This document shows positions 1-64,000 of a stretch of 64,000 bases of DNA, one piece after another (position 1 is the stretch's first letter; the number at the start of each line of letters is the position of its first letter). The stretch is from Paracidobacterium acidisoli (GTDB lineage: Bacteria > Acidobacteriota > Terriglobia > Terriglobales > Acidobacteriaceae), in assembly GCF_003428625.2 (NCBI RefSeq), contig NZ_QVQT02000007.1, positions 1 through 64,000 of the forward strand. The letters are read 5' to 3'. The notes under the pieces were generated by a model that was given only the letters and a program-made list of their open reading frames with translations, ran no database searches and was not told where the DNA came from. Made by a program: the position numbers and the translations under genes.

Positions 1-300
1 AGTCCGTTCGGATCGTAGGTGGCGATCAGCTCCCCGTTCACCCACACATTCGTGTGCTCCCACACCACATTCCCGTTGCCGTCCACGCCCGCCTCCGTCA
101 GCTCGCCTGATGCCGGTGACGACCGCCGGGGGATAACCCAGTGTGAAGGTCTCCTCGTTGTTGGTCCCGAAGCTGTTGGCCATGGTCAAGATCTGCGCTC
201 CGGGCGAGGCAGTCGACGGAACGGAATAATTCACCGTCGCCTGGGTTCCCGAATCCGACGCGATCGACTAGGTCACATTGCCCGTGATCGAGACGGCAAG
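1..300 (-). pseudogene. RHS/Ig-like secreted protein remnant, cut by the left edge
   Basis: Read on the minus strand, bases 120 to 1 encode a typical RHS-core stretch (VWEHTNVWVNGELIATY, then DPNG), which runs off the left edge. Further upstream, bases 240 to 121 encode an Ig/TIG-like stretch (ILTMANSFGTNNEETF) in another frame, so a frameshift lies near base 115. An in-frame TAG near base 270 interrupts the reading upstream of that. There is no start codon or signal peptide, so this is the decayed tail of a large cell-surface or RHS-type protein. It closes the minus-strand block of secreted proteins that begins near 12.1 kb. The RHS assignment rests on this short motif only. Bases 301-487 hold nothing recognisable. 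Confidence 0.6.
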
Positions 301-487
301 CTAAAAGCCAGACCGGCAGACCGCAGAATGTTTTTTGACGTATGCTCCGGCATCAAAATTCCGATCGCGGACAGGGCATTTTAATGACGACTTCCACGCC
401 TGATTATGCGAATTCTTTCTGACCAGAAAAGAATCGAACCGTTCTCCATGTTCCTTCCCGGAATCCCATCCGCGGAGGGAGACGACA

Positions 488-979
488 CTAACCTTTTGGA
501 AGAATGGTAATTGTTAATTTATTCGATTCGACCATCAATTTGCTTATGGGGTCGCGCTTCTGCACCTGAAGAGTGTATTCTCGCGGCTTGCTCAGATCGA
601 ACCATTTTGCGACATTTATAGATTCCGTGACGCTCTTGCTGGGTGGAATGGCTGAACCGATCCCGCTCCACCTTGACCCCGGCTTTACCCTTGCTGCTTC
701 GATTGGCTCCAGTGCATTGCCGTCACTGTCCCATACACAAATTCCTGCTCCCCCTGGACCGGTACGCAGCCCTTCGACGAGTATCAGGGTGGGAGTCCGA
801 TTACTGAGGGTAATGTCAACCCGTATTAAAGATCCGCTGGACACGGTTGTTTTTGGCGCACTGATCGAGGCAGTAAAAGACGGCTTCGAGTCCTGAGCAC
901 CGAGTCCCGGCACGGCGAATGACAGAGCCAATAGGAGCACAACTGATCGACGAGCTAATATATGAACCATGCGTAACAT
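488..979 (-). CDS. small secreted Ig-like protein (family A, copy 4)
   Basis: This is a 163-residue protein with an N-terminal signal peptide (hydrophobic VVLLLALSFAVPGLGA, cleavage before QDSK). The mature part is beta-rich, with a motif shared by the other small proteins of this block: a central VDITLSN strand and a C-terminal YTLQVQKRD...SNKLTITI. AAAGGGAG lies just before the ATG at 979 and supports that start. It follows a broken tip fragment by 12 bp, repeating the pattern of large-protein tail plus small secreted partner seen three more times to the right. The fold looks like a single immunoglobulin-like domain, but no function is recognised. It acts in the periplasm or outside the cell. 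Confidence 0.7.
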   Translation of the reverse strand: MLRMVHILARRSVVLLLALSFAVPGLGAQDSKPSFTASISAPKTTVSSGSLIRVDITLSNRTPTLILVEGLRTGPGGAGICVWDSDGNALEPIEAARVKPGSRWSGIGSAIPPSKSVTESINVAKWFDLSKPREYTLQVQKRDPISKLMVESNKLTITILPKG

Positions 980-991
980 AATGCTCCCTTT

Positions 992-1638
992 TCATTGCAG
1001 CGGAGGCGAACAGGCATATCCCTTTTGAATGGGTACAAAAGGGGGGAGGATAGTCTTCCACTGCGGGAAGGAACTGCCCGCTGTAAAACTCGCAGCATCT
1101 CCACTTTCAGAGCCGCAGGCTTCGGAATATGTTGTGCCGTTTTGCTGCGTGGAAAGGGTATTGATGGCATCTCCAGACCACGACCAGTTCACAATTCCAA
1201 GGGGAATCGGAATCGATGTACATGTTCCCGGGAAGTCTCCGGCCGTTGCACACCCACTGGGTAGAGCCGGATCCCACATCAGATATGTTTCAAATCGCCG
1301 ACTGGTTCGAGAACACCCACGACTGGCTCTGAATGCTGTACCCGCTCGGCGTGGGCACGGACAGCGCAATCTTCTGCCCGGCCACAACCGTCTGCGTAGT
1401 TCCTGATATGTTCTGGCCGTTGAACATAATCTGCGGTGGCGGGGCTACCGGCTGGATAGTTGCTGTATCCGTGCCATCCGGGGACTGCCCCTGGCAGTTG
1501 CAGGTAAAGCTGCTTCCGGTGTAACCCGGCGCGACCTGCACCGTAACACTCTGCGCCGGGGCAGTCAGAGACACCGTGGTCGTAGCCTGGATCGTCGTGC
1601 CGTCCGCGCTGGCGCTGTTGAGCGTGAGGGGAACGTTC
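992..1638 (-). pseudogene. broken C-terminal tip fragment of a large secreted protein (copy 3)
   Basis: Bases 1638-1294 encode an Ig-like stretch (QIMFNGQNISGTTQTVVAG) nearly identical in DNA to 3099-3409. It stops at a TGA directly after SNQSAI. The second half, from about 1293, is in another frame and encodes the conserved terminal module (YLMWDPALPSGC...IPIPLG...WSWSGDAINTLS). Against the copy at 2180-3430, the central portion (TGSFVNGAG to the residues before the YLMWDPALPS motif) is missing, so a frame-disrupting deletion joined the two halves. A stop also lies upstream of 1638, so the 5' part of the gene is absent. It is a degraded orphan tip followed by an intact small secreted gene. 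Confidence 0.75.
1294..1604. repeat. 311-bp direct repeat, copy 1
   Basis: This segment is nearly identical to 3099-3409 and has the same length and orientation. It encodes the QIMFNGQNISG Ig-like stretch in two otherwise different tip fragments. Sequence similarity drops sharply on both sides. Such homology would allow recombination between cassettes. Confidence 0.85.
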
Positions 1639-1641
1639 TAT

Positions 1642-2169
1642 CTACGGTTTTATGGTGATAGTAAGGACATTCGACGTTACCCATGGATACTGAGGCGTCC
1701 ATGCGTCCCTTTCCTTCGCCTGGATTGTGTACTTCCCGGGATGAGTCAGATCATATTCCTGACTGAGATGTATGACATAGTGATAGGACTTACCGGGTGG
1801 AATAACAGTTCGCGCACTGAACACGCTGCCACCATTGGGGTGGATATGTGGTTCCGTACCGTGCACCTTATGGCCCAATGGCGTTTCTGTTACAGGGCTT
1901 CCTTTGCTGTCGTGTACAATTGTAGATATTGACCTACGCGCATATATATTTCCTGCACCCATTGCAATCGCAACATGATATATGCCGTGGTCTGATATAT
2001 TTTTTTGTGTTATGTCCACATCGATGTCAGTTCCAGTGGTGAAGGTGTTTTTAGCAGTGCTGATCGTGAGCGTAAAAGATGGCGTTGCGGGTGCAGGACT
2101 TTGAGCGAGTCCCAATCCGCAAAGCCCGGAAAGCAGCAGTAATAACGTACCTTGCAGAATTTTCTTCAT
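1642..2169 (-). CDS. small secreted Ig-like protein (family A, copy 3)
   Basis: The product is a 175-residue secreted protein. The preferred start is the ATG at 2169 (MKKILQGTLLLLLSG), which has GAAGG upstream and opens directly into a signal peptide ending near GLAQS. An upstream in-frame ATG at 2196 would add nine residues before the signal and overlap the previous gene. The mature part has the family pattern: a TISTAKNTF opening, the VDITQKN strand and a C-terminal YTIQAKERD...SNVLTITI. It starts 11 bp after the end of the tip fragment 2180-3430, so the two are probably co-transcribed. Its function is unknown. Confidence 0.75.
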   Translation of the reverse strand: MKKILQGTLLLLLSGLCGLGLAQSPAPATPSFTLTISTAKNTFTTGTDIDVDITQKNISDHGIYHVAIAMGAGNIYARRSISTIVHDSKGSPVTETPLGHKVHGTEPHIHPNGGSVFSARTVIPPGKSYHYVIHLSQEYDLTHPGKYTIQAKERDAWTPQYPWVTSNVLTITIKP

Positions 2170-2179
2170 CGATTTACCT

Positions 2180-3430
2180 TCATTGGGCGTTGCCATCTGT
2201 CGTGCTCCATTGCGGAAATTCAGTTGCCGGCTCGACGGTGGGAGTTGTAGGCTGAAGCACGCCGCAATTCAACAACCATGTTGTACTCGTGCTCGTTTGT
2301 GTAGTCAGAGTGTTGATGGCACAGCCGCTATATCCCCATGTCACCTTTGCCAATGGAACCGGAATGGATCCTGTGCACGTGCTGGCGCTCGATACGGGGT
2401 CGGGGTTGGTTCCTTGGATGGTCTGGGCCGGAGTACAATCGCTTGGCAAAGCCGGGTCCCACATCAGATACATCGTTGCGCTGAATTTATCTGCCCCCTC
2501 TCCTATCGGGATAGGGTTGTTGTGGGTATCATGAGCGGTCAGTTCAATGCCTGGATTGTCGTTTGTACTGTTCGGAATTCCCTGAGCGGCGACATAAGGG
2601 TACCAATTGTCAAGGCCGGGACTTAGTGAACGATTGAGCGTCGGAGGGGATGTTAGGTATTGATTTGTCCTAGTGTTAATCAACTGTATCCATTGGAAGC
2701 CAGCATGAGAACCACTGCCTGGAATGCTGTTAAGCGCCTCCGCAGTCACGGAGAATGTCATACCGTTAACAGTCAGGGCATTCCCTAACTCAAGCCATGG
2801 GTTTGTTGCGTGTCCGCCGTTTGCAGTACTTGCAGGCCATACGTTCACAGTTCCAGGGGTTGCAGTGAAGAAAGTGCTTGCTGTCGGCCCGCCGATATTG
2901 AAGGTGGCTGTAGCGCTGGCGGACGCTCCATTGGTGAGGTTGTAAGTATAGGTGACGGTTTCTCCGTTATCGCTCGGGTTAACCCAGTAGAAGGTCAGCG
3001 CGTTCTGGTTCAGGGGCGGATCGGCCGCTTCCGATCCACCGGCGGATGCCGATGGCTGAGTTCCGGGCGTTCCGGCGCCATTCACAAAGCTCCCCGTGAT
3101 CGCCGACTGGTTCGAGAACACCCACGACCGGCTCTGAATGCTGTACCCGCTCGGCGTGGGCACGGACAGCGCAATCTTCTGCCCGGCCACAACCGTCTGC
3201 GTAGTTCCTGATATGTTCTGGCCGTTGAACATAATCTGCGGTGGCGGGGCTATGGGCTGGATGGTTGCCGTGTCCGTCCCATCGGGCGGCTGCCCCTGAC
3301 AGTTGCAGGTAAAGCTGCTTCCGGTGTAACCCGGAGCGACCTGCACCGTAACGCTCTGCGCCGGGGCAGTCTGAGACACCGTGGCCGTAGCCTGGATCGT
3401 CGTGCCGTCAGCGTTATCTGCCCCAATCCA
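2180..3430 (-). pseudogene. 5'-truncated C-terminal tip of a large secreted beta-rich protein (copy 2)
   Basis: This open frame of about 415 codons begins just after a TAG at 3431-3433 and has no ATG or signal peptide at its 5' end. The first possible start is a GTG at 3379 inside conserved sequence. It encodes Ig-like beta domains (PPPQIMFNGQNISG, YTYNLTNGASASATATFNIG) and ends in the module MYLMWDPALPSDC, IPVPLAKVTWGYSGCAINTL. The same order occurs in the last 370 or so residues of the full-length protein at 5056-7656. The frame is intact, so it may be a stored or silent tip cassette rather than simple debris. Expression without a secretion signal is unlikely to be useful. Confidence 0.7.
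3099..3409. repeat. 311-bp direct repeat, copy 2
   Basis: This is the partner of 1294-1604, with the same length, same orientation and few substitutions. It lies near the 5' end of the truncated tip fragment. Confidence 0.85.
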
Positions 3431-3472
3431 CTACGGGAAATCGGTTGACGGCGAAGTCGGGGCAGTGACTGA

Positions 3473-4000
3473 CTACCGCGTGACCGTCAGCGATACTGAG
3501 TTAGATCGTCTTGTGCTCTGACGGCCAGCGCGATGATCGACTACGGTCACCGAATAGACTCCAGGAGCCTTGATATCGTAAAGACGCCCCACTTCAATTC
3601 GGAAAATTCTGCTTTCGCCTGGTCTGAGAGGTACGCATCCACCGCTCCTGTTCAAAGGAGTCTCCTTCGTCAAATATTTCGGGTCATGGAGACCTTTCAT
3701 CGCAAGGCTGAAGTGTCCTTCGGGGCGCAGGGTACCGCTTTGGTCACGCACCTCGATTGGAAAAGCGAGACCGCCCGGATCGGCGGTATTTTCGATCCAA
3801 ACGTTGACTGTAACGTTCGAAATGTTCGTTTCCTTTAGTATCACGTAGGCCTTCTCGCCGCTCCGCACTTCACTGGCGGGAACTGACAATTGATAAGAAA
3901 GTTGACCCTTAAGATTTTCATCGCAGAGCGAGATTTGAGCGTTGGCAACTTTGCCAGTCATGATTACTGCGAGAATTAGTAAGGCCATTCTGGAATACAT
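3473..4000 (-). CDS. small secreted Ig-like protein (family A, copy 2)
   Basis: This 175-residue protein has a short signal peptide (MALLILAVIMTGKVANAQ). GGGAGG sits just upstream of the ATG at 4000. The mature part carries the family features: a strand pair around SVPASEVRSGEKAYVIL, a GRLYDIKAPGVYSVTV segment and a terminal SNSVSLTVTR. It has two cysteines in the mature region that could form a disulfide. It lies 41 bp after the tip remnant at 4042-4350 and 42 bp before the next tip fragment. Its function is unknown. By position it could be a partner of the large secreted protein family. Confidence 0.75.
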   Translation of the reverse strand: MYSRMALLILAVIMTGKVANAQISLCDENLKGQLSYQLSVPASEVRSGEKAYVILKETNISNVTVNVWIENTADPGGLAFPIEVRDQSGTLRPEGHFSLAMKGLHDPKYLTKETPLNRSGGCVPLRPGESRIFRIEVGRLYDIKAPGVYSVTVVDHRAGRQSTRRSNSVSLTVTR

Positions 4001-4041
4001 CGCATACCTCCCACAAGATTTGCCAGAATCAATGTTGGCGC

Positions 4042-4350
4042 CTAGGGATTATCCGTGGCACTCCATGTTGGGAACGACGAATTTACATTGAATTCATCCT
4101 GAACAAGTGCGCTGCAGCTTTCCGCCCAGAGCACGTAGTTGATTGACGATGGCGGTGGGGAGATCTCTGGAGCCAGCGTATTGATTGCACATCCGCTCCA
4201 TCCCCAGGTCACCGAACCGAGCGGTATTGGGATCGACGAGCAGGTGCTCGGACCACCAGAACTGGCTGGCGTGCAGTCGCTCGGAAGCGCCGGATCCCAC
4301 ATCAGATACATCGTGGCATGGAAAGAATCGCTCAATTCGCAACCACGTCA
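4042..4350 (-). pseudogene. short C-terminal tip remnant (copy 1)
   Basis: About 100 codons encode only the terminal module (HATMYLMWDPALPSDC, SIPIPLGSVTWGWSGCAINTL, ending FPTWSATDNP). A TGA lies in frame just upstream and no credible start codon exists; the first possible start is a TTG at 4335. Compared with the 866-residue protein, everything before the last 105 or so residues is gone. The 75 bp up to the next gene contain no further recognisable coding sequence. Confidence 0.7.
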
Positions 4351-4424
4351 TTTACAAGTCAGAGCGACGATGCAGACATTCACATCGGATATCCAATCGA
4401 CGCGGCTGAAAAAAACAGCCCAGC

Positions 4425-5033
4425 TTACTGAAGGGTGATGCTATTGGAGCGAATAGGAGCTAACTTTGTATAATTGTACTCTTGATAGTGAGTCAGGTAC
4501 TGATCGCGAAATGGTGGCGGCGCGTCTATAACGCTCGTTGGGGCTTCTACCAGAACAAAATCTTTCGCGATCACGTCAATCAAGTAAGAGTGACTACTAT
4601 CCAGCTTGAATTCCCTGCCGATGTCAAAGTCAAATGCATTAGTCGTGCCGGGCATTACGACTAATGCGGACATCGTGACAAAACCACTCCCGTGAACGTC
4701 GGGGCCGCACTTTCCAGACCGATGACGTCGGCAGCCAAAATCAGTCTCCAGTGGCACGGTTCTGTCCGCCTCGCGTATCTCGATCTGTACCGGATCGATC
4801 TGAATGGGACCACTATGAACCAAGATGCGCTGCGTACCGTTAGTAATAGAGATACGGATCTTAAAACTCGATGCCGCTTGGGGCAGACCTGCGACAGGTG
4901 CCACCGCAACGGCAACACCGAAGGCCGGGCTCGCTACAACACCGTCCTGTGCGGCTTGTGTCTTGGCATTGCCCCAGCCGCTCGTGATATAAAGCACACT
5001 TATTAGTAGGAATACACTCTTTTTATGTCGCAT
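4425..5033 (-). CDS. small secreted protein (family A, copy 1)
   Basis: This 202-residue protein has a signal peptide (SVFLLISVLYITSGWGNA). The ATG at 5033 is preceded by AAGGAAGG. The mature protein is longer than its paralogs, with an added loop rich in Cys, Arg and His (DFGCRRHRSGKCGPDVHG). It retains the beta pattern and the SNSITLQ ending. It starts 22 bp after the stop of the full-length 866-residue gene and is probably co-expressed with it, making it the best candidate for the natural partner of that protein. The function is not recognised. Confidence 0.75.
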   Translation of the reverse strand: MRHKKSVFLLISVLYITSGWGNAKTQAAQDGVVASPAFGVAVAVAPVAGLPQAASSFKIRISITNGTQRILVHSGPIQIDPVQIEIREADRTVPLETDFGCRRHRSGKCGPDVHGSGFVTMSALVVMPGTTNAFDFDIGREFKLDSSHSYLIDVIAKDFVLVEAPTSVIDAPPPFRDQYLTHYQEYNYTKLAPIRSNSITLQ

Positions 5034-5055
5034 GACAGGCCTTCCTTAGCCTCTT

Positions 5056-7656
5056 TTAATTATCCACATGAACATAAGTCCACGCCGGACCTGTACTGAT
5101 GGATTCTGCATCACTGTATACGGGCACGAGGGGATTATCCACATTGACATTGCATTGAAGTATCCATGTGGTTCCGTTGCTCTGTGTCATTAGTGTGTTG
5201 ATCGCGCCGCCACAATAGCCCCACGTAATTGACGCAAGCGGGGTGGGAATGGAACCGGTGCAGGTGCTAAGCTTAGGTGTCCCCGGCAACCCTTGGTCAT
5301 TGATGGTTTCCGTCGCTGCGCAGCCTGGCGTGCTCACGCCGCTTGCATTCAACGATGGGTCCCAAAGGAGGTACATCGTAGCCCCAAAGGCGTCGCTCAC
5401 CTCGCCCTGGCTCGGATCGTCACCTCCCGCGCAGCTAGAAGCCAATGGGATACCTGGTTCGTCGGTGGCGAATCCATCGGTCGAAGGGAATGGATAGGTG
5501 TTGTCCAGTCCGGCACTTCCCGGACAAGTAGCCTGACCGTTAGAGTCGAGAAAGATATCTAGGCGCGGGCTTAAAATCTGGATGAATTGATAAGCGCCAG
5601 CATTCCCTGTCGGCGCGGTTGCGTTATTAGAAAATTGGCTCCCACCAAAGTCTAGATAGTCAGTACCTAGGCGGGGTTCGATGACTTCGGTCTCGGCAGT
5701 ATTGGCACAAAGCAGGTAGGATCCTTCACACACAGTCTGCCATCCCTGGGGAGGAGTCGATATGGCATAGCCATTTGCAACCGGTCCGCCAACTACATAA
5801 GTCACTGATGCAGGTACGGAGGTAGCACCATTACTCAATGTATAGGTAAAAGTGAACGTATACGAACCCTGCGTGACAAAATAGAGACCTGCTGCATTTG
5901 GGCTAGTTCCGTAATCGCAGTAAGACAGGCCACTGTTGCAAGTGGTCGTTTCAACGACTGGCTGATAGGGGGCTGACGAATTAGTGGATGACAGCACCGG
6001 GTTGAAGCCGGCGGTCGCATGGTCCCCAAAGCTACCATCGTTTACGCTCCATGAGCTCGATTCCACGGCCGATGCAATCGAGGACGGTACACACGCTGTG
6101 AATTGAACGAGCTGCCCAACTACAATGTTTTGATTATTATCGCCACCAGTCGGATTTGCTATGGAAGTTCCCTGGCATTGGTTGCCCGCGTACAGGCCAT
6201 CAAGGATAGCCGCCGCTGGTGGAGAGGCATTGATCGTGATTTCGGCCGTGTCCGTACCGAATCCGTTATTCACAGTGATCGTTTGCGTTCCAGCAGGAGC
6301 AGAACTCGCAACTGAGTAGCTGACAGTAATGGTACCGGTAGCATAGTCAAAAGCCTGCACAGAGAAGGTTCTAAATACCTGCGCCTGATCTGTTACCGTT
6401 ACGATCGGGGTATTCAGAAATGGACTGATCAGTCCTTCTCCGTCGATTATTATCGTGCCACTCTCACCTCCCGATAGAGTGGAAGGAGTGACAGATGCGA
6501 TATCCGGAAAAAATATCTGCACTTCCGCAGGATCTGATCGCATCGAGCCAACGGTTTCATAGCAGTCATCCGGATCGCTGCATGAAACATCATAAGCTCC
6601 CATGGTCGTGACGCCATACCATTGGTATAAAGCTCCATTTCCTGAATTCAATAGCACGCTTGGACTGTGTTCACAGGAGTTTCCAGTAGGATAATAACTA
6701 TAACAACCGAGATTATTTTCAAAAACTCCGTTGACATAGAATTCTCCTTGTATTTCCAGGTAGTCAAAAGCGACATTTATCCATGTGGCATACATGGCAG
6801 CATAGGGTTCTACCTGTCCGGACCCTACATATGATAACTGAGAATCTGCACAGACAGTAAAGTACCCATCGTATTCGGCCGTATAGTATGTCTGGCATTC
6901 CTGGGAGCCTGTCACGGTTACAGCATCCGTGGTCGTATTATTTGTAACTGGAGCGCCAGAAGCCGCCATATTCCTGATTGCAGCCTTAGAGTTAAGCTGT
7001 GTGGAAGAAAGAGGAGTTGTAAAAGAGGAAGAAGAAGATGGAGATTGAGGCGACGATACTTGCATCTTCGCCGGTTGAGGGTATGCTCCCTGCTTAATAT
7101 AGTCGTTGCGTAAATATGCTTCAAATGCTTCCGCCCTCTCGCTGCCCAATAGTTGACGCAGGTTAGTAATCTCCTCATGAAGGGCGGAGTCCCGCTGCTG
7201 AAAAAGGGCGTTTATCTGTTTTTCGTTTGCTGCTACTTCCCCAATCTCTTCCCCTATTTGCGCTTTTACATCTGCATCAACTGCGGCATAGTTGTGCGCT
7301 GCAGAAAGCACAATTGCGTATTCGTCGTCAGTCAGCCCCGAGGCCCTCTGCAAATGAAGTCGATAATCCGTTCGGTCAAGACCTGCCCTTTTATCGGCAT
7401 TGGAACGGCTCTCTACGTGCGCAGCGTAGATGAAGAACATTGCGTAAAGTTCCTGAAGTGTTGCTTTTCTGGCCGTGACGGCCGACATGCCATTTCGTTG
7501 TTGCTGGCCATGGACCCGCGGAGAGACAACAAGTCCAAGCGAGGGGGTTAGCAGAAGGATGACGAACAGCCGACTGCTTAGGCCGGCTTTGCGATGATAA
7601 TTTGCCGAGTCAGGAAAGTTCACGCGTGGCATGATGTGCCGTCTGGTGAAGAGCAT
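5056..7656 (-). CDS. large secreted multi-domain beta-rich protein (full-length member of the tip family)
   Basis: This 866-residue protein starts at the ATG at 7656, with AGAAAGG ten bases upstream. The signal peptide follows a charged region (LFVILLLTPSLGLVVSPRVHG). Residues about 57-195 form a helical domain (LQELYAMFFIYAAHV, then LTDDEYAIVLSAAHNYA). A Ser/Pro/Thr linker of about 40 residues comes next, then beta-rich sequence, a TIG/IPT domain (IASVTPSTLSGGESGTIIID) and Ig-like domains. The terminal module from about residue 760 (MYLLWDPSL, WGYCGGAINTL) recurs in the three truncated copies downstream. Paired cysteines suggest disulfides outside the cytoplasm. It is probably a surface or extracellular structural or adhesive protein; no catalytic motif is visible. 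Confidence 0.75.
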   Translation of the reverse strand: MLFTRRHIMPRVNFPDSANYHRKAGLSSRLFVILLLTPSLGLVVSPRVHGQQQRNGMSAVTARKATLQELYAMFFIYAAHVESRSNADKRAGLDRTDYRLHLQRASGLTDDEYAIVLSAAHNYAAVDADVKAQIGEEIGEVAANEKQINALFQQRDSALHEEITNLRQLLGSERAEAFEAYLRNDYIKQGAYPQPAKMQVSSPQSPSSSSSFTTPLSSTQLNSKAAIRNMAASGAPVTNNTTTDAVTVTGSQECQTYYTAEYDGYFTVCADSQLSYVGSGQVEPYAAMYATWINVAFDYLEIQGEFYVNGVFENNLGCYSYYPTGNSCEHSPSVLLNSGNGALYQWYGVTTMGAYDVSCSDPDDCYETVGSMRSDPAEVQIFFPDIASVTPSTLSGGESGTIIIDGEGLISPFLNTPIVTVTDQAQVFRTFSVQAFDYATGTITVSYSVASSAPAGTQTITVNNGFGTDTAEITINASPPAAAILDGLYAGNQCQGTSIANPTGGDNNQNIVVGQLVQFTACVPSSIASAVESSSWSVNDGSFGDHATAGFNPVLSSTNSSAPYQPVVETTTCNSGLSYCDYGTSPNAAGLYFVTQGSYTFTFTYTLSNGATSVPASVTYVVGGPVANGYAISTPPQGWQTVCEGSYLLCANTAETEVIEPRLGTDYLDFGGSQFSNNATAPTGNAGAYQFIQILSPRLDIFLDSNGQATCPGSAGLDNTYPFPSTDGFATDEPGIPLASSCAGGDDPSQGEVSDAFGATMYLLWDPSLNASGVSTPGCAATETINDQGLPGTPKLSTCTGSIPTPLASITWGYCGGAINTLMTQSNGTTWILQCNVNVDNPLVPVYSDAESISTGPAWTYVHVDN

Positions 7657-7725
7657 GTACGTTCAGCCTTTCTAATTGCATCCAAATGGATCGTCGCCCA
7701 CCATGTAGAGATTTCGAAAACGACA

Positions 7726-7947
7726 TCATCGGGAATCGAACTCGCGGCTAAGCCGCTGATACCCCAGGAAATGCCAGTACAAATGAGACAGGGATACCGG
7801 CTGCGGCTGGATATATCCCTGCGACTGCAATAATTGCAGGGTCTGATTCTGCTCTGTCTGGGCATGCAGCATGCCAGGCAATGTAACCGGCAGTATCAGG
7901 CAGCCTGTGAATGCCGCTTTTAAGATGAACCGTAATGTCCTGACCAT
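7726..7947 (-). CDS. short secreted peptide, probably an N-terminal fragment of an 866-aa-like protein
   Basis: This 73-residue product starts at the ATG at 7947, supported by GAGGAG five bases upstream. It has a signal peptide (FTGCLILPVTLPGMLHAQ) followed by LSHLYWHFLGYQRLSRE, which resembles the start of the helical domain of the neighbouring 866-residue protein (LQELYAMFFIYAAHVESRS). Translation stops soon after. Sequence in another frame continues into bases 7725-7657. It therefore looks like a gene truncated after its N-terminal part, the mirror image of the C-terminal fragments farther left. It may still be expressed. Confidence 0.5.
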   Translation of the reverse strand: MVRTLRFILKAAFTGCLILPVTLPGMLHAQTEQNQTLQLLQSQGYIQPQPVSLSHLYWHFLGYQRLSREFDSR

Positions 7948-7999
7948 TTGCTCCTCTGTTGTTTGGTGGCGTGAAGTGCAGGCAGCACACTGAACAACA

Positions 8000-8662
8000 T
8001 CAATTGCAGCCAAACGCGCCGGTCACCGTGAATGGAATTCCATTGCTGCCTGTTCCATTCACCGTTACGACAATATTGCCGCTGGTGGCTCCGGCGGGAA
8101 CCTGCGCGGTAATAGAGTTCGCCCCCCACGAAACCAAAGGCATTTCCACTCCGTTCAGGGTGACGCTGCTCGCACTCGAGCCGAAGTTTGTGCCGGTGAT
8201 CACAAGGCCCATCTGTACAGGCCCCTGAAACAATGACAGTCCGGTGATGAAGAGATTCGAAGAGCCGACGCCCGTCCAGCCAGATGCACCGAACAGCTCG
8301 AAAGAGCTTGTGGGCTGGCTGGTGGTTAACTGTCCGAAGGTGGCACTTCCCTGTAGCTGGAAAGTAATCGTGGAACCCACAGCATGGGCGCATAGTCCGG
8401 ATGCCGCGTAATCATTCGAGAACTTTCCCGCAATGGCTGATGCGATGGAGGCAGGGCTGGAAAATTCTCCATAACCGATTGTTTCCACAAATCCATTGAA
8501 GGCAAGGTTGAGGCTGCCCTGATCCCATGCTCCGTTGATCTGCTGCTCGGAGCCACCCACCGTAATGGTTGCCGTCGTCGAAGCCCACGCAGGCACACTC
8601 AGCCCCGTCAGCAGGACCAATGAAAAAAACAGCCTATGTATTGAACGCCATCTCTGCAGCAT
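8000..8662 (-). CDS. secreted TIG/IPT-domain protein
   Basis: This 220-residue secreted protein starts at the ATG at 8662, with AAGGAG upstream. The signal peptide ends near VPAWA. The N-terminal half contains a segment resembling phage-like or structural beta proteins (ATITVGGSEQQINGAWD, then SIASAIAGKFSNDYAASGLC). The C-terminal half is a TIG/IPT immunoglobulin-like domain (MGLVITGTNFGSSASSVTL, with the typical IVVTVNGTGSNG ending). Two cysteines flank the mature region. It is in line with the other secreted proteins of the block. It could be an adhesin or matrix protein, with no enzymatic signature. Confidence 0.7.
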   Translation of the reverse strand: MLQRWRSIHRLFFSLVLLTGLSVPAWASTTATITVGGSEQQINGAWDQGSLNLAFNGFVETIGYGEFSSPASIASAIAGKFSNDYAASGLCAHAVGSTITFQLQGSATFGQLTTSQPTSSFELFGASGWTGVGSSNLFITGLSLFQGPVQMGLVITGTNFGSSASSVTLNGVEMPLVSWGANSITAQVPAGATSGNIVVTVNGTGSNGIPFTVTGAFGCN

Positions 8663-8701
8663 CCCGTTCTCCTTACCCGCACTGCGGCTGCACCAAGCCG
8701 C

Positions 8702-9706
8702 CTATTGCAATGTGACGACGGTCTCGATCACACCCTTGCCCGAATCGAGATTGCCGAGAGCCTTGCCGATGACCGCGCCCAGCATCCGGCTGCGATCTGT
8801 GCCTTTCATGGCGTAGCCGATGGTCGAAGCGGTGACCAGCAGATCACCGGGATGGATCGCGCCGTTCTCCGCGCTCACCCGGGTGGGCACAATACCGATC
8901 ATCGCCATGGGCACCTCGTCTGGATTTTTCGGTCCGGTTTGCCGGCGGCCGACGGTACCTGGCCTGGTCGAATAGACCCCCGTGACCGACGTTGAATAGG
9001 GCTCCGCGGATTTGAGGAATTTGCCGGGATGGCCGGGATCGATGACCAGCACGTCCCCCGGCCCATAGTGTTTGCGATCACCGGAGACATCCACAGACTC
9101 GGCGTAGTCTCCACCACAGGTCACGCCGGTATAGGCCGTGCTCTGCGTCGTACCATCTTGAAACGTGATCGACGCACCACTGTTGGCTGTGAGCTTTACG
9201 TTTCCGTCGACTTCGAGGGGCGCGCCTGGATTCGTCGTGCCGATGCCCACGTTACCGTTGCCCTCGATCCTCAATCCGGAAGTAGCACTATTCCACGGAG
9301 CGATCACAAACCCATCGCTCGTACTGTTAAAAGTGCCATTAGAAAAAATGATGGCCTGATCTCCGGCTTGAACGATACTGTTGAAATTTTCATTCACCAG
9401 ACTTGGAAAAGTTAGGAAAAAATGACCATCGGTCCCGGATGCTCTGAGAGCCGCAGTTAGAGATTGAGACGTAATTCCTCCAATGTTGATCGATCCGTTT
9501 TCAACGTCCAGCGTTGCACCAGGGTTCGTCGTTCCGATCCCGACATTACTGCCCGATACTGAGATGGGCGAATTGCTCACCGTCGAGTTCCCGGTGAAGA
9601 CCGGCACAGTTCCCGAGGTGCCGCTGCCTGTTATCGTTTGCGCCACGCCCGTTGTGCAGAGCATAAGGCTAACCCCAACTCCAGCAACTGTTCTCCACAT
9701 CGCCAT
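8702..9706 (-). CDS. secreted fibre-like protein with GIGTTNPG modules (paralog 1)
   Basis: This 334-residue protein has a signal peptide ending near TTGVAQ and GGAGAAGGAAA before the ATG at 9706. The N-terminal part repeats GTVPVFTGNSTVSNSPI and VGIGTTNPGATLDV, a pattern common in tail-fibre-like and trimeric fibre proteins. A second GIGTTNPG repeat leads into a Thr/Ser-rich stretch. The C-terminal 130 or so residues form a conserved domain (CGGDYAESVDVSGD, GDVLVIDP, GDLLVTAS, AMKGTDRSRMLGAVIGKALG) also found at the ends of many bacterial fibre-like proteins. Two close paralogs follow on the right, sharing the beginning and end but differing in the middle. A surface location is likely. Confidence 0.7.
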   Translation of the reverse strand: MAMWRTVAGVGVSLMLCTTGVAQTITGSGTSGTVPVFTGNSTVSNSPISVSGSNVGIGTTNPGATLDVENGSINIGGITSQSLTAALRASGTDGHFFLTFPSLVNENFNSIVQAGDQAIIFSNGTFNSTSDGFVIAPWNSATSGLRIEGNGNVGIGTTNPGAPLEVDGNVKLTANSGASITFQDGTTQSTAYTGVTCGGDYAESVDVSGDRKHYGPGDVLVIDPGHPGKFLKSAEPYSTSVTGVYSTRPGTVGRRQTGPKNPDEVPMAMIGIVPTRVSAENGAIHPGDLLVTASTIGYAMKGTDRSRMLGAVIGKALGNLDSGKGVIETVVTLQ

Positions 9707-9776
9707 CGATTTCCTTCTCCTGAAGCCGTTGACAGTCTTTCGCTAACGATCAGTCATCGCGATTCGGCGCACGCCA

Positions 9777-10793
9777 TTACTGCAGAGTAACGCCCACCTC
9801 AATCACACCAGTTCCTTTATCCAGGCGACCCAGAGCCTTGCCAATCACTGCACCCAGCATCCGTGATCGATCTGTGCCCTTCATCGCGTAACCAGGAAGA
9901 GCGGCAGTTACCAGAAGGTCGCCCGGGCGGATTGGGCCATTCTCTGCACTTACCTTTGCCGGAACAATACCCACCATCGCCATCGGCACAGCGTCTGTGT
10001 TCCTGGGAGCTCCCTGCCTTCTGCCGACAAGCCCTGGCTTCGTGGAGTAAATACCCAGCACTGAAGTGGAATAAGGCTGACCCGACTTAAGAAACTTGCC
10101 AGGATCGCCGGGATCGATGACGAGCACATCTCCAGGCTCATATTTTGTACGATTGCCTGCTACATCGACCAATTCGGCATAATCGCCACCACACACAGCT
10201 CCCGTCCAGGCCGTGCTCTGCGTCGTGCCGTCCGCAAAAGTGATCGAAGCGCCGCTGCCACTCGTCAATTTCACATTACCGTTGACTTCCAGCTTTGCGC
10301 CCGGAGAAACCGTGCCAATGCCAACGCTGCCACCATTAGCCAGAATCGTCATAGCAGTCGAATATGACAGGGCAACGTATGATGCAGCCGGTGATGCTAC
10401 CTGGATTTGAAGCCCGTCAACGCTGGAGTCTGTATTAGCCTCAATTTTGACTCCATAAGAATTTGAAAGATTAACATGATTTATAAGCTCCAGAGCGTTA
10501 TCGCCGTTGCCATATTGCCCTAAGTAAATGCCTTCAAAGTTGTAACCTCCGGGAATCGATATCTTCTGCATGCCACCGCCTCCATTACCTACCTGCAGGA
10601 GTGTCGCTGGCGCCGTTGTTCCGATCCCTACGCTCCCGCCCGAGACCGCGATCGGCGAATTGCCCACCGTCGAGCTGCCCGTGAAGACCGGCACAGTTCC
10701 CGAGGTGCCGCTGCCCGTTACCGTCTGGGCTGTCGCGCCCATGGCTATTAACAAGGCCCATCCCCCAAAAACAAACCCTCTGCGTTTATTCAT
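9777..10793 (-). CDS. secreted fibre-like protein with GIGTTNPG modules (paralog 2)
   Basis: This 338-residue protein starts at the ATG at 10793 (MNKRRGFVFGGWALLIAMG), which opens a signal peptide and has GAAAGGAAAG upstream; a longer reading to 10871 lacks this logic. Its N-terminal block (GTSGTVPVFTGSSTVGNSPI) and C-terminal block (CGGDYAELVDVAGN, GDLLVTAALPGYAMKGTDRSR) match both neighbours. The middle part (residues about 70-190, SLSNSYGVKIEANTD-like sequence) is unique. This constant-variable-constant layout suggests diversification of an exposed central region. Confidence 0.7.
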   Translation of the reverse strand: MNKRRGFVFGGWALLIAMGATAQTVTGSGTSGTVPVFTGSSTVGNSPIAVSGGSVGIGTTAPATLLQVGNGGGGMQKISIPGGYNFEGIYLGQYGNGDNALELINHVNLSNSYGVKIEANTDSSVDGLQIQVASPAASYVALSYSTAMTILANGGSVGIGTVSPGAKLEVNGNVKLTSGSGASITFADGTTQSTAWTGAVCGGDYAELVDVAGNRTKYEPGDVLVIDPGDPGKFLKSGQPYSTSVLGIYSTKPGLVGRRQGAPRNTDAVPMAMVGIVPAKVSAENGPIRPGDLLVTAALPGYAMKGTDRSRMLGAVIGKALGRLDKGTGVIEVGVTLQ

Positions 10794-11037
10794 CGAGCCC
10801 ACATCTTTCCTTTCTGTCGCTGGTTGGCAATCATCGAAGACACGTGCACCCACTCGGGTTCCACACGACAATGTGGACGCGGTTCATCTCTGAACAGCCC
10901 GGTTAATAAGCAGCCTGGTTCATGGCTTTTAAAATCGCAAAGGAGAAGTCAGAGTAAGCTTAGAAGAGTTTTCAGGAATGGCAAAGTTACCTAAGTGATA
11001 AATTCTGCGCGCTGTAACTTAGGGTTAATAACAGGGC

Positions 11038-12099
11038 TCACTGCAGGGTGACGAGAACCTCAATGGTCCCTGTTCCCGAATCGAGACCGCCCAGCGCCTT
11101 TCCCACGACCGCACCCGTAAGTCGGCTGCGATCAGTGCCTTTCATGGCACGGCCAGGTATCGAGGACGCGACCAGCAGGTCGCCCGTCTGAATCGGACCA
11201 TTTTCCGCGGTCACTTTGACAGGAACAATGCCCACCATGGCCAAAGGAACTTCGTCCGGGCTCTTTGCACCGCTCAGGCGCCTGCCGACGTATCCAGGCC
11301 TGGTGGAGTAGACTCCGGCAACGAGCGTGGAATACGGCTGCGCAGCCCGCAGGAACTTACCGGGGCTTTTCGGGTCGATCACCAGCAGATCGCCCGGTTC
11401 ATAACTGTGGCGGTCGCCGGTCACATTCACCGACTCCGCGAAATCGCCGCCGCAGGCTACACCGGTATAAGCTGTGCTCTGCGTCGTGCCATCCTGAAAA
11501 GTGATGGACGCGCCACTGTTGGCGGTCAGCTTCACGTTGCCGTTGACTTCGAGAGCCGCGCCAGGGTTCGTCGTGCCGATGCCAACGCTGCCGTTGTAAT
11601 GCAATGCCATCACTGGGGTAAACGCAGATGGGAATGATTGCCCCGTAGAATTTCCATTCCAGTTAATGCCATAAAAATCAATATTGCCGCTTCCGCCTCC
11701 CTCTTCGGACATAACCATTCCCTGGCCCCCCGAGTAAATCGGAGAAAAAGCATTCGTCCCATTCTGGGTATCCGAGGTCGTAAGGACCGCATTTATTCCG
11801 AAATATGCATCGGCATAATATGCAGTGCTTCCCAGTTCCCAGTAGCTACCCAGACGAATCCCTTTGCCGACCCCTTCATTCGCCCCGGCTCCGGTGAGAT
11901 CGAGAAGCTCTTGAGGGTTTGCCGTTCGGATCCCGACATAGCCGCCGCTCGTTGCAGTAAGAGGAGAATTGCCCACCGACGAGCTTCCCGTAAAAACCGG
12001 CACTGTTCCCGAGGTCCCACTACCCGTTACGGTCTGGGCCGTTGCGCCTCCGGCCAGCAATGCCAGGACCAGCCAGGCCAAACTTCCATACTTATTCAT
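11038..12099 (-). CDS. secreted fibre-like protein with GIGTTNPG modules (paralog 3)
   Basis: This 353-residue protein starts at the ATG at 12099 (MNKYGSLAWLVLALLAGG), with a signal peptide ending ATAQ and GAAAGGA upstream. It shares the N-terminal GTVPVFTGSSSVGNSPL and the C-terminal CGGDFAESVNVTGD...MKGTDRSRLTGAVVGKALG with paralogs 1 and 2. Its middle (residues about 75-190) is again distinct, rich in Gly, Asn and Tyr. It is the first gene of the long minus-strand block, so the promoter for at least this gene lies to its right. The 244 bp between it and paralog 2 contain no gene. Confidence 0.7.
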   Translation of the reverse strand: MNKYGSLAWLVLALLAGGATAQTVTGSGTSGTVPVFTGSSSVGNSPLTATSGGYVGIRTANPQELLDLTGAGANEGVGKGIRLGSYWELGSTAYYADAYFGINAVLTTSDTQNGTNAFSPIYSGGQGMVMSEEGGGSGNIDFYGINWNGNSTGQSFPSAFTPVMALHYNGSVGIGTTNPGAALEVNGNVKLTANSGASITFQDGTTQSTAYTGVACGGDFAESVNVTGDRHSYEPGDLLVIDPKSPGKFLRAAQPYSTLVAGVYSTRPGYVGRRLSGAKSPDEVPLAMVGIVPVKVTAENGPIQTGDLLVASSIPGRAMKGTDRSRLTGAVVGKALGGLDSGTGTIEVLVTLQ

Positions 12100-12798
12100 C
12101 CTTCCAATCCTTTCGGGCTTCTCGTTAGGCGATATTTCATGCGCCAGTCCCCGCTTTAGCTTCATGCGCGCGTAGGCCATGGAGAAGACGGAGGATAATC
12201 GGCCCGCTCTGCCAGGTGAAAATCGTGGGGGCAGAACGCCGTATCATGCACGTGTGAAGTTACGAATGCTGATTTGCATGCAGTATAACTAACCCGTAAT
12301 TTCAAGGTTACTTTTTGGTTGAGATCCGACACCCAGGATGATTTGAATCGCATCGCCGGCATATGCTTTATCCGCTCACTCGTCTCTACTCTCCACCCGA
12401 AACAGTGCGTCCCTATACTTCTGACGCCGCAGGCATCGTGATTGACGGCGCTGGTCGCAGACTCCTGTTTGGGATAGTTATTCTCTGACATCCTTTGGAA
12501 GAAGTGGTCACAGCAGCCAGCATGCCGCGCAGGCTCAAGGCGCCGAGCGTGAAATTCGTGTGGGTGCAAGGGCCTGCAACGTCTCGAATTTACTCGTAGC
12601 TCCCTTCGAGAACTCGCTTGCTTAACACGCGGCCTGAGGGCTAAACCGAACCAACCACCTTTTTCAACGCCACCATACACCACTCCTGGTTTCGTCAGAG
12701 CAAGTGGTTCGCCCGCTCTGCTCCTCCAGAGGGCATCGCGCTGCCCTGAATTAATCTGATTGTTTCCGTGCTGCGCTAAAATTCCACAGTGTGTAATC
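12100..12798. other. 700-bp divergent intergenic region
   Basis: It separates the minus-strand secreted-protein block from the plus-strand propeller gene. The open frames crossing it have no family-like sequence, signal peptide or coupling and are not convincing. It must hold promoters for both directions, but I see no clear -35/-10 pair, terminator or repeat. Confidence 0.4.
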
Positions 12799-14988
12799 AT
12801 GCTCAGCGACGATCAGCACATTGCGATACGCCGCCATCTCAGGAGAGTTCTTGCCAGTTCAGAATTCTCTCGATCTGGACGGGCGGCATCCTTCCTGGAA
12901 TTTGTCGTCTTGAATGCCCTTGAGAACAATCGGGAGTCTCTCAAGGAGAGGGCTATCGGTATAGCCGTTTTTCAGCGGTCAGAGGATTGGGACCCGAAGC
13001 TCGATACAAGCGTCCGGACAGAAGCCCGCCGAGTCCGGAAGAAGCTCTCGGAATACTACTCCTCTCCAGCCGCAGACCCGGACGACGTGAATATTGATGT
13101 CCCGCTCGGATCATACTCACCCGTTTTTCGTTTCCCCGAACCGGAAGCCGAAATTCTTCCAGAGGGCGACACCAGTCCAGTTGCGGCTGTAGAGGAACCG
13201 TCTTCCGGGAGTCGCCAGGAAAGGTCGACAGGAACGTACCTGAGGCTCGGGCTGCTTGCGCTTTTTGTGGGCGCAATCGGTCTCGCTGCGCTACAGGCGT
13301 TCCGCATTCATCGGCACGGCTTGTTAAATGCGAATATCGGTTCCTCTTTCAAAACGTTGCCGATCACCGATGAATACGGTCATCAACTTAATCCGGCAAT
13401 CTCTCCCGACGGCACCGAGATCGCCTATGCGTCCGACGCAGGCACAGGAACATTCCACATCATCCAACGCGCGATCGAAGGCGGAACGCCCCATCGGCTT
13501 ACTTCAGGAATCGATCCAGAGTTGAGCCCAGCGTATTCTCCTGATGGGAAAGCGATCGCTTTCCTGCGGCTTCACGGCAGCACAACGGAAGTCGTGGTTC
13601 GGGAACTGTCATCCGGCAGCGAAACGCTCACCGGCTACATTGAGACTCAATTGGGCGACTGGACCGGAGATCCCGGCCCATTGATCGGCAACCTGGGCCC
13701 CGCGTGGACCCCCGATGGCACGAGGCTGGTAGTTTCGGACCATCCCCCTCATTCTTCTTCAGGCGGGCTTTTTATCCTCAATCTGGGGGATGGGTCGCGG
13801 CAGCAATTGACAACCGACGGCGGAAGTGAGCAAGACTTCCTGCCAAAAGTGGCCCCGGACGGGCAGCGGATCGCGTTCATCCGTGCATCGACACACGGCC
13901 ATGCTGAGTTGTTCATACTTGATTTGAAGACGCGCGCTTTGAGACAAGTCACGAATGAAGACCATTCCATCAACGGCCTTGCATGGACGAAAGACCCGAA
14001 CGAGCTGATCGTGTCTTCCAATCGGGAAGGCCCTTATCAGCTCTGGACTGTAAACGCGCTCAATGGGGCATTTCAAAAGGTCGATACCGATGCCGCCAAT
14101 GCCATCGATCCACAGATGCCCGCAAATGCGTCGTGGCTTGCATACGTGACGCTGAATCAGGAATGGACTATTCAGAGGTTGACGATAGCCGGGCCTCCAG
14201 CGGCAAAGCCACTCGAACGATTCGTCGCTTCCGCGGGTCAGAACCATAGTGCCCATTTCTCTCCTGATGGCCGCTACGTCGCCTTTGTTTCTGATCGATC
14301 CGGCAGTTGGGAGATTTGGCTTTGTGGGGAGAGGTGTTCCGAACCTCAACGGTTGACCAATTTTCATGGTCCCTGGATCGGTGGACTGACCTGGTCGCCC
14401 GACTCGACCCGTCTCGCATTCGATGCAAGGCTTGGGCCGAAGTCTGCCATTTACATGATGTCAATCGTAGATCCCAGGCCGCAGCTCGTCGAAAGGAACA
14501 GCTTTGAAGAGAGGATGCCCTACTGGTCGCAGGATGGTGGTGCTCTCTACTTCAACTCCGACCGCGATGGGACGGTCGCAGTGTGGAAGAGAGACCTCCA
14601 ATCGGGAGCCGTGAGCCGGATCGGAGTGGGATTTTCAATTCGGGAGTTTGGCCCGCGCCGAAACCTTCTCCTCGGACGGTCAGATGGCTTAATTTACGAA
14701 CCGGAGAACATGCCAGGGGCATCCGGTAAGGCAATTCATCTGGCAACAGATCCGGTGCTGGCCTGGACGGTCCACGGGTCCTCTATTTATTACTGCGCGA
14801 TTCAATCCGACGGCCATATTCATATATTGGTGTTTGAGGATGGGCGATCCAGGGAGATCGCAGACGAGGACATTCGCTTTCCTCGCACCGCTGCGTCCCT
14901 TGATGTGTCTCCAGACGGCCGGTATCTTCTCCTGACCGTGAGCGAACATTCGACGAGCAATATCTACCGTCGGATCACGCTCCATTAA
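12799..14988 (+). CDS. membrane-anchored DNA-binding-like protein with periplasmic TolB/WD40-like propeller
   Basis: This 729-residue protein is read from the ATG at 12799 (MLSDDQHIAIRRHLRRV). Residues about 1-115 carry a pattern known from acidobacterial regulators (RERAIGIAVFQR-like, DPKLDTSVRTEARRVRKKL), probably a DNA- or partner-binding module. A single membrane segment follows (LRLGLLALFVGAIGLAALQA). The rest is a beta-propeller with PD40/TolB-type repeats (INPAISPDGTEIAYASD-like, each with SPDG and variants). Such one-component membrane proteins are thought to link an external signal to transcription. It lies just upstream of an Oar-like TonB receptor on the same strand and may control it. 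No Shine-Dalgarno is obvious. Confidence 0.65.
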   Translation: MLSDDQHIAIRRHLRRVLASSEFSRSGRAASFLEFVVLNALENNRESLKERAIGIAVFQRSEDWDPKLDTSVRTEARRVRKKLSEYYSSPAADPDDVNIDVPLGSYSPVFRFPEPEAEILPEGDTSPVAAVEEPSSGSRQERSTGTYLRLGLLALFVGAIGLAALQAFRIHRHGLLNANIGSSFKTLPITDEYGHQLNPAISPDGTEIAYASDAGTGTFHIIQRAIEGGTPHRLTSGIDPELSPAYSPDGKAIAFLRLHGSTTEVVVRELSSGSETLTGYIETQLGDWTGDPGPLIGNLGPAWTPDGTRLVVSDHPPHSSSGGLFILNLGDGSRQQLTTDGGSEQDFLPKVAPDGQRIAFIRASTHGHAELFILDLKTRALRQVTNEDHSINGLAWTKDPNELIVSSNREGPYQLWTVNALNGAFQKVDTDAANAIDPQMPANASWLAYVTLNQEWTIQRLTIAGPPAAKPLERFVASAGQNHSAHFSPDGRYVAFVSDRSGSWEIWLCGERCSEPQRLTNFHGPWIGGLTWSPDSTRLAFDARLGPKSAIYMMSIVDPRPQLVERNSFEERMPYWSQDGGALYFNSDRDGTVAVWKRDLQSGAVSRIGVGFSIREFGPRRNLLLGRSDGLIYEPENMPGASGKAIHLATDPVLAWTVHGSSIYYCAIQSDGHIHILVFEDGRSREIADEDIRFPRTAASLDVSPDGRYLLLTVSEHSTSNIYRRITLH

Positions 14989-15313
14989 TCGTCCGTCTCC
15001 ACTTTCCCAGACGACAACACGGCTGCGTCTTCCCCTTTGAATTTGAGGCGGGGTCAGTCGTTGCGCGGCCCGCGACGGCCCTGCCTGTCAATTCATGACA
15101 TTTTCACGGTTCCTGGAGCGATGGGGATGCCCACCTGTAAGTCATTTTTAATGAGGGTCCTGCGAAAGAGGTGATACCTGGATTTCACCCCGCGAGCACG
15201 AAATTGCAGCAATGTGCCTTTTCCATCCAACTTTGGCGCGAGCGATGAGACGGGCAAAGTCTGTTTGAGCGACGACTAAAAAACAGATTTCCAACTCACA
15301 GGAGCGTCTCAAC
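14989..15313. other. 325-bp intergenic region before the TonB receptor
   Basis: No gene is visible here. The only recognisable element is AGGAG near 15299, which serves the receptor start at 15314. There is no clear terminator after the propeller gene. Confidence 0.4.
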
Positions 15314-18300
15314 ATGCAAGTCTTCCAGGTTTTCTTATACCTCCGATCTCGTCGGCCCGGCATATCCAGCCCGTCGAGCCCTCGGCGTTTGATGATGGTT
15401 ACCTCTCTGATGCTCGCCCTGGGTATAACGGGCATCTGCCGAGCGCAAAACGCAACCCTCAATGGGGTCGTCGTCGATCCGTCCGGCGCCGCGATTCCAG
15501 GGGCAGCGCTGGCGGTCACCGAGACCGCGACGGGTCTTCAGCATCAGACAAAGACGTTGAAGGACGGCACCTACAGGGTTTCAGGTCTTCTCCCCGGTTA
15601 CTATACGATCCGCGCGTCGCACTCAGGGTTCGAGAGCGGGGAGCGTCAGGGAGTCGAGCTATTCGTCGGCACACCGACGGAAATTGACCTGCAGTTGAAG
15701 GTAGGGCAATCGAGTGAAACGGTTGTGGTTCGCGCCGAGACTCCGTTGTTGCAATCCAATATTCCTGAGGCAGCGACCGAAGTGACACGTAAACAGTATG
15801 ACGACCTGCCGCTGGTGCAGCAGGGCCGCATCCGCAGTCCGGCTGCGTTCATCTTTCTCGCTCCCTCCGTACAGGGCAACATCGCCGTCAGCGGTTTGGA
15901 AAATACTTCCGCTACCAATCAATTCGTAATCAACGGTAGCCAGATGCAGGTCAGCGAGTTTTACCTCGACGGCGTCGAGTTCGGTCAAATGCGCACCGTA
16001 GGCAGCCTGAACGAAAGCGCGCCTCCGGTGGACGCCGTCCGCGAGTTCAAGGTGACGACCACTCTTCTGCCTGCCGAATTCGGCCACTCTGGTCCTGCCG
16101 CCGGCCTTTTCAGCGTGCGCAGCGGCGAGAACCTTTATCACGGCTCCATCTATGAATACTTCCGCAATAATTATCTCGATGGCGAACCGTGGGGCACGGT
16201 GCAGCCTGTCTACACACGCCAGAACGAATTCGGCGCGACCATCGGCGGAGCGATCTTCGTGCCGAAACTGTACGACGGGCACAACCGATCCTTCTTCTTC
16301 TTCTCTTACGGCGGCTCACGCAAGTCCGGCGCGGACAGCATTCAAAACCTTCGCGTACCCAGTTTGGCAGAGCAGCAGGGTAACTTCAGCTCGTCGGCAC
16401 TGTTTTCAGTCTATGACCCTTCAACCACCGCTCTCAACGCAGCGGGTACCGGCTATACGCGGGCGCAGTTCGATTACAACGGTCAGAAGAACGTCATTGA
16501 TCCTGCCCGAATTGATCCGATTGCGGCGAACGTGGTGAAGCTCTTGCCAGCTCCCAATCTTCCGACCTCAGCGGGCACGAACGATTACCAGGCTTTAAAG
16601 GGAGAGCGCTTGCTGGACCCGGATGCCTTCACCTTTCGCATTGACCATCAGCTCTTTCCCAATCAACATCTCAGCGGGACCTTTGTTCACACCCACATCC
16701 CACGCGATAAGGTCGGTACCGGTCTACCCGGCGAACTGCAATCGGACAGTTATCAGCTCACGGCGGGAACCACCATCCGCGTGGGACATGAATGGACCCT
16801 GGGCGCCAATCGCCTCAACTCACTTTTCTTTGGCTTCAACCGCTTCGCCAACACTGAAACACCTCCAGACGGAAACTTCGGGTTGAGCGGGCTACCCAAC
16901 AACGCACTTCCTTACTTCGCATTCACTCAAAGCTATCCCGACATCGCCAACAACGGACACTTCGCTGATTTCGAAAATAACTATCAGATCAAAGACGTAT
17001 TTTCCTGGGCAATCGATCGTCACTATCTCCGCTTCGGCGGGGAGTTGCGCAAAATCCAGTTCAACGACACGAATCCTGATCCTGCCTTCACCACTATGAG
17101 CATCTCCGACCTGGAGACCCAGAATCCGGCCAGCCCCTCGAAGACCGGCGACGCGTTTGCGAGCTTCCTGCTGGGCCAGGTCAACAGCGCGACGACGGGA
17201 ACACCCTACGAGATCGGAACGCGTTATAAGTACACCGGCTTCTTCGTGCAGGACGACTGGAAAGCCACCAAACGCCTCACATTGAATCTCGGCCTGCGGT
17301 GGGAGTTTCAAACCTTCCCCACCGAAGTTCAGAACCACACCAGCATTATCAGCCTGACCACGCCGAATCCCGGCGCCGGTAACCTGCCCGGAGCCCTGAT
17401 TTTCGCCGGCACCGGAACAGGTCTTTCCGGCATGACGCAGTTCGAACCGAACAACTTCTCGGCGGCAGGCCCGCGCTTCGGCTTCTCGTTTGCAGCTACC
17501 CCCGGCACTATAGTCCGTGGCGGCTATGGAATCTACTATTCAGATACAGGAGTAGGCACCGCAGTCGCGCTCAACAGCGTCGGGTTTTCAGCGCAGGCCA
17601 ACATTCTCAGTCCGGACAATGGCCTCCACCCAGCCTTTGTTCTAAATAACGGCTTCCCACAGGTCGCCAGCCTTCAGCCCGTGCTCTCACCGACGTTGCT
17701 CAACCCCAACGGCAGTACCGTGCAAAATGGTTATTACTTCGACGGCAACGCCGATGTCATGCCACGCATTCAGGAGTGGCAATTGGGAATTCAGCAGCAG
17801 CTGGGCAAACAGTGGCTGGTAGAACTCGACTATGTCGGCAACCACGGCACGCGCCTGTACGACCCAAATTTCGAGAACATCAATCAGGTGGCGCCGCAAT
17901 ATCTCTCGCTCGGTTCGTTGCTGACAGTGTCGGCATCCTCACCCCAGGCAGCCGCCGCCGGAATTAAGGTGCCGTATACCGGCTTCTCCGGGACCGTCGC
18001 GCAAGCTCTTCGTCCCTATCCGCAATACGGCACACTGACCTCGCTGGCGGGCAAGCCGGCATACAACTCCTACGACTCCTTCCAGGCTGTCGTCCGCAAG
18101 CAGTACAGCTATGGGTTGACCTTCAATGCAAACTTCACCTGGTCGAAGAATCTAGGCATCAGCAGTCCCGCCGCCTATGCTGCTGCACCTGACAACGTAC
18201 TGGAGAATTCAGCCAACCCCGCCGCTGAGTACTCCTACTTGCCGATCGATATTCCATACGCCCTGGTGATGCACTACGTCTATGAACTGCCCTTCGGTGC

Positions 18301-18811
18301 AGGCAAGCCCTGGCTGGGCGGAGCGGGACGGCTCTCGCCGTTCGTAAGCGGATGGAAGTTTACCGCCGTCCAGCGTTATCAGTCCGGCTACCCAATTCAG
18401 ATCCTGGCCAAGAACACGCTGAAGATCTTCAATCGTGTCTTGCGGCCCAATAAGGTCCCAGGAGTCGACGCATCCACCCACACATCCTCGAATGCTTTCA
18501 CACCCTATAACGGTAAGAGGTTTCTGAACCTGGCAGCGTTCACCGATCCGGCTCCATTTACATTCGGAAACGCCGCACCCGCGTATGGGGACGCTCGTAA
18601 TCCTCCCGTCTACGATGAGGACTTGTCTCTCGTCAAGAGCACGCATCTGTTCGAACGGCTCAACTGGACGCTATACCTTCAGGCATTCAATGCTCTGAAT
18701 CGGCATCGCTGGACTTCGATTGACGGCAACATCGACGACGCGGGTTTTGGGCAGGGTACCGTCCCCAGTGAGCCGCGATACGTGCAGATTGGCACACGTT
18801 TCGAGTTCTAG
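15314..18811 (+). CDS. Oar-like TonB-dependent receptor
   Basis: This 1,165-residue outer-membrane protein has an AGGAG box before the ATG at 15314. A long signal peptide (MVTSLMLALGITGICRAQ) is followed by a carboxypeptidase-regulatory beta-sandwich (residues about 45-125: ATLNGVVVDPSGAAIPGAAL), a plug domain and a long beta-barrel ending in VQIGTRFEF with a terminal Phe, as expected for barrel assembly. This architecture is typical of Acidobacteriota, where such receptors take up glycans or peptides. A strong hairpin follows the stop and then a secreted propeller gene. The substrate cannot be told from the sequence. Confidence 0.9.
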   Translation: MQVFQVFLYLRSRRPGISSPSSPRRLMMVTSLMLALGITGICRAQNATLNGVVVDPSGAAIPGAALAVTETATGLQHQTKTLKDGTYRVSGLLPGYYTIRASHSGFESGERQGVELFVGTPTEIDLQLKVGQSSETVVVRAETPLLQSNIPEAATEVTRKQYDDLPLVQQGRIRSPAAFIFLAPSVQGNIAVSGLENTSATNQFVINGSQMQVSEFYLDGVEFGQMRTVGSLNESAPPVDAVREFKVTTTLLPAEFGHSGPAAGLFSVRSGENLYHGSIYEYFRNNYLDGEPWGTVQPVYTRQNEFGATIGGAIFVPKLYDGHNRSFFFFSYGGSRKSGADSIQNLRVPSLAEQQGNFSSSALFSVYDPSTTALNAAGTGYTRAQFDYNGQKNVIDPARIDPIAANVVKLLPAPNLPTSAGTNDYQALKGERLLDPDAFTFRIDHQLFPNQHLSGTFVHTHIPRDKVGTGLPGELQSDSYQLTAGTTIRVGHEWTLGANRLNSLFFGFNRFANTETPPDGNFGLSGLPNNALPYFAFTQSYPDIANNGHFADFENNYQIKDVFSWAIDRHYLRFGGELRKIQFNDTNPDPAFTTMSISDLETQNPASPSKTGDAFASFLLGQVNSATTGTPYEIGTRYKYTGFFVQDDWKATKRLTLNLGLRWEFQTFPTEVQNHTSIISLTTPNPGAGNLPGALIFAGTGTGLSGMTQFEPNNFSAAGPRFGFSFAATPGTIVRGGYGIYYSDTGVGTAVALNSVGFSAQANILSPDNGLHPAFVLNNGFPQVASLQPVLSPTLLNPNGSTVQNGYYFDGNADVMPRIQEWQLGIQQQLGKQWLVELDYVGNHGTRLYDPNFENINQVAPQYLSLGSLLTVSASSPQAAAAGIKVPYTGFSGTVAQALRPYPQYGTLTSLAGKPAYNSYDSFQAVVRKQYSYGLTFNANFTWSKNLGISSPAAYAAAPDNVLENSANPAAEYSYLPIDIPYALVMHYVYELPFGAGKPWLGGAGRLSPFVSGWKFTAVQRYQSGYPIQILAKNTLKIFNRVLRPNKVPGVDASTHTSSNAFTPYNGKRFLNLAAFTDPAPFTFGNAAPAYGDARNPPVYDEDLSLVKSTHLFERLNWTLYLQAFNALNRHRWTSIDGNIDDAGFGQGTVPSEPRYVQIGTRFEF

Positions 18812-18820
18812 AAGCTGCAG

Positions 18821-18848
18821 GCAGGCCGTCGTCCCGGACGACGCCTGC
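18821..18848. terminator. strong hairpin after the TonB receptor
   Basis: GCAGGCCGTCGTC pairs with GACGACGCCTGC across a three-base loop with one bulged C. It begins ten bases after the receptor stop. No U-run follows, so it may be a Rho-assisted terminator or an RNA-stabilising stem rather than a classic intrinsic terminator. Confidence 0.5.
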
Positions 18849-18859
18849 CATTGCACAGG

Positions 18860-19801
18860 ATGGCCCGAAATTCCTTTAACCCGGAAATGGCAGGGAGAAG
18901 ATCGTTGCGGAAATCAATACGAACTATCGTCGCGTGCATGTTCATCATCACTACCTTCAGGATGGCCCACGCCTCAACGCTGCTGCTCTGTGGCGGAGCG
19001 CAGGTTGTGGAGGATGAGGTTGTAACTCAGGACGGAAGGCCGCAGTTGAAAGAGGTTTGGCGCTGGCGGCCGGAGCAGAGCAAAGAGATGCCCGTTCCGA
19101 TGATGCGCAAGTTCATTACGACGGACGACTGCAAGGCGGTCTCCGGGGGAAAAGAGGTCCTGATTACCTCGTCGGGAGATGCCGTCGCGCTGGTGTCTCA
19201 TGTGACCGGCAAGACATTGTTCTATGCGACCGTGAAGAACGCACACTCGGCGGAGATTCTTCCCTCCGGGCTGATCGCAGTGGCATCGTCGAGCGCTGAA
19301 TCGAACGATGGGGACAGGATCGTGCTCTTCGATCGCAATCGGCCCGACGCGCCGGTTGCCACCTTGCCGCTGTCCGCCGCGCACGGTGTGGTGTGGGACC
19401 GGAAACGTGAGGTGTTGTGGGCGCTGGGCGGCAAGGAGCTATTGCAGGTTCACGTGAGCGGAAACGCGACCCATCCGAGCCTGGTTGTGGAGCGCAGGGT
19501 CCCGATCCCACCCGGCGAAGGGCACGACCTGCAGATCGCTGGAGACGCAGCGTTGCTGTATGTAACCAACAGCAAGGCGGTCTTTGAGGTCGATCCGGAG
19601 ACGCTGACCTTCCGGCGGTTTCAGACTTTCGCAGGGATGAAAAACATCAAGAGCCTGTCGATCAACCCAGGCTCCGGACAGTTAGTTTACACGCAGGCCG
19701 ATCCCGGCGTGTGGTGGACATACACACTCCATTTTATGAATCCGGCCCAGGAAATTGTGCTGCCTTCGATGATTTACAAAGCGCGCTGGTTCCTGCCGTA
19801 G
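18860..19801 (+). CDS. secreted beta-propeller protein (DUF6528-like)
   Basis: The product is about 313 residues. The ATG at 18860 is chosen; a TTG at 18851 and an ATG at 18887 are also in frame, and none has a good ribosome site. A signal peptide (RTIVACMFIITTFRMAHA) precedes a series of propeller-like repeats (LLLCGGAQVVEDEV, KEVLITSSGDAVALV, GVVWDRKREVLWALGG, MKNIKSLSINPGSGQLVYTQ). The sequence resembles the secreted family called DUF6528, whose role is unknown. It lies 49 bp after the TonB receptor on the same strand and may act with it outside the inner membrane. Confidence 0.6.
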   Translation: MARNSFNPEMAGRRSLRKSIRTIVACMFIITTFRMAHASTLLLCGGAQVVEDEVVTQDGRPQLKEVWRWRPEQSKEMPVPMMRKFITTDDCKAVSGGKEVLITSSGDAVALVSHVTGKTLFYATVKNAHSAEILPSGLIAVASSSAESNDGDRIVLFDRNRPDAPVATLPLSAAHGVVWDRKREVLWALGGKELLQVHVSGNATHPSLVVERRVPIPPGEGHDLQIAGDAALLYVTNSKAVFEVDPETLTFRRFQTFAGMKNIKSLSINPGSGQLVYTQADPGVWWTYTLHFMNPAQEIVLPSMIYKARWFLP

Positions 19802-19873
19802 GAACAACGTTGTGCCTCCTCAGGTTTCAAATGGAAATGCGAATTGCCAGCCGATCGTCGAAAGAGGAGACTT

Positions 19874-20175
19874 ATGAAGCCCCAAATCTCTCAAACTTGC
19901 TGTCGCGTGGTTCTTATTCGCTTGTTCCATACCTCTTGCGGCGCAGGCCTGATGTCCGGAGAAGAATCCCAACAAGCGTCCTGCTGGTGCTGAAGCGATG
20001 CAATCGTTCCTGCAGGGCTACGGAGCTATCTCGGTATTGATCGACCGAGTAAGATCATGGATCTTCTGGTGAACCGCACGGGCTGCCCTCCGAGCCCGAC
20101 GGCAATTCTCGAAGGTATTTGTAGGCCGTTCGTTCTTCTGCACTCGAAACTGTCCAATGAACCGCTTTTCGAGTA
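19874..20175 (+). pseudogene. decayed short secreted-protein gene
   Basis: GAGGAGA precedes an ATG at 19874. One base-shift later the sequence reads as a clean signal peptide (KSLKLAVAWFLFACSIPLAA, then QA) followed by TGA. After the stop the reading resumes (CPEKNPNKRPAGAEAMQSFL), and a third frame then encodes DRPSKIMDLLVNRTGCPPSP up to a TAA at 20175. Three frames each carry protein-like sequence in order, which points to a gene broken by indels. The family was not identified. The rest of 19802-20479 shows nothing else convincing. Confidence 0.35.
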
Positions 20176-20479
20176 ACCGACACCGTGGTACAGGAGATAC
20201 TGAGGCTGATGGCTCGGGGCGATGGATGCAGCTCGTCGTTATTGGCTGTTCATCGGCTGACCCGACGTTTCCCCCGATTCATGCTGCCGGCGGGCGGACA
20301 GGTAAGCCGGGAAACCCGAAGAAGCAAGCCTCTTACGGCACAGCTCAAGCCGTGTCCTTCCTAAAGCTATTCAACCGGCCCCACAACCGAAGTCCTCGCG
20401 GTGTATCAAGTTTTTACTGCCATCGTTATAATGCGCTGGTAGAACCCTGAGACTGGCTTCCAGCTCGGGCTTAAAAGGC

Positions 20480-20493
20480 AACACGTACGTGTT
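20480..20493. promoter_or_regulatory. 14-bp perfect palindrome upstream of a GntR gene
   Basis: AACACGTACGTGTT lies 44 bp upstream of the ATG of the FCD-type GntR regulator. A perfect palindrome in this place fits an autoregulatory operator. It differs from the GTATAC motif found upstream of other genes in the locus. Confidence 0.45.
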
Positions 20494-20536
20494 AAAAAAG
20501 CAGCAAAGCAACACAGACCTGTTTCAGGATGCTTCT

Positions 20537-21235
20537 ATGTCTTCCGGCACACATACAAAGCTGTCTTCCGCGGCTTTGCGGTCGCAGCTGGTGGAAAAAA
20601 TTCGAGAGGGCATTGTCACGCAGAAATACCGGTCCGGTGACAGACTGAATGAAACCAGTCTCGCGCGTGATTTCAACGTGAGCCGGATTCCTGTGCGTGA
20701 AGCGCTCATGCAGCTGCAGGAGCAGGGACTGGTGATGAATCATCCCCGCAGAGGTATGTTCGTCAACAGCATGAGTGAATCAGACACGCAGCAGATCAAT
20801 GGAGTTCGTCTTGTTCTGGAGGCGGAGGCTCTGAAGCTGTGTCAGGCCCAGGCCACAGTGGAGATGATTCGGCAACTGGACGGCCTGGTGACAAAAATGG
20901 AGGACTGGCAGACCGGTTCTCAACTGGAAGCAGCAGCACTGGACCTGCAATTCCACAGAGCGGTCTGGAATTACAGCGGCAACAGTTATCTCGAAAAAAC
21001 GCTGAATTCCCTGTCGCCTATTCTGTTTGCCCATCGCGCTCTGGACGGCATCAGCGATGAGCGGCTGCGCTGGATTCTCAACCACCATCGCTCGCTCCTT
21101 GATGTGATCGAAGGCAATTCCCAGACATCGCCGGAAGAAGCGATATTGACTCATCTGCGCGTGGGTTATACCGACCCGGAACGGTTTTCAAGCTTCAGCC
21201 ATTCTTCCAGCCACGGGGAAGGTCCGGTTCAGTAA
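20537..21235 (+). CDS. GntR-family transcriptional regulator, FCD subfamily (regulator 1)
   Basis: This 232-residue cytoplasmic repressor-type protein is read from the ATG at 20537, which has AGGA eight bases upstream. A GTG at 20489 would overlap the palindrome and is less likely. Residues about 10-75 form the winged helix (LVEKIREGIVTQKYRSGDRL, SRIPVREALMQLQEQGLV). The C-terminal FCD helical domain (about 85-220) has the metal/ligand-binding DLQFH motif and later His residues (ILNHH). FCD regulators commonly sense sugar acids. It is a close paralog of regulator 2 at 23695. The SDR and MFS genes stand between them on the opposite strand. Confidence 0.85.
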   Translation: MSSGTHTKLSSAALRSQLVEKIREGIVTQKYRSGDRLNETSLARDFNVSRIPVREALMQLQEQGLVMNHPRRGMFVNSMSESDTQQINGVRLVLEAEALKLCQAQATVEMIRQLDGLVTKMEDWQTGSQLEAAALDLQFHRAVWNYSGNSYLEKTLNSLSPILFAHRALDGISDERLRWILNHHRSLLDVIEGNSQTSPEEAILTHLRVGYTDPERFSSFSHSSSHGEGPVQ

Positions 21236-21315
21236 AACCCCGGCAGGTCTGGAACATGAACGCCCGCGGCTCTTCCTGCGCAGATGTTTTTCCTCTCCCG
21301 GAACCGAGTTGAGTT

Positions 21316-22071
21316 TTACCGAGCGGTCCAGCCTCCGTCGATCAGAATATCCGTCCCGGTGATGAAGCCCGCGGACTCGGAGCAAAGATAGCAGGCAAGG
21401 TCGCCGATCTCTTCCACTTTGCCCCAGCGGCCGACCGGCAGACTGGCAAGAAACTGAGCGTTCGCTTCGGGGTTGTTCATGACGGACGCATTCATCTCCG
21501 TTCCGAACGGGCCGGGGCTGATGCCGTTTACGGTAATTCCCTCGCCGGCGAGCTCCAGCGCCAGAGCGCGCGTCAGACCAAGAAGCGCCGTTTTGCCTGA
21601 AGAATAAGCGGTTCGGCCAGCCAGAGAAACATGGCTCATGATCGAGGTCATGTTGAGAATGCGGCCGTACCCGGAGCCTGTCATGCCGGGAATGAAGGCG
21701 CGGCACATCAGGAACGTCGAGATCAGACTCGAATCCAGGACGCTGCGAAACTCTTCCAGAGAAAATTCGACGAGCGGCTTGCGGATATTGATTCCGGCAT
21801 TATTGATCAGTATCTGAGGAGGCCCGAACCGCTCTGTGACCGATCGGGCCAGAACAGCGACTTCGTCTTCCCTCGTCACATCGCAGACAAAAACGGCAGC
21901 CGTACCGCCCTGCTCAGCGATCGCCTCGCGCACAGCCTCCAGACGGCTCCGATCGCGCGCCACCAGGGCAATGCCTGCCCCTGCACTGGCGAGGGCCTTC
22001 GCCATCGCCTCGCCGAGACCACGGCTTCCGCCGGTGATGACGGCTGTTCTGCCATTCAGATCTATTTTCAT
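21316..22071 (-). CDS. short-chain dehydrogenase/reductase (gluconate 5-dehydrogenase-like)
   Basis: This 251-residue cytoplasmic SDR has the cofactor motif TGGSRGLG (residues 14-21), NNAG, and the catalytic Tyr-x3-Lys in TAYSSGKTAL. It has the classical length and ends in DILIDGGWTAR, as in many sugar-acid and polyol dehydrogenases. It lies 67 bp after the MFS transporter gene on the same strand and is probably its operon partner, so it may oxidise or reduce the imported sugar acid. The exact substrate is not decided by sequence. Gluconate/ketogluconate-type activity is the nearest guess. Confidence 0.8.
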   Translation of the reverse strand: MKIDLNGRTAVITGGSRGLGEAMAKALASAGAGIALVARDRSRLEAVREAIAEQGGTAAVFVCDVTREDEVAVLARSVTERFGPPQILINNAGINIRKPLVEFSLEEFRSVLDSSLISTFLMCRAFIPGMTGSGYGRILNMTSIMSHVSLAGRTAYSSGKTALLGLTRALALELAGEGITVNGISPGPFGTEMNASVMNNPEANAQFLASLPVGRWGKVEEIGDLACYLCSESAGFITGTDILIDGGWTAR

Positions 22072-22138
22072 ATCCTCATTCCGTATTTATCCAAGTTCAT
22101 ATCTACAGCTATCATCATTTATTATCCGCGCCACTCAT

Positions 22139-23425
22139 TCAGAGCGACGCGCCTTCCGCATCGATGCGAGCCTTCTCCCCGTCAGGATCGGCTCTGCGTC
22201 TGCGTCCGGCACTTTCCGGATCGAGATACAGCCAGGAAAGGGCCGAAATTATGGCGGCGCCCACCATCAGGTAGATCAGAGGGTTCCAGTCGCCGCCGGT
22301 TCGCTCCAGGATGAATCCGCCGAGAACGGGAGCGACAAAGCCCGCCAGGTTTCCCAGCATATTCATGGCGGCGGCGACCGTAGCCGTATACGGGCCGCCG
22401 ATTTCCACACAGGCATCCCAGGAGATCGGCATGGTCAGATCGCTGCAGAAACTTGCCGCCCCCATGCACAGCATGGCGGGCATTACCCCGTGAATGCGGG
22501 TGAAGGCGAACAACAAAATCGCCGATCCCAGAAAACCGAAAAAAGCAATGACTCGCCGCGGAATTCTGGCAGCAACCAGGCCCGTGAGCAGCGATCCAAA
22601 ACCGCCGAAGAGAAGCGGCAGAACGGCAAAGGCGGCTGCCCTTCCGGCCGACTGGCCGCGCGCCTCCCGCAGATAGGTGGGCAGCCAGGTAATGTAGAAG
22701 TACCACACGAAGGAGAAGCAGAAGTACTGCAGGACAAGAACAAAAATCTGAGGAGTCAGCAGCAGAGACAGCCAGCGATGCTGTGTCGTATCACCGTGAA
22801 TGAAAGCGCGCGAGGTCTCCAGCATCTTCCGTTCGAGGTCGTTCACGGACCGGTGCTGCAGCGGGTCATCGCGGAACCAGAAGAGGAAAATGGCGCACCA
22901 GATCAGGCCCAGCGCTGCAAAGGAGACGAAAGCCCATCTCCAGCCCAGCAGCGTGATTGCGACCAGCGCGAGCGGCGGAGTCGCAGCGCCGCCCCAGCGT
23001 GTCGCAGCCCACATCAGCGACTGGGCCGTGACACGCTCTCGCTCGGGAAGCCAGACGCTCAGCATGCGCGTAAGGTTTGGAAAACATCCCGCCTCGCCGG
23101 CTCCAAACAGGAAGCGAATCACCCACAGAGAGAGGACATTCCATGCGGCTCCGGTGAGGGCGGTAAAAGCAGACCAGGCCAGCACGATCTGCGCCAGGAC
23201 CCGCCGCACTCCCAGACGGTCTCCTAGCAGCCCCATGGGGAGCTCGAACAATGCATACGAAAGCCCGAACGCCCCGAAGACCAACCCCATCTGTTCTCGG
23301 CTGAGGTGCAGGTCCCGGGAGATCGGTCCTGCTGCCTCAGAGATCGCGACCCGCTGAACATAGGAAAGGACGGCGAGTCCAACCGCGAGTGCCACCACAC
23401 CGTATCGGGCTCGGCTTGCCTTCAT
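22139..23425 (-). CDS. MFS transporter, anion:cation symporter (ACS) family
   Basis: This inner-membrane protein of 428 residues with about 12 membrane segments starts at the ATG at 23425; a TTG 18 bp upstream is less likely. The ACS hallmarks are visible: YVQRVAISEAAGPISRDLHL at the first helix, FELPMGLLGDRLGVRRV as the motif between helices 2 and 3, and FLFGAGEAGCFPN. Family members import aldonates, aldarates, hexuronates and similar anions with protons. A GTATAC operator-like site lies 112 bp upstream, in the region shared with regulator 2. It is the probable importer of the sugar acid made in the periplasm. Confidence 0.85.
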   Translation of the reverse strand: MKASRARYGVVALAVGLAVLSYVQRVAISEAAGPISRDLHLSREQMGLVFGAFGLSYALFELPMGLLGDRLGVRRVLAQIVLAWSAFTALTGAAWNVLSLWVIRFLFGAGEAGCFPNLTRMLSVWLPERERVTAQSLMWAATRWGGAATPPLALVAITLLGWRWAFVSFAALGLIWCAIFLFWFRDDPLQHRSVNDLERKMLETSRAFIHGDTTQHRWLSLLLTPQIFVLVLQYFCFSFVWYFYITWLPTYLREARGQSAGRAAAFAVLPLLFGGFGSLLTGLVAARIPRRVIAFFGFLGSAILLFAFTRIHGVMPAMLCMGAASFCSDLTMPISWDACVEIGGPYTATVAAAMNMLGNLAGFVAPVLGGFILERTGGDWNPLIYLMVGAAIISALSWLYLDPESAGRRRRADPDGEKARIDAEGASL

Positions 23426-23536
23426 CCACGCACCCTGTACCAAAGGCTGGACCCCATCCCTGTGCCGAGGAAAGTTCGTCGCTCAGGAAGCGGCAGGAAG
23501 ACGGCACCCGCTTTTCTGACAGAGAGCACAAACTGA

Positions 23537-23550
23537 ACTGTATACTAAGT
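23537..23550. promoter_or_regulatory. GTATAC operator-like site 1
   Basis: ACTGTATACTAAGT lies in the divergent region between the MFS gene (minus) and regulator 2 (plus). On the minus strand it reads CTTAGTATACAGTT and matches the extended consensus of sites 2-5 (T-Y-A-GTATAC-A-K). FCD-type GntR proteins such as UxuR bind palindromes with a GTATAC centre. Confidence 0.6.
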
Positions 23551-23694
23551 TCACTTGGGGACTCTGTCAATGCTTCACCACAGCGGAATTGCAGTATCAT
23601 CACCAGACAAATGAGATTTTTTCATAAATAAATATGGAGCCCGCAACGACTGTGCATTTCCAGCCAAAACCCACCCATTCCGTACGGAGACCGC

Positions 23695-24399
23695 ATGGCT
23701 GAACCGGCAACGCCTTCCACACTCAAGATCTATCTGCTCCAGAAGCTGCGCGAGACGATTCTCTCCGGCCGATACAAACCCGGCGACCGCCTGAATGAAA
23801 GTCTTATCGCGCGTGAATTCAAAATCAGCCGTATTCCGGTCAGAGAGGCCCTTCTTCAGCTTCAGGAAAGCGGGCTGGTGACCAACCGGAAGCGGAAGGG
23901 CATGTTTGTAACCCTGCTGTCGGAAGAGGACACACAGAAGATCAACAGCGTGCGCCTGGTTCTGGAAACGGAAGCGCTGAAGCTGGCGCGGCGACGCATG
24001 ACGCCGGAGACCGCGGCGGCGCTTACAGCTCTGGTCGACAAAATGGAGGGATGGGACGGCACATTATCCGAGGCCGCCGCTCTGGATCTGGAATTTCACC
24101 GGACGATCTGGGAAGCCTCCGGAAACGCTTATCTGGCAAAGGTCCTGGATTCGCTGGTGGCTTCCTTATTTACCTACAAGACCCTGGAGCATATCAGCTA
24201 TGATCTGCGCCGCTGGCGTCTGAACCATCACCGCGCGCTGCTCGATGTCGTGCTCGGTTCGGAGGAGCAGGATATTCAGGGTGCGCTGCTGATGCATCTG
24301 CGGATGGCCTACAAAGATCCGGAACGATATTCCAGCCTTGCCCGGTCGCAGTCCTGGCCCGCCCGCACCGGGAAAGACCCCGAAATCACCAGGCGATAG
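23695..24399 (+). CDS. GntR-family transcriptional regulator, FCD subfamily (regulator 2)
   Basis: This 234-residue protein has a winged helix at residues about 8-72 (LQKLRETILSGRYKPGDRLN, SRIPVREALLQLQESGLV) and an FCD domain with DLEFH and RLNHH motifs. It is strikingly similar to regulator 1, so the two derive from a duplication. It sits between two GTATAC sites, one at 23540 upstream of it and one at 24505 downstream, before the dehydratase gene. It is therefore the best candidate for the protein that binds them. The likely inducer is a sugar acid or its dehydrated product. Confidence 0.85.
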   Translation: MAEPATPSTLKIYLLQKLRETILSGRYKPGDRLNESLIAREFKISRIPVREALLQLQESGLVTNRKRKGMFVTLLSEEDTQKINSVRLVLETEALKLARRRMTPETAAALTALVDKMEGWDGTLSEAAALDLEFHRTIWEASGNAYLAKVLDSLVASLFTYKTLEHISYDLRRWRLNHHRALLDVVLGSEEQDIQGALLMHLRMAYKDPERYSSLARSQSWPARTGKDPEITRR

Positions 24400-24500
24400 A
24401 GCGCCGGATCTTTCCTCGCGCCGCCTGCCGGGAGGAAACAGGAGAAATGTGACTCTGTTCACCGAGGAACATTCTGTGTTCTTCCTCCTCTCTGATAGTA

Positions 24501-24514
24501 TTCAGTATACAGAT
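24501..24514. promoter_or_regulatory. GTATAC operator-like site 2
   Basis: TTCAGTATACAGAT lies 105 bp upstream of the dehydratase start, between it and regulator 2. It matches the extended consensus shared with four other intergenic sites. Confidence 0.6.
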
Positions 24515-24618
24515 ATGACTTCAGGCAAGGCATTCCGTCATCGGGAAAACGTGTACAAAACTCTTTCCATCCGCGGATCGTTCCGGACAGACGGGACCCC
24601 GGCTTTGCGGAGCGGCGC

Positions 24619-26340
24619 ATGAAAACCGGAAAAAGCCTTCGCTCGGCAGCATGGTTCGGTTCGGCTGACAAAGACGGCTTCATCCATCGGAGCTGGATGC
24701 GCGGCTATCCGGAAGACGTTTTCGACGGACGGCCGGTTATCGGAATCTGCAATACATGGTCGGAGCTGACTCCCTGCAACGCGCACTTCCGCGAGCTTGC
24801 GGAGCGGGTAAAGCGCGGCGTGTGGGAGGCGGGAGGGTTTCCCCTCGAGTTTCCCGTTATGTCTCTGGGAGAGACGAACATCAGGCCGACCGCCATGCTC
24901 TTTCGCAATCTGGTGAGCATGGATGTGGAGGAATCCATCCGCGCCAATCCGATCGATGGGGTGGTTCTGCTGTGCGGATGCGACAAGACCGTTCCCTCTC
25001 TCATCATGGGAGCCGCGAGCTGCGATCTGCCCACTCTGGTTGTCTCGGGCGGTCCCATGCTGAACGGCAAATTCCGGAATACCATGATCGGCTCGGGCAC
25101 AGATGTGTGGCGCTTCAGCGAGGACGCGAGAGCAGGTATTCTCAGCCTGCCTGAGTTCCGGGAGGCCGAGGTGTGCATGTCCCGCTCCGCAGGCCACTGC
25201 ATGTCGATGGGCACGGCGTCCTCGATGGCCTGCATGGTCGAGGCTCTGGGCCTGGGGCTTCCGCAGAATGCGGCTATCCCCGCCCCCGATTCGAGACGGC
25301 TTACGCTGGCTCATCTGGCCGGCCGCCGCATCGTGGAAATGGTTCACGAAGACCTTCGCATGTCCCGAATCCTGACGCGGCAGGCATTTGAGAATGCCAT
25401 TCGTGTGAATGGCGCCATTGGCGGCTCGACGAATGTCGTTCTCCACTCTCTGGCTATTGCGGGAAGAATCGAGGTCGACCTGTCGCTGCATGACTGGGAT
25501 GTTCTGGGCCGCGATGTCGCGACCGTCGTCGACCTGATGCCGTCCGGACGCTTCCTGATGGAAGACTTTTATTATGCGGGGGGACTTCCGGCCATTCTTC
25601 GTCTGCTCGGCGAGAACGGCCTGCTGCATCGCGACGCTCTCACCGTAAACGGGAAGACGATCTGGGAAAATGTGCAGCATGCAGCGAACTGGAACAGCGA
25701 AGTCATCCGCCCCGTCGACAATCCGGTGGCCGCTCACGGAGGCATTACCGTGCTGCGCGGCAACCTCGCGCCCGATGGAGCCGTGATCAAGCCCTCCGCC
25801 GCGTCGCCTCATCTGCTCCGCCACCGCGGCCGCGCCGTAGCATTCGACAGCATCGAGCATTATCGCCAGCGCATTGCCGATCCGGAGCTCGACGTGGACG
25901 AGAATTCCATTCTTGTGCTGAAGAACTGCGGTCCCTGCGGTTATCCCGGTATGCCCGAGGTCGGCAATATGGGCCTGCCTCCTGGCATACTGCGGCGGGG
26001 CATCAGGGATATGGTGCGCATCTCGGACGCGCGCATGAGCGGAACCGCGTATGGCACGGTGATCCTGCATGTGACGCCGGAAGCCGCTGTGGGCGGCCCT
26101 CTCGCGCTGGTTCGCGATGGCGACTGGATCGAGGTGGATGTGGAAGCGAGGAAGCTCCATCTCGACGTATCGGACGAAGAGCTGGCGGCGAGGCGCTCGG
26201 CGTGGAAAAAGCCGGAACAACGGATGAAGGGCGGCTATCAGGGGCTGTACGTCGACCGCGTGATGCAGGCAGACCGGGGAGCGGATTTCGATTTTCTGGT
26301 TGGCTGCCGCGGCGCAGATATTCCACGGGAATCTCATTAA
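24619..26340 (+). CDS. IlvD/EDD-family sugar-acid dehydratase (L-arabinonate dehydratase-like)
   Basis: This 573-residue cytoplasmic enzyme removes water from an aldonate to give a 2-keto-3-deoxy acid. Cys53 (TPCNAH), Cys121 (GCDKT) and Cys194 (GHCMSMGTAS) are spaced as the [2Fe-2S] ligands of L-arabinonate dehydratase. The C-terminal SDARMSGTAYGTV holds the catalytic Ser. The length and the motifs MPSGRFLMEDFYYAGG and CGPCGYPGMPEVGNMG favour the pentonate/hexonate dehydratases over IlvD itself. An SDR follows 13 bp later. L-arabinonate, D-xylonate, L-fuconate and related acids are all possible substrates. Confidence 0.85.
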   Translation: MKTGKSLRSAAWFGSADKDGFIHRSWMRGYPEDVFDGRPVIGICNTWSELTPCNAHFRELAERVKRGVWEAGGFPLEFPVMSLGETNIRPTAMLFRNLVSMDVEESIRANPIDGVVLLCGCDKTVPSLIMGAASCDLPTLVVSGGPMLNGKFRNTMIGSGTDVWRFSEDARAGILSLPEFREAEVCMSRSAGHCMSMGTASSMACMVEALGLGLPQNAAIPAPDSRRLTLAHLAGRRIVEMVHEDLRMSRILTRQAFENAIRVNGAIGGSTNVVLHSLAIAGRIEVDLSLHDWDVLGRDVATVVDLMPSGRFLMEDFYYAGGLPAILRLLGENGLLHRDALTVNGKTIWENVQHAANWNSEVIRPVDNPVAAHGGITVLRGNLAPDGAVIKPSAASPHLLRHRGRAVAFDSIEHYRQRIADPELDVDENSILVLKNCGPCGYPGMPEVGNMGLPPGILRRGIRDMVRISDARMSGTAYGTVILHVTPEAAVGGPLALVRDGDWIEVDVEARKLHLDVSDEELAARRSAWKKPEQRMKGGYQGLYVDRVMQADRGADFDFLVGCRGADIPRESH

Positions 26341-26353
26341 GACGAGGACAAAA

Positions 26354-27106
26354 GTGAACACTATCGATCTGGAAGGCCGCCATGCGGTCATTACCGGCGG
26401 AGCGGAAGGAATCGGAAGAGCGATAGCCGAGAGACTGCTGGCATCCGGCGCCTCCGTCTCCCTGTGGGATATGGACCAGGACCGGCTCGGGACAACGGCC
26501 GCACAGCTGAACGCAGAAGGCCGTATCCAAACCCGAACCGTCAATGTAACGGAGCCGGACAGTGTACTGCTGGCGGCCGAGGAAACAGCCCGTAGCTTCG
26601 GAAAGATCGATATTCTCGTGGCCAATGCCGGCATCGCCGGCCCGAACTTTCCCTGCTGGGAGTATCCCGTCGATGCGTGGCAGCAGGTGATCCAGGTTGA
26701 TCTGAACGGAGTCTTCCACTGCTGCCGGGCTGTTGTGCCTTTTATGCTGAAGCAGGGTTATGGACGCATCGTGAACGTGGCCTCGATCGCCGGCAAGGAA
26801 GGAAATCCCCAGGCATCGGCCTACAGCGCAGCCAAGGCTGGCGTCATCGCTCTGACGAAATCACTGGGAAAAGAGCTGGCGGAGCACAACATCGCGGTAA
26901 ACTGCATTACGCCCGCCGCAGCGCGCACACGGATCTTCGATCAGATAACCCAGCAGCATATCGATTACATGCTGGCGAAGATTCCGCGGAGACGCTTCGC
27001 GGAGGTCAGTGAAATTGCGGGGATGGTCGCCTGGCTGGTCTCTGAAGAAAACTCCTTCACGACCGCCGCCGTCTTCGATCTGAGCGGCGGCCGGGCGACG
27101 TATTAG
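26354..27106 (+). CDS. short-chain dehydrogenase, partner of the dehydratase
   Basis: This 250-residue SDR starts with GTG at 26354, preceded by GAGGA. A longer frame into the dehydratase gene lacks support. It has the cofactor motif TGGAEGIG, NAGIAG and the catalytic SAYSAAKAG. The Asp in SLWDMD at the end of beta 2 suggests a preference for NAD. It is 13 bp behind the dehydratase and surely co-transcribed. In non-phosphorylating pathways an SDR oxidises 2-keto-3-deoxy acids or the starting sugar. Here a 2-keto-3-deoxy-acid dehydrogenase is the simplest inference. No aldolase gene is present in the window. Confidence 0.8.
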   Translation: MNTIDLEGRHAVITGGAEGIGRAIAERLLASGASVSLWDMDQDRLGTTAAQLNAEGRIQTRTVNVTEPDSVLLAAEETARSFGKIDILVANAGIAGPNFPCWEYPVDAWQQVIQVDLNGVFHCCRAVVPFMLKQGYGRIVNVASIAGKEGNPQASAYSAAKAGVIALTKSLGKELAEHNIAVNCITPAAARTRIFDQITQQHIDYMLAKIPRRRFAEVSEIAGMVAWLVSEENSFTTAAVFDLSGGRATY

Positions 27107-27150
27107 AGCCGTTCTCCTGATGCCATAGAGTGGCAGGAACCATGCCGTGT

Positions 27151-27173
27151 GGCCGTTCTTTGGCGGAACGGCC
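27151..27173. terminator. hairpin between convergent operons
   Basis: GGCCGTTC pairs with GAACGGCC over a seven-base loop, between the SDR stop (27106) and the PQQ-dehydrogenase stop (27271). It may terminate in both directions, although no U-run is adjacent. Confidence 0.4.
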
Positions 27174-27270
27174 GCTCCGGAGTCTTCATTTCCCCCTCCA
27201 CACCTTCAAAAGAGCGGCTCCGGAACGCCCCGGCGGCCAGGCACAGAGGAAGAACATCTTTACCGGAGCG

Positions 27271-29664
27271 TCAGTCGGGAAGCGCAAAGCTGTAAAGCGT
27301 ATTTCCCGCGGAAATGGCTACGTACTGCCTTCCATCCACGGCGTAGCTGACCGGTGCGGAGGCGATTGTGCCTCCTGTCTGGAAGTGCCAGAGCGCTCTG
27401 CCCGATGCGGCATCGAGCGCAATCAGGTTTCCATCGGCCGTGGCCAGAAAGACCAGCCCACCGCCTGTGGCCAGGACGCCCGCCGTCATCGAGCCGCGAA
27501 AGGTCGAATACACCCATTTCGCCGCTCCGGTCCGGGTGTCGATCTCTTTCATTCCGCTTCGATGCTCTTCACCAGAAAGAAAAAAGGGACGTCCCCCCAT
27601 ATACTGGCGCCCCGCCTCATATTTCTGGGATACGCTTCGGTAGCCCAGAGCGCTGTCCGTCACCACCACATACAGCTTCGAATGAATGCGGTCGTAGGAG
27701 GGGTTTGCCCAGTCCGCGCCGCCGATGACGGTGGGCGAGACAATATTGCCGGTCGGCGTCGCCTTCCAGTTCGGCAGCAGAATCGGAGTGCCGTCCGGGT
27801 GAAAGCCGCCGTTCCAGGTCTGCCTGACATAGGGTTTGGCAAAGACAAACCTTCCGTTATCCCGGTCGAGCACATAAAACAGCCCGTTGCGGTCTGCCTG
27901 CAGCAGACGCCGGCGCGTCGTGCCTGCCACGGTCTGGTCCGCGAGCACCACATCTTCGTTCGCGTCCCAGTCATGCGTATCGCCGGGAGTGAACTGGTAA
28001 TACCACCTGAGCTTTCCCGTATCCGGATCGAGCGCCAGAACGGAGCAGGTAAACAGGTTGGCGCCTTCGCGGACGTCCGCGTTCATATCCGGTCCGGGAT
28101 TGCCCACCGTCCAGTAGAGCACGTCCCGCTCCGGATCATAGCTGCCGGTCATCCAGGTGGGCCCTCCGCCCTGCTTCCAGCTATCCCCGGTCCAGGTCTC
28201 GCTTCCGGGCTCGCCCGGCCTGGGCACGGTGTAAAACCGCCACAGCCGCCTTCCGGTTACGGCATCGTAAGCGTCAAGAAAGCCGCGAATCCCGAATTCT
28301 CCCCCCGCGACTCCGACGATGACTTCCTTTTTGATCGCCAGCGGGGCCTCGGTGATCGAATAACCCTGCAGGGTATCGGCCACCTGCGTCTCCCAGAGCA
28401 GGCGGCCCGTTCGCGCATCGAGGGCGACCATGGCGGCATCCAGCGTGCCGAAAAATACACGGCCGCCCAGCACCGCAACGCCGCGATTGAAGGGGTTGGA
28501 CTGGTAGGGATTGATCGCCTTCTGCCGGCGCTCATATTTCCAGATCACGAGCCCGCTGCGAGCATCGATGGCATACACGCCGGCCGCATCGCTGGTCGTA
28601 TAGGTGGTGTACATCACGCCGTCCACCACCAGCGGAGTCGCTTCGAGAAGCGGACCGGGCGGCATCTGCACCGCCCAGTGCGCCTGCAGCCGCCCAACAT
28701 TGGCGGGATTGATCCGGGCCAGAGAGGAAAAGTGATCTCCCTGATAATTGCCCCAGTAGGTCAGCCAGTTCTGCGGCTCCTTCCGGGCGTTGCGCAGCCT
28801 TTCGAAGGTAAGGCCGGGCGGCAGAGTCGCCTGCACCGTTTTGCTGAGGTCGCGCGCTTTCAGCGTCTTCAGATAAGCCACCAGGTTCTGAATTTCGGCG
28901 GAGGAGAGCACCTGTCCGTAGTTGTCCGGCATCAGCGATTTCGTTTCCGAGTGCTCCTCGACAATCTCGCTTCGGTCGAGCCTGCGAAGCTTTCCGTTCA
29001 GGTCCATCAGAATCAGCGTGAAGTTGTCTTCCGCCCGCTTGATCCCCGTCATGACCTCGCCGTTTCGGGTGGTGACGCGAACGGCTTCCGGCCGAAGCTG
29101 GCGCCGCCCAGGCGAAGCAGGGGCGTTCGGATTCAGAATCACAGATCGCAGAGACTGCGCCGGGTTCTTCCCGACGGCGGAGAGATCCGGTCCCAAAACG
29201 GAGCCGCGCTCGTTGACCTCGTGACACCGCCCGCAGCCGCCCTTGCCCCAGAACGTCGCTTCTCCGGCCACAGGGTCGCCCGGCACCGTCTCTCCGGCAC
29301 TGGCGCTGCCTGCGCTCAGGCTCCGCAGCCAGGTGATGATCTTCCATATATTGTCCGCAGGCAGAGCGGAAAAGGAGGGCATCTGCGTGCCCGGAATGCC
29401 GGTGCGGATGGTCCGGAAGAGATCGCTGTCTTCGCTTCCATGAGAGAAGCTGCCGGTTGCCAGCGACGGGCCGCGGCCTCCCTGGGCATCCCCGCCATGA
29501 CACTCCTCGCACGTCTGCTGATACAGCGCTCTGCCGGCTGCCACGGCCGCGGCAGAGTCCGCAAACGGATTCGTTTGCGCATCCGGCCTGTCCGCCTGCT
29601 GCGCCGTCAGCGGCAGAGCGCCGGACAAAATCATCAGCAAAACAATCCGAACCGGGTATTTCAA
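27271..29664 (-). CDS. PQQ-dependent dehydrogenase with two N-terminal cytochrome c domains
   Basis: This 797-residue periplasmic quinohemoprotein starts at TTG 29664, with GAGGAG eight bases upstream. After the signal peptide come cytochrome c domain 1 (CEECH at 52-56, Met ligand near 95) and domain 2 (CGRCH at 144-148, ending SLMPDNYGQVLS). Domain 2 resembles the haem-binding domain common in Planctomycetes (NPNAPASPGRRQLRPE). Residues about 300-797 form the eight-bladed PQQ propeller (TYWGNYQGDHFSSLARINPA, LYWTVGNPGPD, DTHDWDANED). Asp565 and Asp567 form a D-x-D pair at the catalytic position. The usual vicinal Cys pair is absent. It oxidises an alcohol or sugar and passes electrons to its own haems. 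Confidence 0.85.
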   Translation of the reverse strand: MKYPVRIVLLMILSGALPLTAQQADRPDAQTNPFADSAAAVAAGRALYQQTCEECHGGDAQGGRGPSLATGSFSHGSEDSDLFRTIRTGIPGTQMPSFSALPADNIWKIITWLRSLSAGSASAGETVPGDPVAGEATFWGKGGCGRCHEVNERGSVLGPDLSAVGKNPAQSLRSVILNPNAPASPGRRQLRPEAVRVTTRNGEVMTGIKRAEDNFTLILMDLNGKLRRLDRSEIVEEHSETKSLMPDNYGQVLSSAEIQNLVAYLKTLKARDLSKTVQATLPPGLTFERLRNARKEPQNWLTYWGNYQGDHFSSLARINPANVGRLQAHWAVQMPPGPLLEATPLVVDGVMYTTYTTSDAAGVYAIDARSGLVIWKYERRQKAINPYQSNPFNRGVAVLGGRVFFGTLDAAMVALDARTGRLLWETQVADTLQGYSITEAPLAIKKEVIVGVAGGEFGIRGFLDAYDAVTGRRLWRFYTVPRPGEPGSETWTGDSWKQGGGPTWMTGSYDPERDVLYWTVGNPGPDMNADVREGANLFTCSVLALDPDTGKLRWYYQFTPGDTHDWDANEDVVLADQTVAGTTRRRLLQADRNGLFYVLDRDNGRFVFAKPYVRQTWNGGFHPDGTPILLPNWKATPTGNIVSPTVIGGADWANPSYDRIHSKLYVVVTDSALGYRSVSQKYEAGRQYMGGRPFFLSGEEHRSGMKEIDTRTGAAKWVYSTFRGSMTAGVLATGGGLVFLATADGNLIALDAASGRALWHFQTGGTIASAPVSYAVDGRQYVAISAGNTLYSFALPD

Positions 29665-29735
29665 ACGTTTTTCTCCTCTGCTCGCATGGCTTCAGACCTG
29701 CGGGCCCTGTAATTTTCTTCGCCGGGGCAGACCGT

Positions 29736-31349
29736 TCACCGGGGCAGACTGTAGGCGTAGAGGCTGTCCCCGGCGCTGAAGAGAATCCACTGCCTGCCGT
29801 CCAGCATGTAGGTGATGATTCCGCCTGACTCGTTCGCCGCGACCTCCTGGTGCCAGAGGATTCGGCCTTTGTCGGCGCTGAAGATAATCAAATTCTTCTG
29901 GTCGTCGCCAGTGATGACCAGATTGCTCGCAGTGGTCAGAAGAGCGGGCCCTGTCGTGGGCGGCGCATTGTTCAGGTTCGGATACTCATGCGTCCAGACC
30001 GCGCGCCCGGTGAGTGGGTCGATCGCCTGCAGAATGCGCCGGGTGTGACCGATGCCCGCCCCGGTGCCGCCATATCCGGAGGGATGGTCGCTGTCGTCCA
30101 CCAGGTAATAAATAGCCTTCCCTTCCACCGAGTTCACATAAAACAAGCCGGTTTTGGGACTGTAGGCGGGGGCAAACCAGTTGGTGGCGTTCACGATGTT
30201 GATCGAGCCGCCGACGGTGGGGTCTTTATCCGGAATCGGGATAGGTTCGCCCTGCGGCGACAGGCCCGAGGAATAATCGAGCGGAACAAAAGGCCGAACG
30301 ACCAGGTACTTTCCGGTGACGCGATCCAGCGTCACAAAGAAGCCGTTGCGCGCCGCCTGCGACACCAGTCTGCGCGGCTTTCCGTCAACGACTTTGTCGA
30401 TCAGAATGGGCGCGGTGGTGTTGTCGAAGTCATGCGTGTCGTGCGGTGAGACCTGGAAGTACCATTTCAGCCTGCCGGTATCGAGATCGAGCGCGACGAT
30501 GGATTCGGTCCACAGATTAGCTCCGGGACGCCCCTGTCCGGCAAAGACCGGATTGGTATTGCCCGTCGGCCAGAACAGCAGATTGAGTTTGGGATCATAC
30601 GTGCCCGGCATCCAGGTCATGCCTCCGCCATGTTCGGAGGCTGCTTCATTGGGCCACGTTTTGAGCGCCGGATCGTCTTTGCGCGGCGTGGACCACCAGG
30701 TCCACTGCAGCCGGCCCGTCGCCGGATCGAACGAATCGAGAAAGCCGGGCATGTCCATCGCATCGCCGCCGACCCCGACAATCACATGGTTCTTCACCAC
30801 CAGGGGCGCCGACGTTGAGAAATACTGCTTCCGCGCATCGGCATAATTCTTCCGCCAGAGCTCTTTGCCGGTCGTGGCATTGAGGGCAATCAGCCAGTTG
30901 TCAGGAGTGAGGAAATAGACCGTCGTTCTCCAGATGGCGACGCCGCGCTGTCCAATCAGGTGACCGCCATGGTCCACCCATTCGTAATGCCACAGTTCCC
31001 TGCCGGTGTGCGCATCGAGCGCCCACACATGATCCGGAATGGTGATGTAGAGAACGCCGCCCACCAGAAGCGGCGTGCATTTGATCACCGGCACCGGCGC
31101 GCCGCGCTGCGCGCCGACACTGGTGATCTGATAAACCCACTGCTGTGCGATCCGGCTCACATTAGCGGGTGTGATCCGGGTCAGCGTGCTGTAGCGCTGG
31201 CCGGTGTAATCGCCGTTGTACGTGGGCCAGCTCGTGACCGGCGGTCTGCCGATGGTATTCGGATCAGGTGAAGCGACAGGCGCGGCCGCAGCCAGACTCA
31301 CGAGCGCGGCAGCCGCAATGGCCATGCAGACGGCAGGGACAGATCTCAT
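29736..31349 (-). CDS. soluble periplasmic PQQ-dependent dehydrogenase
   Basis: This 537-residue protein has a signal peptide (AIAAAALVSLAAAAPVA) and a PQQ propeller (TSWPTYNGDYTGQRYSTLT, LFWPTGNTNPVF, SPHDTHDFDNTTAPILID). Asp307 and Asp309 again form a D-x-D pair. There is no haem motif, so it needs an external electron acceptor, most simply the diheme cytochrome encoded directly upstream. Its ATG overlaps the stop of that gene by 4 bp (ATGA), indicating translational coupling. The second PQQ dehydrogenase follows after 71 bp. The likely substrate class is a sugar or sugar alcohol, from the surrounding genes. Confidence 0.85.
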   Translation of the reverse strand: MRSVPAVCMAIAAAALVSLAAAAPVASPDPNTIGRPPVTSWPTYNGDYTGQRYSTLTRITPANVSRIAQQWVYQITSVGAQRGAPVPVIKCTPLLVGGVLYITIPDHVWALDAHTGRELWHYEWVDHGGHLIGQRGVAIWRTTVYFLTPDNWLIALNATTGKELWRKNYADARKQYFSTSAPLVVKNHVIVGVGGDAMDMPGFLDSFDPATGRLQWTWWSTPRKDDPALKTWPNEAASEHGGGMTWMPGTYDPKLNLLFWPTGNTNPVFAGQGRPGANLWTESIVALDLDTGRLKWYFQVSPHDTHDFDNTTAPILIDKVVDGKPRRLVSQAARNGFFVTLDRVTGKYLVVRPFVPLDYSSGLSPQGEPIPIPDKDPTVGGSINIVNATNWFAPAYSPKTGLFYVNSVEGKAIYYLVDDSDHPSGYGGTGAGIGHTRRILQAIDPLTGRAVWTHEYPNLNNAPPTTGPALLTTASNLVITGDDQKNLIIFSADKGRILWHQEVAANESGGIITYMLDGRQWILFSAGDSLYAYSLPR

Positions 31350-32185
31350 TTCAGCGTCTCCAGCCAGGCCGTGACGTTGTGCATATCGTCATTCCTGAGA
31401 GTCATTACGATGTCCTGATGCGGAGCGAGCGGGTCCTTCATGCTGACCGTTGTCCCAGGAACCCGCTCGATGATGCGGGACTGACCGATGCTGTCCACCA
31501 GCTCGACGCGGAAATCGCTGACCTGCGTGACCCGCCCGGAGACCGTGCCGCCATCCGGCGTCGTCACCGTCGCCGTGACGGCCAGTGATCCGTCTGCCGG
31601 CCGCTCCGGCCAGATCCATCCGCGCTGAAGCTGATCGGGGGAACGGAACCTGGCCGCGATGTGCGCAAAGGTCGCAGCGGTATGGCAGGACATGCAGTGC
31701 GCCGCGGCATATGCCTGTCCCTTCGCGGCGTCGCCCACCAGAATGTTCAGCACATGATAAGTGCCGCGGTTCGCGACGTCCTCGACCTGCAGATGAAGAA
31801 ACTCGGCAATGTCCCTGAGCTGGTCATCCGGCACGGCGGCAAACGAAGGCATGCCCTTTTCCGGGCGGCCCTTCTTCAGAAACGGCACCAGATGCTCGCC
31901 ATGGTCGTCATCGAGAACCACATCCGAGGTGATCAGGCTGGGGCCTTCCGCGCCGCGCGCCTGAGGCCCATGACAAAAGGAACAGCTTTGCTGAAACAGA
32001 GGCGCTCCACGGGCCGCGGCTGCCTTGTCCGGCGCTGTGCCAAGACCAAGAAAGGCACGGGTGGCCTCAGCGCGCTGCTGCGGGGTGAAATTCCGGCGAG
32101 CATTCGGGTTCTGCGGGTACGCATGAGCTGCCGCAAAAAAAATCACCCCTCCGGCAAGAACTGCACTCAGGAGTCGTTGACACAT
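31346..32185 (-). CDS. diheme cytochrome c, electron acceptor of the PQQ dehydrogenases
   Basis: This 279-residue protein starts at the ATG at 32185, with AAAGGA upstream; longer frames run into the divergent promoter. The signal peptide is LLSAVLAGGVIFFAAAHA. The first cytochrome has CSFCH at 68-72 and Met ligand MPSF near 112. The second has CMSCH at 164-168 and a beta-rich insert (VTATVTTPDGGTVSGRVTQV) of the kind seen in Planctomycetes-type haem-binding domains. It is the first gene of a three-gene minus-strand operon, coupled by ATGA to the dehydrogenase. It should carry electrons from PQQ to the respiratory chain. Confidence 0.85.
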   Translation of the reverse strand: MCQRLLSAVLAGGVIFFAAAHAYPQNPNARRNFTPQQRAEATRAFLGLGTAPDKAAAARGAPLFQQSCSFCHGPQARGAEGPSLITSDVVLDDDHGEHLVPFLKKGRPEKGMPSFAAVPDDQLRDIAEFLHLQVEDVANRGTYHVLNILVGDAAKGQAYAAAHCMSCHTAATFAHIAARFRSPDQLQRGWIWPERPADGSLAVTATVTTPDGGTVSGRVTQVSDFRVELVDSIGQSRIIERVPGTTVSMKDPLAPHQDIVMTLRNDDMHNVTAWLETLK

Positions 32186-32346
32186 CCGGATATTCCTTTC
32201 GGAATCGGAGAGTTTGAATCCACTGCGTGGCCCGAAAACCTGGGAGAGCCGAAAAGCCGGTTTTTGAGATTCCCACTTTCTGCTGAAAGGAGCTCCCGGC
32301 ACATTGAGGTATGCGCGGCACTTCGTTCTTCTCGAAAACGAGTGAA

Positions 32347-32359
32347 GTATATAATATAC
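32347..32359. promoter_or_regulatory. palindrome in the divergent promoter region
   Basis: GTATATAATATAC is a perfect inverted repeat around a single A. It lies between the cytochrome/PQQ operon (minus) and the metallo-hydrolase gene (plus, start 32403). It may be a variant of the GTATAC operator found upstream of the neighbouring units, or simply an AT-rich promoter core. Confidence 0.4.
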
Positions 32360-32402
32360 AATTACACTTCGGAAACAGAATCTGAAGCAAACCGGGAGAA
32401 AA

Positions 32403-33530
32403 ATGTCCCAGCGGAGAATCATCGGCACTCTGATCCTGCTCACCCTCACTCTGGCAGCCGCCGGAGCAGCCGCAAAGTCCGGAAAAATCAAACGATCCAG
32501 GGATCTCAGAATTGCCGCCGTCGACGTCGAAGGCGGCGCCGCCATATTATTTGTTACGCCGGAGGGCAAATCGCTGCTGATTGACACGGGCTGGCCGCCC
32601 GGCATCGGCGGTCCCCGCAGAAAACCTGATGCCCCGCCGCCGCCTCCCATGCCGTCGAGCGCCGACCGTATTGCCGCTGCCGCCGCTTCGCTCGGCATAA
32701 AGAAGATCGATTACCTTCTTATGACCCACTACCATGTGGATCACCTCGGCGGCCTTCAGGCGCTGCTCGCGAAGCTGCCGGTCGAAGCCTTCATCGATCA
32801 TGGCCCCAACCGCGAAGAGCCTCCGCCGAATGCAACGCCGCGACAGCTTGCCTTCGCCACAGCCACGCTGTATCCCGCCTGGGTCGCGGCATATCAGGGC
32901 CATGAGCACATCACTGCTCAGGTGGGTCAGAAGCTCGATATCGGCTCGATGCATCTTCAGTTCGTCACCAGTGACGGCAATGTGCTGCATGAGCCTCTGC
33001 CGGGCGCTGGCCAGCCCAACCCGCTCTGCGCAAATGTACTCCCGATGGACCGCAACGGCGGCGAAGAGAATGTCCGCTCGGTCGGCACCCTCATCACCTT
33101 TGGCAAAACGCGCATTCTTGACCTGGGAGACCTTACCTGGAATAAGGAAATGGAGCTGCTGTGCCCCGTCAACCGGGTCGGCAAAGTCGATGTTTATTTC
33201 GTCACCGGTCACGGCATGAATCTTTCGAGCAGTCCTCCCACAGGCGCGCTTGATCCGCTGGTCGCCGTGATGCAGAACGGCCCGATGAAGGGGGGCGATG
33301 AGGCAGTTATCAGGACGGTGGATAGTTATCCCGACCTGAAGGGTTTCTGGCGCGTTCATGATTCGGTGCGTTATCCCGATCTGAACGGCGACCCCGATTA
33401 CATTGCCAATCTTGATCAGTTATCGGATCAGGGTTATCCGGTCGACATCGACATTACTCCGCGAGGCCGCATCACCGTCACCAATGGTCGCAACCATTTC
33501 AGCAGAACTTATACAGCGCGCGGGAAGTAA
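32403..33530 (+). CDS. secreted metallo-beta-lactamase-fold hydrolase
   Basis: This 375-residue periplasmic protein has a signal peptide ending GAAAKS. The metal-binding motif is THYHVDHLGG with His109, His111, Asp113 and His114. A further ligand Asp lies in LGDLTWNKE and a late His in VTGHGM. The start of the fold (AAILFVTPEGKSLLIDTGW) resembles the ComEC/Rec2-type subgroup, which includes secreted hydrolases of unknown substrate. A proline-rich loop (APPPPPMPSS) is inserted before the helix that leads to the active site. Beside PQQ dehydrogenases, a lactonase opening the aldonolactone product is an attractive but unproven role. Confidence 0.75.
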   Translation: MSQRRIIGTLILLTLTLAAAGAAAKSGKIKRSRDLRIAAVDVEGGAAILFVTPEGKSLLIDTGWPPGIGGPRRKPDAPPPPPMPSSADRIAAAAASLGIKKIDYLLMTHYHVDHLGGLQALLAKLPVEAFIDHGPNREEPPPNATPRQLAFATATLYPAWVAAYQGHEHITAQVGQKLDIGSMHLQFVTSDGNVLHEPLPGAGQPNPLCANVLPMDRNGGEENVRSVGTLITFGKTRILDLGDLTWNKEMELLCPVNRVGKVDVYFVTGHGMNLSSSPPTGALDPLVAVMQNGPMKGGDEAVIRTVDSYPDLKGFWRVHDSVRYPDLNGDPDYIANLDQLSDQGYPVDIDITPRGRITVTNGRNHFSRTYTARGK

Positions 33531-34866
33531 TGCCATCGCCGGTCATGGCGCCGGCTTCCGCAGGCCGGCCGTCGCTTTGCAGCAGCTTGCCCTCGCGGCT
33601 AACGTAGTTATATCCCTGATGCTGGTGTGCAGCGCCTGCCCCGCTCCTGCTCTGAGCATGCCGGAACAGGAGTTATCGGCGACGCCACGGCAGACGCAGG
33701 CGGCCGGTGAGTCCAGTCCCGATCGCGCCAGGTATGTGGGCGATGCAGCCTGTTCCGGATGCCATAAAGATATAAGTCTCTCTTATCTGCATACCGCTCA
33801 CCACCTGACCTCGCAGTTAGCCAGCCGGATCTCGGTTTTGGGGCCGTTTGAGGAGCCGCGGAATGAAGTGAAGGTCATCAGCTCCACAGATGAATTCCTG
33901 GGGCTGCCGCTTCTCTTCCGGATGGAAGCAAAGAGCGATGGCTTTTACGAAACCGCGTATGAAACCATTGAGGCTGGCGACCCTTCGCAGATACAGACTT
34001 TCAGTAAACGGATCGATATCGTTACAGGGTCCGGAGTGCGCGGGCAAACCTATCTGTACTGGCAGGGCAGCCAGTTATTCGAGCTGCCGATAAGCTACTG
34101 GACCGGTATTCACAAGTGGATCAACAGCCCGGGATACGAAAACGGAACGGCTGACTTCTCCCGCCCCGTTTATCCGCGCTGTCTGGAATGCCATGCGACG
34201 TATATCCGTCCGCTTTCCTCCGATCCACTGACAAATCGCTACGACGTACAAAGCCTGATCCCTGGAATATCCTGTGAAACCTGCCACGGTCCGGGCGCCG
34301 ACCACGTCGAGATGCAGAAGGCCGCTTCCGCGCGGTCCGCGGACCAGCATATTCTGAATCCGGCGAAGTTTTCGAGAGACAGGCAGATCGATCTGTGCGC
34401 GCTCTGCCATAACGGAGCCCAGCGTGAAGAGCGCGCGCCGGCATTTACCTATTTACCCGGCCGTCCGCTGGACAGATATCTCAGACCGGAAGCGGTGGAT
34501 ATGCCGACACATCCCAATGTGCACGGCAATCAGGTGGGGTTGCTGGAAAAAAGCCTCTGCTATCGCTCATCGCCCACGATGAGCTGCTCGACATGCCACG
34601 ATGTGCACGCGACCGAACGATCGGCTGCATTCTATTCGCAGCGGTGCCTGACCTGTCATCGCGTGGAAAGCTGCGGGATGTCGAAAAAGATGGGGCGCTC
34701 TATCGCAAATAACTGCATTGACTGCCACATGCCTGTACAGCCAACGAGCGCCATCGTCTCGGTCACGGGAAACGAGACGGTGCGGGCTTCCATGCGGACA
34801 CACTGGATCAGAGTGTATCGAGACAATATCCCGGCATCGGAGCAGAAAAACAGAGCTCGCCCCTGA
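33484..34866 (+). CDS. seven-haem cytochrome c
   Basis: About 460 residues long. The ATG at 33484 overlaps the preceding gene by 47 bp; a TTG at 33577 or ATG near 33619 would also leave a signal peptide (LALAANVVISLMLVCSACPA). Seven CxxCH motifs occur in order: CSGCH, CLECH, CETCH, CALCH, CSTCH, CLTCH and CIDCH. The opening YVGDAACSGCHKDI and spaced HTAHH are typical of c554-like multihaem proteins. It belongs in the periplasm or outer surface and probably moves electrons from the oxidation pathway to a terminal reductase or the outside. It reads in the same direction as the metallo-hydrolase, with which it overlaps. Confidence 0.8.
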   Translation: MVATISAELIQRAGSNAIAGHGAGFRRPAVALQQLALAANVVISLMLVCSACPAPALSMPEQELSATPRQTQAAGESSPDRARYVGDAACSGCHKDISLSYLHTAHHLTSQLASRISVLGPFEEPRNEVKVISSTDEFLGLPLLFRMEAKSDGFYETAYETIEAGDPSQIQTFSKRIDIVTGSGVRGQTYLYWQGSQLFELPISYWTGIHKWINSPGYENGTADFSRPVYPRCLECHATYIRPLSSDPLTNRYDVQSLIPGISCETCHGPGADHVEMQKAASARSADQHILNPAKFSRDRQIDLCALCHNGAQREERAPAFTYLPGRPLDRYLRPEAVDMPTHPNVHGNQVGLLEKSLCYRSSPTMSCSTCHDVHATERSAAFYSQRCLTCHRVESCGMSKKMGRSIANNCIDCHMPVQPTSAIVSVTGNETVRASMRTHWIRVYRDNIPASEQKNRARP

Positions 34867-34890
34867 GCGCGGGCATTCGTCAGGGACGCA

Positions 34891-36114
34891 TCATCTGGAC
34901 TGCGTTTCGGACTCTTCCTTCGCGTCCACCATCTCGTTGAGGCTCTGTGTTGTATGAACGCGCATCTCTATAAATACCTTGCCTAACTGCTCCCGAATGG
35001 CCTGGTACTGCTTAAACTTCGCGATCTCCTGATTTGCCTCCGCGGTTTTTCCTGTCTGGCGGTACAGCAGGCCCAGCCGATAATGAGCAAGAGCATTGGT
35101 CGGATCCTCCTGCACGGCATGCTCCAGCGCGGCGATGGCCTTCTGCTTCTCATTCATAAAGGTCAGTGCTCTGGCCAGGCCAACATTCGCTTCCGCGTCG
35201 TCAGGCTGCAGCGCAAGCGCTCCGGAGTAGTCCTCGTAAGCCTGCTTTATCTCGTTATGCTTCATGGCAATATCTCCAAGCCTGCACTTCGCCTTTTCAT
35301 CGAAATGATTTGCGGCCAGAGCTGCCTTGTATTCCGCTTCGGCTTCGGACTGAAGCGCGGGATCGGCGGACGTATTCAGCGCTTCCGCCAGCTCATAGTG
35401 CAGTCCAGGAAGCTGCGCATTCAGCCGCATGGCTTCGCGATATTGCTCAATGGCGCCGGATGTGTCGTTCTGTCTCTCCATCTCATGCGCCATAATCATG
35501 TGCATCTGTGCGGATTTCGGCGCGACCAGCCCCAGACTCAGCATGGCTTCGTTCGTCAGCTCGGAGTAGATCCGGTAGGCCGTGTATAAAATGACCGGAT
35601 TTTCAGGCTCCCGCGCCCGCAGAACGCCCACAACCGAAGCTGCTCTGCTCAGATCGTTCGCCGAATAATCCAGCTCGATCAGCTCCATGCCGCTCTCCAC
35701 GCAGATCTTCTCGTCCTTTAAATTAGGAAACGCGCTTTCCAGATCGGCTCTGGCCTCAGCCACCTGTCCGCTCCGTTTCTCCGACATGCCCAGCAGCGCC
35801 TGCGTCTTCCACAGGTCGGGTTTCAGCTTCAGAGCGGTACGAAGCTGTGGACTGGCATCCGTATAGTCACCCTGGAAAAAGAAAAGCACACCCAGGTTGG
35901 CATGCGCGTCCAGGTTCTCCGGGTCCAGGGCAACGGCAGCGCGATATTCCGGAATCGCCAGAGCAGGCTTGTTTTCCGCAATGTATTTCTGTGCGAGGCG
36001 CATATGCGCCTGAACCTCCTGCTGAGGATCAGAAGGTTTTTGCGCCGGTACAGGAAGAACTCCCGAAAGAAAGATGCCACTAAAAACCAGGGGAACGGCT
36101 GCTCGAAGATCCAT
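34891..36114 (-). CDS. secreted TPR-repeat protein
   Basis: This 407-residue protein has a signal peptide (VPLVFSGIFLSGVLPVPAQ) followed by tetratricopeptide repeats: AIPEYRAAVALDPENLDAHA, AIEQYREAMRLNAQLPG, AYEDYSGALALQPDDAEAN and AIAALEHAVQEDPTNALAHY. The C-terminus is charged. Such periplasmic TPR proteins serve as scaffolds. The stop lies 25 bp from the convergent cytochrome gene. It lies directly downstream of the TonB receptor gene on the same strand, but a terminator separates the two, so it probably has its own promoter. Its role in the locus is not known. Confidence 0.75.
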   Translation of the reverse strand: MDLRAAVPLVFSGIFLSGVLPVPAQKPSDPQQEVQAHMRLAQKYIAENKPALAIPEYRAAVALDPENLDAHANLGVLFFFQGDYTDASPQLRTALKLKPDLWKTQALLGMSEKRSGQVAEARADLESAFPNLKDEKICVESGMELIELDYSANDLSRAASVVGVLRAREPENPVILYTAYRIYSELTNEAMLSLGLVAPKSAQMHMIMAHEMERQNDTSGAIEQYREAMRLNAQLPGLHYELAEALNTSADPALQSEAEAEYKAALAANHFDEKAKCRLGDIAMKHNEIKQAYEDYSGALALQPDDAEANVGLARALTFMNEKQKAIAALEHAVQEDPTNALAHYRLGLLYRQTGKTAEANQEIAKFKQYQAIREQLGKVFIEMRVHTTQSLNEMVDAKEESETQSR

Positions 36115-36199
36115 ACATCATCCAGTTTCTTTGCCGGAAATAGCTGCTGTAGTCTACACCACGATTCCGCCCTCCGACACGACTGCGGTTTATAGAAAA

Positions 36200-36225
36200 A
36201 GGGCGACAGCGAGTGCCGTCGCCCT
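36200..36225 (-). terminator. intrinsic terminator of the TonB receptor gene
   Basis: On the minus strand AGGGCGAC and GTCGCCCT form an 8-bp stem over a ten-base loop, followed at once by TTTTC. It lies 30 bp after the receptor stop and has all the parts of a Rho-independent terminator. Confidence 0.8.
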
Positions 36226-36254
36226 GCAGGTTCAGATGGTGCATTCCACGGTGG

Positions 36255-39200
36255 CTAAAAGGAGAATCGTGCGCTTAACTGAAGGATGCGTGCCTTGCTT
36301 GTCGTCGAAGTGATCACACCGGCACCAGGATCGTTGACGTTCGTATCCGGCGCGCTGAAGCTGGCATGGTTCAGGACGTTGTTCGCGTCTCCGCGAATTT
36401 CAAGGTGAACACTCTCAAACGGAATGGCGAATGTCTTGCCAAGAGAGCCGTTCAGCTCGCTTAAGCCAGGGGCCCTGAGGCTGTTTCTGCCGGCATCTCC
36501 ATAGGTGGCTGCTGCCGGAAGCGAAAATGCCGCCGGATCGTACCATTGCTTAATCGAGCGGTTCTTCGGCGTGGGGCTGCTAACAACATTCGGCAGCCAG
36601 TATGAGTTCAGTCCCTGCGAGTATGAATTATTCGGTCCTGAAATTGTGGGGGTAAAAGGATTGCCGGTCTGCGCCACAAATGTTGCGGTCGCCTGCCAGC
36701 CTCCTAAGGCTTCGTCAAGGAACATATTATCGTTCAGGAATCGTCGACCTCTGCCGAAAGGAAGCTGGTAAACACCATAACCTTTGAACATGTTTCTCAC
36801 ATCGAAGTTCGAGGAGGCATAATTCGCTGCCGGATCAAAGGCATTCTGGTAAATCTGCAGGCCGCCACGCGATGCGCCACCTCCCGATCCCGTGGTGCCA
36901 AACCCGGATGAATCCTGCGTGTCCAGCATGTGTGACCAGGTGTAATTTACCGAGAAGCTGAAGCCTGCGCTCAGACGCTTCTCAGCGACAAGCTGCAGCG
37001 AGTTATAACTCGAATTCGCATTGGAAGGATCGGCCAGGATGCTTTGAAACTGCGGGTATGGCCTGCTGCCCTGATCGTTGACGCTCAACTTACTTTCAGG
37101 TACCTGGTTGACATCGACCGGAAACGAGAGATGCCGGCCTGCACTCGCAACATAGGACCCCTGCACCATCATGGTTGGACCGATCTGCCGCTGCACGCTT
37201 AACGACCACTGATACATTGTGGGCACGGGCAGATCGTAGACGTTGTAGTTTACTGTTTGACCGTTATAAGCCGTCGACGAATGGGAAACTGCCAGATAGG
37301 GGAGACCGGGATCTGCTTCATCCCAGGTCGCTACCGGAGTCAGCCCATTTGTACTGGAGATCGAACCGTAAGAGTTCGAGCCGAAACCCAGTCCGGCACA
37401 ATATACATCGCAGCCCCATGGATAGGCATAGATACCGAATCCGCCACGGACGGTCAGATTTGCCTGCGGGGCCCAGGCAAAGCCGATACGCGGCAGAAGC
37501 AGGTCATATTTCGATTTTTGCAGGGTGGTTCTTCCGTTGGCCGGCGCGAACCACATGGCCCCCGGCGTACTGGTCGCTGCATTCATCAGGCTCGGATCAA
37601 AGGAGCCCAGGCGATTGTGAGCTTCGCCCCATCCTTCCTGAATCTGATAGCGCAGACCGAGGTTCAGCGTCAGATCAGGACGCACCTTATAGTCGTCCTG
37701 AATGAAAAGAGCAGGCTTTTTGGCCCGGGGACCATCTTCAGGAAAGTTATTGGCGCTCCAGGTCTGTTCCTGGCCCAGCAGGAAATCTGCGTAGGCTGCT
37801 CCAGTGCCGCTTGACTTGGGCGACTGCTGGGTAAAGACGCCCGTAAAGGTAAATTCACCCGCCTGCACGTTTCCCCAGGTCGTATCCGCTTCCTGATACG
37901 CCAGCAGCTCGCCTCCAAAATGCAGAACGTGCTTCCCCTTCACCAGCGTAACGACATCCGATAGATCGTCCGCGTTTTCGACAAGAGTTGCAGCCGTTCC
38001 GGCCGTCAGGTTGCCGCAACAGGACCCGCTGATGAATGTATCGGGAAACAGATCCGCCTTCGCATACTGCAAACCCACCTTGCCTGGGTATCCTCCATTA
38101 AGAGTTTGCGGAACAAACCAGTTTCCCTGACGGGTATAGCCGAAGCGGAATTCATTCACCAGGGACGGAGAGATAGTCCAGACATCGGAAATCTGGGTAA
38201 GGTAATTCACCACATCGGAGTTCGTGCAGCCTACCGGGCAGTTACTGATCGCGCTTTTGCCGCTTGTAACGGCGTTTATCTCGGTGATGGAGAAGGTCAG
38301 TCTGTTTTTTGAAGTCAGATCGTAGTCCAGGCGCCCGAAGAGGTGAGATACGGGGGCCGGCGCCGTATAGCTGTAATAATGATTGTTGGAAACCTCCCCG
38401 GGATATCCCGATGCGGGTGTTCCTGGCACGTTGGCCGGCTGAAAGTACTGCTGGATCGCCAGAGCAACCTTCTGAATATCACCCTGAGGAATCTGATTAT
38501 CCTGAAACTGACTGCGGCTGTAGCTTCCATCCGGATTCTGAGTCAGCGTGGACGGATCGTAGATGGGAGGCATGCCGGTAAAGTTGCCCTGCATCATGGC
38601 CGCCGTCGGGACGGTGTTGTATCCAAAGGTAGCCGATTCATTCAGCACCTTATCGTAGTTGAAATAGAAGAAGGTTCTGTTCCTGAGAATCGGGCCGCCC
38701 ACGGAGCCACCAAATTCGTTGTAGCGAAGGAACGGCACAGTGGGCGAGAAGTAATTCCTGGCGTTCATCGCGTCGTTCTGAAAGTACTCATACGCCGAGC
38801 CATGCCATGTATTGGTTCCGCCTTTGCTGATCTGGTTGAAGGCCGCGCCGCCTACTCCATATTCCGCTGAAAAGGTGGATGTATTGACCTGGAGCTCCGC
38901 GACTGTCTCGAAGGTGGCGTTTTGAAAATTCGAGCTTTGGGGAAGAGTTGTGGAGGCGCCATCAGCAAGAAAGTTCGAGTAATACGGCATTCCGCCATTA
39001 ATGGAAACCCCGGTTCCGGGATTCGAAGTCCCGCCGGCGTTCGATCCATTCGCGCCTGACGCGCCGGGCAGCAGCACCATAAAGTTGGTCCAGTTTGCGC
39101 TGACGTTCGGCAGCTTCTGCATAGTCTCAGAGCTGAGCGTCGTCGACTGTTCGGAGGATTCGGTCTGCAGAAGCGGCAAATCGGCACTGACCGTCACCTT

Positions 39201-39545
39201 TTGCGTCGCGGCACCTACCTTTAACTGCGCGTCTACCGTAACAGCGCCGACCTGAAGAGTGATGGGGCCACGCACATAGGTCGTAAAGCCCTGCTTTGTG
39301 AAGGTCAGCTGATAACGGTCCGGAACGATCGAGTTCGTATCGTAGAGGCCGGCACCGTCCGTTACAAAAATGTGGGTGTCGCCCTTATCGACATCCAGGA
39401 CAGTAACCGTCACACCAGGAATAACTGCCCCCGAGGGATCGGTTACCGTGCCACGGATGTCTCCGGAATTTGTATTTTGCGCCAGACCGGCCACGCCGAT
39501 GCCGACTAACAAGCCTGTCAGACAAATGCGTATTGTTCTCCCCAT
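36255..39545 (-). CDS. Oar-like TonB-dependent receptor of the sugar locus
   Basis: This 1,096-residue outer-membrane protein has a signal peptide (LTGLLVGIGVAGLAQ), then a carboxypeptidase-regulatory domain (GDIRGTVTDPSGAVIPGVTV, residues about 28-110), a plug with NGGMPYYSNFLADGA, and a barrel with many aromatic girdles (TWHGSAYEYFQNDAMNARN). It ends in ILQLSARFSF with a terminal Phe. It lies between the secreted glycosidase-like gene and the TPR gene on the minus strand and ends at an intrinsic terminator. It presumably imports an oligosaccharide released by the secreted enzymes nearby. Confidence 0.9.
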   Translation of the reverse strand: MGRTIRICLTGLLVGIGVAGLAQNTNSGDIRGTVTDPSGAVIPGVTVTVLDVDKGDTHIFVTDGAGLYDTNSIVPDRYQLTFTKQGFTTYVRGPITLQVGAVTVDAQLKVGAATQKVTVSADLPLLQTESSEQSTTLSSETMQKLPNVSANWTNFMVLLPGASGANGSNAGGTSNPGTGVSINGGMPYYSNFLADGASTTLPQSSNFQNATFETVAELQVNTSTFSAEYGVGGAAFNQISKGGTNTWHGSAYEYFQNDAMNARNYFSPTVPFLRYNEFGGSVGGPILRNRTFFYFNYDKVLNESATFGYNTVPTAAMMQGNFTGMPPIYDPSTLTQNPDGSYSRSQFQDNQIPQGDIQKVALAIQQYFQPANVPGTPASGYPGEVSNNHYYSYTAPAPVSHLFGRLDYDLTSKNRLTFSITEINAVTSGKSAISNCPVGCTNSDVVNYLTQISDVWTISPSLVNEFRFGYTRQGNWFVPQTLNGGYPGKVGLQYAKADLFPDTFISGSCCGNLTAGTAATLVENADDLSDVVTLVKGKHVLHFGGELLAYQEADTTWGNVQAGEFTFTGVFTQQSPKSSGTGAAYADFLLGQEQTWSANNFPEDGPRAKKPALFIQDDYKVRPDLTLNLGLRYQIQEGWGEAHNRLGSFDPSLMNAATSTPGAMWFAPANGRTTLQKSKYDLLLPRIGFAWAPQANLTVRGGFGIYAYPWGCDVYCAGLGFGSNSYGSISSTNGLTPVATWDEADPGLPYLAVSHSSTAYNGQTVNYNVYDLPVPTMYQWSLSVQRQIGPTMMVQGSYVASAGRHLSFPVDVNQVPESKLSVNDQGSRPYPQFQSILADPSNANSSYNSLQLVAEKRLSAGFSFSVNYTWSHMLDTQDSSGFGTTGSGGGASRGGLQIYQNAFDPAANYASSNFDVRNMFKGYGVYQLPFGRGRRFLNDNMFLDEALGGWQATATFVAQTGNPFTPTISGPNNSYSQGLNSYWLPNVVSSPTPKNRSIKQWYDPAAFSLPAAATYGDAGRNSLRAPGLSELNGSLGKTFAIPFESVHLEIRGDANNVLNHASFSAPDTNVNDPGAGVITSTTSKARILQLSARFSF

Positions 39546-39651
39546 TACGGCCTCCAGAACTTTCGTTCAATCGCACTGCGATATATTCAGTTTTTTCGCC
39601 GATACTGCATTGGCTCCTGCCACATCGGCATTTCGTATTCATGCTTCGTAA

Positions 39652-41565
39652 CTATGGCGTCTCACTGAAAGCGGCGTAGCTGTGTGGCTGTATCGTGATC
39701 TGAAAATTCACGCGATCCGGCCCCGTATTGATGATTCGGCCGCCGAACCCGCGACGCGGCGTGCTGGCCGATCCGGTAGTGACATCTCCGGTCTGCATAT
39801 TGGTAATTTTGGTTGTGCCCCCCGTGAGGGCGACAGTGACCGCAACCGGTTGATCCAGGTAAGACTCCACCACGAAAGTGTGGTTGTCATACGCAAAGAG
39901 GCTGACCTTGTCGGGTCCATCGAGGCGAACCGGGAAATCTCTCAGAAGGTTTTCTCTGAGGACGGAAACTATGCCGGAGGGATAAGAGTAAAGATCGTTA
40001 AAGTTATCCGGAATCGTGAGGACGTAAATAACTCCCTTCGAATAGTGGTCCGACAGCAGTATCGGGAAGCTGTTGCCGTTGGCACCTGCCCGGATCAGAG
40101 GAACGGCGTCGTTCGTGAAAAAATCGATTTCAGGAATAAGTATCCCGCCGTTCTTATTTCCTGCCTCGACCGGCGCGCCATACCCCGCGGCAAACTGATC
40201 CACGATCGCCTTTCGGGACGTGTAGCGCAAGCTGAGCAGGTCACCCAGACCCTTATCCTGAAGCGCCTGGACCAGCCCTGAAGTGATAAATACGTCTTTT
40301 CCCGCCTCAAGCCGGGCCTTGATTTTGCTCACGATCTGCGGATCGTCTGCCGCCTCCTGAGTAAGCAGCACGACTTTGGCATCCGCCGGAAAGGATGGAT
40401 ACATCTCGATCGGAATGCCCATCATTCCGAAGTAATTCTGCAGGAAGTCTTCGCCGGACGAATTGTATGGCTTATAACTTGCGATACCGATGGGGTTACC
40501 GAGTCTGCCGATAACGGGATCAATGCCGCCCAGCGCATATCCGGCGACGCCGGCCATGGTGGAATGCAGCCCCGGATGGGACTTCTCGTACTCATTGACG
40601 AGCTGCTGATAGTCAAAGCTGGTGTGGATATCGCTCCATGCCTGCCGCTGCCCGGCCACAGCCGGATTGAGAAGCTCGGTCCACTTGAAAAGCATGATGG
40701 AAGGAGCTTTGGCGAGCATCGTGTCCCAAAGCTGTTCGGCGTAGCGGTCTACGTAGCGGATGCCGCCGGTATCGACCCATCCTCCGCCATTTCTTCCGGG
40801 AGAGATATTTTCGAAGTAACGGAATATCTCATAGCTCTGATACTGCTGTAAGTGCTGCGGGGTCATATCGGCCTCGCGAGTCTCGTTTCCCGTCCAGATT
40901 TCGTCGAAGATGCCCGGTTCATTCTTCAGGTCATATCCGTTGCCCTGGAAGTGTTCATACCAGTTGGGAAACTTGATGATGACCTTCACCTTCGAATTCA
41001 CCGCTTTTGCAGGGTCCACAATCAGCTCGCGGGAGACCTGATCCATCAGACCCAGACGGAATTCGGCCCAGCTTTTGCTGCCTTTGGCCGCTATGTCGGA
41101 ATCGTATTTTGTGTTGTTGAAATAAAAATCGTCGAGAATGATCTCGTCGAAGTGCCGCGCCGTCTTCTGCGCGAGCATTTTTACAAAGTCCCGGTCTTTG
41201 GGGTCCGTGTAGCAAAAGGACTGAAAGTTATTCGACTCCATCACCGTCAGGCCAATGCCTCCGGCAACTTCCACTCCGCGATCGACGAAAAACTTCTTCA
41301 CCTGATCGAGCAGCTGGTCGTCGGCAACTCGCCCGCTCCGGTACGTTTCGAGATAGACTTTGTCAACTTTGACCTGGTCGTTGATGATCTTCCATGTGCT
41401 CTGCAGATAATTCGAATCTTTCATCTGCTCGACCACATACTCCGGAACGTAGACCGCGACCTCAAAGCTTTTGTACCCGCGCTCTGCCGACGCAGACGGC
41501 GAGAAGTACTGGCAGAGCGAGCAACAGCAGAGGACCAGCAGAAACCATCTCCCAAAACGCGTCAT
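39652..41565 (-). CDS. secreted TIM-barrel glycoside-hydrolase-like protein
   Basis: About 637 residues from the ATG at 41565, which opens a signal peptide (RWFLLVLCCCSLCQYFSPSASA). An ATG at 41592 is also possible. The N-terminal 300 residues look like a barrel with acidic residues at strand ends (EIILDDFYFNNTKYD, FDEIWTGNETRE, IMLFKWTELLNP). The central part (ADAKVVLLTQEAADDPQIVS, DVFITSGLVQAL) resembles the glutamine-amidotransferase-like domain that follows barrels in some glycosidases, and a beta-sandwich ends the chain. I cannot assign a CAZy family. A GTATAC site lies 96 bp upstream. It probably degrades a glycan in the periplasm or outside. Confidence 0.55.
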   Translation of the reverse strand: MTRFGRWFLLVLCCCSLCQYFSPSASAERGYKSFEVAVYVPEYVVEQMKDSNYLQSTWKIINDQVKVDKVYLETYRSGRVADDQLLDQVKKFFVDRGVEVAGGIGLTVMESNNFQSFCYTDPKDRDFVKMLAQKTARHFDEIILDDFYFNNTKYDSDIAAKGSKSWAEFRLGLMDQVSRELIVDPAKAVNSKVKVIIKFPNWYEHFQGNGYDLKNEPGIFDEIWTGNETREADMTPQHLQQYQSYEIFRYFENISPGRNGGGWVDTGGIRYVDRYAEQLWDTMLAKAPSIMLFKWTELLNPAVAGQRQAWSDIHTSFDYQQLVNEYEKSHPGLHSTMAGVAGYALGGIDPVIGRLGNPIGIASYKPYNSSGEDFLQNYFGMMGIPIEMYPSFPADAKVVLLTQEAADDPQIVSKIKARLEAGKDVFITSGLVQALQDKGLGDLLSLRYTSRKAIVDQFAAGYGAPVEAGNKNGGILIPEIDFFTNDAVPLIRAGANGNSFPILLSDHYSKGVIYVLTIPDNFNDLYSYPSGIVSVLRENLLRDFPVRLDGPDKVSLFAYDNHTFVVESYLDQPVAVTVALTGGTTKITNMQTGDVTTGSASTPRRGFGGRIINTGPDRVNFQITIQPHSYAAFSETP

Positions 41566-41660
41566 CCGTGAATTTTCTTTTCTGAATCGCATAAAGTTCT
41601 GAACGTCTGCTCCTGAGATCGCCTGCTTCTGATTCTTCATTTCTGTCTGTCGCTCGCCCA

Positions 41661-41674
41661 ATCTGTATACTGTA
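41661..41674. promoter_or_regulatory. GTATAC operator-like site 3
   Basis: ATCTGTATACTGTA lies 96 bp upstream of the secreted glycosidase-like gene (minus) and about 300 bp upstream of the epimerase gene (plus). On the minus strand it reads TACAGTATACAGAT, matching the extended consensus. Confidence 0.6.
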
Positions 41675-41972
41675 TTTTTTGACGCGGCCATAGTACATAC
41701 CACCTGAGGATTGTGCAAGCATATTTGTTTTCGTCGTGTGATTATGGGTGAGGTATGCATATGTTCTCGTTTATTTTCTTATGCTTACCCTGTATCTTTC
41801 TCCTTCAGCTGAGCATAGCCATAGATCCTCTCTGCAGAAGACGCGCCTGCTCCGAGCGGGTTGGGGAGCCGCTATACTTCCTGCTATGCAAAGATCAAGT
41901 GCATTCAGTATGCTTACTGCTTCCGGGCCAGGATCACAACAAATCCGAAGAAGAGGAAAGGGAGAAACGACA

Positions 41973-43202
41973 ATGAAACAGGTGGCCTGGCTACTGGTTG
42001 CATGTACGTTGTTGATCGGCGGGTGCAGGCATCCGTCCCAGGAAAATGCAGGCAAGCCGTTGCCGGCTGCGGCCCAGGGGCCCATACAAATCGGCGGCGA
42101 AAATGTGGTCACTCTTACTCGTAAAGCGACCGGCAACGGCGCCAGGCCAGAGTTTCTCTCGCTCACCTTCCTGCCCGGGCGGGGGATGAATGTCTTTCAG
42201 ATCAAAGCCAGCATCCCCGGCAGGGGTGATATCTCCGTTTTGAATTCTCCCTCTGTCGAGACCGTCGCAGCCCGCCTCAACGGCACAGGCATGGACAGGA
42301 CCGGCGGAGCGAGCGTCGGCTTCGGAGAAGCCTTTCTGATTCCCTATCCCAACCGCATCTTCGGACAGGCCTCGCCGGACGGGACGACGCTCACCACGCA
42401 ATGGCATGGCCGCACGATTGTGCTGCCGGCATTTCCCCGGCGCAGAGAGACTGCAGCGACGCCGGCGCCGGCCGGGCCTCCGGACAATATGGGGATGGTC
42501 ATGCATGGGCTGATCCTGAAGTCCCAGGCGCAGGATGTGCAAACGCAGACGACTGCGGATGGTCAGACAGCAACGGCCGTCATCCATGCCGGCGATTTCG
42601 GCGGCCACTGGCTCTCAAAGACCGATCTTCATTTCACTTTCGCGCTTACCGGCGAAGCCGTGGACGAGACAATCACGGCAACCAACGTGGGCAGCGAGGA
42701 CGAGCCGATTGCCATCGGCGCGCATCCTTATTTCGCCCTGCCGAGCGGAGACCGCGGCCAGGCGCGAATCCACGTCCCGGCCAGCATGATGGCGGTGGTC
42801 AACAATTATCATCAGGAGTTCCCGACCGGGCAGCTCAAACCCGTCAAAGGAACGATCTATGATTATCGATCGCCGGAAGGCGCAGCTCTCGACGATCATG
42901 CGCTTGACGATAACTTCTCTCACCTTCAGCGAACCCATGGCGCGGTCGAGGTGAAGGTCATCGATCCGGCGGCAAACTACGGCGTCGATGTGGACGGGCT
43001 GTCGCCGGAGATCAAAACCGTGCAGATCTATTCTCCGCAGGGCAGAAAATTTGTCGCCGTGGAAGAGCAGTTCAACTTCGTGGACCCCTTCGGAAAGGAA
43101 TGGAAGGGGATGGATACGGGAATGGTGACCCTGCATCCCGGGCAGTCGACCACCTGGAGGCTGCGCCTGCGCCTGTTTACTCCGAATGCGCCCTCCAGGT
43201 GA
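41973..43202 (+). CDS. aldose 1-epimerase family lipoprotein
   Basis: This 409-residue protein starts at the ATG at 41973, with AGGAAAGGGAG upstream; longer frames have no support. A lipobox (LLIGGCRH) marks it as a lipoprotein. The galactose-mutarotase fold is shown by IPYPNRIFGQ, the conserved His in IGAHPYFALP and the catalytic Glu in FVAVEEQFNF. The enzyme interconverts alpha and beta anomers. Being exported, it fits with periplasmic dehydrogenases that prefer one anomer. A 60-residue insertion (PRRRETAATPAPAGPPDN region) is unlike cytosolic enzymes. The beta-helix gene follows 103 bp later on the same strand. Confidence 0.8.
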   Translation: MKQVAWLLVACTLLIGGCRHPSQENAGKPLPAAAQGPIQIGGENVVTLTRKATGNGARPEFLSLTFLPGRGMNVFQIKASIPGRGDISVLNSPSVETVAARLNGTGMDRTGGASVGFGEAFLIPYPNRIFGQASPDGTTLTTQWHGRTIVLPAFPRRRETAATPAPAGPPDNMGMVMHGLILKSQAQDVQTQTTADGQTATAVIHAGDFGGHWLSKTDLHFTFALTGEAVDETITATNVGSEDEPIAIGAHPYFALPSGDRGQARIHVPASMMAVVNNYHQEFPTGQLKPVKGTIYDYRSPEGAALDDHALDDNFSHLQRTHGAVEVKVIDPAANYGVDVDGLSPEIKTVQIYSPQGRKFVAVEEQFNFVDPFGKEWKGMDTGMVTLHPGQSTTWRLRLRLFTPNAPSR

Positions 43203-43304
43203 CATATTGCAGTTCAAAACTCCATGGCAGCTCAAAATTCAGGAGAAGCCGGCTTCCTGTCGCCGCTTTATGAGGCGCAACGGAGGCCTGCCGAAAATCC
43301 ACTC

Positions 43305-46300
43305 ATGAGAAAAATTCTGCTGTTTGCCACGCTCCTCGCCTGTGCTTCTTCCGCACTGGCCGCATCCGTCATCACCGCGCGGCTCGACGATCCCGAAGCG
43401 GTTTATCTCACCGCGCAGGAGTTCGGCACGCACGCCGATGGAAAGGCCGACGACAGCGCCGCCATCCAGGCCGCCATCGACAAGGCCGAGAGCCGTACGC
43501 GCGCGGGGATCGTGTTCATCCCCTCAGGCCGCTATCGGCTGACGCGCACCCTTTATATCTGGCCGGGCGTGCGTGTCTTCGGCTATGGCGCGACCCGTCC
43601 CGTATTCCTGCTGGCGGACAACACGCCGGGCTTTCAGAACGATCCCGGCGTGATGGTCCTGTTCGCCGGCGCGGGCCCTCACAGCCCATTTGGCATGGGC
43701 CGGCATATTCCCTTTCCTCCGCCCGGCAGCGTGCCGCCGAACCCTGCCATTGCCGACGCCAATCCCGGCACCTTCTATTCGGCGCTGAGCAATGTCGATT
43801 TCGAGATCGGTGACGGCAATCCGGCGGCGGTGGCGATCCGTTTTCACGTTGCGCAGCATTCTCTGCTCAGCCATATCGATTTCCATACCGGTTCCGGTCT
43901 GGCAGCCATCATGGAAGTCGGCAACGAGGCCGAAGACCTGCACTTCTTCGGCGGGCGCTACGGCATCCTCACGGACAAGCCCTCCGATGCCTGGCAGTTT
44001 ACGCTTCTCGATTCCACCTTTAACGGTCAGCGCGAGGCGGCCATTCGCGAGCATGAGGCGGGGCTCACGCTCATCCGGGACACCTTCCATCATGTGCCGG
44101 TGGCCATCGATATCGATCCGCATTACTCCGATGAGCTGTGGGTGAAGGACTGCCGCTTCGAAGACATTTCCAGCTCCGTGGTCATCATCAGCAACGAGAA
44201 GAGTCCTCTCACCGAGATCGGCTTCGAAAACGCCGTCCTGCGCGATGCTCCGACCTTCGCTCAGTTTCGCGAGAGCGGGAAAAAAGTAACCGCGAAAGGC
44301 ACAATTTATCGTGTCAGAAACTTCAATTACGGGCTCATCGTTCCCGGAGAGCATGCAACCGGCGCAATCGGCATGCTCGATGATTCCGTGCCGCTGCATG
44401 CCCTGCCCGCGCCGCTGCCGCCGGCGATTCGGAATCTGCCTCCGAGCGAAGAGTGGGTAAATGTCCATACTCTCGGCGTCGCCGGAGACGACAAAACCGA
44501 CGACACCGCTGCGATCCGGAAGGCTATCGATACACATCGTGTCCTTTACTTCCCTGCCGGCCATTACATCGTGCACGATACGCTCATGCTGAAGCCGGAT
44601 ACGGTGCTTATCGGGCTGCATCCTTCTCTGACCCAGTTCGACCTTCCCGATTCCACTCCCGGGTATCAGGGTGTGGGCGCGCCGAAGGCGGTCATCTCCT
44701 CGCCTGCGAACGGCTCCAGCATCCTTTTCGGCCTTGGGGTCAATACCGGAGGGATCAATCCCCGCGCGGTGGGCGTGCTGTGGCAGGCCGGCGCAGACTC
44801 GCTGGTGGATGACGTGCGGCTGCTGGGCGGGCATGGCAGCGGATTCAATCCTTATAACAACGATCACACCGCCGACCCCGATCTGCACAAGCGCTGGGAC
44901 GGCCAGTACCCCAGCCTCTGGGTGACGCACGGCGGCGGCGGCAGCTTCGCCAATATCTGGACTCCGGATACCTTTGCTCAGGCCGGATTCTATGTCTCCG
45001 ACACCACCACCCCCGGCCATGTGTATGAGCTTTCCAACGAGCACCATGTCCGCAACGAGATCAAGTTCGATCACGTGCAGAACTGGGATATCAACGCGCC
45101 GCAGACCGAGGAAGAGGCCGGCGAAAGCCCCGAATCGCTGTCGATGGAATTCGACTGGTCGAAGAACATCACCGTCGCCAACTATCACGCCTACCGCGTC
45201 ACACGCACCCGCGCGCCTTTTCCTGCAGCGGTCCGCCTTTATCAGTCCTCGAACATTCATTTCCGCAACGTGCTCGTCAATGCCGAGAGCGGATTCGCCA
45301 CCTGCGACCAGAACGGCTGCGGTACGTTTCTGCGCGTGAGCAAATTTCCCTATGAAAACGCTATCCAGGATATGACCCGTCATCTGGAGGTGCGCGAGCG
45401 GCAGTTTGCCGTGCTCGACATTCCCGCCGGTCCGGCCACGCCGGCCGTATCTGACACTTCTGCGGTGTCTGCGCCGGGCGCGCAGGTTCGAAAGCTCGAA
45501 GACGGCTTCTTCTCCATCTCCGGCGCGGCCGTGGATGCCGCGGGCAAGCTCTATTTCGTCGACCACCATCAGCAGCGCATCTACGGCTGGTCGGCATCCG
45601 AAGGGCTTACCGTCGAGCGCGACAATCCGCTGGACCCGGTAAATCTGGCCTTCGACCGGTCGGGCGATCTGCTGGTGCTCTCTTCCGACGGTCCGGAGGG
45701 AACTGTCTATTCCTTCCATCCCGGCTCGCCGAAGGATCAGATCACGGTGCTCACGCCGCAGGCGACAATACCGCACTCCGAAACCATGACACTTCTTCCG
45801 GGCAATTACTGGAACAACGGCGAATTCAGGAATCAGCTCGACTTCGGCACGTTTACCTACACGACGCTGGCGGAGATGTTCGCCCGCGATGTATCGGCTC
45901 CCACAGCCAGGGAATATGTCTCGCCGGATGGCAGCCTCTTTCTGCCTGCACGACGTGTCTTTCAGCAGGGGCCGCCCGACTCGGTCGGCTGGCGCTTCTC
46001 CGACAACCTGGACACCTACGGCTTCCTCCGCGCCCAACCGGGACAGCACATCTATGTCAGCAGCGAGTCGGAAGACATCACCTACAGCGCGCGGGTCGAC
46101 GCCGACGGCACGCTCAGCGATCTTCATCCCTTTGCCTGGCGCGGCGGTGAGAGCGTCGCCGTCGATGGACAGGGCAATGTATATATCGCGAATGGTCAGG
46201 TCTTCGTCTACAGCCCGTCAGGCAGCCAGATCGCTCGCATCGATGTGCCGGAGCGCCCGATCGACATTCTTTTTGGCGGCTCCGATCATCGCACTCTCTT

Positions 46301-46352
46301 TCTGCTGGCCCACCACGCGCTTTATGCCGTCAGGATACGCAGCACGCGATGA
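43305..46352 (+). CDS. secreted double beta-helix protein (pectate-lyase-3/GH55-like) with an SMP-30-like C-terminal propeller
   Basis: This 1,015-residue protein starts at the ATG at 43305, opening the signal peptide ILLFATLLACASSALA. Two pectate-lyase-superfamily modules each begin with the typical motif (EFGTHADGKADDSAAIQAAI near residue 40, and TLGVAGDDKTDDTAAIRKAI near 395), as in GH55-type enzymes. From about residue 725 the sequence changes to propeller repeats (ISGAAVDAAGKLYFVDHHQQ, NLAFDRSGDLLVLSSDGPEG) and ends PERPIDILFGGSDHRTLFLL, a pattern characteristic of SMP-30/gluconolactonase proteins. The fusion could join glycan cleavage with lactone hydrolysis. It acts outside the inner membrane. 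Confidence 0.7.
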   Translation: MRKILLFATLLACASSALAASVITARLDDPEAVYLTAQEFGTHADGKADDSAAIQAAIDKAESRTRAGIVFIPSGRYRLTRTLYIWPGVRVFGYGATRPVFLLADNTPGFQNDPGVMVLFAGAGPHSPFGMGRHIPFPPPGSVPPNPAIADANPGTFYSALSNVDFEIGDGNPAAVAIRFHVAQHSLLSHIDFHTGSGLAAIMEVGNEAEDLHFFGGRYGILTDKPSDAWQFTLLDSTFNGQREAAIREHEAGLTLIRDTFHHVPVAIDIDPHYSDELWVKDCRFEDISSSVVIISNEKSPLTEIGFENAVLRDAPTFAQFRESGKKVTAKGTIYRVRNFNYGLIVPGEHATGAIGMLDDSVPLHALPAPLPPAIRNLPPSEEWVNVHTLGVAGDDKTDDTAAIRKAIDTHRVLYFPAGHYIVHDTLMLKPDTVLIGLHPSLTQFDLPDSTPGYQGVGAPKAVISSPANGSSILFGLGVNTGGINPRAVGVLWQAGADSLVDDVRLLGGHGSGFNPYNNDHTADPDLHKRWDGQYPSLWVTHGGGGSFANIWTPDTFAQAGFYVSDTTTPGHVYELSNEHHVRNEIKFDHVQNWDINAPQTEEEAGESPESLSMEFDWSKNITVANYHAYRVTRTRAPFPAAVRLYQSSNIHFRNVLVNAESGFATCDQNGCGTFLRVSKFPYENAIQDMTRHLEVRERQFAVLDIPAGPATPAVSDTSAVSAPGAQVRKLEDGFFSISGAAVDAAGKLYFVDHHQQRIYGWSASEGLTVERDNPLDPVNLAFDRSGDLLVLSSDGPEGTVYSFHPGSPKDQITVLTPQATIPHSETMTLLPGNYWNNGEFRNQLDFGTFTYTTLAEMFARDVSAPTAREYVSPDGSLFLPARRVFQQGPPDSVGWRFSDNLDTYGFLRAQPGQHIYVSSESEDITYSARVDADGTLSDLHPFAWRGGESVAVDGQGNVYIANGQVFVYSPSGSQIARIDVPERPIDILFGGSDHRTLFLLAHHALYAVRIRSTR

Positions 46353-46365
46353 GGACGCTATTGCA

Positions 46366-46379
46366 TTTAGTATACATAT
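46366..46379. promoter_or_regulatory. GTATAC operator-like site 4
   Basis: TTTAGTATACATAT begins 14 bp after the beta-helix gene stop and 262 bp upstream of the ThuA-like gene. It is one of two closely spaced sites here. Confidence 0.6.
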
Positions 46380-46453
46380 TGACTTGTCTTGACAGAGGAT
46401 AATGCTGTTCCTTCTCATGGATTCCTTGAATCGTTTGACAAAGAATAAAAGTA

Positions 46454-46467
46454 TTTAGTATACAGAA
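46454..46467. promoter_or_regulatory. GTATAC operator-like site 5
   Basis: TTTAGTATACAGAA lies 88 bp from site 4 (eight helical turns or so) and 174 bp upstream of the ThuA-like gene. The matching flanks and helical spacing would suit cooperative binding by a dimeric repressor. Confidence 0.6.
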
Positions 46468-46627
46468 TTCGTTTTTCTAAAAGGCTTCATCCCTTTCGGA
46501 GATTCTTCAGGGAATTGCCGCGCAGAAAGACGCCGGAGACAGATCCGGCTTCTCTGCACTTTGCTCCCCTGGCAGACGACACCATATGGGCTCGAAGCCG
46601 CCATAGGTCCCTGACAAATTGACAAAG

Positions 46628-47635
46628 ATGAGGCGGTGCTTTGTGACAATCGGACGGATATGCAGCAGAAGATATGCCAGGCTCGGAGCTGCATCTGCAG
46701 CAGACAGGACAGAAGGCAATCTCTTCCGAAAGAAGTTCCTGCCATTTGTGGAAGGCGCTCTGTGCCTGCTGTTCCTGGCAGGAATGATGCAGCAGGCGGC
46801 CTGTTCCCAGGCAGTGAACGCCGAAGGCGCGCCCCGCCCCTGGGGACAGAATCCCAACGGCATGCATGTGTATCTGTGGGCGGGACTGAAGTCTCACTTC
46901 GAGGGCCAGCACGATTATCCTCAATTTCTTGCCGACTGGAGCAAGATCCTCACAGAACACGGCGCCATTGTGGATGGATCTCTGCATGCTCCCGACAGCA
47001 ATGACTTGGAGCACACCGACGTTATCGTGATCTATAAGGGCGACGCAGCATATCTGAGTGACGCCGAAAAGACCGCACTCGAGGCGTTTGTCCGGCGCGG
47101 GGGCGGACTGGTCAGCATTCACGATTCCTTATGCGGCCCCGATCCGGCTTACTTTGCGACGCTGGTCGGCGGCGCAAAAAAGCATGGCGAAGTGAACTTT
47201 ACTCTGGGCACGCCTCTCCACTACGACATCGTGGACAAAACCAGCCCCATCATGGAGGAGATGACTGACATCACAATCGTCGACGAGGCCTTTTATAAGA
47301 TGACCTGGGCAAAGAATCCCGAAGTCCACGTACTGGCAACCGTGACTATCCCGAATACACCCGTGGTTGCCAAAGCTGCCCCTACCTATGCGGGCAAGGT
47401 CGTGCCCCAGATCTGGACCTGGGAGCACACGCTTCCCGGTGGTCAGCCCGCGCGGGCATTCGTATGGATGCAGGGGCACACCTATGCCAATTTCGCAAAT
47501 TATCAGATTCAGCAGATGCTGCTCCGCGGCATTGCCTGGGCCGGGAAAAGGCCGGTGGATGAGCTCGTAAGCTATGTGGCTCCTCCCCGCCCGCAACATT
47601 TCATCGCCCCTCCATCTGAAGCCGCTCGTCCATAG
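46628..47635 (+). CDS. exported ThuA-like protein
   Basis: About 335 residues from the ATG at 46628; a TTG at 46619 is also in frame. The hydrophobic segment LPFVEGALCLLFLAGMMQQA begins near residue 39, so the export signal has a long positive region or the true start is later. The ThuA fold, related to class I glutamine amidotransferases, is shown by HTDVIVIYKGDAAYLSDAEK, FVRRGGGLVSIHDSLCG, LHYDIVDKTSPIMEEM and a final ARAFVWMQGHTYANF. ThuA proteins occur in trehalose and other sugar loci, but their reaction is poorly defined. Two GTATAC sites lie upstream, linking it to the sugar regulon. Confidence 0.75.
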   Translation: MRRCFVTIGRICSRRYARLGAASAADRTEGNLFRKKFLPFVEGALCLLFLAGMMQQAACSQAVNAEGAPRPWGQNPNGMHVYLWAGLKSHFEGQHDYPQFLADWSKILTEHGAIVDGSLHAPDSNDLEHTDVIVIYKGDAAYLSDAEKTALEAFVRRGGGLVSIHDSLCGPDPAYFATLVGGAKKHGEVNFTLGTPLHYDIVDKTSPIMEEMTDITIVDEAFYKMTWAKNPEVHVLATVTIPNTPVVAKAAPTYAGKVVPQIWTWEHTLPGGQPARAFVWMQGHTYANFANYQIQQMLLRGIAWAGKRPVDELVSYVAPPRPQHFIAPPSEAARP

Positions 47636-47779
47636 ATATCCAGCGGCGGATGGAGAGAGTATCGGCAATGACGGGAGGGTGCGGAAGCAACCCTCCCATA
47701 GTTGCAGAAGTATGGCTCGCTCTCTGCCTTCCATACGAGACATAGCATCCAGCGAATCCCGGCTGCTGCATTCGCTTTT

Positions 47780-48068
47780 GTGGATGAGGTCAGGCCTGCA
47801 CCGAAGACTATACGATGTCTCTGGTCGTCGTCCGACCGGCTGCGATCGACGCGGAAGTTGAAGTTATTGATCGGAAGCTGAAGAAGAACTCGCTTACGTC
47901 GTCGATTGCCTGGGACCACGTATACGAGATGCGCACCAAGCCCCAGGATACAGGCCGCTCCACGAAGCTGACCTCGAGCCCGTCAAACCAGGAGTCGAAG
48001 ACAGAACTGTACGGCTTCACATTGCCGCGCGTTGGATCGGGCCGGTTTCCATTGACGTTGATGTTGGC
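47780..48068 (-). pseudogene. TonB-dependent receptor fragment, frameshifted
   Basis: Reading from 48068 leftwards, the minus strand encodes NINVNGNRPDPTRGNVKPYS, SVFDSWFDGLEVSF and VRISYTWSQAIDDVSEFFFS, all typical of the Oar-like barrel. A frameshift near 47880 then continues in another frame as PINNFNFRVDRSRSDDDQRH and RIVFGAGLTSS. Both ends of the gene are missing. It is a relic of a third receptor and ends abruptly where a recombinase fragment on the other strand begins. Confidence 0.7.
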
Positions 48069-48429
48069 GTTGCAGCAGTTGCGCGATATCGCCGATCAGC
48101 TTCTGGCCCAGGGAGACAATTCCGTGGAGGCTCATCTGGCGGACATCCGCAACTTCATCACGGAGAGTATAGGGAACCTCAATGCACTGTTGGCGAGGGA
48201 ACCGAGGCCTGCCCGGAAGGAACTGCTTAAGCATGTTTCGGAGAAACGCATAATGCTGCATGCAAGTGTGCGATGGCAAAGGACACTATATTGCGAAGGG
48301 AGAGTGGAGATTGCCTGGGAATCAGGTCGTGACGGGCAGATGGCGCGAAGGATAGGGGTGGCAGATATGGGCCGGAGGAAGCCAGCGATGAGCCGTTGCA
48401 TACGCTCCCACTGCACGCGCCCCTTCTGA
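48067..48429 (+). pseudogene. serine-recombinase C-terminal fragment
   Basis: The plus strand encodes LRDIADQLLAQGDNSVEAHL, then IRNFITESIGNLNALLARE, ARKELLKHVSEKRIML and a final CEGRVEIAW. This is the pattern of the C-terminal coiled coil and tail of large serine recombinases. The catalytic and DNA-binding domains are absent. The frame continues upstream of 48067 only as antisense of the receptor relic, so no real gene start exists. It is the remains of a mobile-element integrase or resolvase. Confidence 0.55.
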
Positions 48430-48507
48430 CCAGATTATTGCGTCACTACCGCGTCACCGCAGAGAATCACCTGATCTTTATCATTCTGCTAAATCATTTA
48501 TTTTATT

Positions 48508-48551
48508 TGGCGTCCCCGACGGGATTTGAACCCGTGTTATCGCCGTGAAAG
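48508..48551 (-). other. 3' 44 nt of a tRNA-Glu, probable attachment-site remnant
   Basis: On the minus strand this reads from the tRNA-Glu anticodon loop (CTTTCAC, anticodon TTC) through the variable loop and T-arm (ACGGGTTCAAATCCCGT) to GGGGACGCCA with encoded CCA. The sequence to its right does not form the 5' half of a tRNA. A fragment that starts exactly at the anticodon loop is what a tyrosine integrase leaves at the far end of an element inserted in a tRNA gene. By orientation, the element would extend to the right and include the CRISPR-Cas locus. Confidence 0.75.
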
Positions 48552-48879
48552 CTTCACCCCAAACCGCAACCCTAACGCACCGCTGAGAAGCAGAATGCAT
48601 CGGTACAAATCTCAGCAATCGTAACGAACAAAAAAACTGCTCCTCAAATGTTCACCGCAAATTTGTGTGATTGCGAGGTCTGCAATGCCTCGAATTTGCT
48701 GCTGACAGGGTTTCGTCTGGAGATTGTTCAGCCTGCCGCATAGTAGCTGAATCATTGACCCAATCCGCGTTTTGGACTTATAGACAGGGTATCCCTGTCG
48801 GGACAGGTGCCCATTTCCATGGCTTCGCATGCTGTGACTAAACCCCTGCTGTATTTGATATAAGCATAGGATTTGTCAC
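48552..48879. other. 328-bp gap without a recognisable gene
   Basis: It lies between the tRNA fragment and the AbiEi-like gene. A 72-codon minus frame here matches no family I know. The last 40 bp are AT-rich (TTTGATATAAGCATAGG) and probably contain the antitoxin promoter. Confidence 0.4.
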
Positions 48880-49494
48880 ATGGCCTCTACGCAGGGAACT
48901 CGCGCTCTCGACCTCCTAAAAACCCGGGGAATGCTGCGCCTCAAAGATTTCATCGCGGAAAATATCGAGCCGGAGACCCTGGCCCGTCTTGTCAGGAATA
49001 ACCAGATCGTCCGACCCGCACGCGGCCTCTACCAACTTCCTGACGTTTCCATTGACACGGCTCATACGCTTACCGAAGCTGCTGTACTCGTGCCGAAAGG
49101 AATCATCTGCCTCATCTCCGCTCTCCAGTTCCATGAACTCACGCTTCAGATGCCTTCTATAGTATGGATGGCCATCGAACGTACCGCATGGAAATCAACA
49201 ATCAACTATCCTCCAATTCGATTCGTTCGGTTTAGCGGATGGGCAATGACGGAGGGGGTGGAACGGTACCCTATCCGATCTCACGAAGTCCTCATTACAA
49301 ACCCCACGCGCACCATCGTCGATTGCTTCCGGTACCGCAATAAGATCGGTGTCGATATTGCAATGGAAGGGCTGCGTGAAGGCATCCGGCATCGCAAATG
49401 TACACCGGATCAACTTTGGCAGTATGCAAAGAAGGCCCGTGTCTGGACAATCATGCGGCCCTATGTGGAGGCAGTCGTAGCAGATGCCGCGTGA
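48880..49494 (+). CDS. type IV toxin-antitoxin AbiEi-family antitoxin
   Basis: This 204-residue cytoplasmic protein has an N-terminal winged helix (RALDLLKTRGMLRLKDFIAE, then LARLVRNNQIVRPARGLYQL) and the AbiEi C-terminal domain (AVLVPKGIICLISALQFHEL, TNPTRTIVDCFRYRNKIG). AbiEi proteins repress their own operon and counter the AbiEii nucleotidyltransferase toxin in abortive-infection modules. The toxin start overlaps the last 11 bp here, as in intact modules, but the toxin is broken. The antitoxin frame is complete, so it might still act as a DNA-binding repressor or protect against related toxins. Confidence 0.8.
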   Translation: MASTQGTRALDLLKTRGMLRLKDFIAENIEPETLARLVRNNQIVRPARGLYQLPDVSIDTAHTLTEAAVLVPKGIICLISALQFHELTLQMPSIVWMAIERTAWKSTINYPPIRFVRFSGWAMTEGVERYPIRSHEVLITNPTRTIVDCFRYRNKIGVDIAMEGLREGIRHRKCTPDQLWQYAKKARVWTIMRPYVEAVVADAA

Positions 49495-49687
49495 CATCCG
49501 CAATATCGGCGCATCAGTGCGTGCTCGGCTTCTGACACGCTCCCGAGCAGAGAAAACCGACTACCAGCTTCTTCTCACCCGCTACGCCCTGGAGAGATTG
49601 CTCTGCACGTCGATGAGTTTGACGCGCAGGCCGTGGCACTGCGTGCTGCTTCGATCTGGAGCCGGATTGTGGGGGCAGACGACATAG
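49484..49687 (+). pseudogene. truncated AbiEii-type toxin
   Basis: The first 37 or so codons (MPRDIRNIGASVRARLLTRS, then RAEKTDYQLLLTRYALERLL) match the N-terminus of AbiEii toxins. The frame then runs into unrelated sequence and ends at 49687. The nucleotidyltransferase motifs that should follow are gone. Another frame is open to 49770 (LHVDEFDAQAVALRAASIWS) but does not look like the rest of the toxin. The module has lost its toxin by deletion. Confidence 0.7.
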
Positions 49688-49990
49688 CGGTATATTTGCC
49701 TTATTTTCGCCCCATTCTGCACTGTCGTGTCAACTTCCTAGTCCTGGAACGGGCGGAAACCAGTCTCTAAGTCACAGATTTTCAGAGTGCAGAAAAATGT
49801 TGTGCCGATCCCTGTTCCATCGGGGCAACATAGCATAGCTTCATGTGCGGTAGGTACGGACGACGGACAGACAATCGGCTAACTTTAGGCAATATAAATA
49901 TTTACAAGACCCTGGCGGCGCCTGCGTTTAACAATTGCATAGCGTGCAAGCCGACTTATAGAGACCAACGTCAATCATCAGGATGAAGCC
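49688..49990. other. 303-bp region upstream of cas3
   Basis: There is no complete gene. The 100 bp before cas3 are AT-richer (GCAATATAAATATTTACAAG around 49889-49908) and likely hold the cas operon promoter. AGGATG near 49980 is the ribosome site for cas3. Confidence 0.4.
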
Positions 49991-52237
49991 ATGATTTTTT
50001 ACGCGCACTCCCGGCAGAACGATCCGGGCAAAGAAACCTGGCAGGAGCTCCGGCTTCATCTGGAAACCGTCGCAGCCAAAGCCGCAGAGTTCGCGCCCGA
50101 AGCCTGGAAGCCGCATGCGCGGCTCGCCGGACTCTGGCATGACGCCGGCAAATACCAGCTGCGCTTTCAGAGATACATCGCTCAAAACTCCGAGGCATCC
50201 AACGAGCCGGAAGCTCCCTCATCTGCCGGACGGGTTCAGCATGCCATCGTGGGAGCAGCCCACGCCAGGCGGGCCGGTCTCCATGCCGCGCCCATCGCGC
50301 TCGCCGTCCAGGCGCACCACGGCAGGCTGAAAACAATCGGCGATCTTGAAAGCGCTATTGAAAATACCGGCGCGGCTCTGCTCCGCGACGCGCTTCAGGA
50401 CGGTCTGCCTGCCGACCTCATGCAGACCCCTGTTCCGCCGGTTCCGAACCAGGCAGAAGACAAACTATACCTCGCGCTCGCCACGCGATTCCTCTTCTCC
50501 GCGCTCGTCGATGCCGACTCTCTCGATACGGAGGAATGGGACAAAGGCGCGAAGCGGGACACTGCATATGCCGCCATCCCCGATCTGGCCTCTGCGGTGG
50601 AAGCAGCATGCCTCGACAGATCCCGGCAGGCCCTCGCGCATACCGGCTCCGCTCTGAACCGGATGCGCGCAGAAGTTCTGCGGCAATGCCTCGATGCAGC
50701 GAATCTGCCACCGGGTCCCTTCACGCTGACCGTGCCCACCGGTGGCGGCAAGACTCTCAGTGGTCTCGCCTTTGCGCTGCGTCACGCCGCTGCGCATGGC
50801 CTTGATCGAGTCATCTTCGTCGCCCCTTACACGTCCATTCTGGAGCAGACAGTCAAAGTATTTCGCGAGACTCTCGGCGAGCAGAACGTCGTCGAGCATC
50901 ACTCCAGTATCGATCCCGACGGCGAGACCGACCGCAACCGCCAGGCCTGCGAAAACTGGGACGCGCCGGTCATCGTGACCACCAGCGTTCAGCTCTTCGA
51001 GACGCTCTACGCGAACGACAAAAGGCGCTGCCGCAAGCTGCACCGCATCGGCCGCAGCGTCATCTTCCTCGATGAGGTGCAGACCTTCCCCGAGCATCTG
51101 CTGCGCCCCATCCACTCGGCGCTCGATCTGTTGACGGAGCACTTCAACACCAGCGTCGTTCACTCGACAGCCACGCAGCCCAGGCTCATCATGCGCGCCA
51201 AAAGCGCTCCAGCTCCAAAGCAGGCCATCCGCGAGATTGTGCCCGATTACGCGCAGCATTTCCCCGTCATCGCCAACCGTTTTCGCATGGAAGTGCTCGG
51301 CGATGTCAAAACGCCTGTGTCTCTCAACCAGCTCGCGGAATCCGTGGGAGAGCACAGCCGCGTCCTCGCCATCCTCCATCGCAGAAAAGAGGCCGAGGAG
51401 CTTGCCCGCCTTCTCGGACCTGAGTGCCTGCATCTCTCCGCCCGCATGTGCGCCGAGCACCGCACCGAAGTCCTGGAAAACGTGCGGGATCGACTGAAGA
51501 ACGGAGAGCCCTGCCGCCTCGTCGCAACACAGCTGGTCGAGGCCGGCGTCGATCTCGATTTCCCTGTCGTCTTCCGCGCTCTCGCTGGCCTCGAAACGCT
51601 GGCCCAGGCTGCCGGCCGCTGCAACCGCGAAATGCGCCTGCCCCAGCCGGGCCGCTTCATCGTCTTTCGCGCGCCTTCGAAGCCGCCCGCTAAGTCGTTA
51701 CAGCGCGGTCTCGAAGAAGCTCTCGACTTCTTCCGCAAGGATCTGCCCGATCTCTGCGATCCTGATCTCTTCCCTAAGTATGCGAAAGCACTGATGAGTG
51801 GTCTCGGTCAGGATGGGAACGACTCCCAAAAGATACTGCCGTATGAAAGCGAGATCAATTTCCCCGAAGTCGCCTCCCGCTTCCGCATGATCGAAGACTC
51901 CGGCACGCCGGTCGTCGCCGACTATGGAGATGCTTGGTCCCGCGTGCGGGAGCTGCGTCAGGCCCGCCATGGCGGAGAGATGCGCGAAGCCTTCCGGCGT
52001 CTCCAGCGCTATACCGTCTCGCTCCAGCCGCAGGAGATCGCCCGCCTGCAGCGCCTCGGCGTGCTGGAAGCGCTGCTGTCCGGCCGCGACGCCATCGGGA
52101 CAGAAAAAGAAGGCTCGTCAAATGAAGGCACATCGTGGGTGCTCAAACAAAGCGTTGTCGGCGTCTACGATCTCCGCTTCGGCTTCGGCTGGCAGGGCGG
52201 AGAGCGGGTTGAGCCGGAGGCATATATCGTTGGCTGA
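49991..52237 (+). CDS. cas3: Cas3 nuclease-helicase, type I-C
   Basis: This 748-residue effector is recruited by Cascade to the R-loop, where it nicks and degrades target DNA. The N-terminal HD nuclease has His50-Asp51 in GLWHDAGKY, followed by HAIVGAAHA and QAHHGRLK, with an Asp in SALVDADS. The superfamily 2 helicase has Walker A VPTGGGKT (250-255), the DEVQ box at 361-364, HSTATQP, VATQLVEAGVDLDF and QAAGRCNRE (539-547). All catalytic motifs look intact. It is the first gene of the cas operon; AGGATG lies before the ATG. Confidence 0.95.
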   Translation: MIFYAHSRQNDPGKETWQELRLHLETVAAKAAEFAPEAWKPHARLAGLWHDAGKYQLRFQRYIAQNSEASNEPEAPSSAGRVQHAIVGAAHARRAGLHAAPIALAVQAHHGRLKTIGDLESAIENTGAALLRDALQDGLPADLMQTPVPPVPNQAEDKLYLALATRFLFSALVDADSLDTEEWDKGAKRDTAYAAIPDLASAVEAACLDRSRQALAHTGSALNRMRAEVLRQCLDAANLPPGPFTLTVPTGGGKTLSGLAFALRHAAAHGLDRVIFVAPYTSILEQTVKVFRETLGEQNVVEHHSSIDPDGETDRNRQACENWDAPVIVTTSVQLFETLYANDKRRCRKLHRIGRSVIFLDEVQTFPEHLLRPIHSALDLLTEHFNTSVVHSTATQPRLIMRAKSAPAPKQAIREIVPDYAQHFPVIANRFRMEVLGDVKTPVSLNQLAESVGEHSRVLAILHRRKEAEELARLLGPECLHLSARMCAEHRTEVLENVRDRLKNGEPCRLVATQLVEAGVDLDFPVVFRALAGLETLAQAAGRCNREMRLPQPGRFIVFRAPSKPPAKSLQRGLEEALDFFRKDLPDLCDPDLFPKYAKALMSGLGQDGNDSQKILPYESEINFPEVASRFRMIEDSGTPVVADYGDAWSRVRELRQARHGGEMREAFRRLQRYTVSLQPQEIARLQRLGVLEALLSGRDAIGTEKEGSSNEGTSWVLKQSVVGVYDLRFGFGWQGGERVEPEAYIVG

Positions 52238-52340
52238 AAGCTATCCAGGACTTAGTAAATGATGTTATCACATAAGTAATCGGTATATAACTTGCCACTA
52301 GCCACGGCATGCTGTTTCTCCGACACTGCTCCTGAGACCT

Positions 52341-53006
52341 ATGCCAACTCAGGAATTTTCTCTCCGTATCCGCGGCGGTATGGCCTGCTTCACACGCCCT
52401 GAATTTTCAACAGAACGTCTGTCTTACGAGCTGATGACTCCCTCGGCAGCGCGCGGCGTGCTGGAGGCCGTGTTGTGGAAGCCCGCCATCCGCTGGGAGA
52501 TTACCTCCATCGCGTTGCTCCGGCCTGTGCGCTGGATCGAGTTCCGCCGCAACGAGGTGAACTCGCGCGTCTCGACGCAAAACGCTCTCCGCGCCTCGCG
52601 CGGCGGCGAGCCGCTGCCCGAGTTCTTCTCCGATGAGGACCGCGCCCAGCGCAACACGCTCGCCCTGCGCGAGGTCGACTACGGCGTCACCGCATGCATG
52701 CACCTGACCCCGCGCGCCGGAGATGAGGATTCGCTCGAAAAATTCCGCGCCATGTTCGTGCGCCGCATGAACATCGGGCAGCAGCACTATCAGCCGTATC
52801 TCGGCTGCCGCGAGTTCCCCGCCACCGTGGAGTTCTGGGACGGCACGCCCGCGCCGCTCGCGCATGAAACCCGCGAGCTCGGCTGGATGCTGCACGACAT
52901 CGACTTCGGCCCACAGAACCAGGCGCGCTTCTTCCCTGCCCGCCTGGAGCGGGGTGTCATGCGCATCCCCGCATGGCAGATCTCAGCGGCAGGAGCGGCG
53001 CTGTGA
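52341..53006 (+). CDS. cas5c: Cas5c, crRNA-processing Cascade subunit
   Basis: This 221-residue protein is from type I-C, where Cas5 takes over the role of the missing Cas6 and cuts the repeat RNA, leaving the 5' handle. The N-terminal pattern FSLRIRGGMACFTRPEFSTE and SYELMTPSAARGVLEAVLW is diagnostic for Cas5c/Cas5d. YGVTACMHLTP and YLGCREFPA also match the family. It lies 103 bp after cas3. Its stop overlaps the GTG start of cas8c by 4 bp. Confidence 0.93.
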   Translation: MPTQEFSLRIRGGMACFTRPEFSTERLSYELMTPSAARGVLEAVLWKPAIRWEITSIALLRPVRWIEFRRNEVNSRVSTQNALRASRGGEPLPEFFSDEDRAQRNTLALREVDYGVTACMHLTPRAGDEDSLEKFRAMFVRRMNIGQQHYQPYLGCREFPATVEFWDGTPAPLAHETRELGWMLHDIDFGPQNQARFFPARLERGVMRIPAWQISAAGAAL

Positions 53007-54766
53007 TTCTCCACGAACTGCGCGAGCTCGCCCGCCGCGAAGGCCTGGTCGACGACCCTGCCTTTGAAAGCAAACCGGTGCGCTGGATCATCGTTCTGGA
53101 CGAGGACGGCAGCTATCTGTCGCTGCGCGATACCGAACAGGAAGTGCCTCTGCCCGAAGGCAAAAAAGGAAAGCCGAAGCGCCAGGCGTCGATGTATGGG
53201 ATTCCACGTCGTATGGGCCGTACTTCAAAAGCCGTCCCCGACTTTCTGGTCGACAAATCCGAGTACGTGCTTGGCGCCGAACCGGACGATAAGCGATCGA
53301 TGGAGGATTTGAAAGCACGCCGCAAACTGTTTGCCGACCTTCTGAATGAAGCCGCAGAGTCCGCGCAGAGCGAGGCCGGTAAAGCGGTATCGAAGTTTCT
53401 CGCCAATGATGCGGAGCGCGAACGATGTGCTTCTGAAATTGCGGAGCGAGGTTATGCGGGCAACGATCTGCTGACCTTTCGCGTGGACGGCGCGATGCTG
53501 CACGATGACGAGACGCTTCGTACATGGTGGCGGCAGCGCGGCGCTTCCGGCACAACGGAAAATGCAGCCATAACGCGCCAGTGCCTCCTTTGCGGAGAGA
53601 GCCGCCCGTCTGTCGACAAGCACGACGCATTGCAGATAGCGGGCGCCGTAACATCGGGCGTCTCACTTGTCACCTTCAACAGCGCAGCCTTCGAGAAGTA
53701 CGGCCTCGAACGAAACGACAACGCCCCCATCTGCCGCGAGTGCATGACCGCATATGTCGAGGGCCTGCGCCGCCTCATCAACTCACGGTATATCAGCGCG
53801 CGCACCGGTGACCCCGTCACGCCGCAGAACGTGCGGCTCACCGGCGACACCACCGCCGTCTACTGGGCCAATGTGCAGGATGAGCTTACAAGCCTCCTGA
53901 GCGAGCTGATGTACTCGCCGCAAAAGGTGCGCGATCTGTTGAACAGTCCTCATCGCGGGCAGCATTCGAGCAGTGCAAACGAGCGCTTCTTCTGCCTCAT
54001 CATCAGCGGAGCGCAGGGGCGCGCCATGCTGCGCAGCATGCACACGGGAACGCTCAGCGATCTGGAGAAAAACCTTAATCGCTACTTCGACGCCATTCGC
54101 CTGGAAGGCGATCGCGGAGAACCCAAACCACTCGGCTTCCTGCTGCGCTCGCTGGTTCTGCAGGGCAAGCTCGACCGCTTGCCGCCTCGGCTCGCTGGCG
54201 AAGTCTTCTTCGGCATTCTCTTTGGAGAAAAGCTGCCGCAGCTTGTGCTGTCCGCGGCAGTGCAGCGCAATCGCGCCGAACAAAAAGTCACCCCGGAGCG
54301 CGCCGCACTGCTCCAGCTCTTCTTCGCCAGCCATCAACAAAAGGAGGTTCCACTCATGAGCCTTGACGCTCAATCCACTGACGCCCCTTACCGGCTCGGA
54401 CGGCTGCTCTCCACATATGAGCAGCTGCAGCGCCGCGCCCAGGGCGGCAATCTCAACCGCACGCTTGTGGACCGCTACTTCGGAGCCGCCTCCACGCGGC
54501 CCGGCACCGTGTTTCCGCAGCTTGTCCGGCTGTCGCAGAACCACCTCGGCAAACTCGGCCCGGCAGGCGGCTTCTATCAAAGCCTGATCACCGGCATCGT
54601 CGATGGCATCGACAACTTCCCCGCCATGCTCACGCTCGAAGAGCAGGGCCGCTTCGCTCTCGGCTACTACCATCAGCGCCAGTCCTTCTTCCGCAGCAAC
54701 AAAAAGGAAGAAAATGACGCGACCGAACCGACCACAGACACTTCCGAAGGAGAGAACATCCAGTGA
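53003..54766 (+). CDS. cas8c: Cas8c, large subunit of type I-C Cascade
   Basis: About 587 residues. The GTG at 53003 is preferred (GGAG eight bases upstream, GTGA overlap with the cas5c stop); an ATG at 52973 would overlap cas5c by 34 bp. Cas8c recognises the PAM and opens the target duplex. Features include the N-terminal ILHELRELARREGLVDDPAF, a CLLCGE...CRECM zinc-binding pair in the middle, and a helical C-terminus from LYSTYEQLQ-like sequence onward, which is also made separately as Cas11c. It overlaps cas7c by 4 bp. Confidence 0.93.
   Translation: MILHELRELARREGLVDDPAFESKPVRWIIVLDEDGSYLSLRDTEQEVPLPEGKKGKPKRQASMYGIPRRMGRTSKAVPDFLVDKSEYVLGAEPDDKRSMEDLKARRKLFADLLNEAAESAQSEAGKAVSKFLANDAERERCASEIAERGYAGNDLLTFRVDGAMLHDDETLRTWWRQRGASGTTENAAITRQCLLCGESRPSVDKHDALQIAGAVTSGVSLVTFNSAAFEKYGLERNDNAPICRECMTAYVEGLRRLINSRYISARTGDPVTPQNVRLTGDTTAVYWANVQDELTSLLSELMYSPQKVRDLLNSPHRGQHSSSANERFFCLIISGAQGRAMLRSMHTGTLSDLEKNLNRYFDAIRLEGDRGEPKPLGFLLRSLVLQGKLDRLPPRLAGEVFFGILFGEKLPQLVLSAAVQRNRAEQKVTPERAALLQLFFASHQQKEVPLMSLDAQSTDAPYRLGRLLSTYEQLQRRAQGGNLNRTLVDRYFGAASTRPGTVFPQLVRLSQNHLGKLGPAGGFYQSLITGIVDGIDNFPAMLTLEEQGRFALGYYHQRQSFFRSNKKEENDATEPTTDTSEGENIQ
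54356..54766 (+). CDS. cas11c: Cas11c from an internal start within cas8c
   Basis: Inside cas8c and in the same frame, AAAGGAGG stands seven bases before an ATG at 54356, a stronger ribosome site than that of most genes here. The product would be a 136-residue, mostly helical protein beginning MSLDAQSTDAPYRLGRLLST. In other type I-C systems the small subunit Cas11 is known to be translated from the 3' end of cas8c in exactly this way. The position, size and helical content all fit. Confidence 0.85.
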   Translation: MSLDAQSTDAPYRLGRLLSTYEQLQRRAQGGNLNRTLVDRYFGAASTRPGTVFPQLVRLSQNHLGKLGPAGGFYQSLITGIVDGIDNFPAMLTLEEQGRFALGYYHQRQSFFRSNKKEENDATEPTTDTSEGENIQ

Positions 54767-55737
54767 GCCGTCCCGATTTTTCTGCCAGCGAGCCTCTCGA
54801 CAAGCGTTATGAAATCGTTCTGCTCTTCGACGTGCAGAACGGCAACCCCAATGGCGACCCCGACGCGGACAACGCCCCGCGTGTCGATCCCGAAACCGGC
54901 ATCGGCCTCGTCACCGACGTGTGCATCAAGCGCAAGATCCGGAACTACGTCGGCCTCACGCGCGAGTTTGCTCCGCCGCACAACATCTTCGTGAAAGAGC
55001 GCGGCATTCTGGCCAACGTACAGCGCGACGCGCATAAAGCACTCGGCATCGAGCCCGACGGCAAGTCCATCGACAAGGCCCGCACCTATATGTGCCAGAA
55101 CTATTACGACGTCCGCACCTTCGGCGCAGTCATGACCACCGGCAAAGCCGAGAGCGAAGCGGATGCCGCAGCTAACGCCGGCAAAAAAGCAAAGGGCGCA
55201 ACCAAACTGTGGAACTGCGGCCAGGTGCGCGGCCCGGTGCAGTTCGGTTTCGCCAGCTCCATCGATCCGGTCATGAGCATCGCCCACACCATCACCCGCG
55301 TCGCGCTCACCAACGCCACCGATGCCGGACAGCAGGCTGTGACCGGCGAAGATGGTGAAGACAAAGCAGGCAGCGGACAGATCGGTCGCAAGCACGGCAT
55401 CCCCTATGGGCTATATCGCATGCACGGCTTCGTCTCACCCTTCCTCGCCACCGACACCGGCTTCACAAAACACGACCTCGGCGTCCTCCTCGAAGCGCTG
55501 GAGCATCTCTTCGATCACGACCGCTCCGCCTCGCGCGGTGAGATGTCCGTGCGCGGACTCTTCCTCTTCGAGCACGACAGCAAACTCGGCAACGCGCCCG
55601 CCCACAAAGTTCTGGAGACCGTCAAAATCGGAAGCGTCAGAGCCCCGCGCCATTTTTCCGAATACGAATCGCATCTCCATGCGCCCGACGACGGAACGCA
55701 GCCCATCCCCGGCGTCACTGCCTGGCGATATCTGTGA
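54763..55737 (+). CDS. cas7c: Cas7c (Csd2), backbone subunit of Cascade
   Basis: This 324-residue RNA-binding protein forms the helical backbone along the crRNA. It starts with GTG at 54763 (AAGGAG upstream, 4-bp overlap with cas8c). The family opening FDVQNGNPNGDPDADNAPRV, followed by DVCIKRKIRNYV, is diagnostic. VRTFGAVMT and GQVRGPVQFGFASSIDPV follow, and the C-terminal domain has ALEHLFDHDRSASRGEM. It ends with a 4-bp overlap with cas4. Confidence 0.95.
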   Translation: MSRPDFSASEPLDKRYEIVLLFDVQNGNPNGDPDADNAPRVDPETGIGLVTDVCIKRKIRNYVGLTREFAPPHNIFVKERGILANVQRDAHKALGIEPDGKSIDKARTYMCQNYYDVRTFGAVMTTGKAESEADAAANAGKKAKGATKLWNCGQVRGPVQFGFASSIDPVMSIAHTITRVALTNATDAGQQAVTGEDGEDKAGSGQIGRKHGIPYGLYRMHGFVSPFLATDTGFTKHDLGVLLEALEHLFDHDRSASRGEMSVRGLFLFEHDSKLGNAPAHKVLETVKIGSVRAPRHFSEYESHLHAPDDGTQPIPGVTAWRYL

Positions 55738-56381
55738 CCGCTGCCCCTGCCGTAGCGGAGTCCGAGGAGGACGCGCTGCCGCTCAGCGGATTGCAGCATC
55801 TTGCCTTCTGTCCCCGGCAGTGGGCGCTCATCCATCTGGAGCAGGCATGGGAGGAGAATCGCCTGACCGCGGAAGGCCGCCTGCTCCACGAGCGTGTCGA
55901 CCTTCCCGGCCAGACCCGGCGCGAGAGCGTGCGCACCGTACGCGGCATGTGGCTTGAATGCCGGCGACTGCGACTCACCGGCCGCGCCGATGTGGTCGAG
56001 TTCCGCCCCGAGCCGTATCCCGTCGAGTACAAGCGCGGCAAGCGCAAGCCCGACGACTGCGACGCCGTTCAGCTCTGCGCCCAGGCGCTCTGCCTCGAAG
56101 AGATGCTCGGCGCCTCCATCCCCGCGGGCGCCATCTTCTACGGCGATCCGCGCCGCCGGCTGGAAATCCCCTTTACGCCACAGCTGCGTGAGCGCACCGA
56201 GCAGCTCGCCGCAACCATGCACCGGCTCTACCGCGAGCGCATTACGCCGCCCGCGCAGCCCGGACCATACTGCCGCAGCTGTTCGCTGATCAACATATGC
56301 CTTCCGGAAGCGACCGCAACGCAAACCGGCGCAGCGCACTGGCTGTCGCAGCAGCTGCGCTCGCTGAAGCAGGATTTGTAA
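55734..56381 (+). CDS. cas4: Cas4 nuclease of the adaptation module
   Basis: This 215-residue iron-sulfur exonuclease helps choose PAM-flanked prespacers. It starts with GTG at 55734 (GTGA overlap). The four cluster cysteines are Cys26 in HLAFCPRQW and three in the C-terminal CRSCSLINIC. The RecB-like nuclease residues are in RLTGRADVVEF and PVEYKRGKR. In type I-C it works with Cas1 and is the reason spacers carry a correct PAM. Confidence 0.93.
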   Translation: MTAAPAVAESEEDALPLSGLQHLAFCPRQWALIHLEQAWEENRLTAEGRLLHERVDLPGQTRRESVRTVRGMWLECRRLRLTGRADVVEFRPEPYPVEYKRGKRKPDDCDAVQLCAQALCLEEMLGASIPAGAIFYGDPRRRLEIPFTPQLRERTEQLAATMHRLYRERITPPAQPGPYCRSCSLINICLPEATATQTGAAHWLSQQLRSLKQDL

Positions 56382-56397
56382 CTGCAACAGGCATATT

Positions 56398-57429
56398 ATG
56401 CGGAAACTGCTCAACACGCTGCACGTTCTGACTCAGGGATCGTATCTGCACCGCGACGGCGAGACGGTCGCCATCAAAGTGGGTACGGATCTGAAACTGC
56501 GTGTGCCCGTGCACACGCTCGAGGGTCTGGTTTGTTGGGGACAGGTCTCCTGCAGCCCACCGGTGCTGGGCCTGTGCTGCGAGCACGGCGTCGGCATCTC
56601 GTTCCTCACCGAATACGGCCGCTTTCTCGCGCGCGTTACCGGACCGGTCTCCGGCAATGTGCTGCTGCGCCGCCAGCAGTACAGAATGGCCGATGGCGTC
56701 GATGGCGCTTTGGCCGTCGTACGCGCCATCGTCGCCGCGAAGATCGCCAACAGTCGCGTCGTACTGCTGCGCGCCGCCCGTGAAACGGATGACGAATCGC
56801 GGCAGCTCTCTCTGCGCGAAGCCGCAACCCGCCTCACCTGGGCTGGACTGGAAGGCTCGCGTGCTCTCTCCGTCGACCTAGCGCGCGGCCACGAGGGCCT
56901 CGCCGGGCAAATCTACTTTTCCGTCTTCGATCATGTCATCGGCGGCGACCGCGAAGCATTTCATTTCGGCGGCCGTTCGCGACGCCCGCCTCTCGACCGC
57001 GTTAATGCGCTTCTGTCGTTTGTGTATGCTCTGCTCCGCCACGACATCGAATCGGCGCTGGAGACGGTCGGCCTCGATCCCGCTGTGGGATTCCTCCACA
57101 CCGACCGCCCCGGACGCCCCAGCCTGGCGCTCGATCTGATGGAAGAGCTGCGCGCCGCCGTTGCCGACCGTCTGGTGCTGACGCTGATCAACCGCCGTCA
57201 GATCCAGGCCTCAGGCTTTCAGGAGCAGGACGGCGGCGGCATCGTGATGGACGAGACGACCCGCAAACAGGTCATCGCTGCATGGCAAACGCGCAAACAG
57301 GAAGAGATCGAACATCCCTTCCTCAAAGAGCGCATTCCCATCGGCCTGATCCCTTACGTCCAGGCTTTGCTTCTTGCGCGTTACATCCGGGGAGGACTGG
57401 ATGCCTATCCCGCATTCTTCTGGAGATAG
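56398..57429 (+). CDS. cas1: Cas1 integrase, type I-C
   Basis: This 343-residue integrase inserts new spacers at the leader-proximal repeat. The N-terminal beta domain (LLNTLHVLTQGSYLHRDGET) and catalytic helical domain (DPAVGFLHTDRPGRPSLALD, with LMEELR following) show the conserved Glu, His and Asp positions. It lies 16 bp after cas4, with cas2 six bp behind it. Confidence 0.95.
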   Translation: MRKLLNTLHVLTQGSYLHRDGETVAIKVGTDLKLRVPVHTLEGLVCWGQVSCSPPVLGLCCEHGVGISFLTEYGRFLARVTGPVSGNVLLRRQQYRMADGVDGALAVVRAIVAAKIANSRVVLLRAARETDDESRQLSLREAATRLTWAGLEGSRALSVDLARGHEGLAGQIYFSVFDHVIGGDREAFHFGGRSRRPPLDRVNALLSFVYALLRHDIESALETVGLDPAVGFLHTDRPGRPSLALDLMEELRAAVADRLVLTLINRRQIQASGFQEQDGGGIVMDETTRKQVIAAWQTRKQEEIEHPFLKERIPIGLIPYVQALLLARYIRGGLDAYPAFFWR

Positions 57430-57435
57430 CCGCCG

Positions 57436-57726
57436 ATGATGGTGCTGGTCAGTTACGACGTGTCGACGCGCGACGATGCAGGAAAGCGCAGACTGCGGCG
57501 CGTGGCGCGGCTGTGCGAAAATTACGGACAGCGCGTACAGAATTCGGTCTTTGAATGCCTGGTCGATCCGTCGCAATGGGTAGTGCTCCGGGCTGGACTG
57601 CTCTCTGAAGCCAACTCTGAGGAAGACAGCCTGCGCTTCTATTTTCTGGGAGCCGAATGGAAACGCCGCGTCGAGCACGTCGGCGCAAAACCTGCATACG
57701 ATCCGGAAGGCCCGCTCATTCTGTAA
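57436..57726 (+). CDS. cas2: Cas2, adaptation complex partner of Cas1
   Basis: This 96-residue ferredoxin-like protein bridges two Cas1 dimers. The first strand MVLVSYDVST and the RRLRRVARLCENYGQRVQNS segment followed by VFECLVDPSQW are typical of the I-C form. Either of two adjacent ATGs (57436, 57439) may be used. It ends 246 bp before the first repeat. Confidence 0.95.
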   Translation: MMVLVSYDVSTRDDAGKRRLRRVARLCENYGQRVQNSVFECLVDPSQWVVLRAGLLSEANSEEDSLRFYFLGAEWKRRVEHVGAKPAYDPEGPLIL

Positions 57727-57972
57727 TTCGTTGTGACCGGTAAATATCTCGCGTAAATATCGCTCTGCATCATCAAAGTGCGGCAATGGTCCTGCGCGAA
57801 CCCGAAGCATGCAGCGGATTCCCGCGACCTCCGCGCTGCCGCCAGACAATTGATTCCATGAGGATTATCGTGTGGCATCCATTGATTCCCCCATCCCGTC
57901 AGCGCCGGACCATGCCTTTCCGCAAATATGGCATCATAAATCCAACGGACAGAAGGATTTCTCCTGTCTGCG
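57727..57972 (+). promoter_or_regulatory. CRISPR leader
   Basis: This 246-bp stretch between cas2 and the first repeat lacks a gene. The part just after cas2 is AT-richer (GTAAATATCTCGCGTAAATA) and so is that before the array (CGCAAATATGGCATCATAAA). The repeats end in GGATTGAAAC when read rightwards, so transcription runs left to right from here and new spacers should enter at 57973. Confidence 0.75.
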
Positions 57973-58201
57973 GTCGCTCCCCTCGCGGGAGCGTGGATTG
58001 AAACGGCATCGCTCATGGATGGTTTACGGAAGACGGATGTCGCTCCCCTCGCGGGAGCGTGGATTGAAACAACAGCCGCTTGTATGACTTGCCGATGTGT
58101 ACCCGTCGCTCCCCTCGCGGGAGCGTGGATTGAAACACACGCGCTGCTAAGGCTGTGGGCAAGGACGCAGCCGTCGCTCCCCTCGCGGGAGCGTGGATTG
58201 A

Positions 58202-58348
<147 letters not shown>

Positions 58349-59198
58349 TGAGGCAGCTGTATGCGCTCCGTCGCTCCCCTCGCGGGAGCGTGGATTGAAA
58401 CAACTTATCGTCGACGGGCCTGAAGCATCTGGCTGTGTCGCTCCCCTCGCGGGAGCGTGGATTGAAACGAATCGAAGGGCTGGAGGGCGTAAAGCAGGCG
58501 CTCCGTCGCTCCCCTCGCGGGAGCGTGGATTGAAACCATTCGAGTTTGCCTCCGACCCATACTTCTTCGGTCGCTCCCCTCGCGGGAGCGTGGATTGAAA
58601 CTTCCCGAGATTGACTTCACGAGTGGCCATAGCTACTGTCGCTCCCCTCGCGGGAGCGTGGATTGAAACACGCTTGCGAGCTGCTGCGACAACATCCTGC
58701 GCAGTCGCTCCCCTCGCGGGAGCGTGGATTGAAACGCCGTAACCACGCCGATCACAGTCACGATGCCAGCCGTCGCTCCCCTCGCGGGAGCGTGGATTGA
58801 AACCATGCACCTGATGCACTTGAAGAGCAAGGGATCAGGTCGCTCCCCTCGCGGGAGCGTGGATTGAAACTGTCACCAGTCCCCAATTCTAATTATTGCT
58901 CAGGAGGTCGCTCCCCTCGCGGGAGCGTGGATTGAAACAGGAGAGCCTATGGAAACACTGGAAAAACCGAAGTCGCTCCCCTCGCGGGAGCGTGGATTGA
59001 AACTGTTGCGGGAACTGATGATTGAAAGTTGCCGCCGTCGCTCCCCTCGCGGGAGCGTGGATTGAAACAATGCTCCTTTTCCTTTGTCTGCGATCAATAC
59101 GGCGTCGCTCCCCTCGCGGGAGCGTGGATTGAAACAGCCCAGTGATCAGGCCGTGAGTCAGGCTCCAAAGTCGCTCCCCTCGCGGGAGCGTGGATTGA

Positions 59199-59402
<204 letters not shown>

Positions 59403-61011
59403 TGATTTACCGGAATAACTCCCGATGTATCAGCGAGGTCGCTCCCCTCGCGGGAGCGTGGATTGAAACGCCGCTGTTACTACCGTCGCTATTCAAAGCA
59501 AACGGTCGCTCCCCTCGCGGGAGCGTGGATTGAAACATTTCAACGCTACGCAAGGCGTGACGCTGTTCTGTCGCTCCCCTCGCGGGAGCGTGGATTGAAA
59601 CAGTGATTGGTGCTCCATGCCTTCGCTACCTGTGGGTCGCTCCCCTCGCGGGAGCGTGGATTGAAACTATCCTTGCGCGGATAAGGTCACTAATGACTGT
59701 TCGTCGCTCCCCTCGCGGGAGCGTGGATTGAAACAATGCCGGAATTGGTTGTACTCCAGACAGCAACTGGTCGCTCCCCTCGCGGGAGCGTGGATTGAAA
59801 CACATCGGCCACATTCGCGGTTATCAGAAGAAGCGACGTCGCTCCCCTCGCGGGAGCGTGGATTGAAACCCAGATGAAAAGAAATCGTCAACAATCACAT
59901 ACCGTCGCTCCCCTCGCGGGAGCGTGGATTGAAACGCTAGATTGGGTTTCAACACAGTCAACAACATCTCGTCGCTCCCCTCGCGGGAGCGTGGATTGAA
60001 ACAGCATTGCGGTTGTCTTTGCCAGCACGACTGCAAGCACGTCGCTCCCCTCGCGGGAGCGTGGATTGAAACCAGCTATTGCGGTGACGACACATATCAA
60101 ATCAACGTCGCTCCCCTCGCGGGAGCGTGGATTGAAACCTCATCATCTTGCTGTTGGTCATTGGCCCGGAAGTGTCGCTCCCCTCGCGGGAGCGTGGATT
60201 GAAACCTTTTGATGGTTTCTGCAGAAGAACTGCCTTTTTACCGTCGCTCCCCTCGCGGGAGCGTGGATTGAAACGGAAGTACCGACGTGGGCGAGAGCGG
60301 TCTGACGCGGTCGCTCCCCTCGCGGGAGCGTGGATTGAAACTTCCAACTCCTCCAGCGTCATGTCTTTCGGCTCTTTGTCGCTCCCCTCGCGGGAGCGTG
60401 GATTGAAACTACTGCGCACGCACGCGCGTTATATATATCAACCGAGTCGCTCCCCTCGCGGGAGCGTGGATTGAAACCGATACCTTGTCAAGCAGATGTT
60501 CGATCACAGGCAGTCGCTCCCCTCGCGGGAGCGTGGATTGAAACTTTAAACCTAGTGTCCATCGCACGATGTCACCGATGTCGCTCCCCTCGCGGGAGCG
60601 TGGATTGAAACAACTCTGCAATGATTGCGTCTGCTGCAGCTAATGTCGCTCCCCTCGCGGGAGCGTGGATTGAAACGAGCGCCAGGCTGATTAGTCTCCG
60701 GATAGGTGCGTGTCGCTCCCCTCGCGGGAGCGTGGATTGAAACCCCTAGTACCCCCATCAATGCCGACTCCTGCGCGCCGTCGCTCCCCTCGCGGGAGCG
60801 TGGATTGAAACTACGATAAATTCGTAATCCTCATCCGAATTGGTAGTCGCTCCCCTCGCGGGAGCGTGGATTGAAACGTCATTGAACCGTTGCCGGTATA
60901 CGTCCACTGCACGTCGCTCCCCTCGCGGGAGCGTGGATTGAAACTCCTTGATTTGGTCTTTCCGGGAGTTACGTACTACGTCGCTCCCCTCGCGGGAGCG
61001 TGGATTGAAAC

Positions 61012-61113
61012 GACAAATACTGGGGTCACATGGAGCGTAGACGGCGGTCGCTCCCCTCGCGGGAGCGTGGATTGAAACGACAAATACTGGGGTCACATGG
61101 AGCGTAGACGGCG
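61012..61113 (+). repeat. tandemly duplicated spacer (copy pair 1)
   Basis: The 35-nt spacers at 61012-61046 and 61079-61113 are identical and adjacent, beginning GACAAATACTGGGG. Confidence 0.95.
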
Positions 61114-61643
61114 GTCGCTCCCCTCGCGGGAGCGTGGATTGAAACGCAATGACCGTACCCGTTACGGTGATCTGTCCGGTGTCGCTCCCCTCGCGGGAGC
61201 GTGGATTGAAACTGCCTCTCGTGGAGCCACGTTGAGATCGAGACACGTCGCTCCCCTCGCGGGAGCGTGGATTGAAACTTGCATGTTATAGACGATGGCA
61301 ACACTTATTGGGGTCGCTCCCCTCGCGGGAGCGTGGATTGAAACTGGCAAACCATGCAAGCACAGAATGAGCTACTGTCGTCGCTCCCCTCGCGGGAGCG
61401 TGGATTGAAACATAGACCGCCGGGTCCTGGGAACGAGCGATCTTCGTCGCTCCCCTCGCGGGAGCGTGGATTGAAACCAGTGACTACGCCACAACGGGTA
61501 GCAACCAGTACGTCGCTCCCCTCGCGGGAGCGTGGATTGAAACAACACAGGTTCCGGGGTAGTGTCCGGCGCGGCTGTCGCTCCCCTCGCGGGAGCGTGG
61601 ATTGAAACACATGGGCCATCAGCAGAGTGAAAGATCTTCGCCG

Positions 61644-61876
61644 GTCGCTCCCCTCGCGGGAGCGTGGATTGAAACGGTCTGAATCTTGCCGCCGTCCAGC
61701 CTGTAGTGCACGTCGCTCCCCTCGCGGGAGCGTGGATTGAAACCAGTATGAGGACACCTCGACTGCGACGTTGAGTTGCGTCGCTCCCCTCGCGGGAGCG
61801 TGGATTGAAACAACCTATGTGGGAACGCATAGACGGGATTGATTGTCGCTCCCCTCGCGGGAGCGTGGATTGAAAC
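61644..61876 (+). repeat. three-spacer block, copy A
   Basis: Four repeats and three spacers (starting GGTCTGAATC, CAGTATGAGG and AACCTATGTG) that recur in the same order at 63114-63346. Confidence 0.95.
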
Positions 61877-62815
61877 ATAGTTGTAGCTGGGAAGCGAGGC
61901 CGACTCGCCCAGTCGCTCCCCTCGCGGGAGCGTGGATTGAAACAGCTGCTCGGCGCCTCGATCTATGGCGAGTACTGTCGCTCCCCTCGCGGGAGCGTGG
62001 ATTGAAACTGCATGGTTTCGGACTTTCCGGAGATCCTGCGTACTGTCGCTCCCCTCGCGGGAGCGTGGATTGAAACAATTGTCCGCAGACCTGATAGGGC
62101 GACCGGCGGAATGTCGCTCCCCTCGCGGGAGCGTGGATTGAAACCTACAATGCGCCGCTCGATGGACTGTGATGTATCGTCGCTCCCCTCGCGGGAGCGT
62201 GGATTGAAACTAATCCGCCACGAAGAGCATGCAGCTCAGGTTATGTCGCTCCCCTCGCGGGAGCGTGGATTGAAACATGATTCGTCGTGTCGGAGAATTT
62301 GCGCCGGAGAAGTCGCTCCCCTCGCGGGAGCGTGGATTGAAACACTTCCGGCACAGTGACAGGAAGCTTCGTCCATACCTGTCGCTCCCCTCGCGGGAGC
62401 GTGGATTGAAACTGATCAACTTCGATACGCCGAATCCCGGAGATGGTCGCTCCCCTCGCGGGAGCGTGGATTGAAACCTCTTCGACCCGTCGCAGTACGG
62501 TTTCGAGTCGGGTCGCTCCCCTCGCGGGAGCGTGGATTGAAACACGCTCGAAGACAGCAAGCCTGTTCCGCAGATGGCGGTCGCTCCCCTCGCGGGAGCG
62601 TGGATTGAAACTGACTATCCAGACCAAACCAGCTTAGGCAATGACTTCGTCGCTCCCCTCGCGGGAGCGTGGATTGAAACTGTTGACCTTTGAACAGGTG
62701 TTTGTAAGCACGGTTGTCGCTCCCCTCGCGGGAGCGTGGATTGAAACCTGATGGGAGCGGCGGGCGGATGCGGTTCCGCGCTCGTCGCTCCCCTCGCGGG
62801 AGCGTGGATTGAAAC

Positions 62816-62913
62816 TTTCGCGTCCCTTGTTCTTAGCGCCACCGCCATGTCGCTCCCCTCGCGGGAGCGTGGATTGAAACTTTCGCGTCCCTTGTTCTTA
62901 GCGCCACCGCCAT
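62816..62913 (+). repeat. tandemly duplicated spacer (copy pair 2)
   Basis: The 33-nt spacers at 62816-62848 and 62881-62913 are identical, beginning TTTCGCGTCCC. Confidence 0.95.
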
Positions 62914-63113
62914 GTCGCTCCCCTCGCGGGAGCGTGGATTGAAACTGCTCTTTCCTAACCTGGGGCCTTTCCGCTCTCGTCGCTCCCCTCGCGGGAGCGT
63001 GGATTGAAACCGGCTTCAGCGACGTAGCGGAAACAGCCGATACGATGTCGCTCCCCTCGCGGGAGCGTGGATTGAAACCGGTGTGGGTCTGGACGAAGCA
63101 GCCGGCGCATAAC

Positions 63114-63346
63114 GTCGCTCCCCTCGCGGGAGCGTGGATTGAAACGGTCTGAATCTTGCCGCCGTCCAGCCTGTAGTGCACGTCGCTCCCCTCGCGGGAG
63201 CGTGGATTGAAACCAGTATGAGGACACCTCGACTGCGACGTTGAGTTGCGTCGCTCCCCTCGCGGGAGCGTGGATTGAAACAACCTATGTGGGAACGCAT
63301 AGACGGGATTGATTGTCGCTCCCCTCGCGGGAGCGTGGATTGAAAC
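63114..63346 (+). repeat. three-spacer block, copy B
   Basis: Identical in order and sequence to 61644-61876 and offset by 1,470 bp. The spacers flanking the two blocks differ. Confidence 0.95.
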
Positions 63347-64000
63347 CCGAGATTTATCCGGCTGCGCATCGCCACGCCGACGTCGCTCCCCTCGCGGGAG
63401 CGTGGATTGAAACTAACCTCAACCGTGAGCAAGCGCAGGAGCTGCAGTCGCTCCCCTCGCGGGAGCGTGGATTGAAACATATGGTCGCCGTCTACGGCTA
63501 CGCCGCGGCCGGCGTCGCTCCCCTCGCGGGAGCGTGGATTGAAACACACTGGGCGAATGCGTGAGCGAGGTCCGGTAATGGGTCGCTCCCCTCGCGGGAG
63601 CGTGGATTGAAACCGCATGGGTCGTAAGCATCGCTGATTATGTTGCCGTCGCTCCCCTCGCGGGAGCGTGGATTGAAACACGTTTAACGAGGGCGCGGAG
63701 CACTTACAGACATCGTCGCTCCCCTCGCGGGAGCGTGGATTGAAACGGCCATGTTTGCGAGTGTGGCCAGCGCGTCGTCGTGTCGCTCCCCTCGCGGGAG
63801 CGTGGATTGAAACGTTCCGAGCGCCACGTTGAAAGCAGCCGTGGCGCGTCGCTCCCCTCGCGGGAGCGTGGATTGAAACGCGGTCGGATGGCCGCAGTGA
63901 CGCACTACCCAACGTCGCTCCCCTCGCGGGAGCGTGGATTGAAACAGTATGACTCTGGGGTGATTCGAGCCACAGTTCACGTCGCTCCCCTCGCGGGAGC

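Follow-up and report, generated by a model that had tools for sequence, protein, structure and literature searches.

Gene content of the locus

The window, that is, the whole 64 kb stretch of DNA analysed here, contains a sugar locus with the gene order GntR1, SDR, MFS, GntR2, IlvD dehydratase, SDR, two quinoproteins, cytochrome c and metallo-beta-lactamase-fold protein, followed by a multihaem-like protein, a TPR protein, an outer-membrane receptor, a secreted protein, an aldose-epimerase-like protein, a pectate-lyase/gluconolactonase-like protein and ThuA. The genes referred to below are:

20489–21235, + strand: GntR1, a paralog of GntR2 (Pfam GntR/FCD; 53% identical to GntR2)
21316–22071, − strand: SDR oxidoreductase, downstream of the MFS gene (domain search)
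22139–23443, − strand: MFS transporter, D-galactonate-transporter-like, below the cut-off of that model
23695–24399, + strand: GntR2, FCD-domain GntR regulator (Pfam)
24619–26340, + strand: IlvD/EDD sugar-acid dehydratase (Pfam; NCBIfam PRK06131, 920.8 against a cut-off of 539)
26300–27106, + strand: SDR dehydrogenase of the dehydratase operon (domain search)
27271–29664, − strand: quinoprotein dehydrogenase with N-terminal cytochrome c (TIGR04528, 498 bits, below the cut-off of 650)
29736–31349, − strand: acido-empty-quinoprotein group A (TIGR04528, 677 against 650)
36255–39545, − strand: TonB-dependent-type outer-membrane receptor (OMP_b-brl_4), same direction as the secreted-protein gene
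39652–41580, − strand: secreted protein of no assigned family; a low-confidence model resembles glycoside hydrolases
41748–43202, + strand: aldose-1-epimerase-like protein (domain search)
43224–46352, + strand: pectate-lyase-like protein with SMP-30/gluconolactonase domain (domain search)
46619–47635, + strand: ThuA-like protein (domain search)

The IlvD dehydratase scored 859.2 with the L-arabinonate dehydratase model, slightly below its cut-off of 882. No paper on the name "acido-empty-quinoprotein" was found in the literature search. The secreted protein (39652–41580) gave no sequence match in Pfam, NCBIfam or PDB, and its family is kept in related genomes (47–56% identity to 10 homologs). 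Its structural model (11 sequences) reached a mean pLDDT of 51.5, and Foldseek returned seven matches with an E-value of 0.001 or better, including GH164 as the best match and a Clostridium difficile surface protein, with a query TM of at most 0.24. Because the model and the Foldseek matches are too weak, no substrate is named for this protein. The gene content suggests that a sugar may be released and oxidised outside the cell, and that the resulting acid would be taken up by the MFS transporter and dehydrated and oxidised inside.

Farther along the window (49991–63413), Cas3-like, Csd1 and Cas1 genes are followed by a long CRISPR array, a system that we take to be of type I-C. In the array, 83 copies of a repeat near GTCGCTCCCCTCGCGGGAGCGTGGATTGAAAC were found with a period of approximately 66 bp. 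Two stretches of 233 bp (61644–61876 and 63114–63346) share 100% identity, apparently as the result of a duplicated run of spacers. Five long frames on the − strand between 2180 and 12180 (2180, 5056, 8702, 9777 and 11038) gave no Pfam match, and no RNA family reached its gathering score in the window.

GTATAC sites in the window

A first-pass annotation of the window had reported five intergenic GTATAC sites with a shared longer consensus. All five were recovered by a string search of the 64 kb; the positions given (23540, 24505, 41665, 46370 and 46458) are the first bases of the hexamer and not its centres. The predicted operators, with one possible weak addition, are:

23536–23555, − strand: operator 1, core GTATAC at 23540–23545, 25.1 bits, points at the MFS gene, which is divergent with GntR2; TTGACA at 23565–23570 read on the − strand (offset −25)
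24495–24514, + strand: operator 2, core at 24505–24510, 26.5 bits, points at the IlvD–SDR operon
41661–41680, − strand: operator 3, core at 41665–41670, 19.0 bits (the lowest of the five), in the divergent promoter of the secreted-protein and aldose-epimerase genes
46360–46379, + strand: operator 4, core at 46370–46375, 25.9 bits, upstream of ThuA
46448–46467, + strand: operator 5, core at 46458–46463, 22.2 bits, upstream of ThuA; TTGACA at 46435–46440 (offset −23)
32344–32363, + strand: possible weak sixth operator, 14.2 bits, in the divergent region of the cytochrome c and metallo-beta-lactamase-fold genes

The neighbours assigned to the sites earlier, namely the MFS/GntR pair, the IlvD–SDR operon, the divergent secreted-protein/aldose-epimerase pair and ThuA with two sites 88 bp apart, are all correct. 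The longer consensus T-Y-AGTATACA-K (TYAGTATACAK) is exact at four of the five sites, and the site at 41665 carries one mismatch, an A as first base. The intergenic status of the latter depends on the left gene starting at or below 41580; this shorter start is supported because ten homologs align from its residue 13–33.

In total, the window contains 11 GTATAC hexamers against 3.35 expected, a number reached in none of 100 shuffles. Five of the remaining six (5116, 5858, 17974, 22386 and 47920) lie in listed open reading frames, the last within a frame of 204 amino acids, and the sixth (60896) lies in a CRISPR spacer. A matrix derived from 25 sites outside the window placed the five sites at ranks 1–5 of the window (19.0–26.5 bits), while the maximum was 16.4 bits in 50 random sequences of 64 kb. 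In 113 kb of other DNA from the same genome, the maximum was 17.6 bits; this background consists mostly of loci chosen for near-matches, so that the own-genome hit rate is, if anything, overestimated. The score of the possible sixth operator is not significant alone, with about 0.5 matches above 12 bits expected per 64 kb. At the corresponding place of a related locus (L081), GTATAC is present.

Conservation upstream of orthologous genes

A GntR alignment (A1) was scanned against a collection of species genomes, and 79 loci were obtained from the best 80 of 123 matches. The closest among these best 80 were MAGs of Acidobacteriaceae (70–76% identity of the regulator), followed by Caulobacterales, Sphingomonadales, Rhizobiales, some other Acidobacteriota and some gammaproteobacteria with 52–68%. 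The regulator is rare in the phylum sample: only three of 396 genomes, the source genome included, contained a match at 1e-35 or better. The related loci cannot be taken as independent samples; two of them, L069 and L102, represent one contig, which entered the ortholog tallies as L102 only.

GTATAC occurred 28 times in 25 of 75 ortholog upstream regions from 36 loci. Only the palindromic hexamers GCCGGC and CGGCCG, which consist of G and C alone, were more common in these regions. In a matrix scan, 34 of the 75 regions scored higher than each of 40 shuffles, in a few cases at less than 10 bits; much of the training set of this matrix was drawn from the same regions and the window. A site was present upstream of all 15 MFS orthologs examined outside the window (at least 55% identity), across phyla, and upstream of all four IlvD orthologs examined (at least 60% identity). 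In the same scan, no site above the shuffles was found in the regions upstream of SDRb, in most of those upstream of SDRa and at many isolated GntR2 genes. Four MFS regions that lack GTATAC and were outside the training set (L080, L083, L089 and L097) still carry the motif. In three loci (L080, L081 and L107), sites are located between ThuA and GntR1. A de novo search of 16 MFS upstream regions (the window's included), in which GTATAC was not requested, returned the same motif with a log-likelihood of 203, compared to 56–66 in eight letter-shuffled sets.

As a held-out test, 149 genomes of the family of Phenylobacterium sp. Root700 (Caulobacteraceae) were searched for the regulator with a cut-off of 1e-40. 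Four contained it, namely G456, which had been used earlier, and the new genomes G551, G556 and G581. All three held-out genomes have a site of 20.8–29.6 bits at a distance of approximately 120 bp or less from the regulator gene, and G551 has additional sites before two quinoprotein genes. The exact 14-mer GNAYTYAGTATACA was found four times in G456, twice in G551 and once in G560, which has no regulator at 1e-40, against three matches of the reversed control in the family; it was not found in G556 and G581. Phenylobacterium sp. Root700 encodes a second GntR2-like protein (59%) whose gene has its own site, and further sites precede an SDR operon and lie at the start of a quinoprotein gene adjoining a TonB receptor gene, which supports a regulon of this kind in a second phylum. 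The motif is thus kept before orthologous genes, the held-out genomes included, as the first-pass annotation had predicted for a genuine operator.

Three sites were omitted from matrix training, window ranking and the TTGACA, direction and symmetry tests: L089 17083 because it lies inside the coding part of an MFS gene, and L093 13601 and L091 9837, by eye, because they lack the flanks. The last two omissions favour the motif. All three were retained in the count of TGTAT-box offsets.

Rarity and specificity of the motif

In the 5.0 Mb genome, TYAGTATACAK has four exact matches, all of them at the sugar locus, and the same was found for the 14-mer GNAYTYAGTATACA (four matches). With up to two mismatches, the 14-mer WTYAGTATACARWT matched 89 times, compared to 33 times for the reversed control; no more than one mismatch was present in eight matches, among them the five sites reported here. 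Further near-matches in the genome include one on contig C9 and one on contig C10 at 202331. A perfect palindrome on C10, TTCTGTATACAGAA, was considered as an extra operator and rejected, as it sits within the frame of a trypsin-plus-PDZ (HtrA-like) protease. In these pattern searches, the full motif is not frequent outside the locus, contrary to what would be expected of an unspecific sequence.

Among the 395 other genomes of the phylum sample, GNAYTYAGTATACA occurred four times, once each in G006, G215, G312 and G365, and the reversed control 20 times over all 396. The 18 other regulator-bearing genomes contained 16 matches, distributed over 12 of them, against one of the control; the pattern itself had been defined mostly on sites from these same 18 genomes. 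A looser motif, GNAY-N3-GTATACA, was detected in 19 of 35 loci encoding a regulator with the SRIP helix (27 matches in 474 kb). It was absent from all nine SRAP/SRTP loci and all 36 loci of more distant GntR proteins (787 kb together), as was the reversed control. Since the SRIP loci supplied the training sites, the weight rests on the zeroes in the non-SRIP loci, which also differ in gene content. The looser exact pattern was not found in 16 of the 35 SRIP loci, part of which are short contigs without the MFS gene. None of the 10 homologs of the secreted-protein gene has a site in its upstream DNA (118–500 bp); the best GntR2 match in their genomes is 1e-17 or weaker, i.e., they are without a close GntR2 homolog.

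The five sites might also be a chance cluster of a six-base palindrome in intergenic DNA, in line with the six other GTATAC of the window that have no such role and with the single copies of the 14-mer in four other phylum genomes and in G560, none of which has a regulator homolog at the cut-offs used. The conservation before orthologs, the ranking by the outside-only matrix and the held-out genomes refute this explanation, to which we assign a negligible probability.

At some loci with other FCD regulators (L115; L118, which is contig 364 of G035 and corresponds to L073/L074; L070; and L075), a different sign was observed that joins GTATAC to GTCGAC (TGTCGACAGTATAC and variants). It is perhaps a candidate operator of a sister clade.

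Shape of the motif

Most sites are not simple GTATAC palindromes but form a 17-bp imperfect inverted repeat, CTGWAT-N5-ATACAG, which contains GTATAC. Symmetry was scored over 47 sites, comprising 30 upstream sites, 11 hand-picked from the held-out genomes and six degenerate ones. About the base before GTATAC the score was 8.59, compared to 7.11 about GTATAC itself; of the latter, only 1.50 came from the flanks outside the core, and the core had defined most of the sites. The stronger dyad is thus centred 3.5 bp from the centre of GTATAC, and this position led in 98.5% of 1000 bootstraps. Flank symmetry about GTATAC as in the Atu1419/UxuR type was therefore rejected for the set (1.50 vs. 8.59), whereas individual sites, e.g., L102 983, do show symmetry about the hexamer. 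Two sites (in G581 and G556) are perfect TTCGTAT-N5-ATACGAA repeats, and two degenerate sites (L089 9728 and L094 9744) have lost the inner GT and kept both arms.

Of 33 upstream sites, 20 carry a TGTAT box with at most one mismatch at offset −8, on either side; any other offset accounts for two sites at most. The corresponding numbers for 34 other GTATAC, some real sites among them, were nine and at most three. The window sites have the GT-N2-AC core, and the extra box lies 7–12 nt from the core centre as described for the FadR subfamily. Judged from the sequences, either one dimer may occupy the wide repeat, or a dimer on GTATAC may be accompanied by an extra half-site as described for other groups in PMC4494728.

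Direction and probable overlap with the promoter

In 17 of 36 sites, TTGACA (at most one mismatch) precedes the core by 23 or 24 bp on the same strand; any other same-strand offset accounts for two sites at most. On the opposite strand, it occurred at offset −20 in seven sites, all of which lie in alphaproteobacterial-type MFS promoters or belong to L083. According to a hand count with identity cut-offs, 26 of 29 sites are directed at a metabolic gene, two have such genes on both sides (L107 4302 and, counting the left gene, 41665 in the window) and one is directed away (L107 14042); seven of the 36 sites had no gene meeting the cut-offs and were left out. Without identity cut-offs, the tally was 17 at, two away and 10 both. 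Because of the upstream position of TTGACA and the direction of the motif, the operator probably overlies the −10 region of the gene towards which it is directed. This does not extend to 24505, 41665 and 46370 in the window, because TTGACA was not found there.

The same features, i.e., the spacing to TTGACA, the directionality and the overlap with the −10 position, would also be expected if the motif were a −10 promoter element common to these genes rather than an operator. Such an element would spread genome-wide, whereas the exact matches are confined to this locus; moreover, the motif tracks the regulator clade across phyla and has a strong dyad. We therefore regard a mere promoter element as highly improbable.

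The candidate regulators GntR2 and GntR1

GntR2 contains the GntR (PF00392, 64.1 bits, cut-off 27) and FCD (PF07729, 73.3 bits, cut-off 24.3) domains. In the alignment, D131, H135, H178/H179 and H201 were located by eye, and D131, H135 and H201 are invariant in five sequences; an Asp and three His are presumably the metal/acid ligand set of the FCD domain. Over the HTH, GntR2 matched PDB 6z74 (4.5e-6), which we take to be Atu1419. An orthology of GntR2 to UxuR or ExuR was rejected with the curated models (33.8 against a cut-off of 442 bits and 34.6 against 396, respectively). With this score and with the stronger dyad 3.5 bp away, the UxuR-like palindrome centred on GTATAC that had been suggested at first was not confirmed.

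The recognition helix SRIPVREAL is common to GntR1 and GntR2 in the window, and the assignment of the sites to GntR2 is for this reason an inference. GntR2 is flanked by operators 1 and 2, its orthologs of at least 52% identity in the comparison keep SRIPVREAL or SRIPIREAL, and the alphaproteobacterial stretches examined contain one such regulator gene each, in the GntR2 form, many of them with sites. Many alphaproteobacterial GntR2 genes lack a site directly upstream, so autoregulation is not general. That GntR1, or both paralogs together, bind the sites, which would be compatible with the main reading and would mean that GntR2 is not the sole regulator, seems somewhat unlikely. The identical helices in the window argue for it, as does the arrangement in L080, L081 and L107, where GntR1 is divergent to ThuA with the sites between them; in precisely these loci, however, the GntR1 helices are altered (SGRILIREAL, SRIQVREAL and SRVAMRAAL), many of the alphaproteobacterial stretches examined have sites with a single such gene, and GntR1 of the window has no site of its own within the 400 bp examined. 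GntR2 is thus favoured as the binding protein by the sequence comparison.

The proposal that the second regulator controls the whole locus holds in part. A regulon with this operator is strongly supported and GntR2 appears to be the better candidate for its regulator, but "whole locus" is too strong, since GntR1 has no site in the 400 bp and the quinoprotein operon only the weak sixth site near 32350.

Comparison with known regulators and proposed regulation

According to PMC7797058, Atu1419 of Agrobacterium fabrum is an FCD/VanR GntR repressor of hydroxycinnamate genes, whose operator ATGTATACAT is a symmetric, palindromic 10-mer that overlaps the −10 box; two sites lie in one promoter region, and looping was seen by electron microscopy. 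The system described here resembles Atu1419 in the FCD GntR protein, the GTATAC core, the probable −10 overlap and the two sites in one promoter region. In contrast to Atu1419, the flanks of GTATAC are mostly asymmetric, the outer arm is conserved and the genes are different. FadR-subfamily operators of the UxuR/HypR type are given as GT-N2-AC in PMC4494728, with weaker extra half-sites 7–12 nt from the centre in 13 groups. GTATAC is a GT-N2-AC sequence and the outer TGWAT arm fits such half-sites, whereas GntR2 is not a UxuR/ExuR protein and the outer arm makes the stronger dyad here. NanR is an FCD regulator with GTATA-type direct-repeat operators (PMC8012715; also PMC4494728); the regulator type and the GTATA-type repeats are shared with the present system, but the arms are inverted here and the pathway is another one.

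The identity of the sites, their conservation, specificity and direction were demonstrated at the level of sequence comparison. In the proposed explanation, the five sites would be the operators of one regulon. An FCD regulator of the GntR2 type would bind CTGWAT-N5-ATACAG, whose second half together with the spacer creates GTATAC. Lying over the −10 region, the bound operator would block RNA polymerase, and a sugar acid or its dehydration product may bind the FCD domain and lift the repression. Repression by the predicted operator is likely by analogy and is proposed because the Atu1419 palindrome also overlaps the −10 box (PMC7797058). The targets would be genes for uptake (MFS), dehydration and oxidation (IlvD and the SDRs), ThuA, the receptor, the secreted protein, the epimerase and the lyase, with the quinoprotein operon perhaps as a weak target. 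We infer binding by GntR2, the repression, the ligand and the substrate, and assign a probability of about 0.85 to the explanation as a whole, i.e., one regulon with 17-bp operators under a ligand-responsive GntR2-type repressor.

A further-reaching generalization appears doubtful to us: a clade of FCD GntR proteins would read the wide CTGWAT-N5-ATACAG (GT-N9-AC) instead of the family's GT-N2/3-AC, through another dimer geometry or two overlapping dimers sharing GTATAC, the difference between SRIP and SRAP (Ile vs. Ala) in the recognition helix would mark the switch, and Acidobacteriota and proteobacteria would share a single package of regulator, operator and sugar-acid genes.

Among the matches listed in a search of the open-access literature, no paper describes the motif or the regulon in its title or the start of its abstract. 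To our knowledge, few regulons have been worked out in Acidobacteriota. The motif very probably serves as a genuine on/off switch, though one whose kind is otherwise ordinary. As judged from sequence conservation, operator and regulon are real and well conserved, new in detail and known in kind. For the oxidative use of sugar acids in Acidobacteriota, they provide an operator, a regulator and a group of genes that can be tested, and the sites collected across phyla may help to explain operator choice by FCD GntR proteins.
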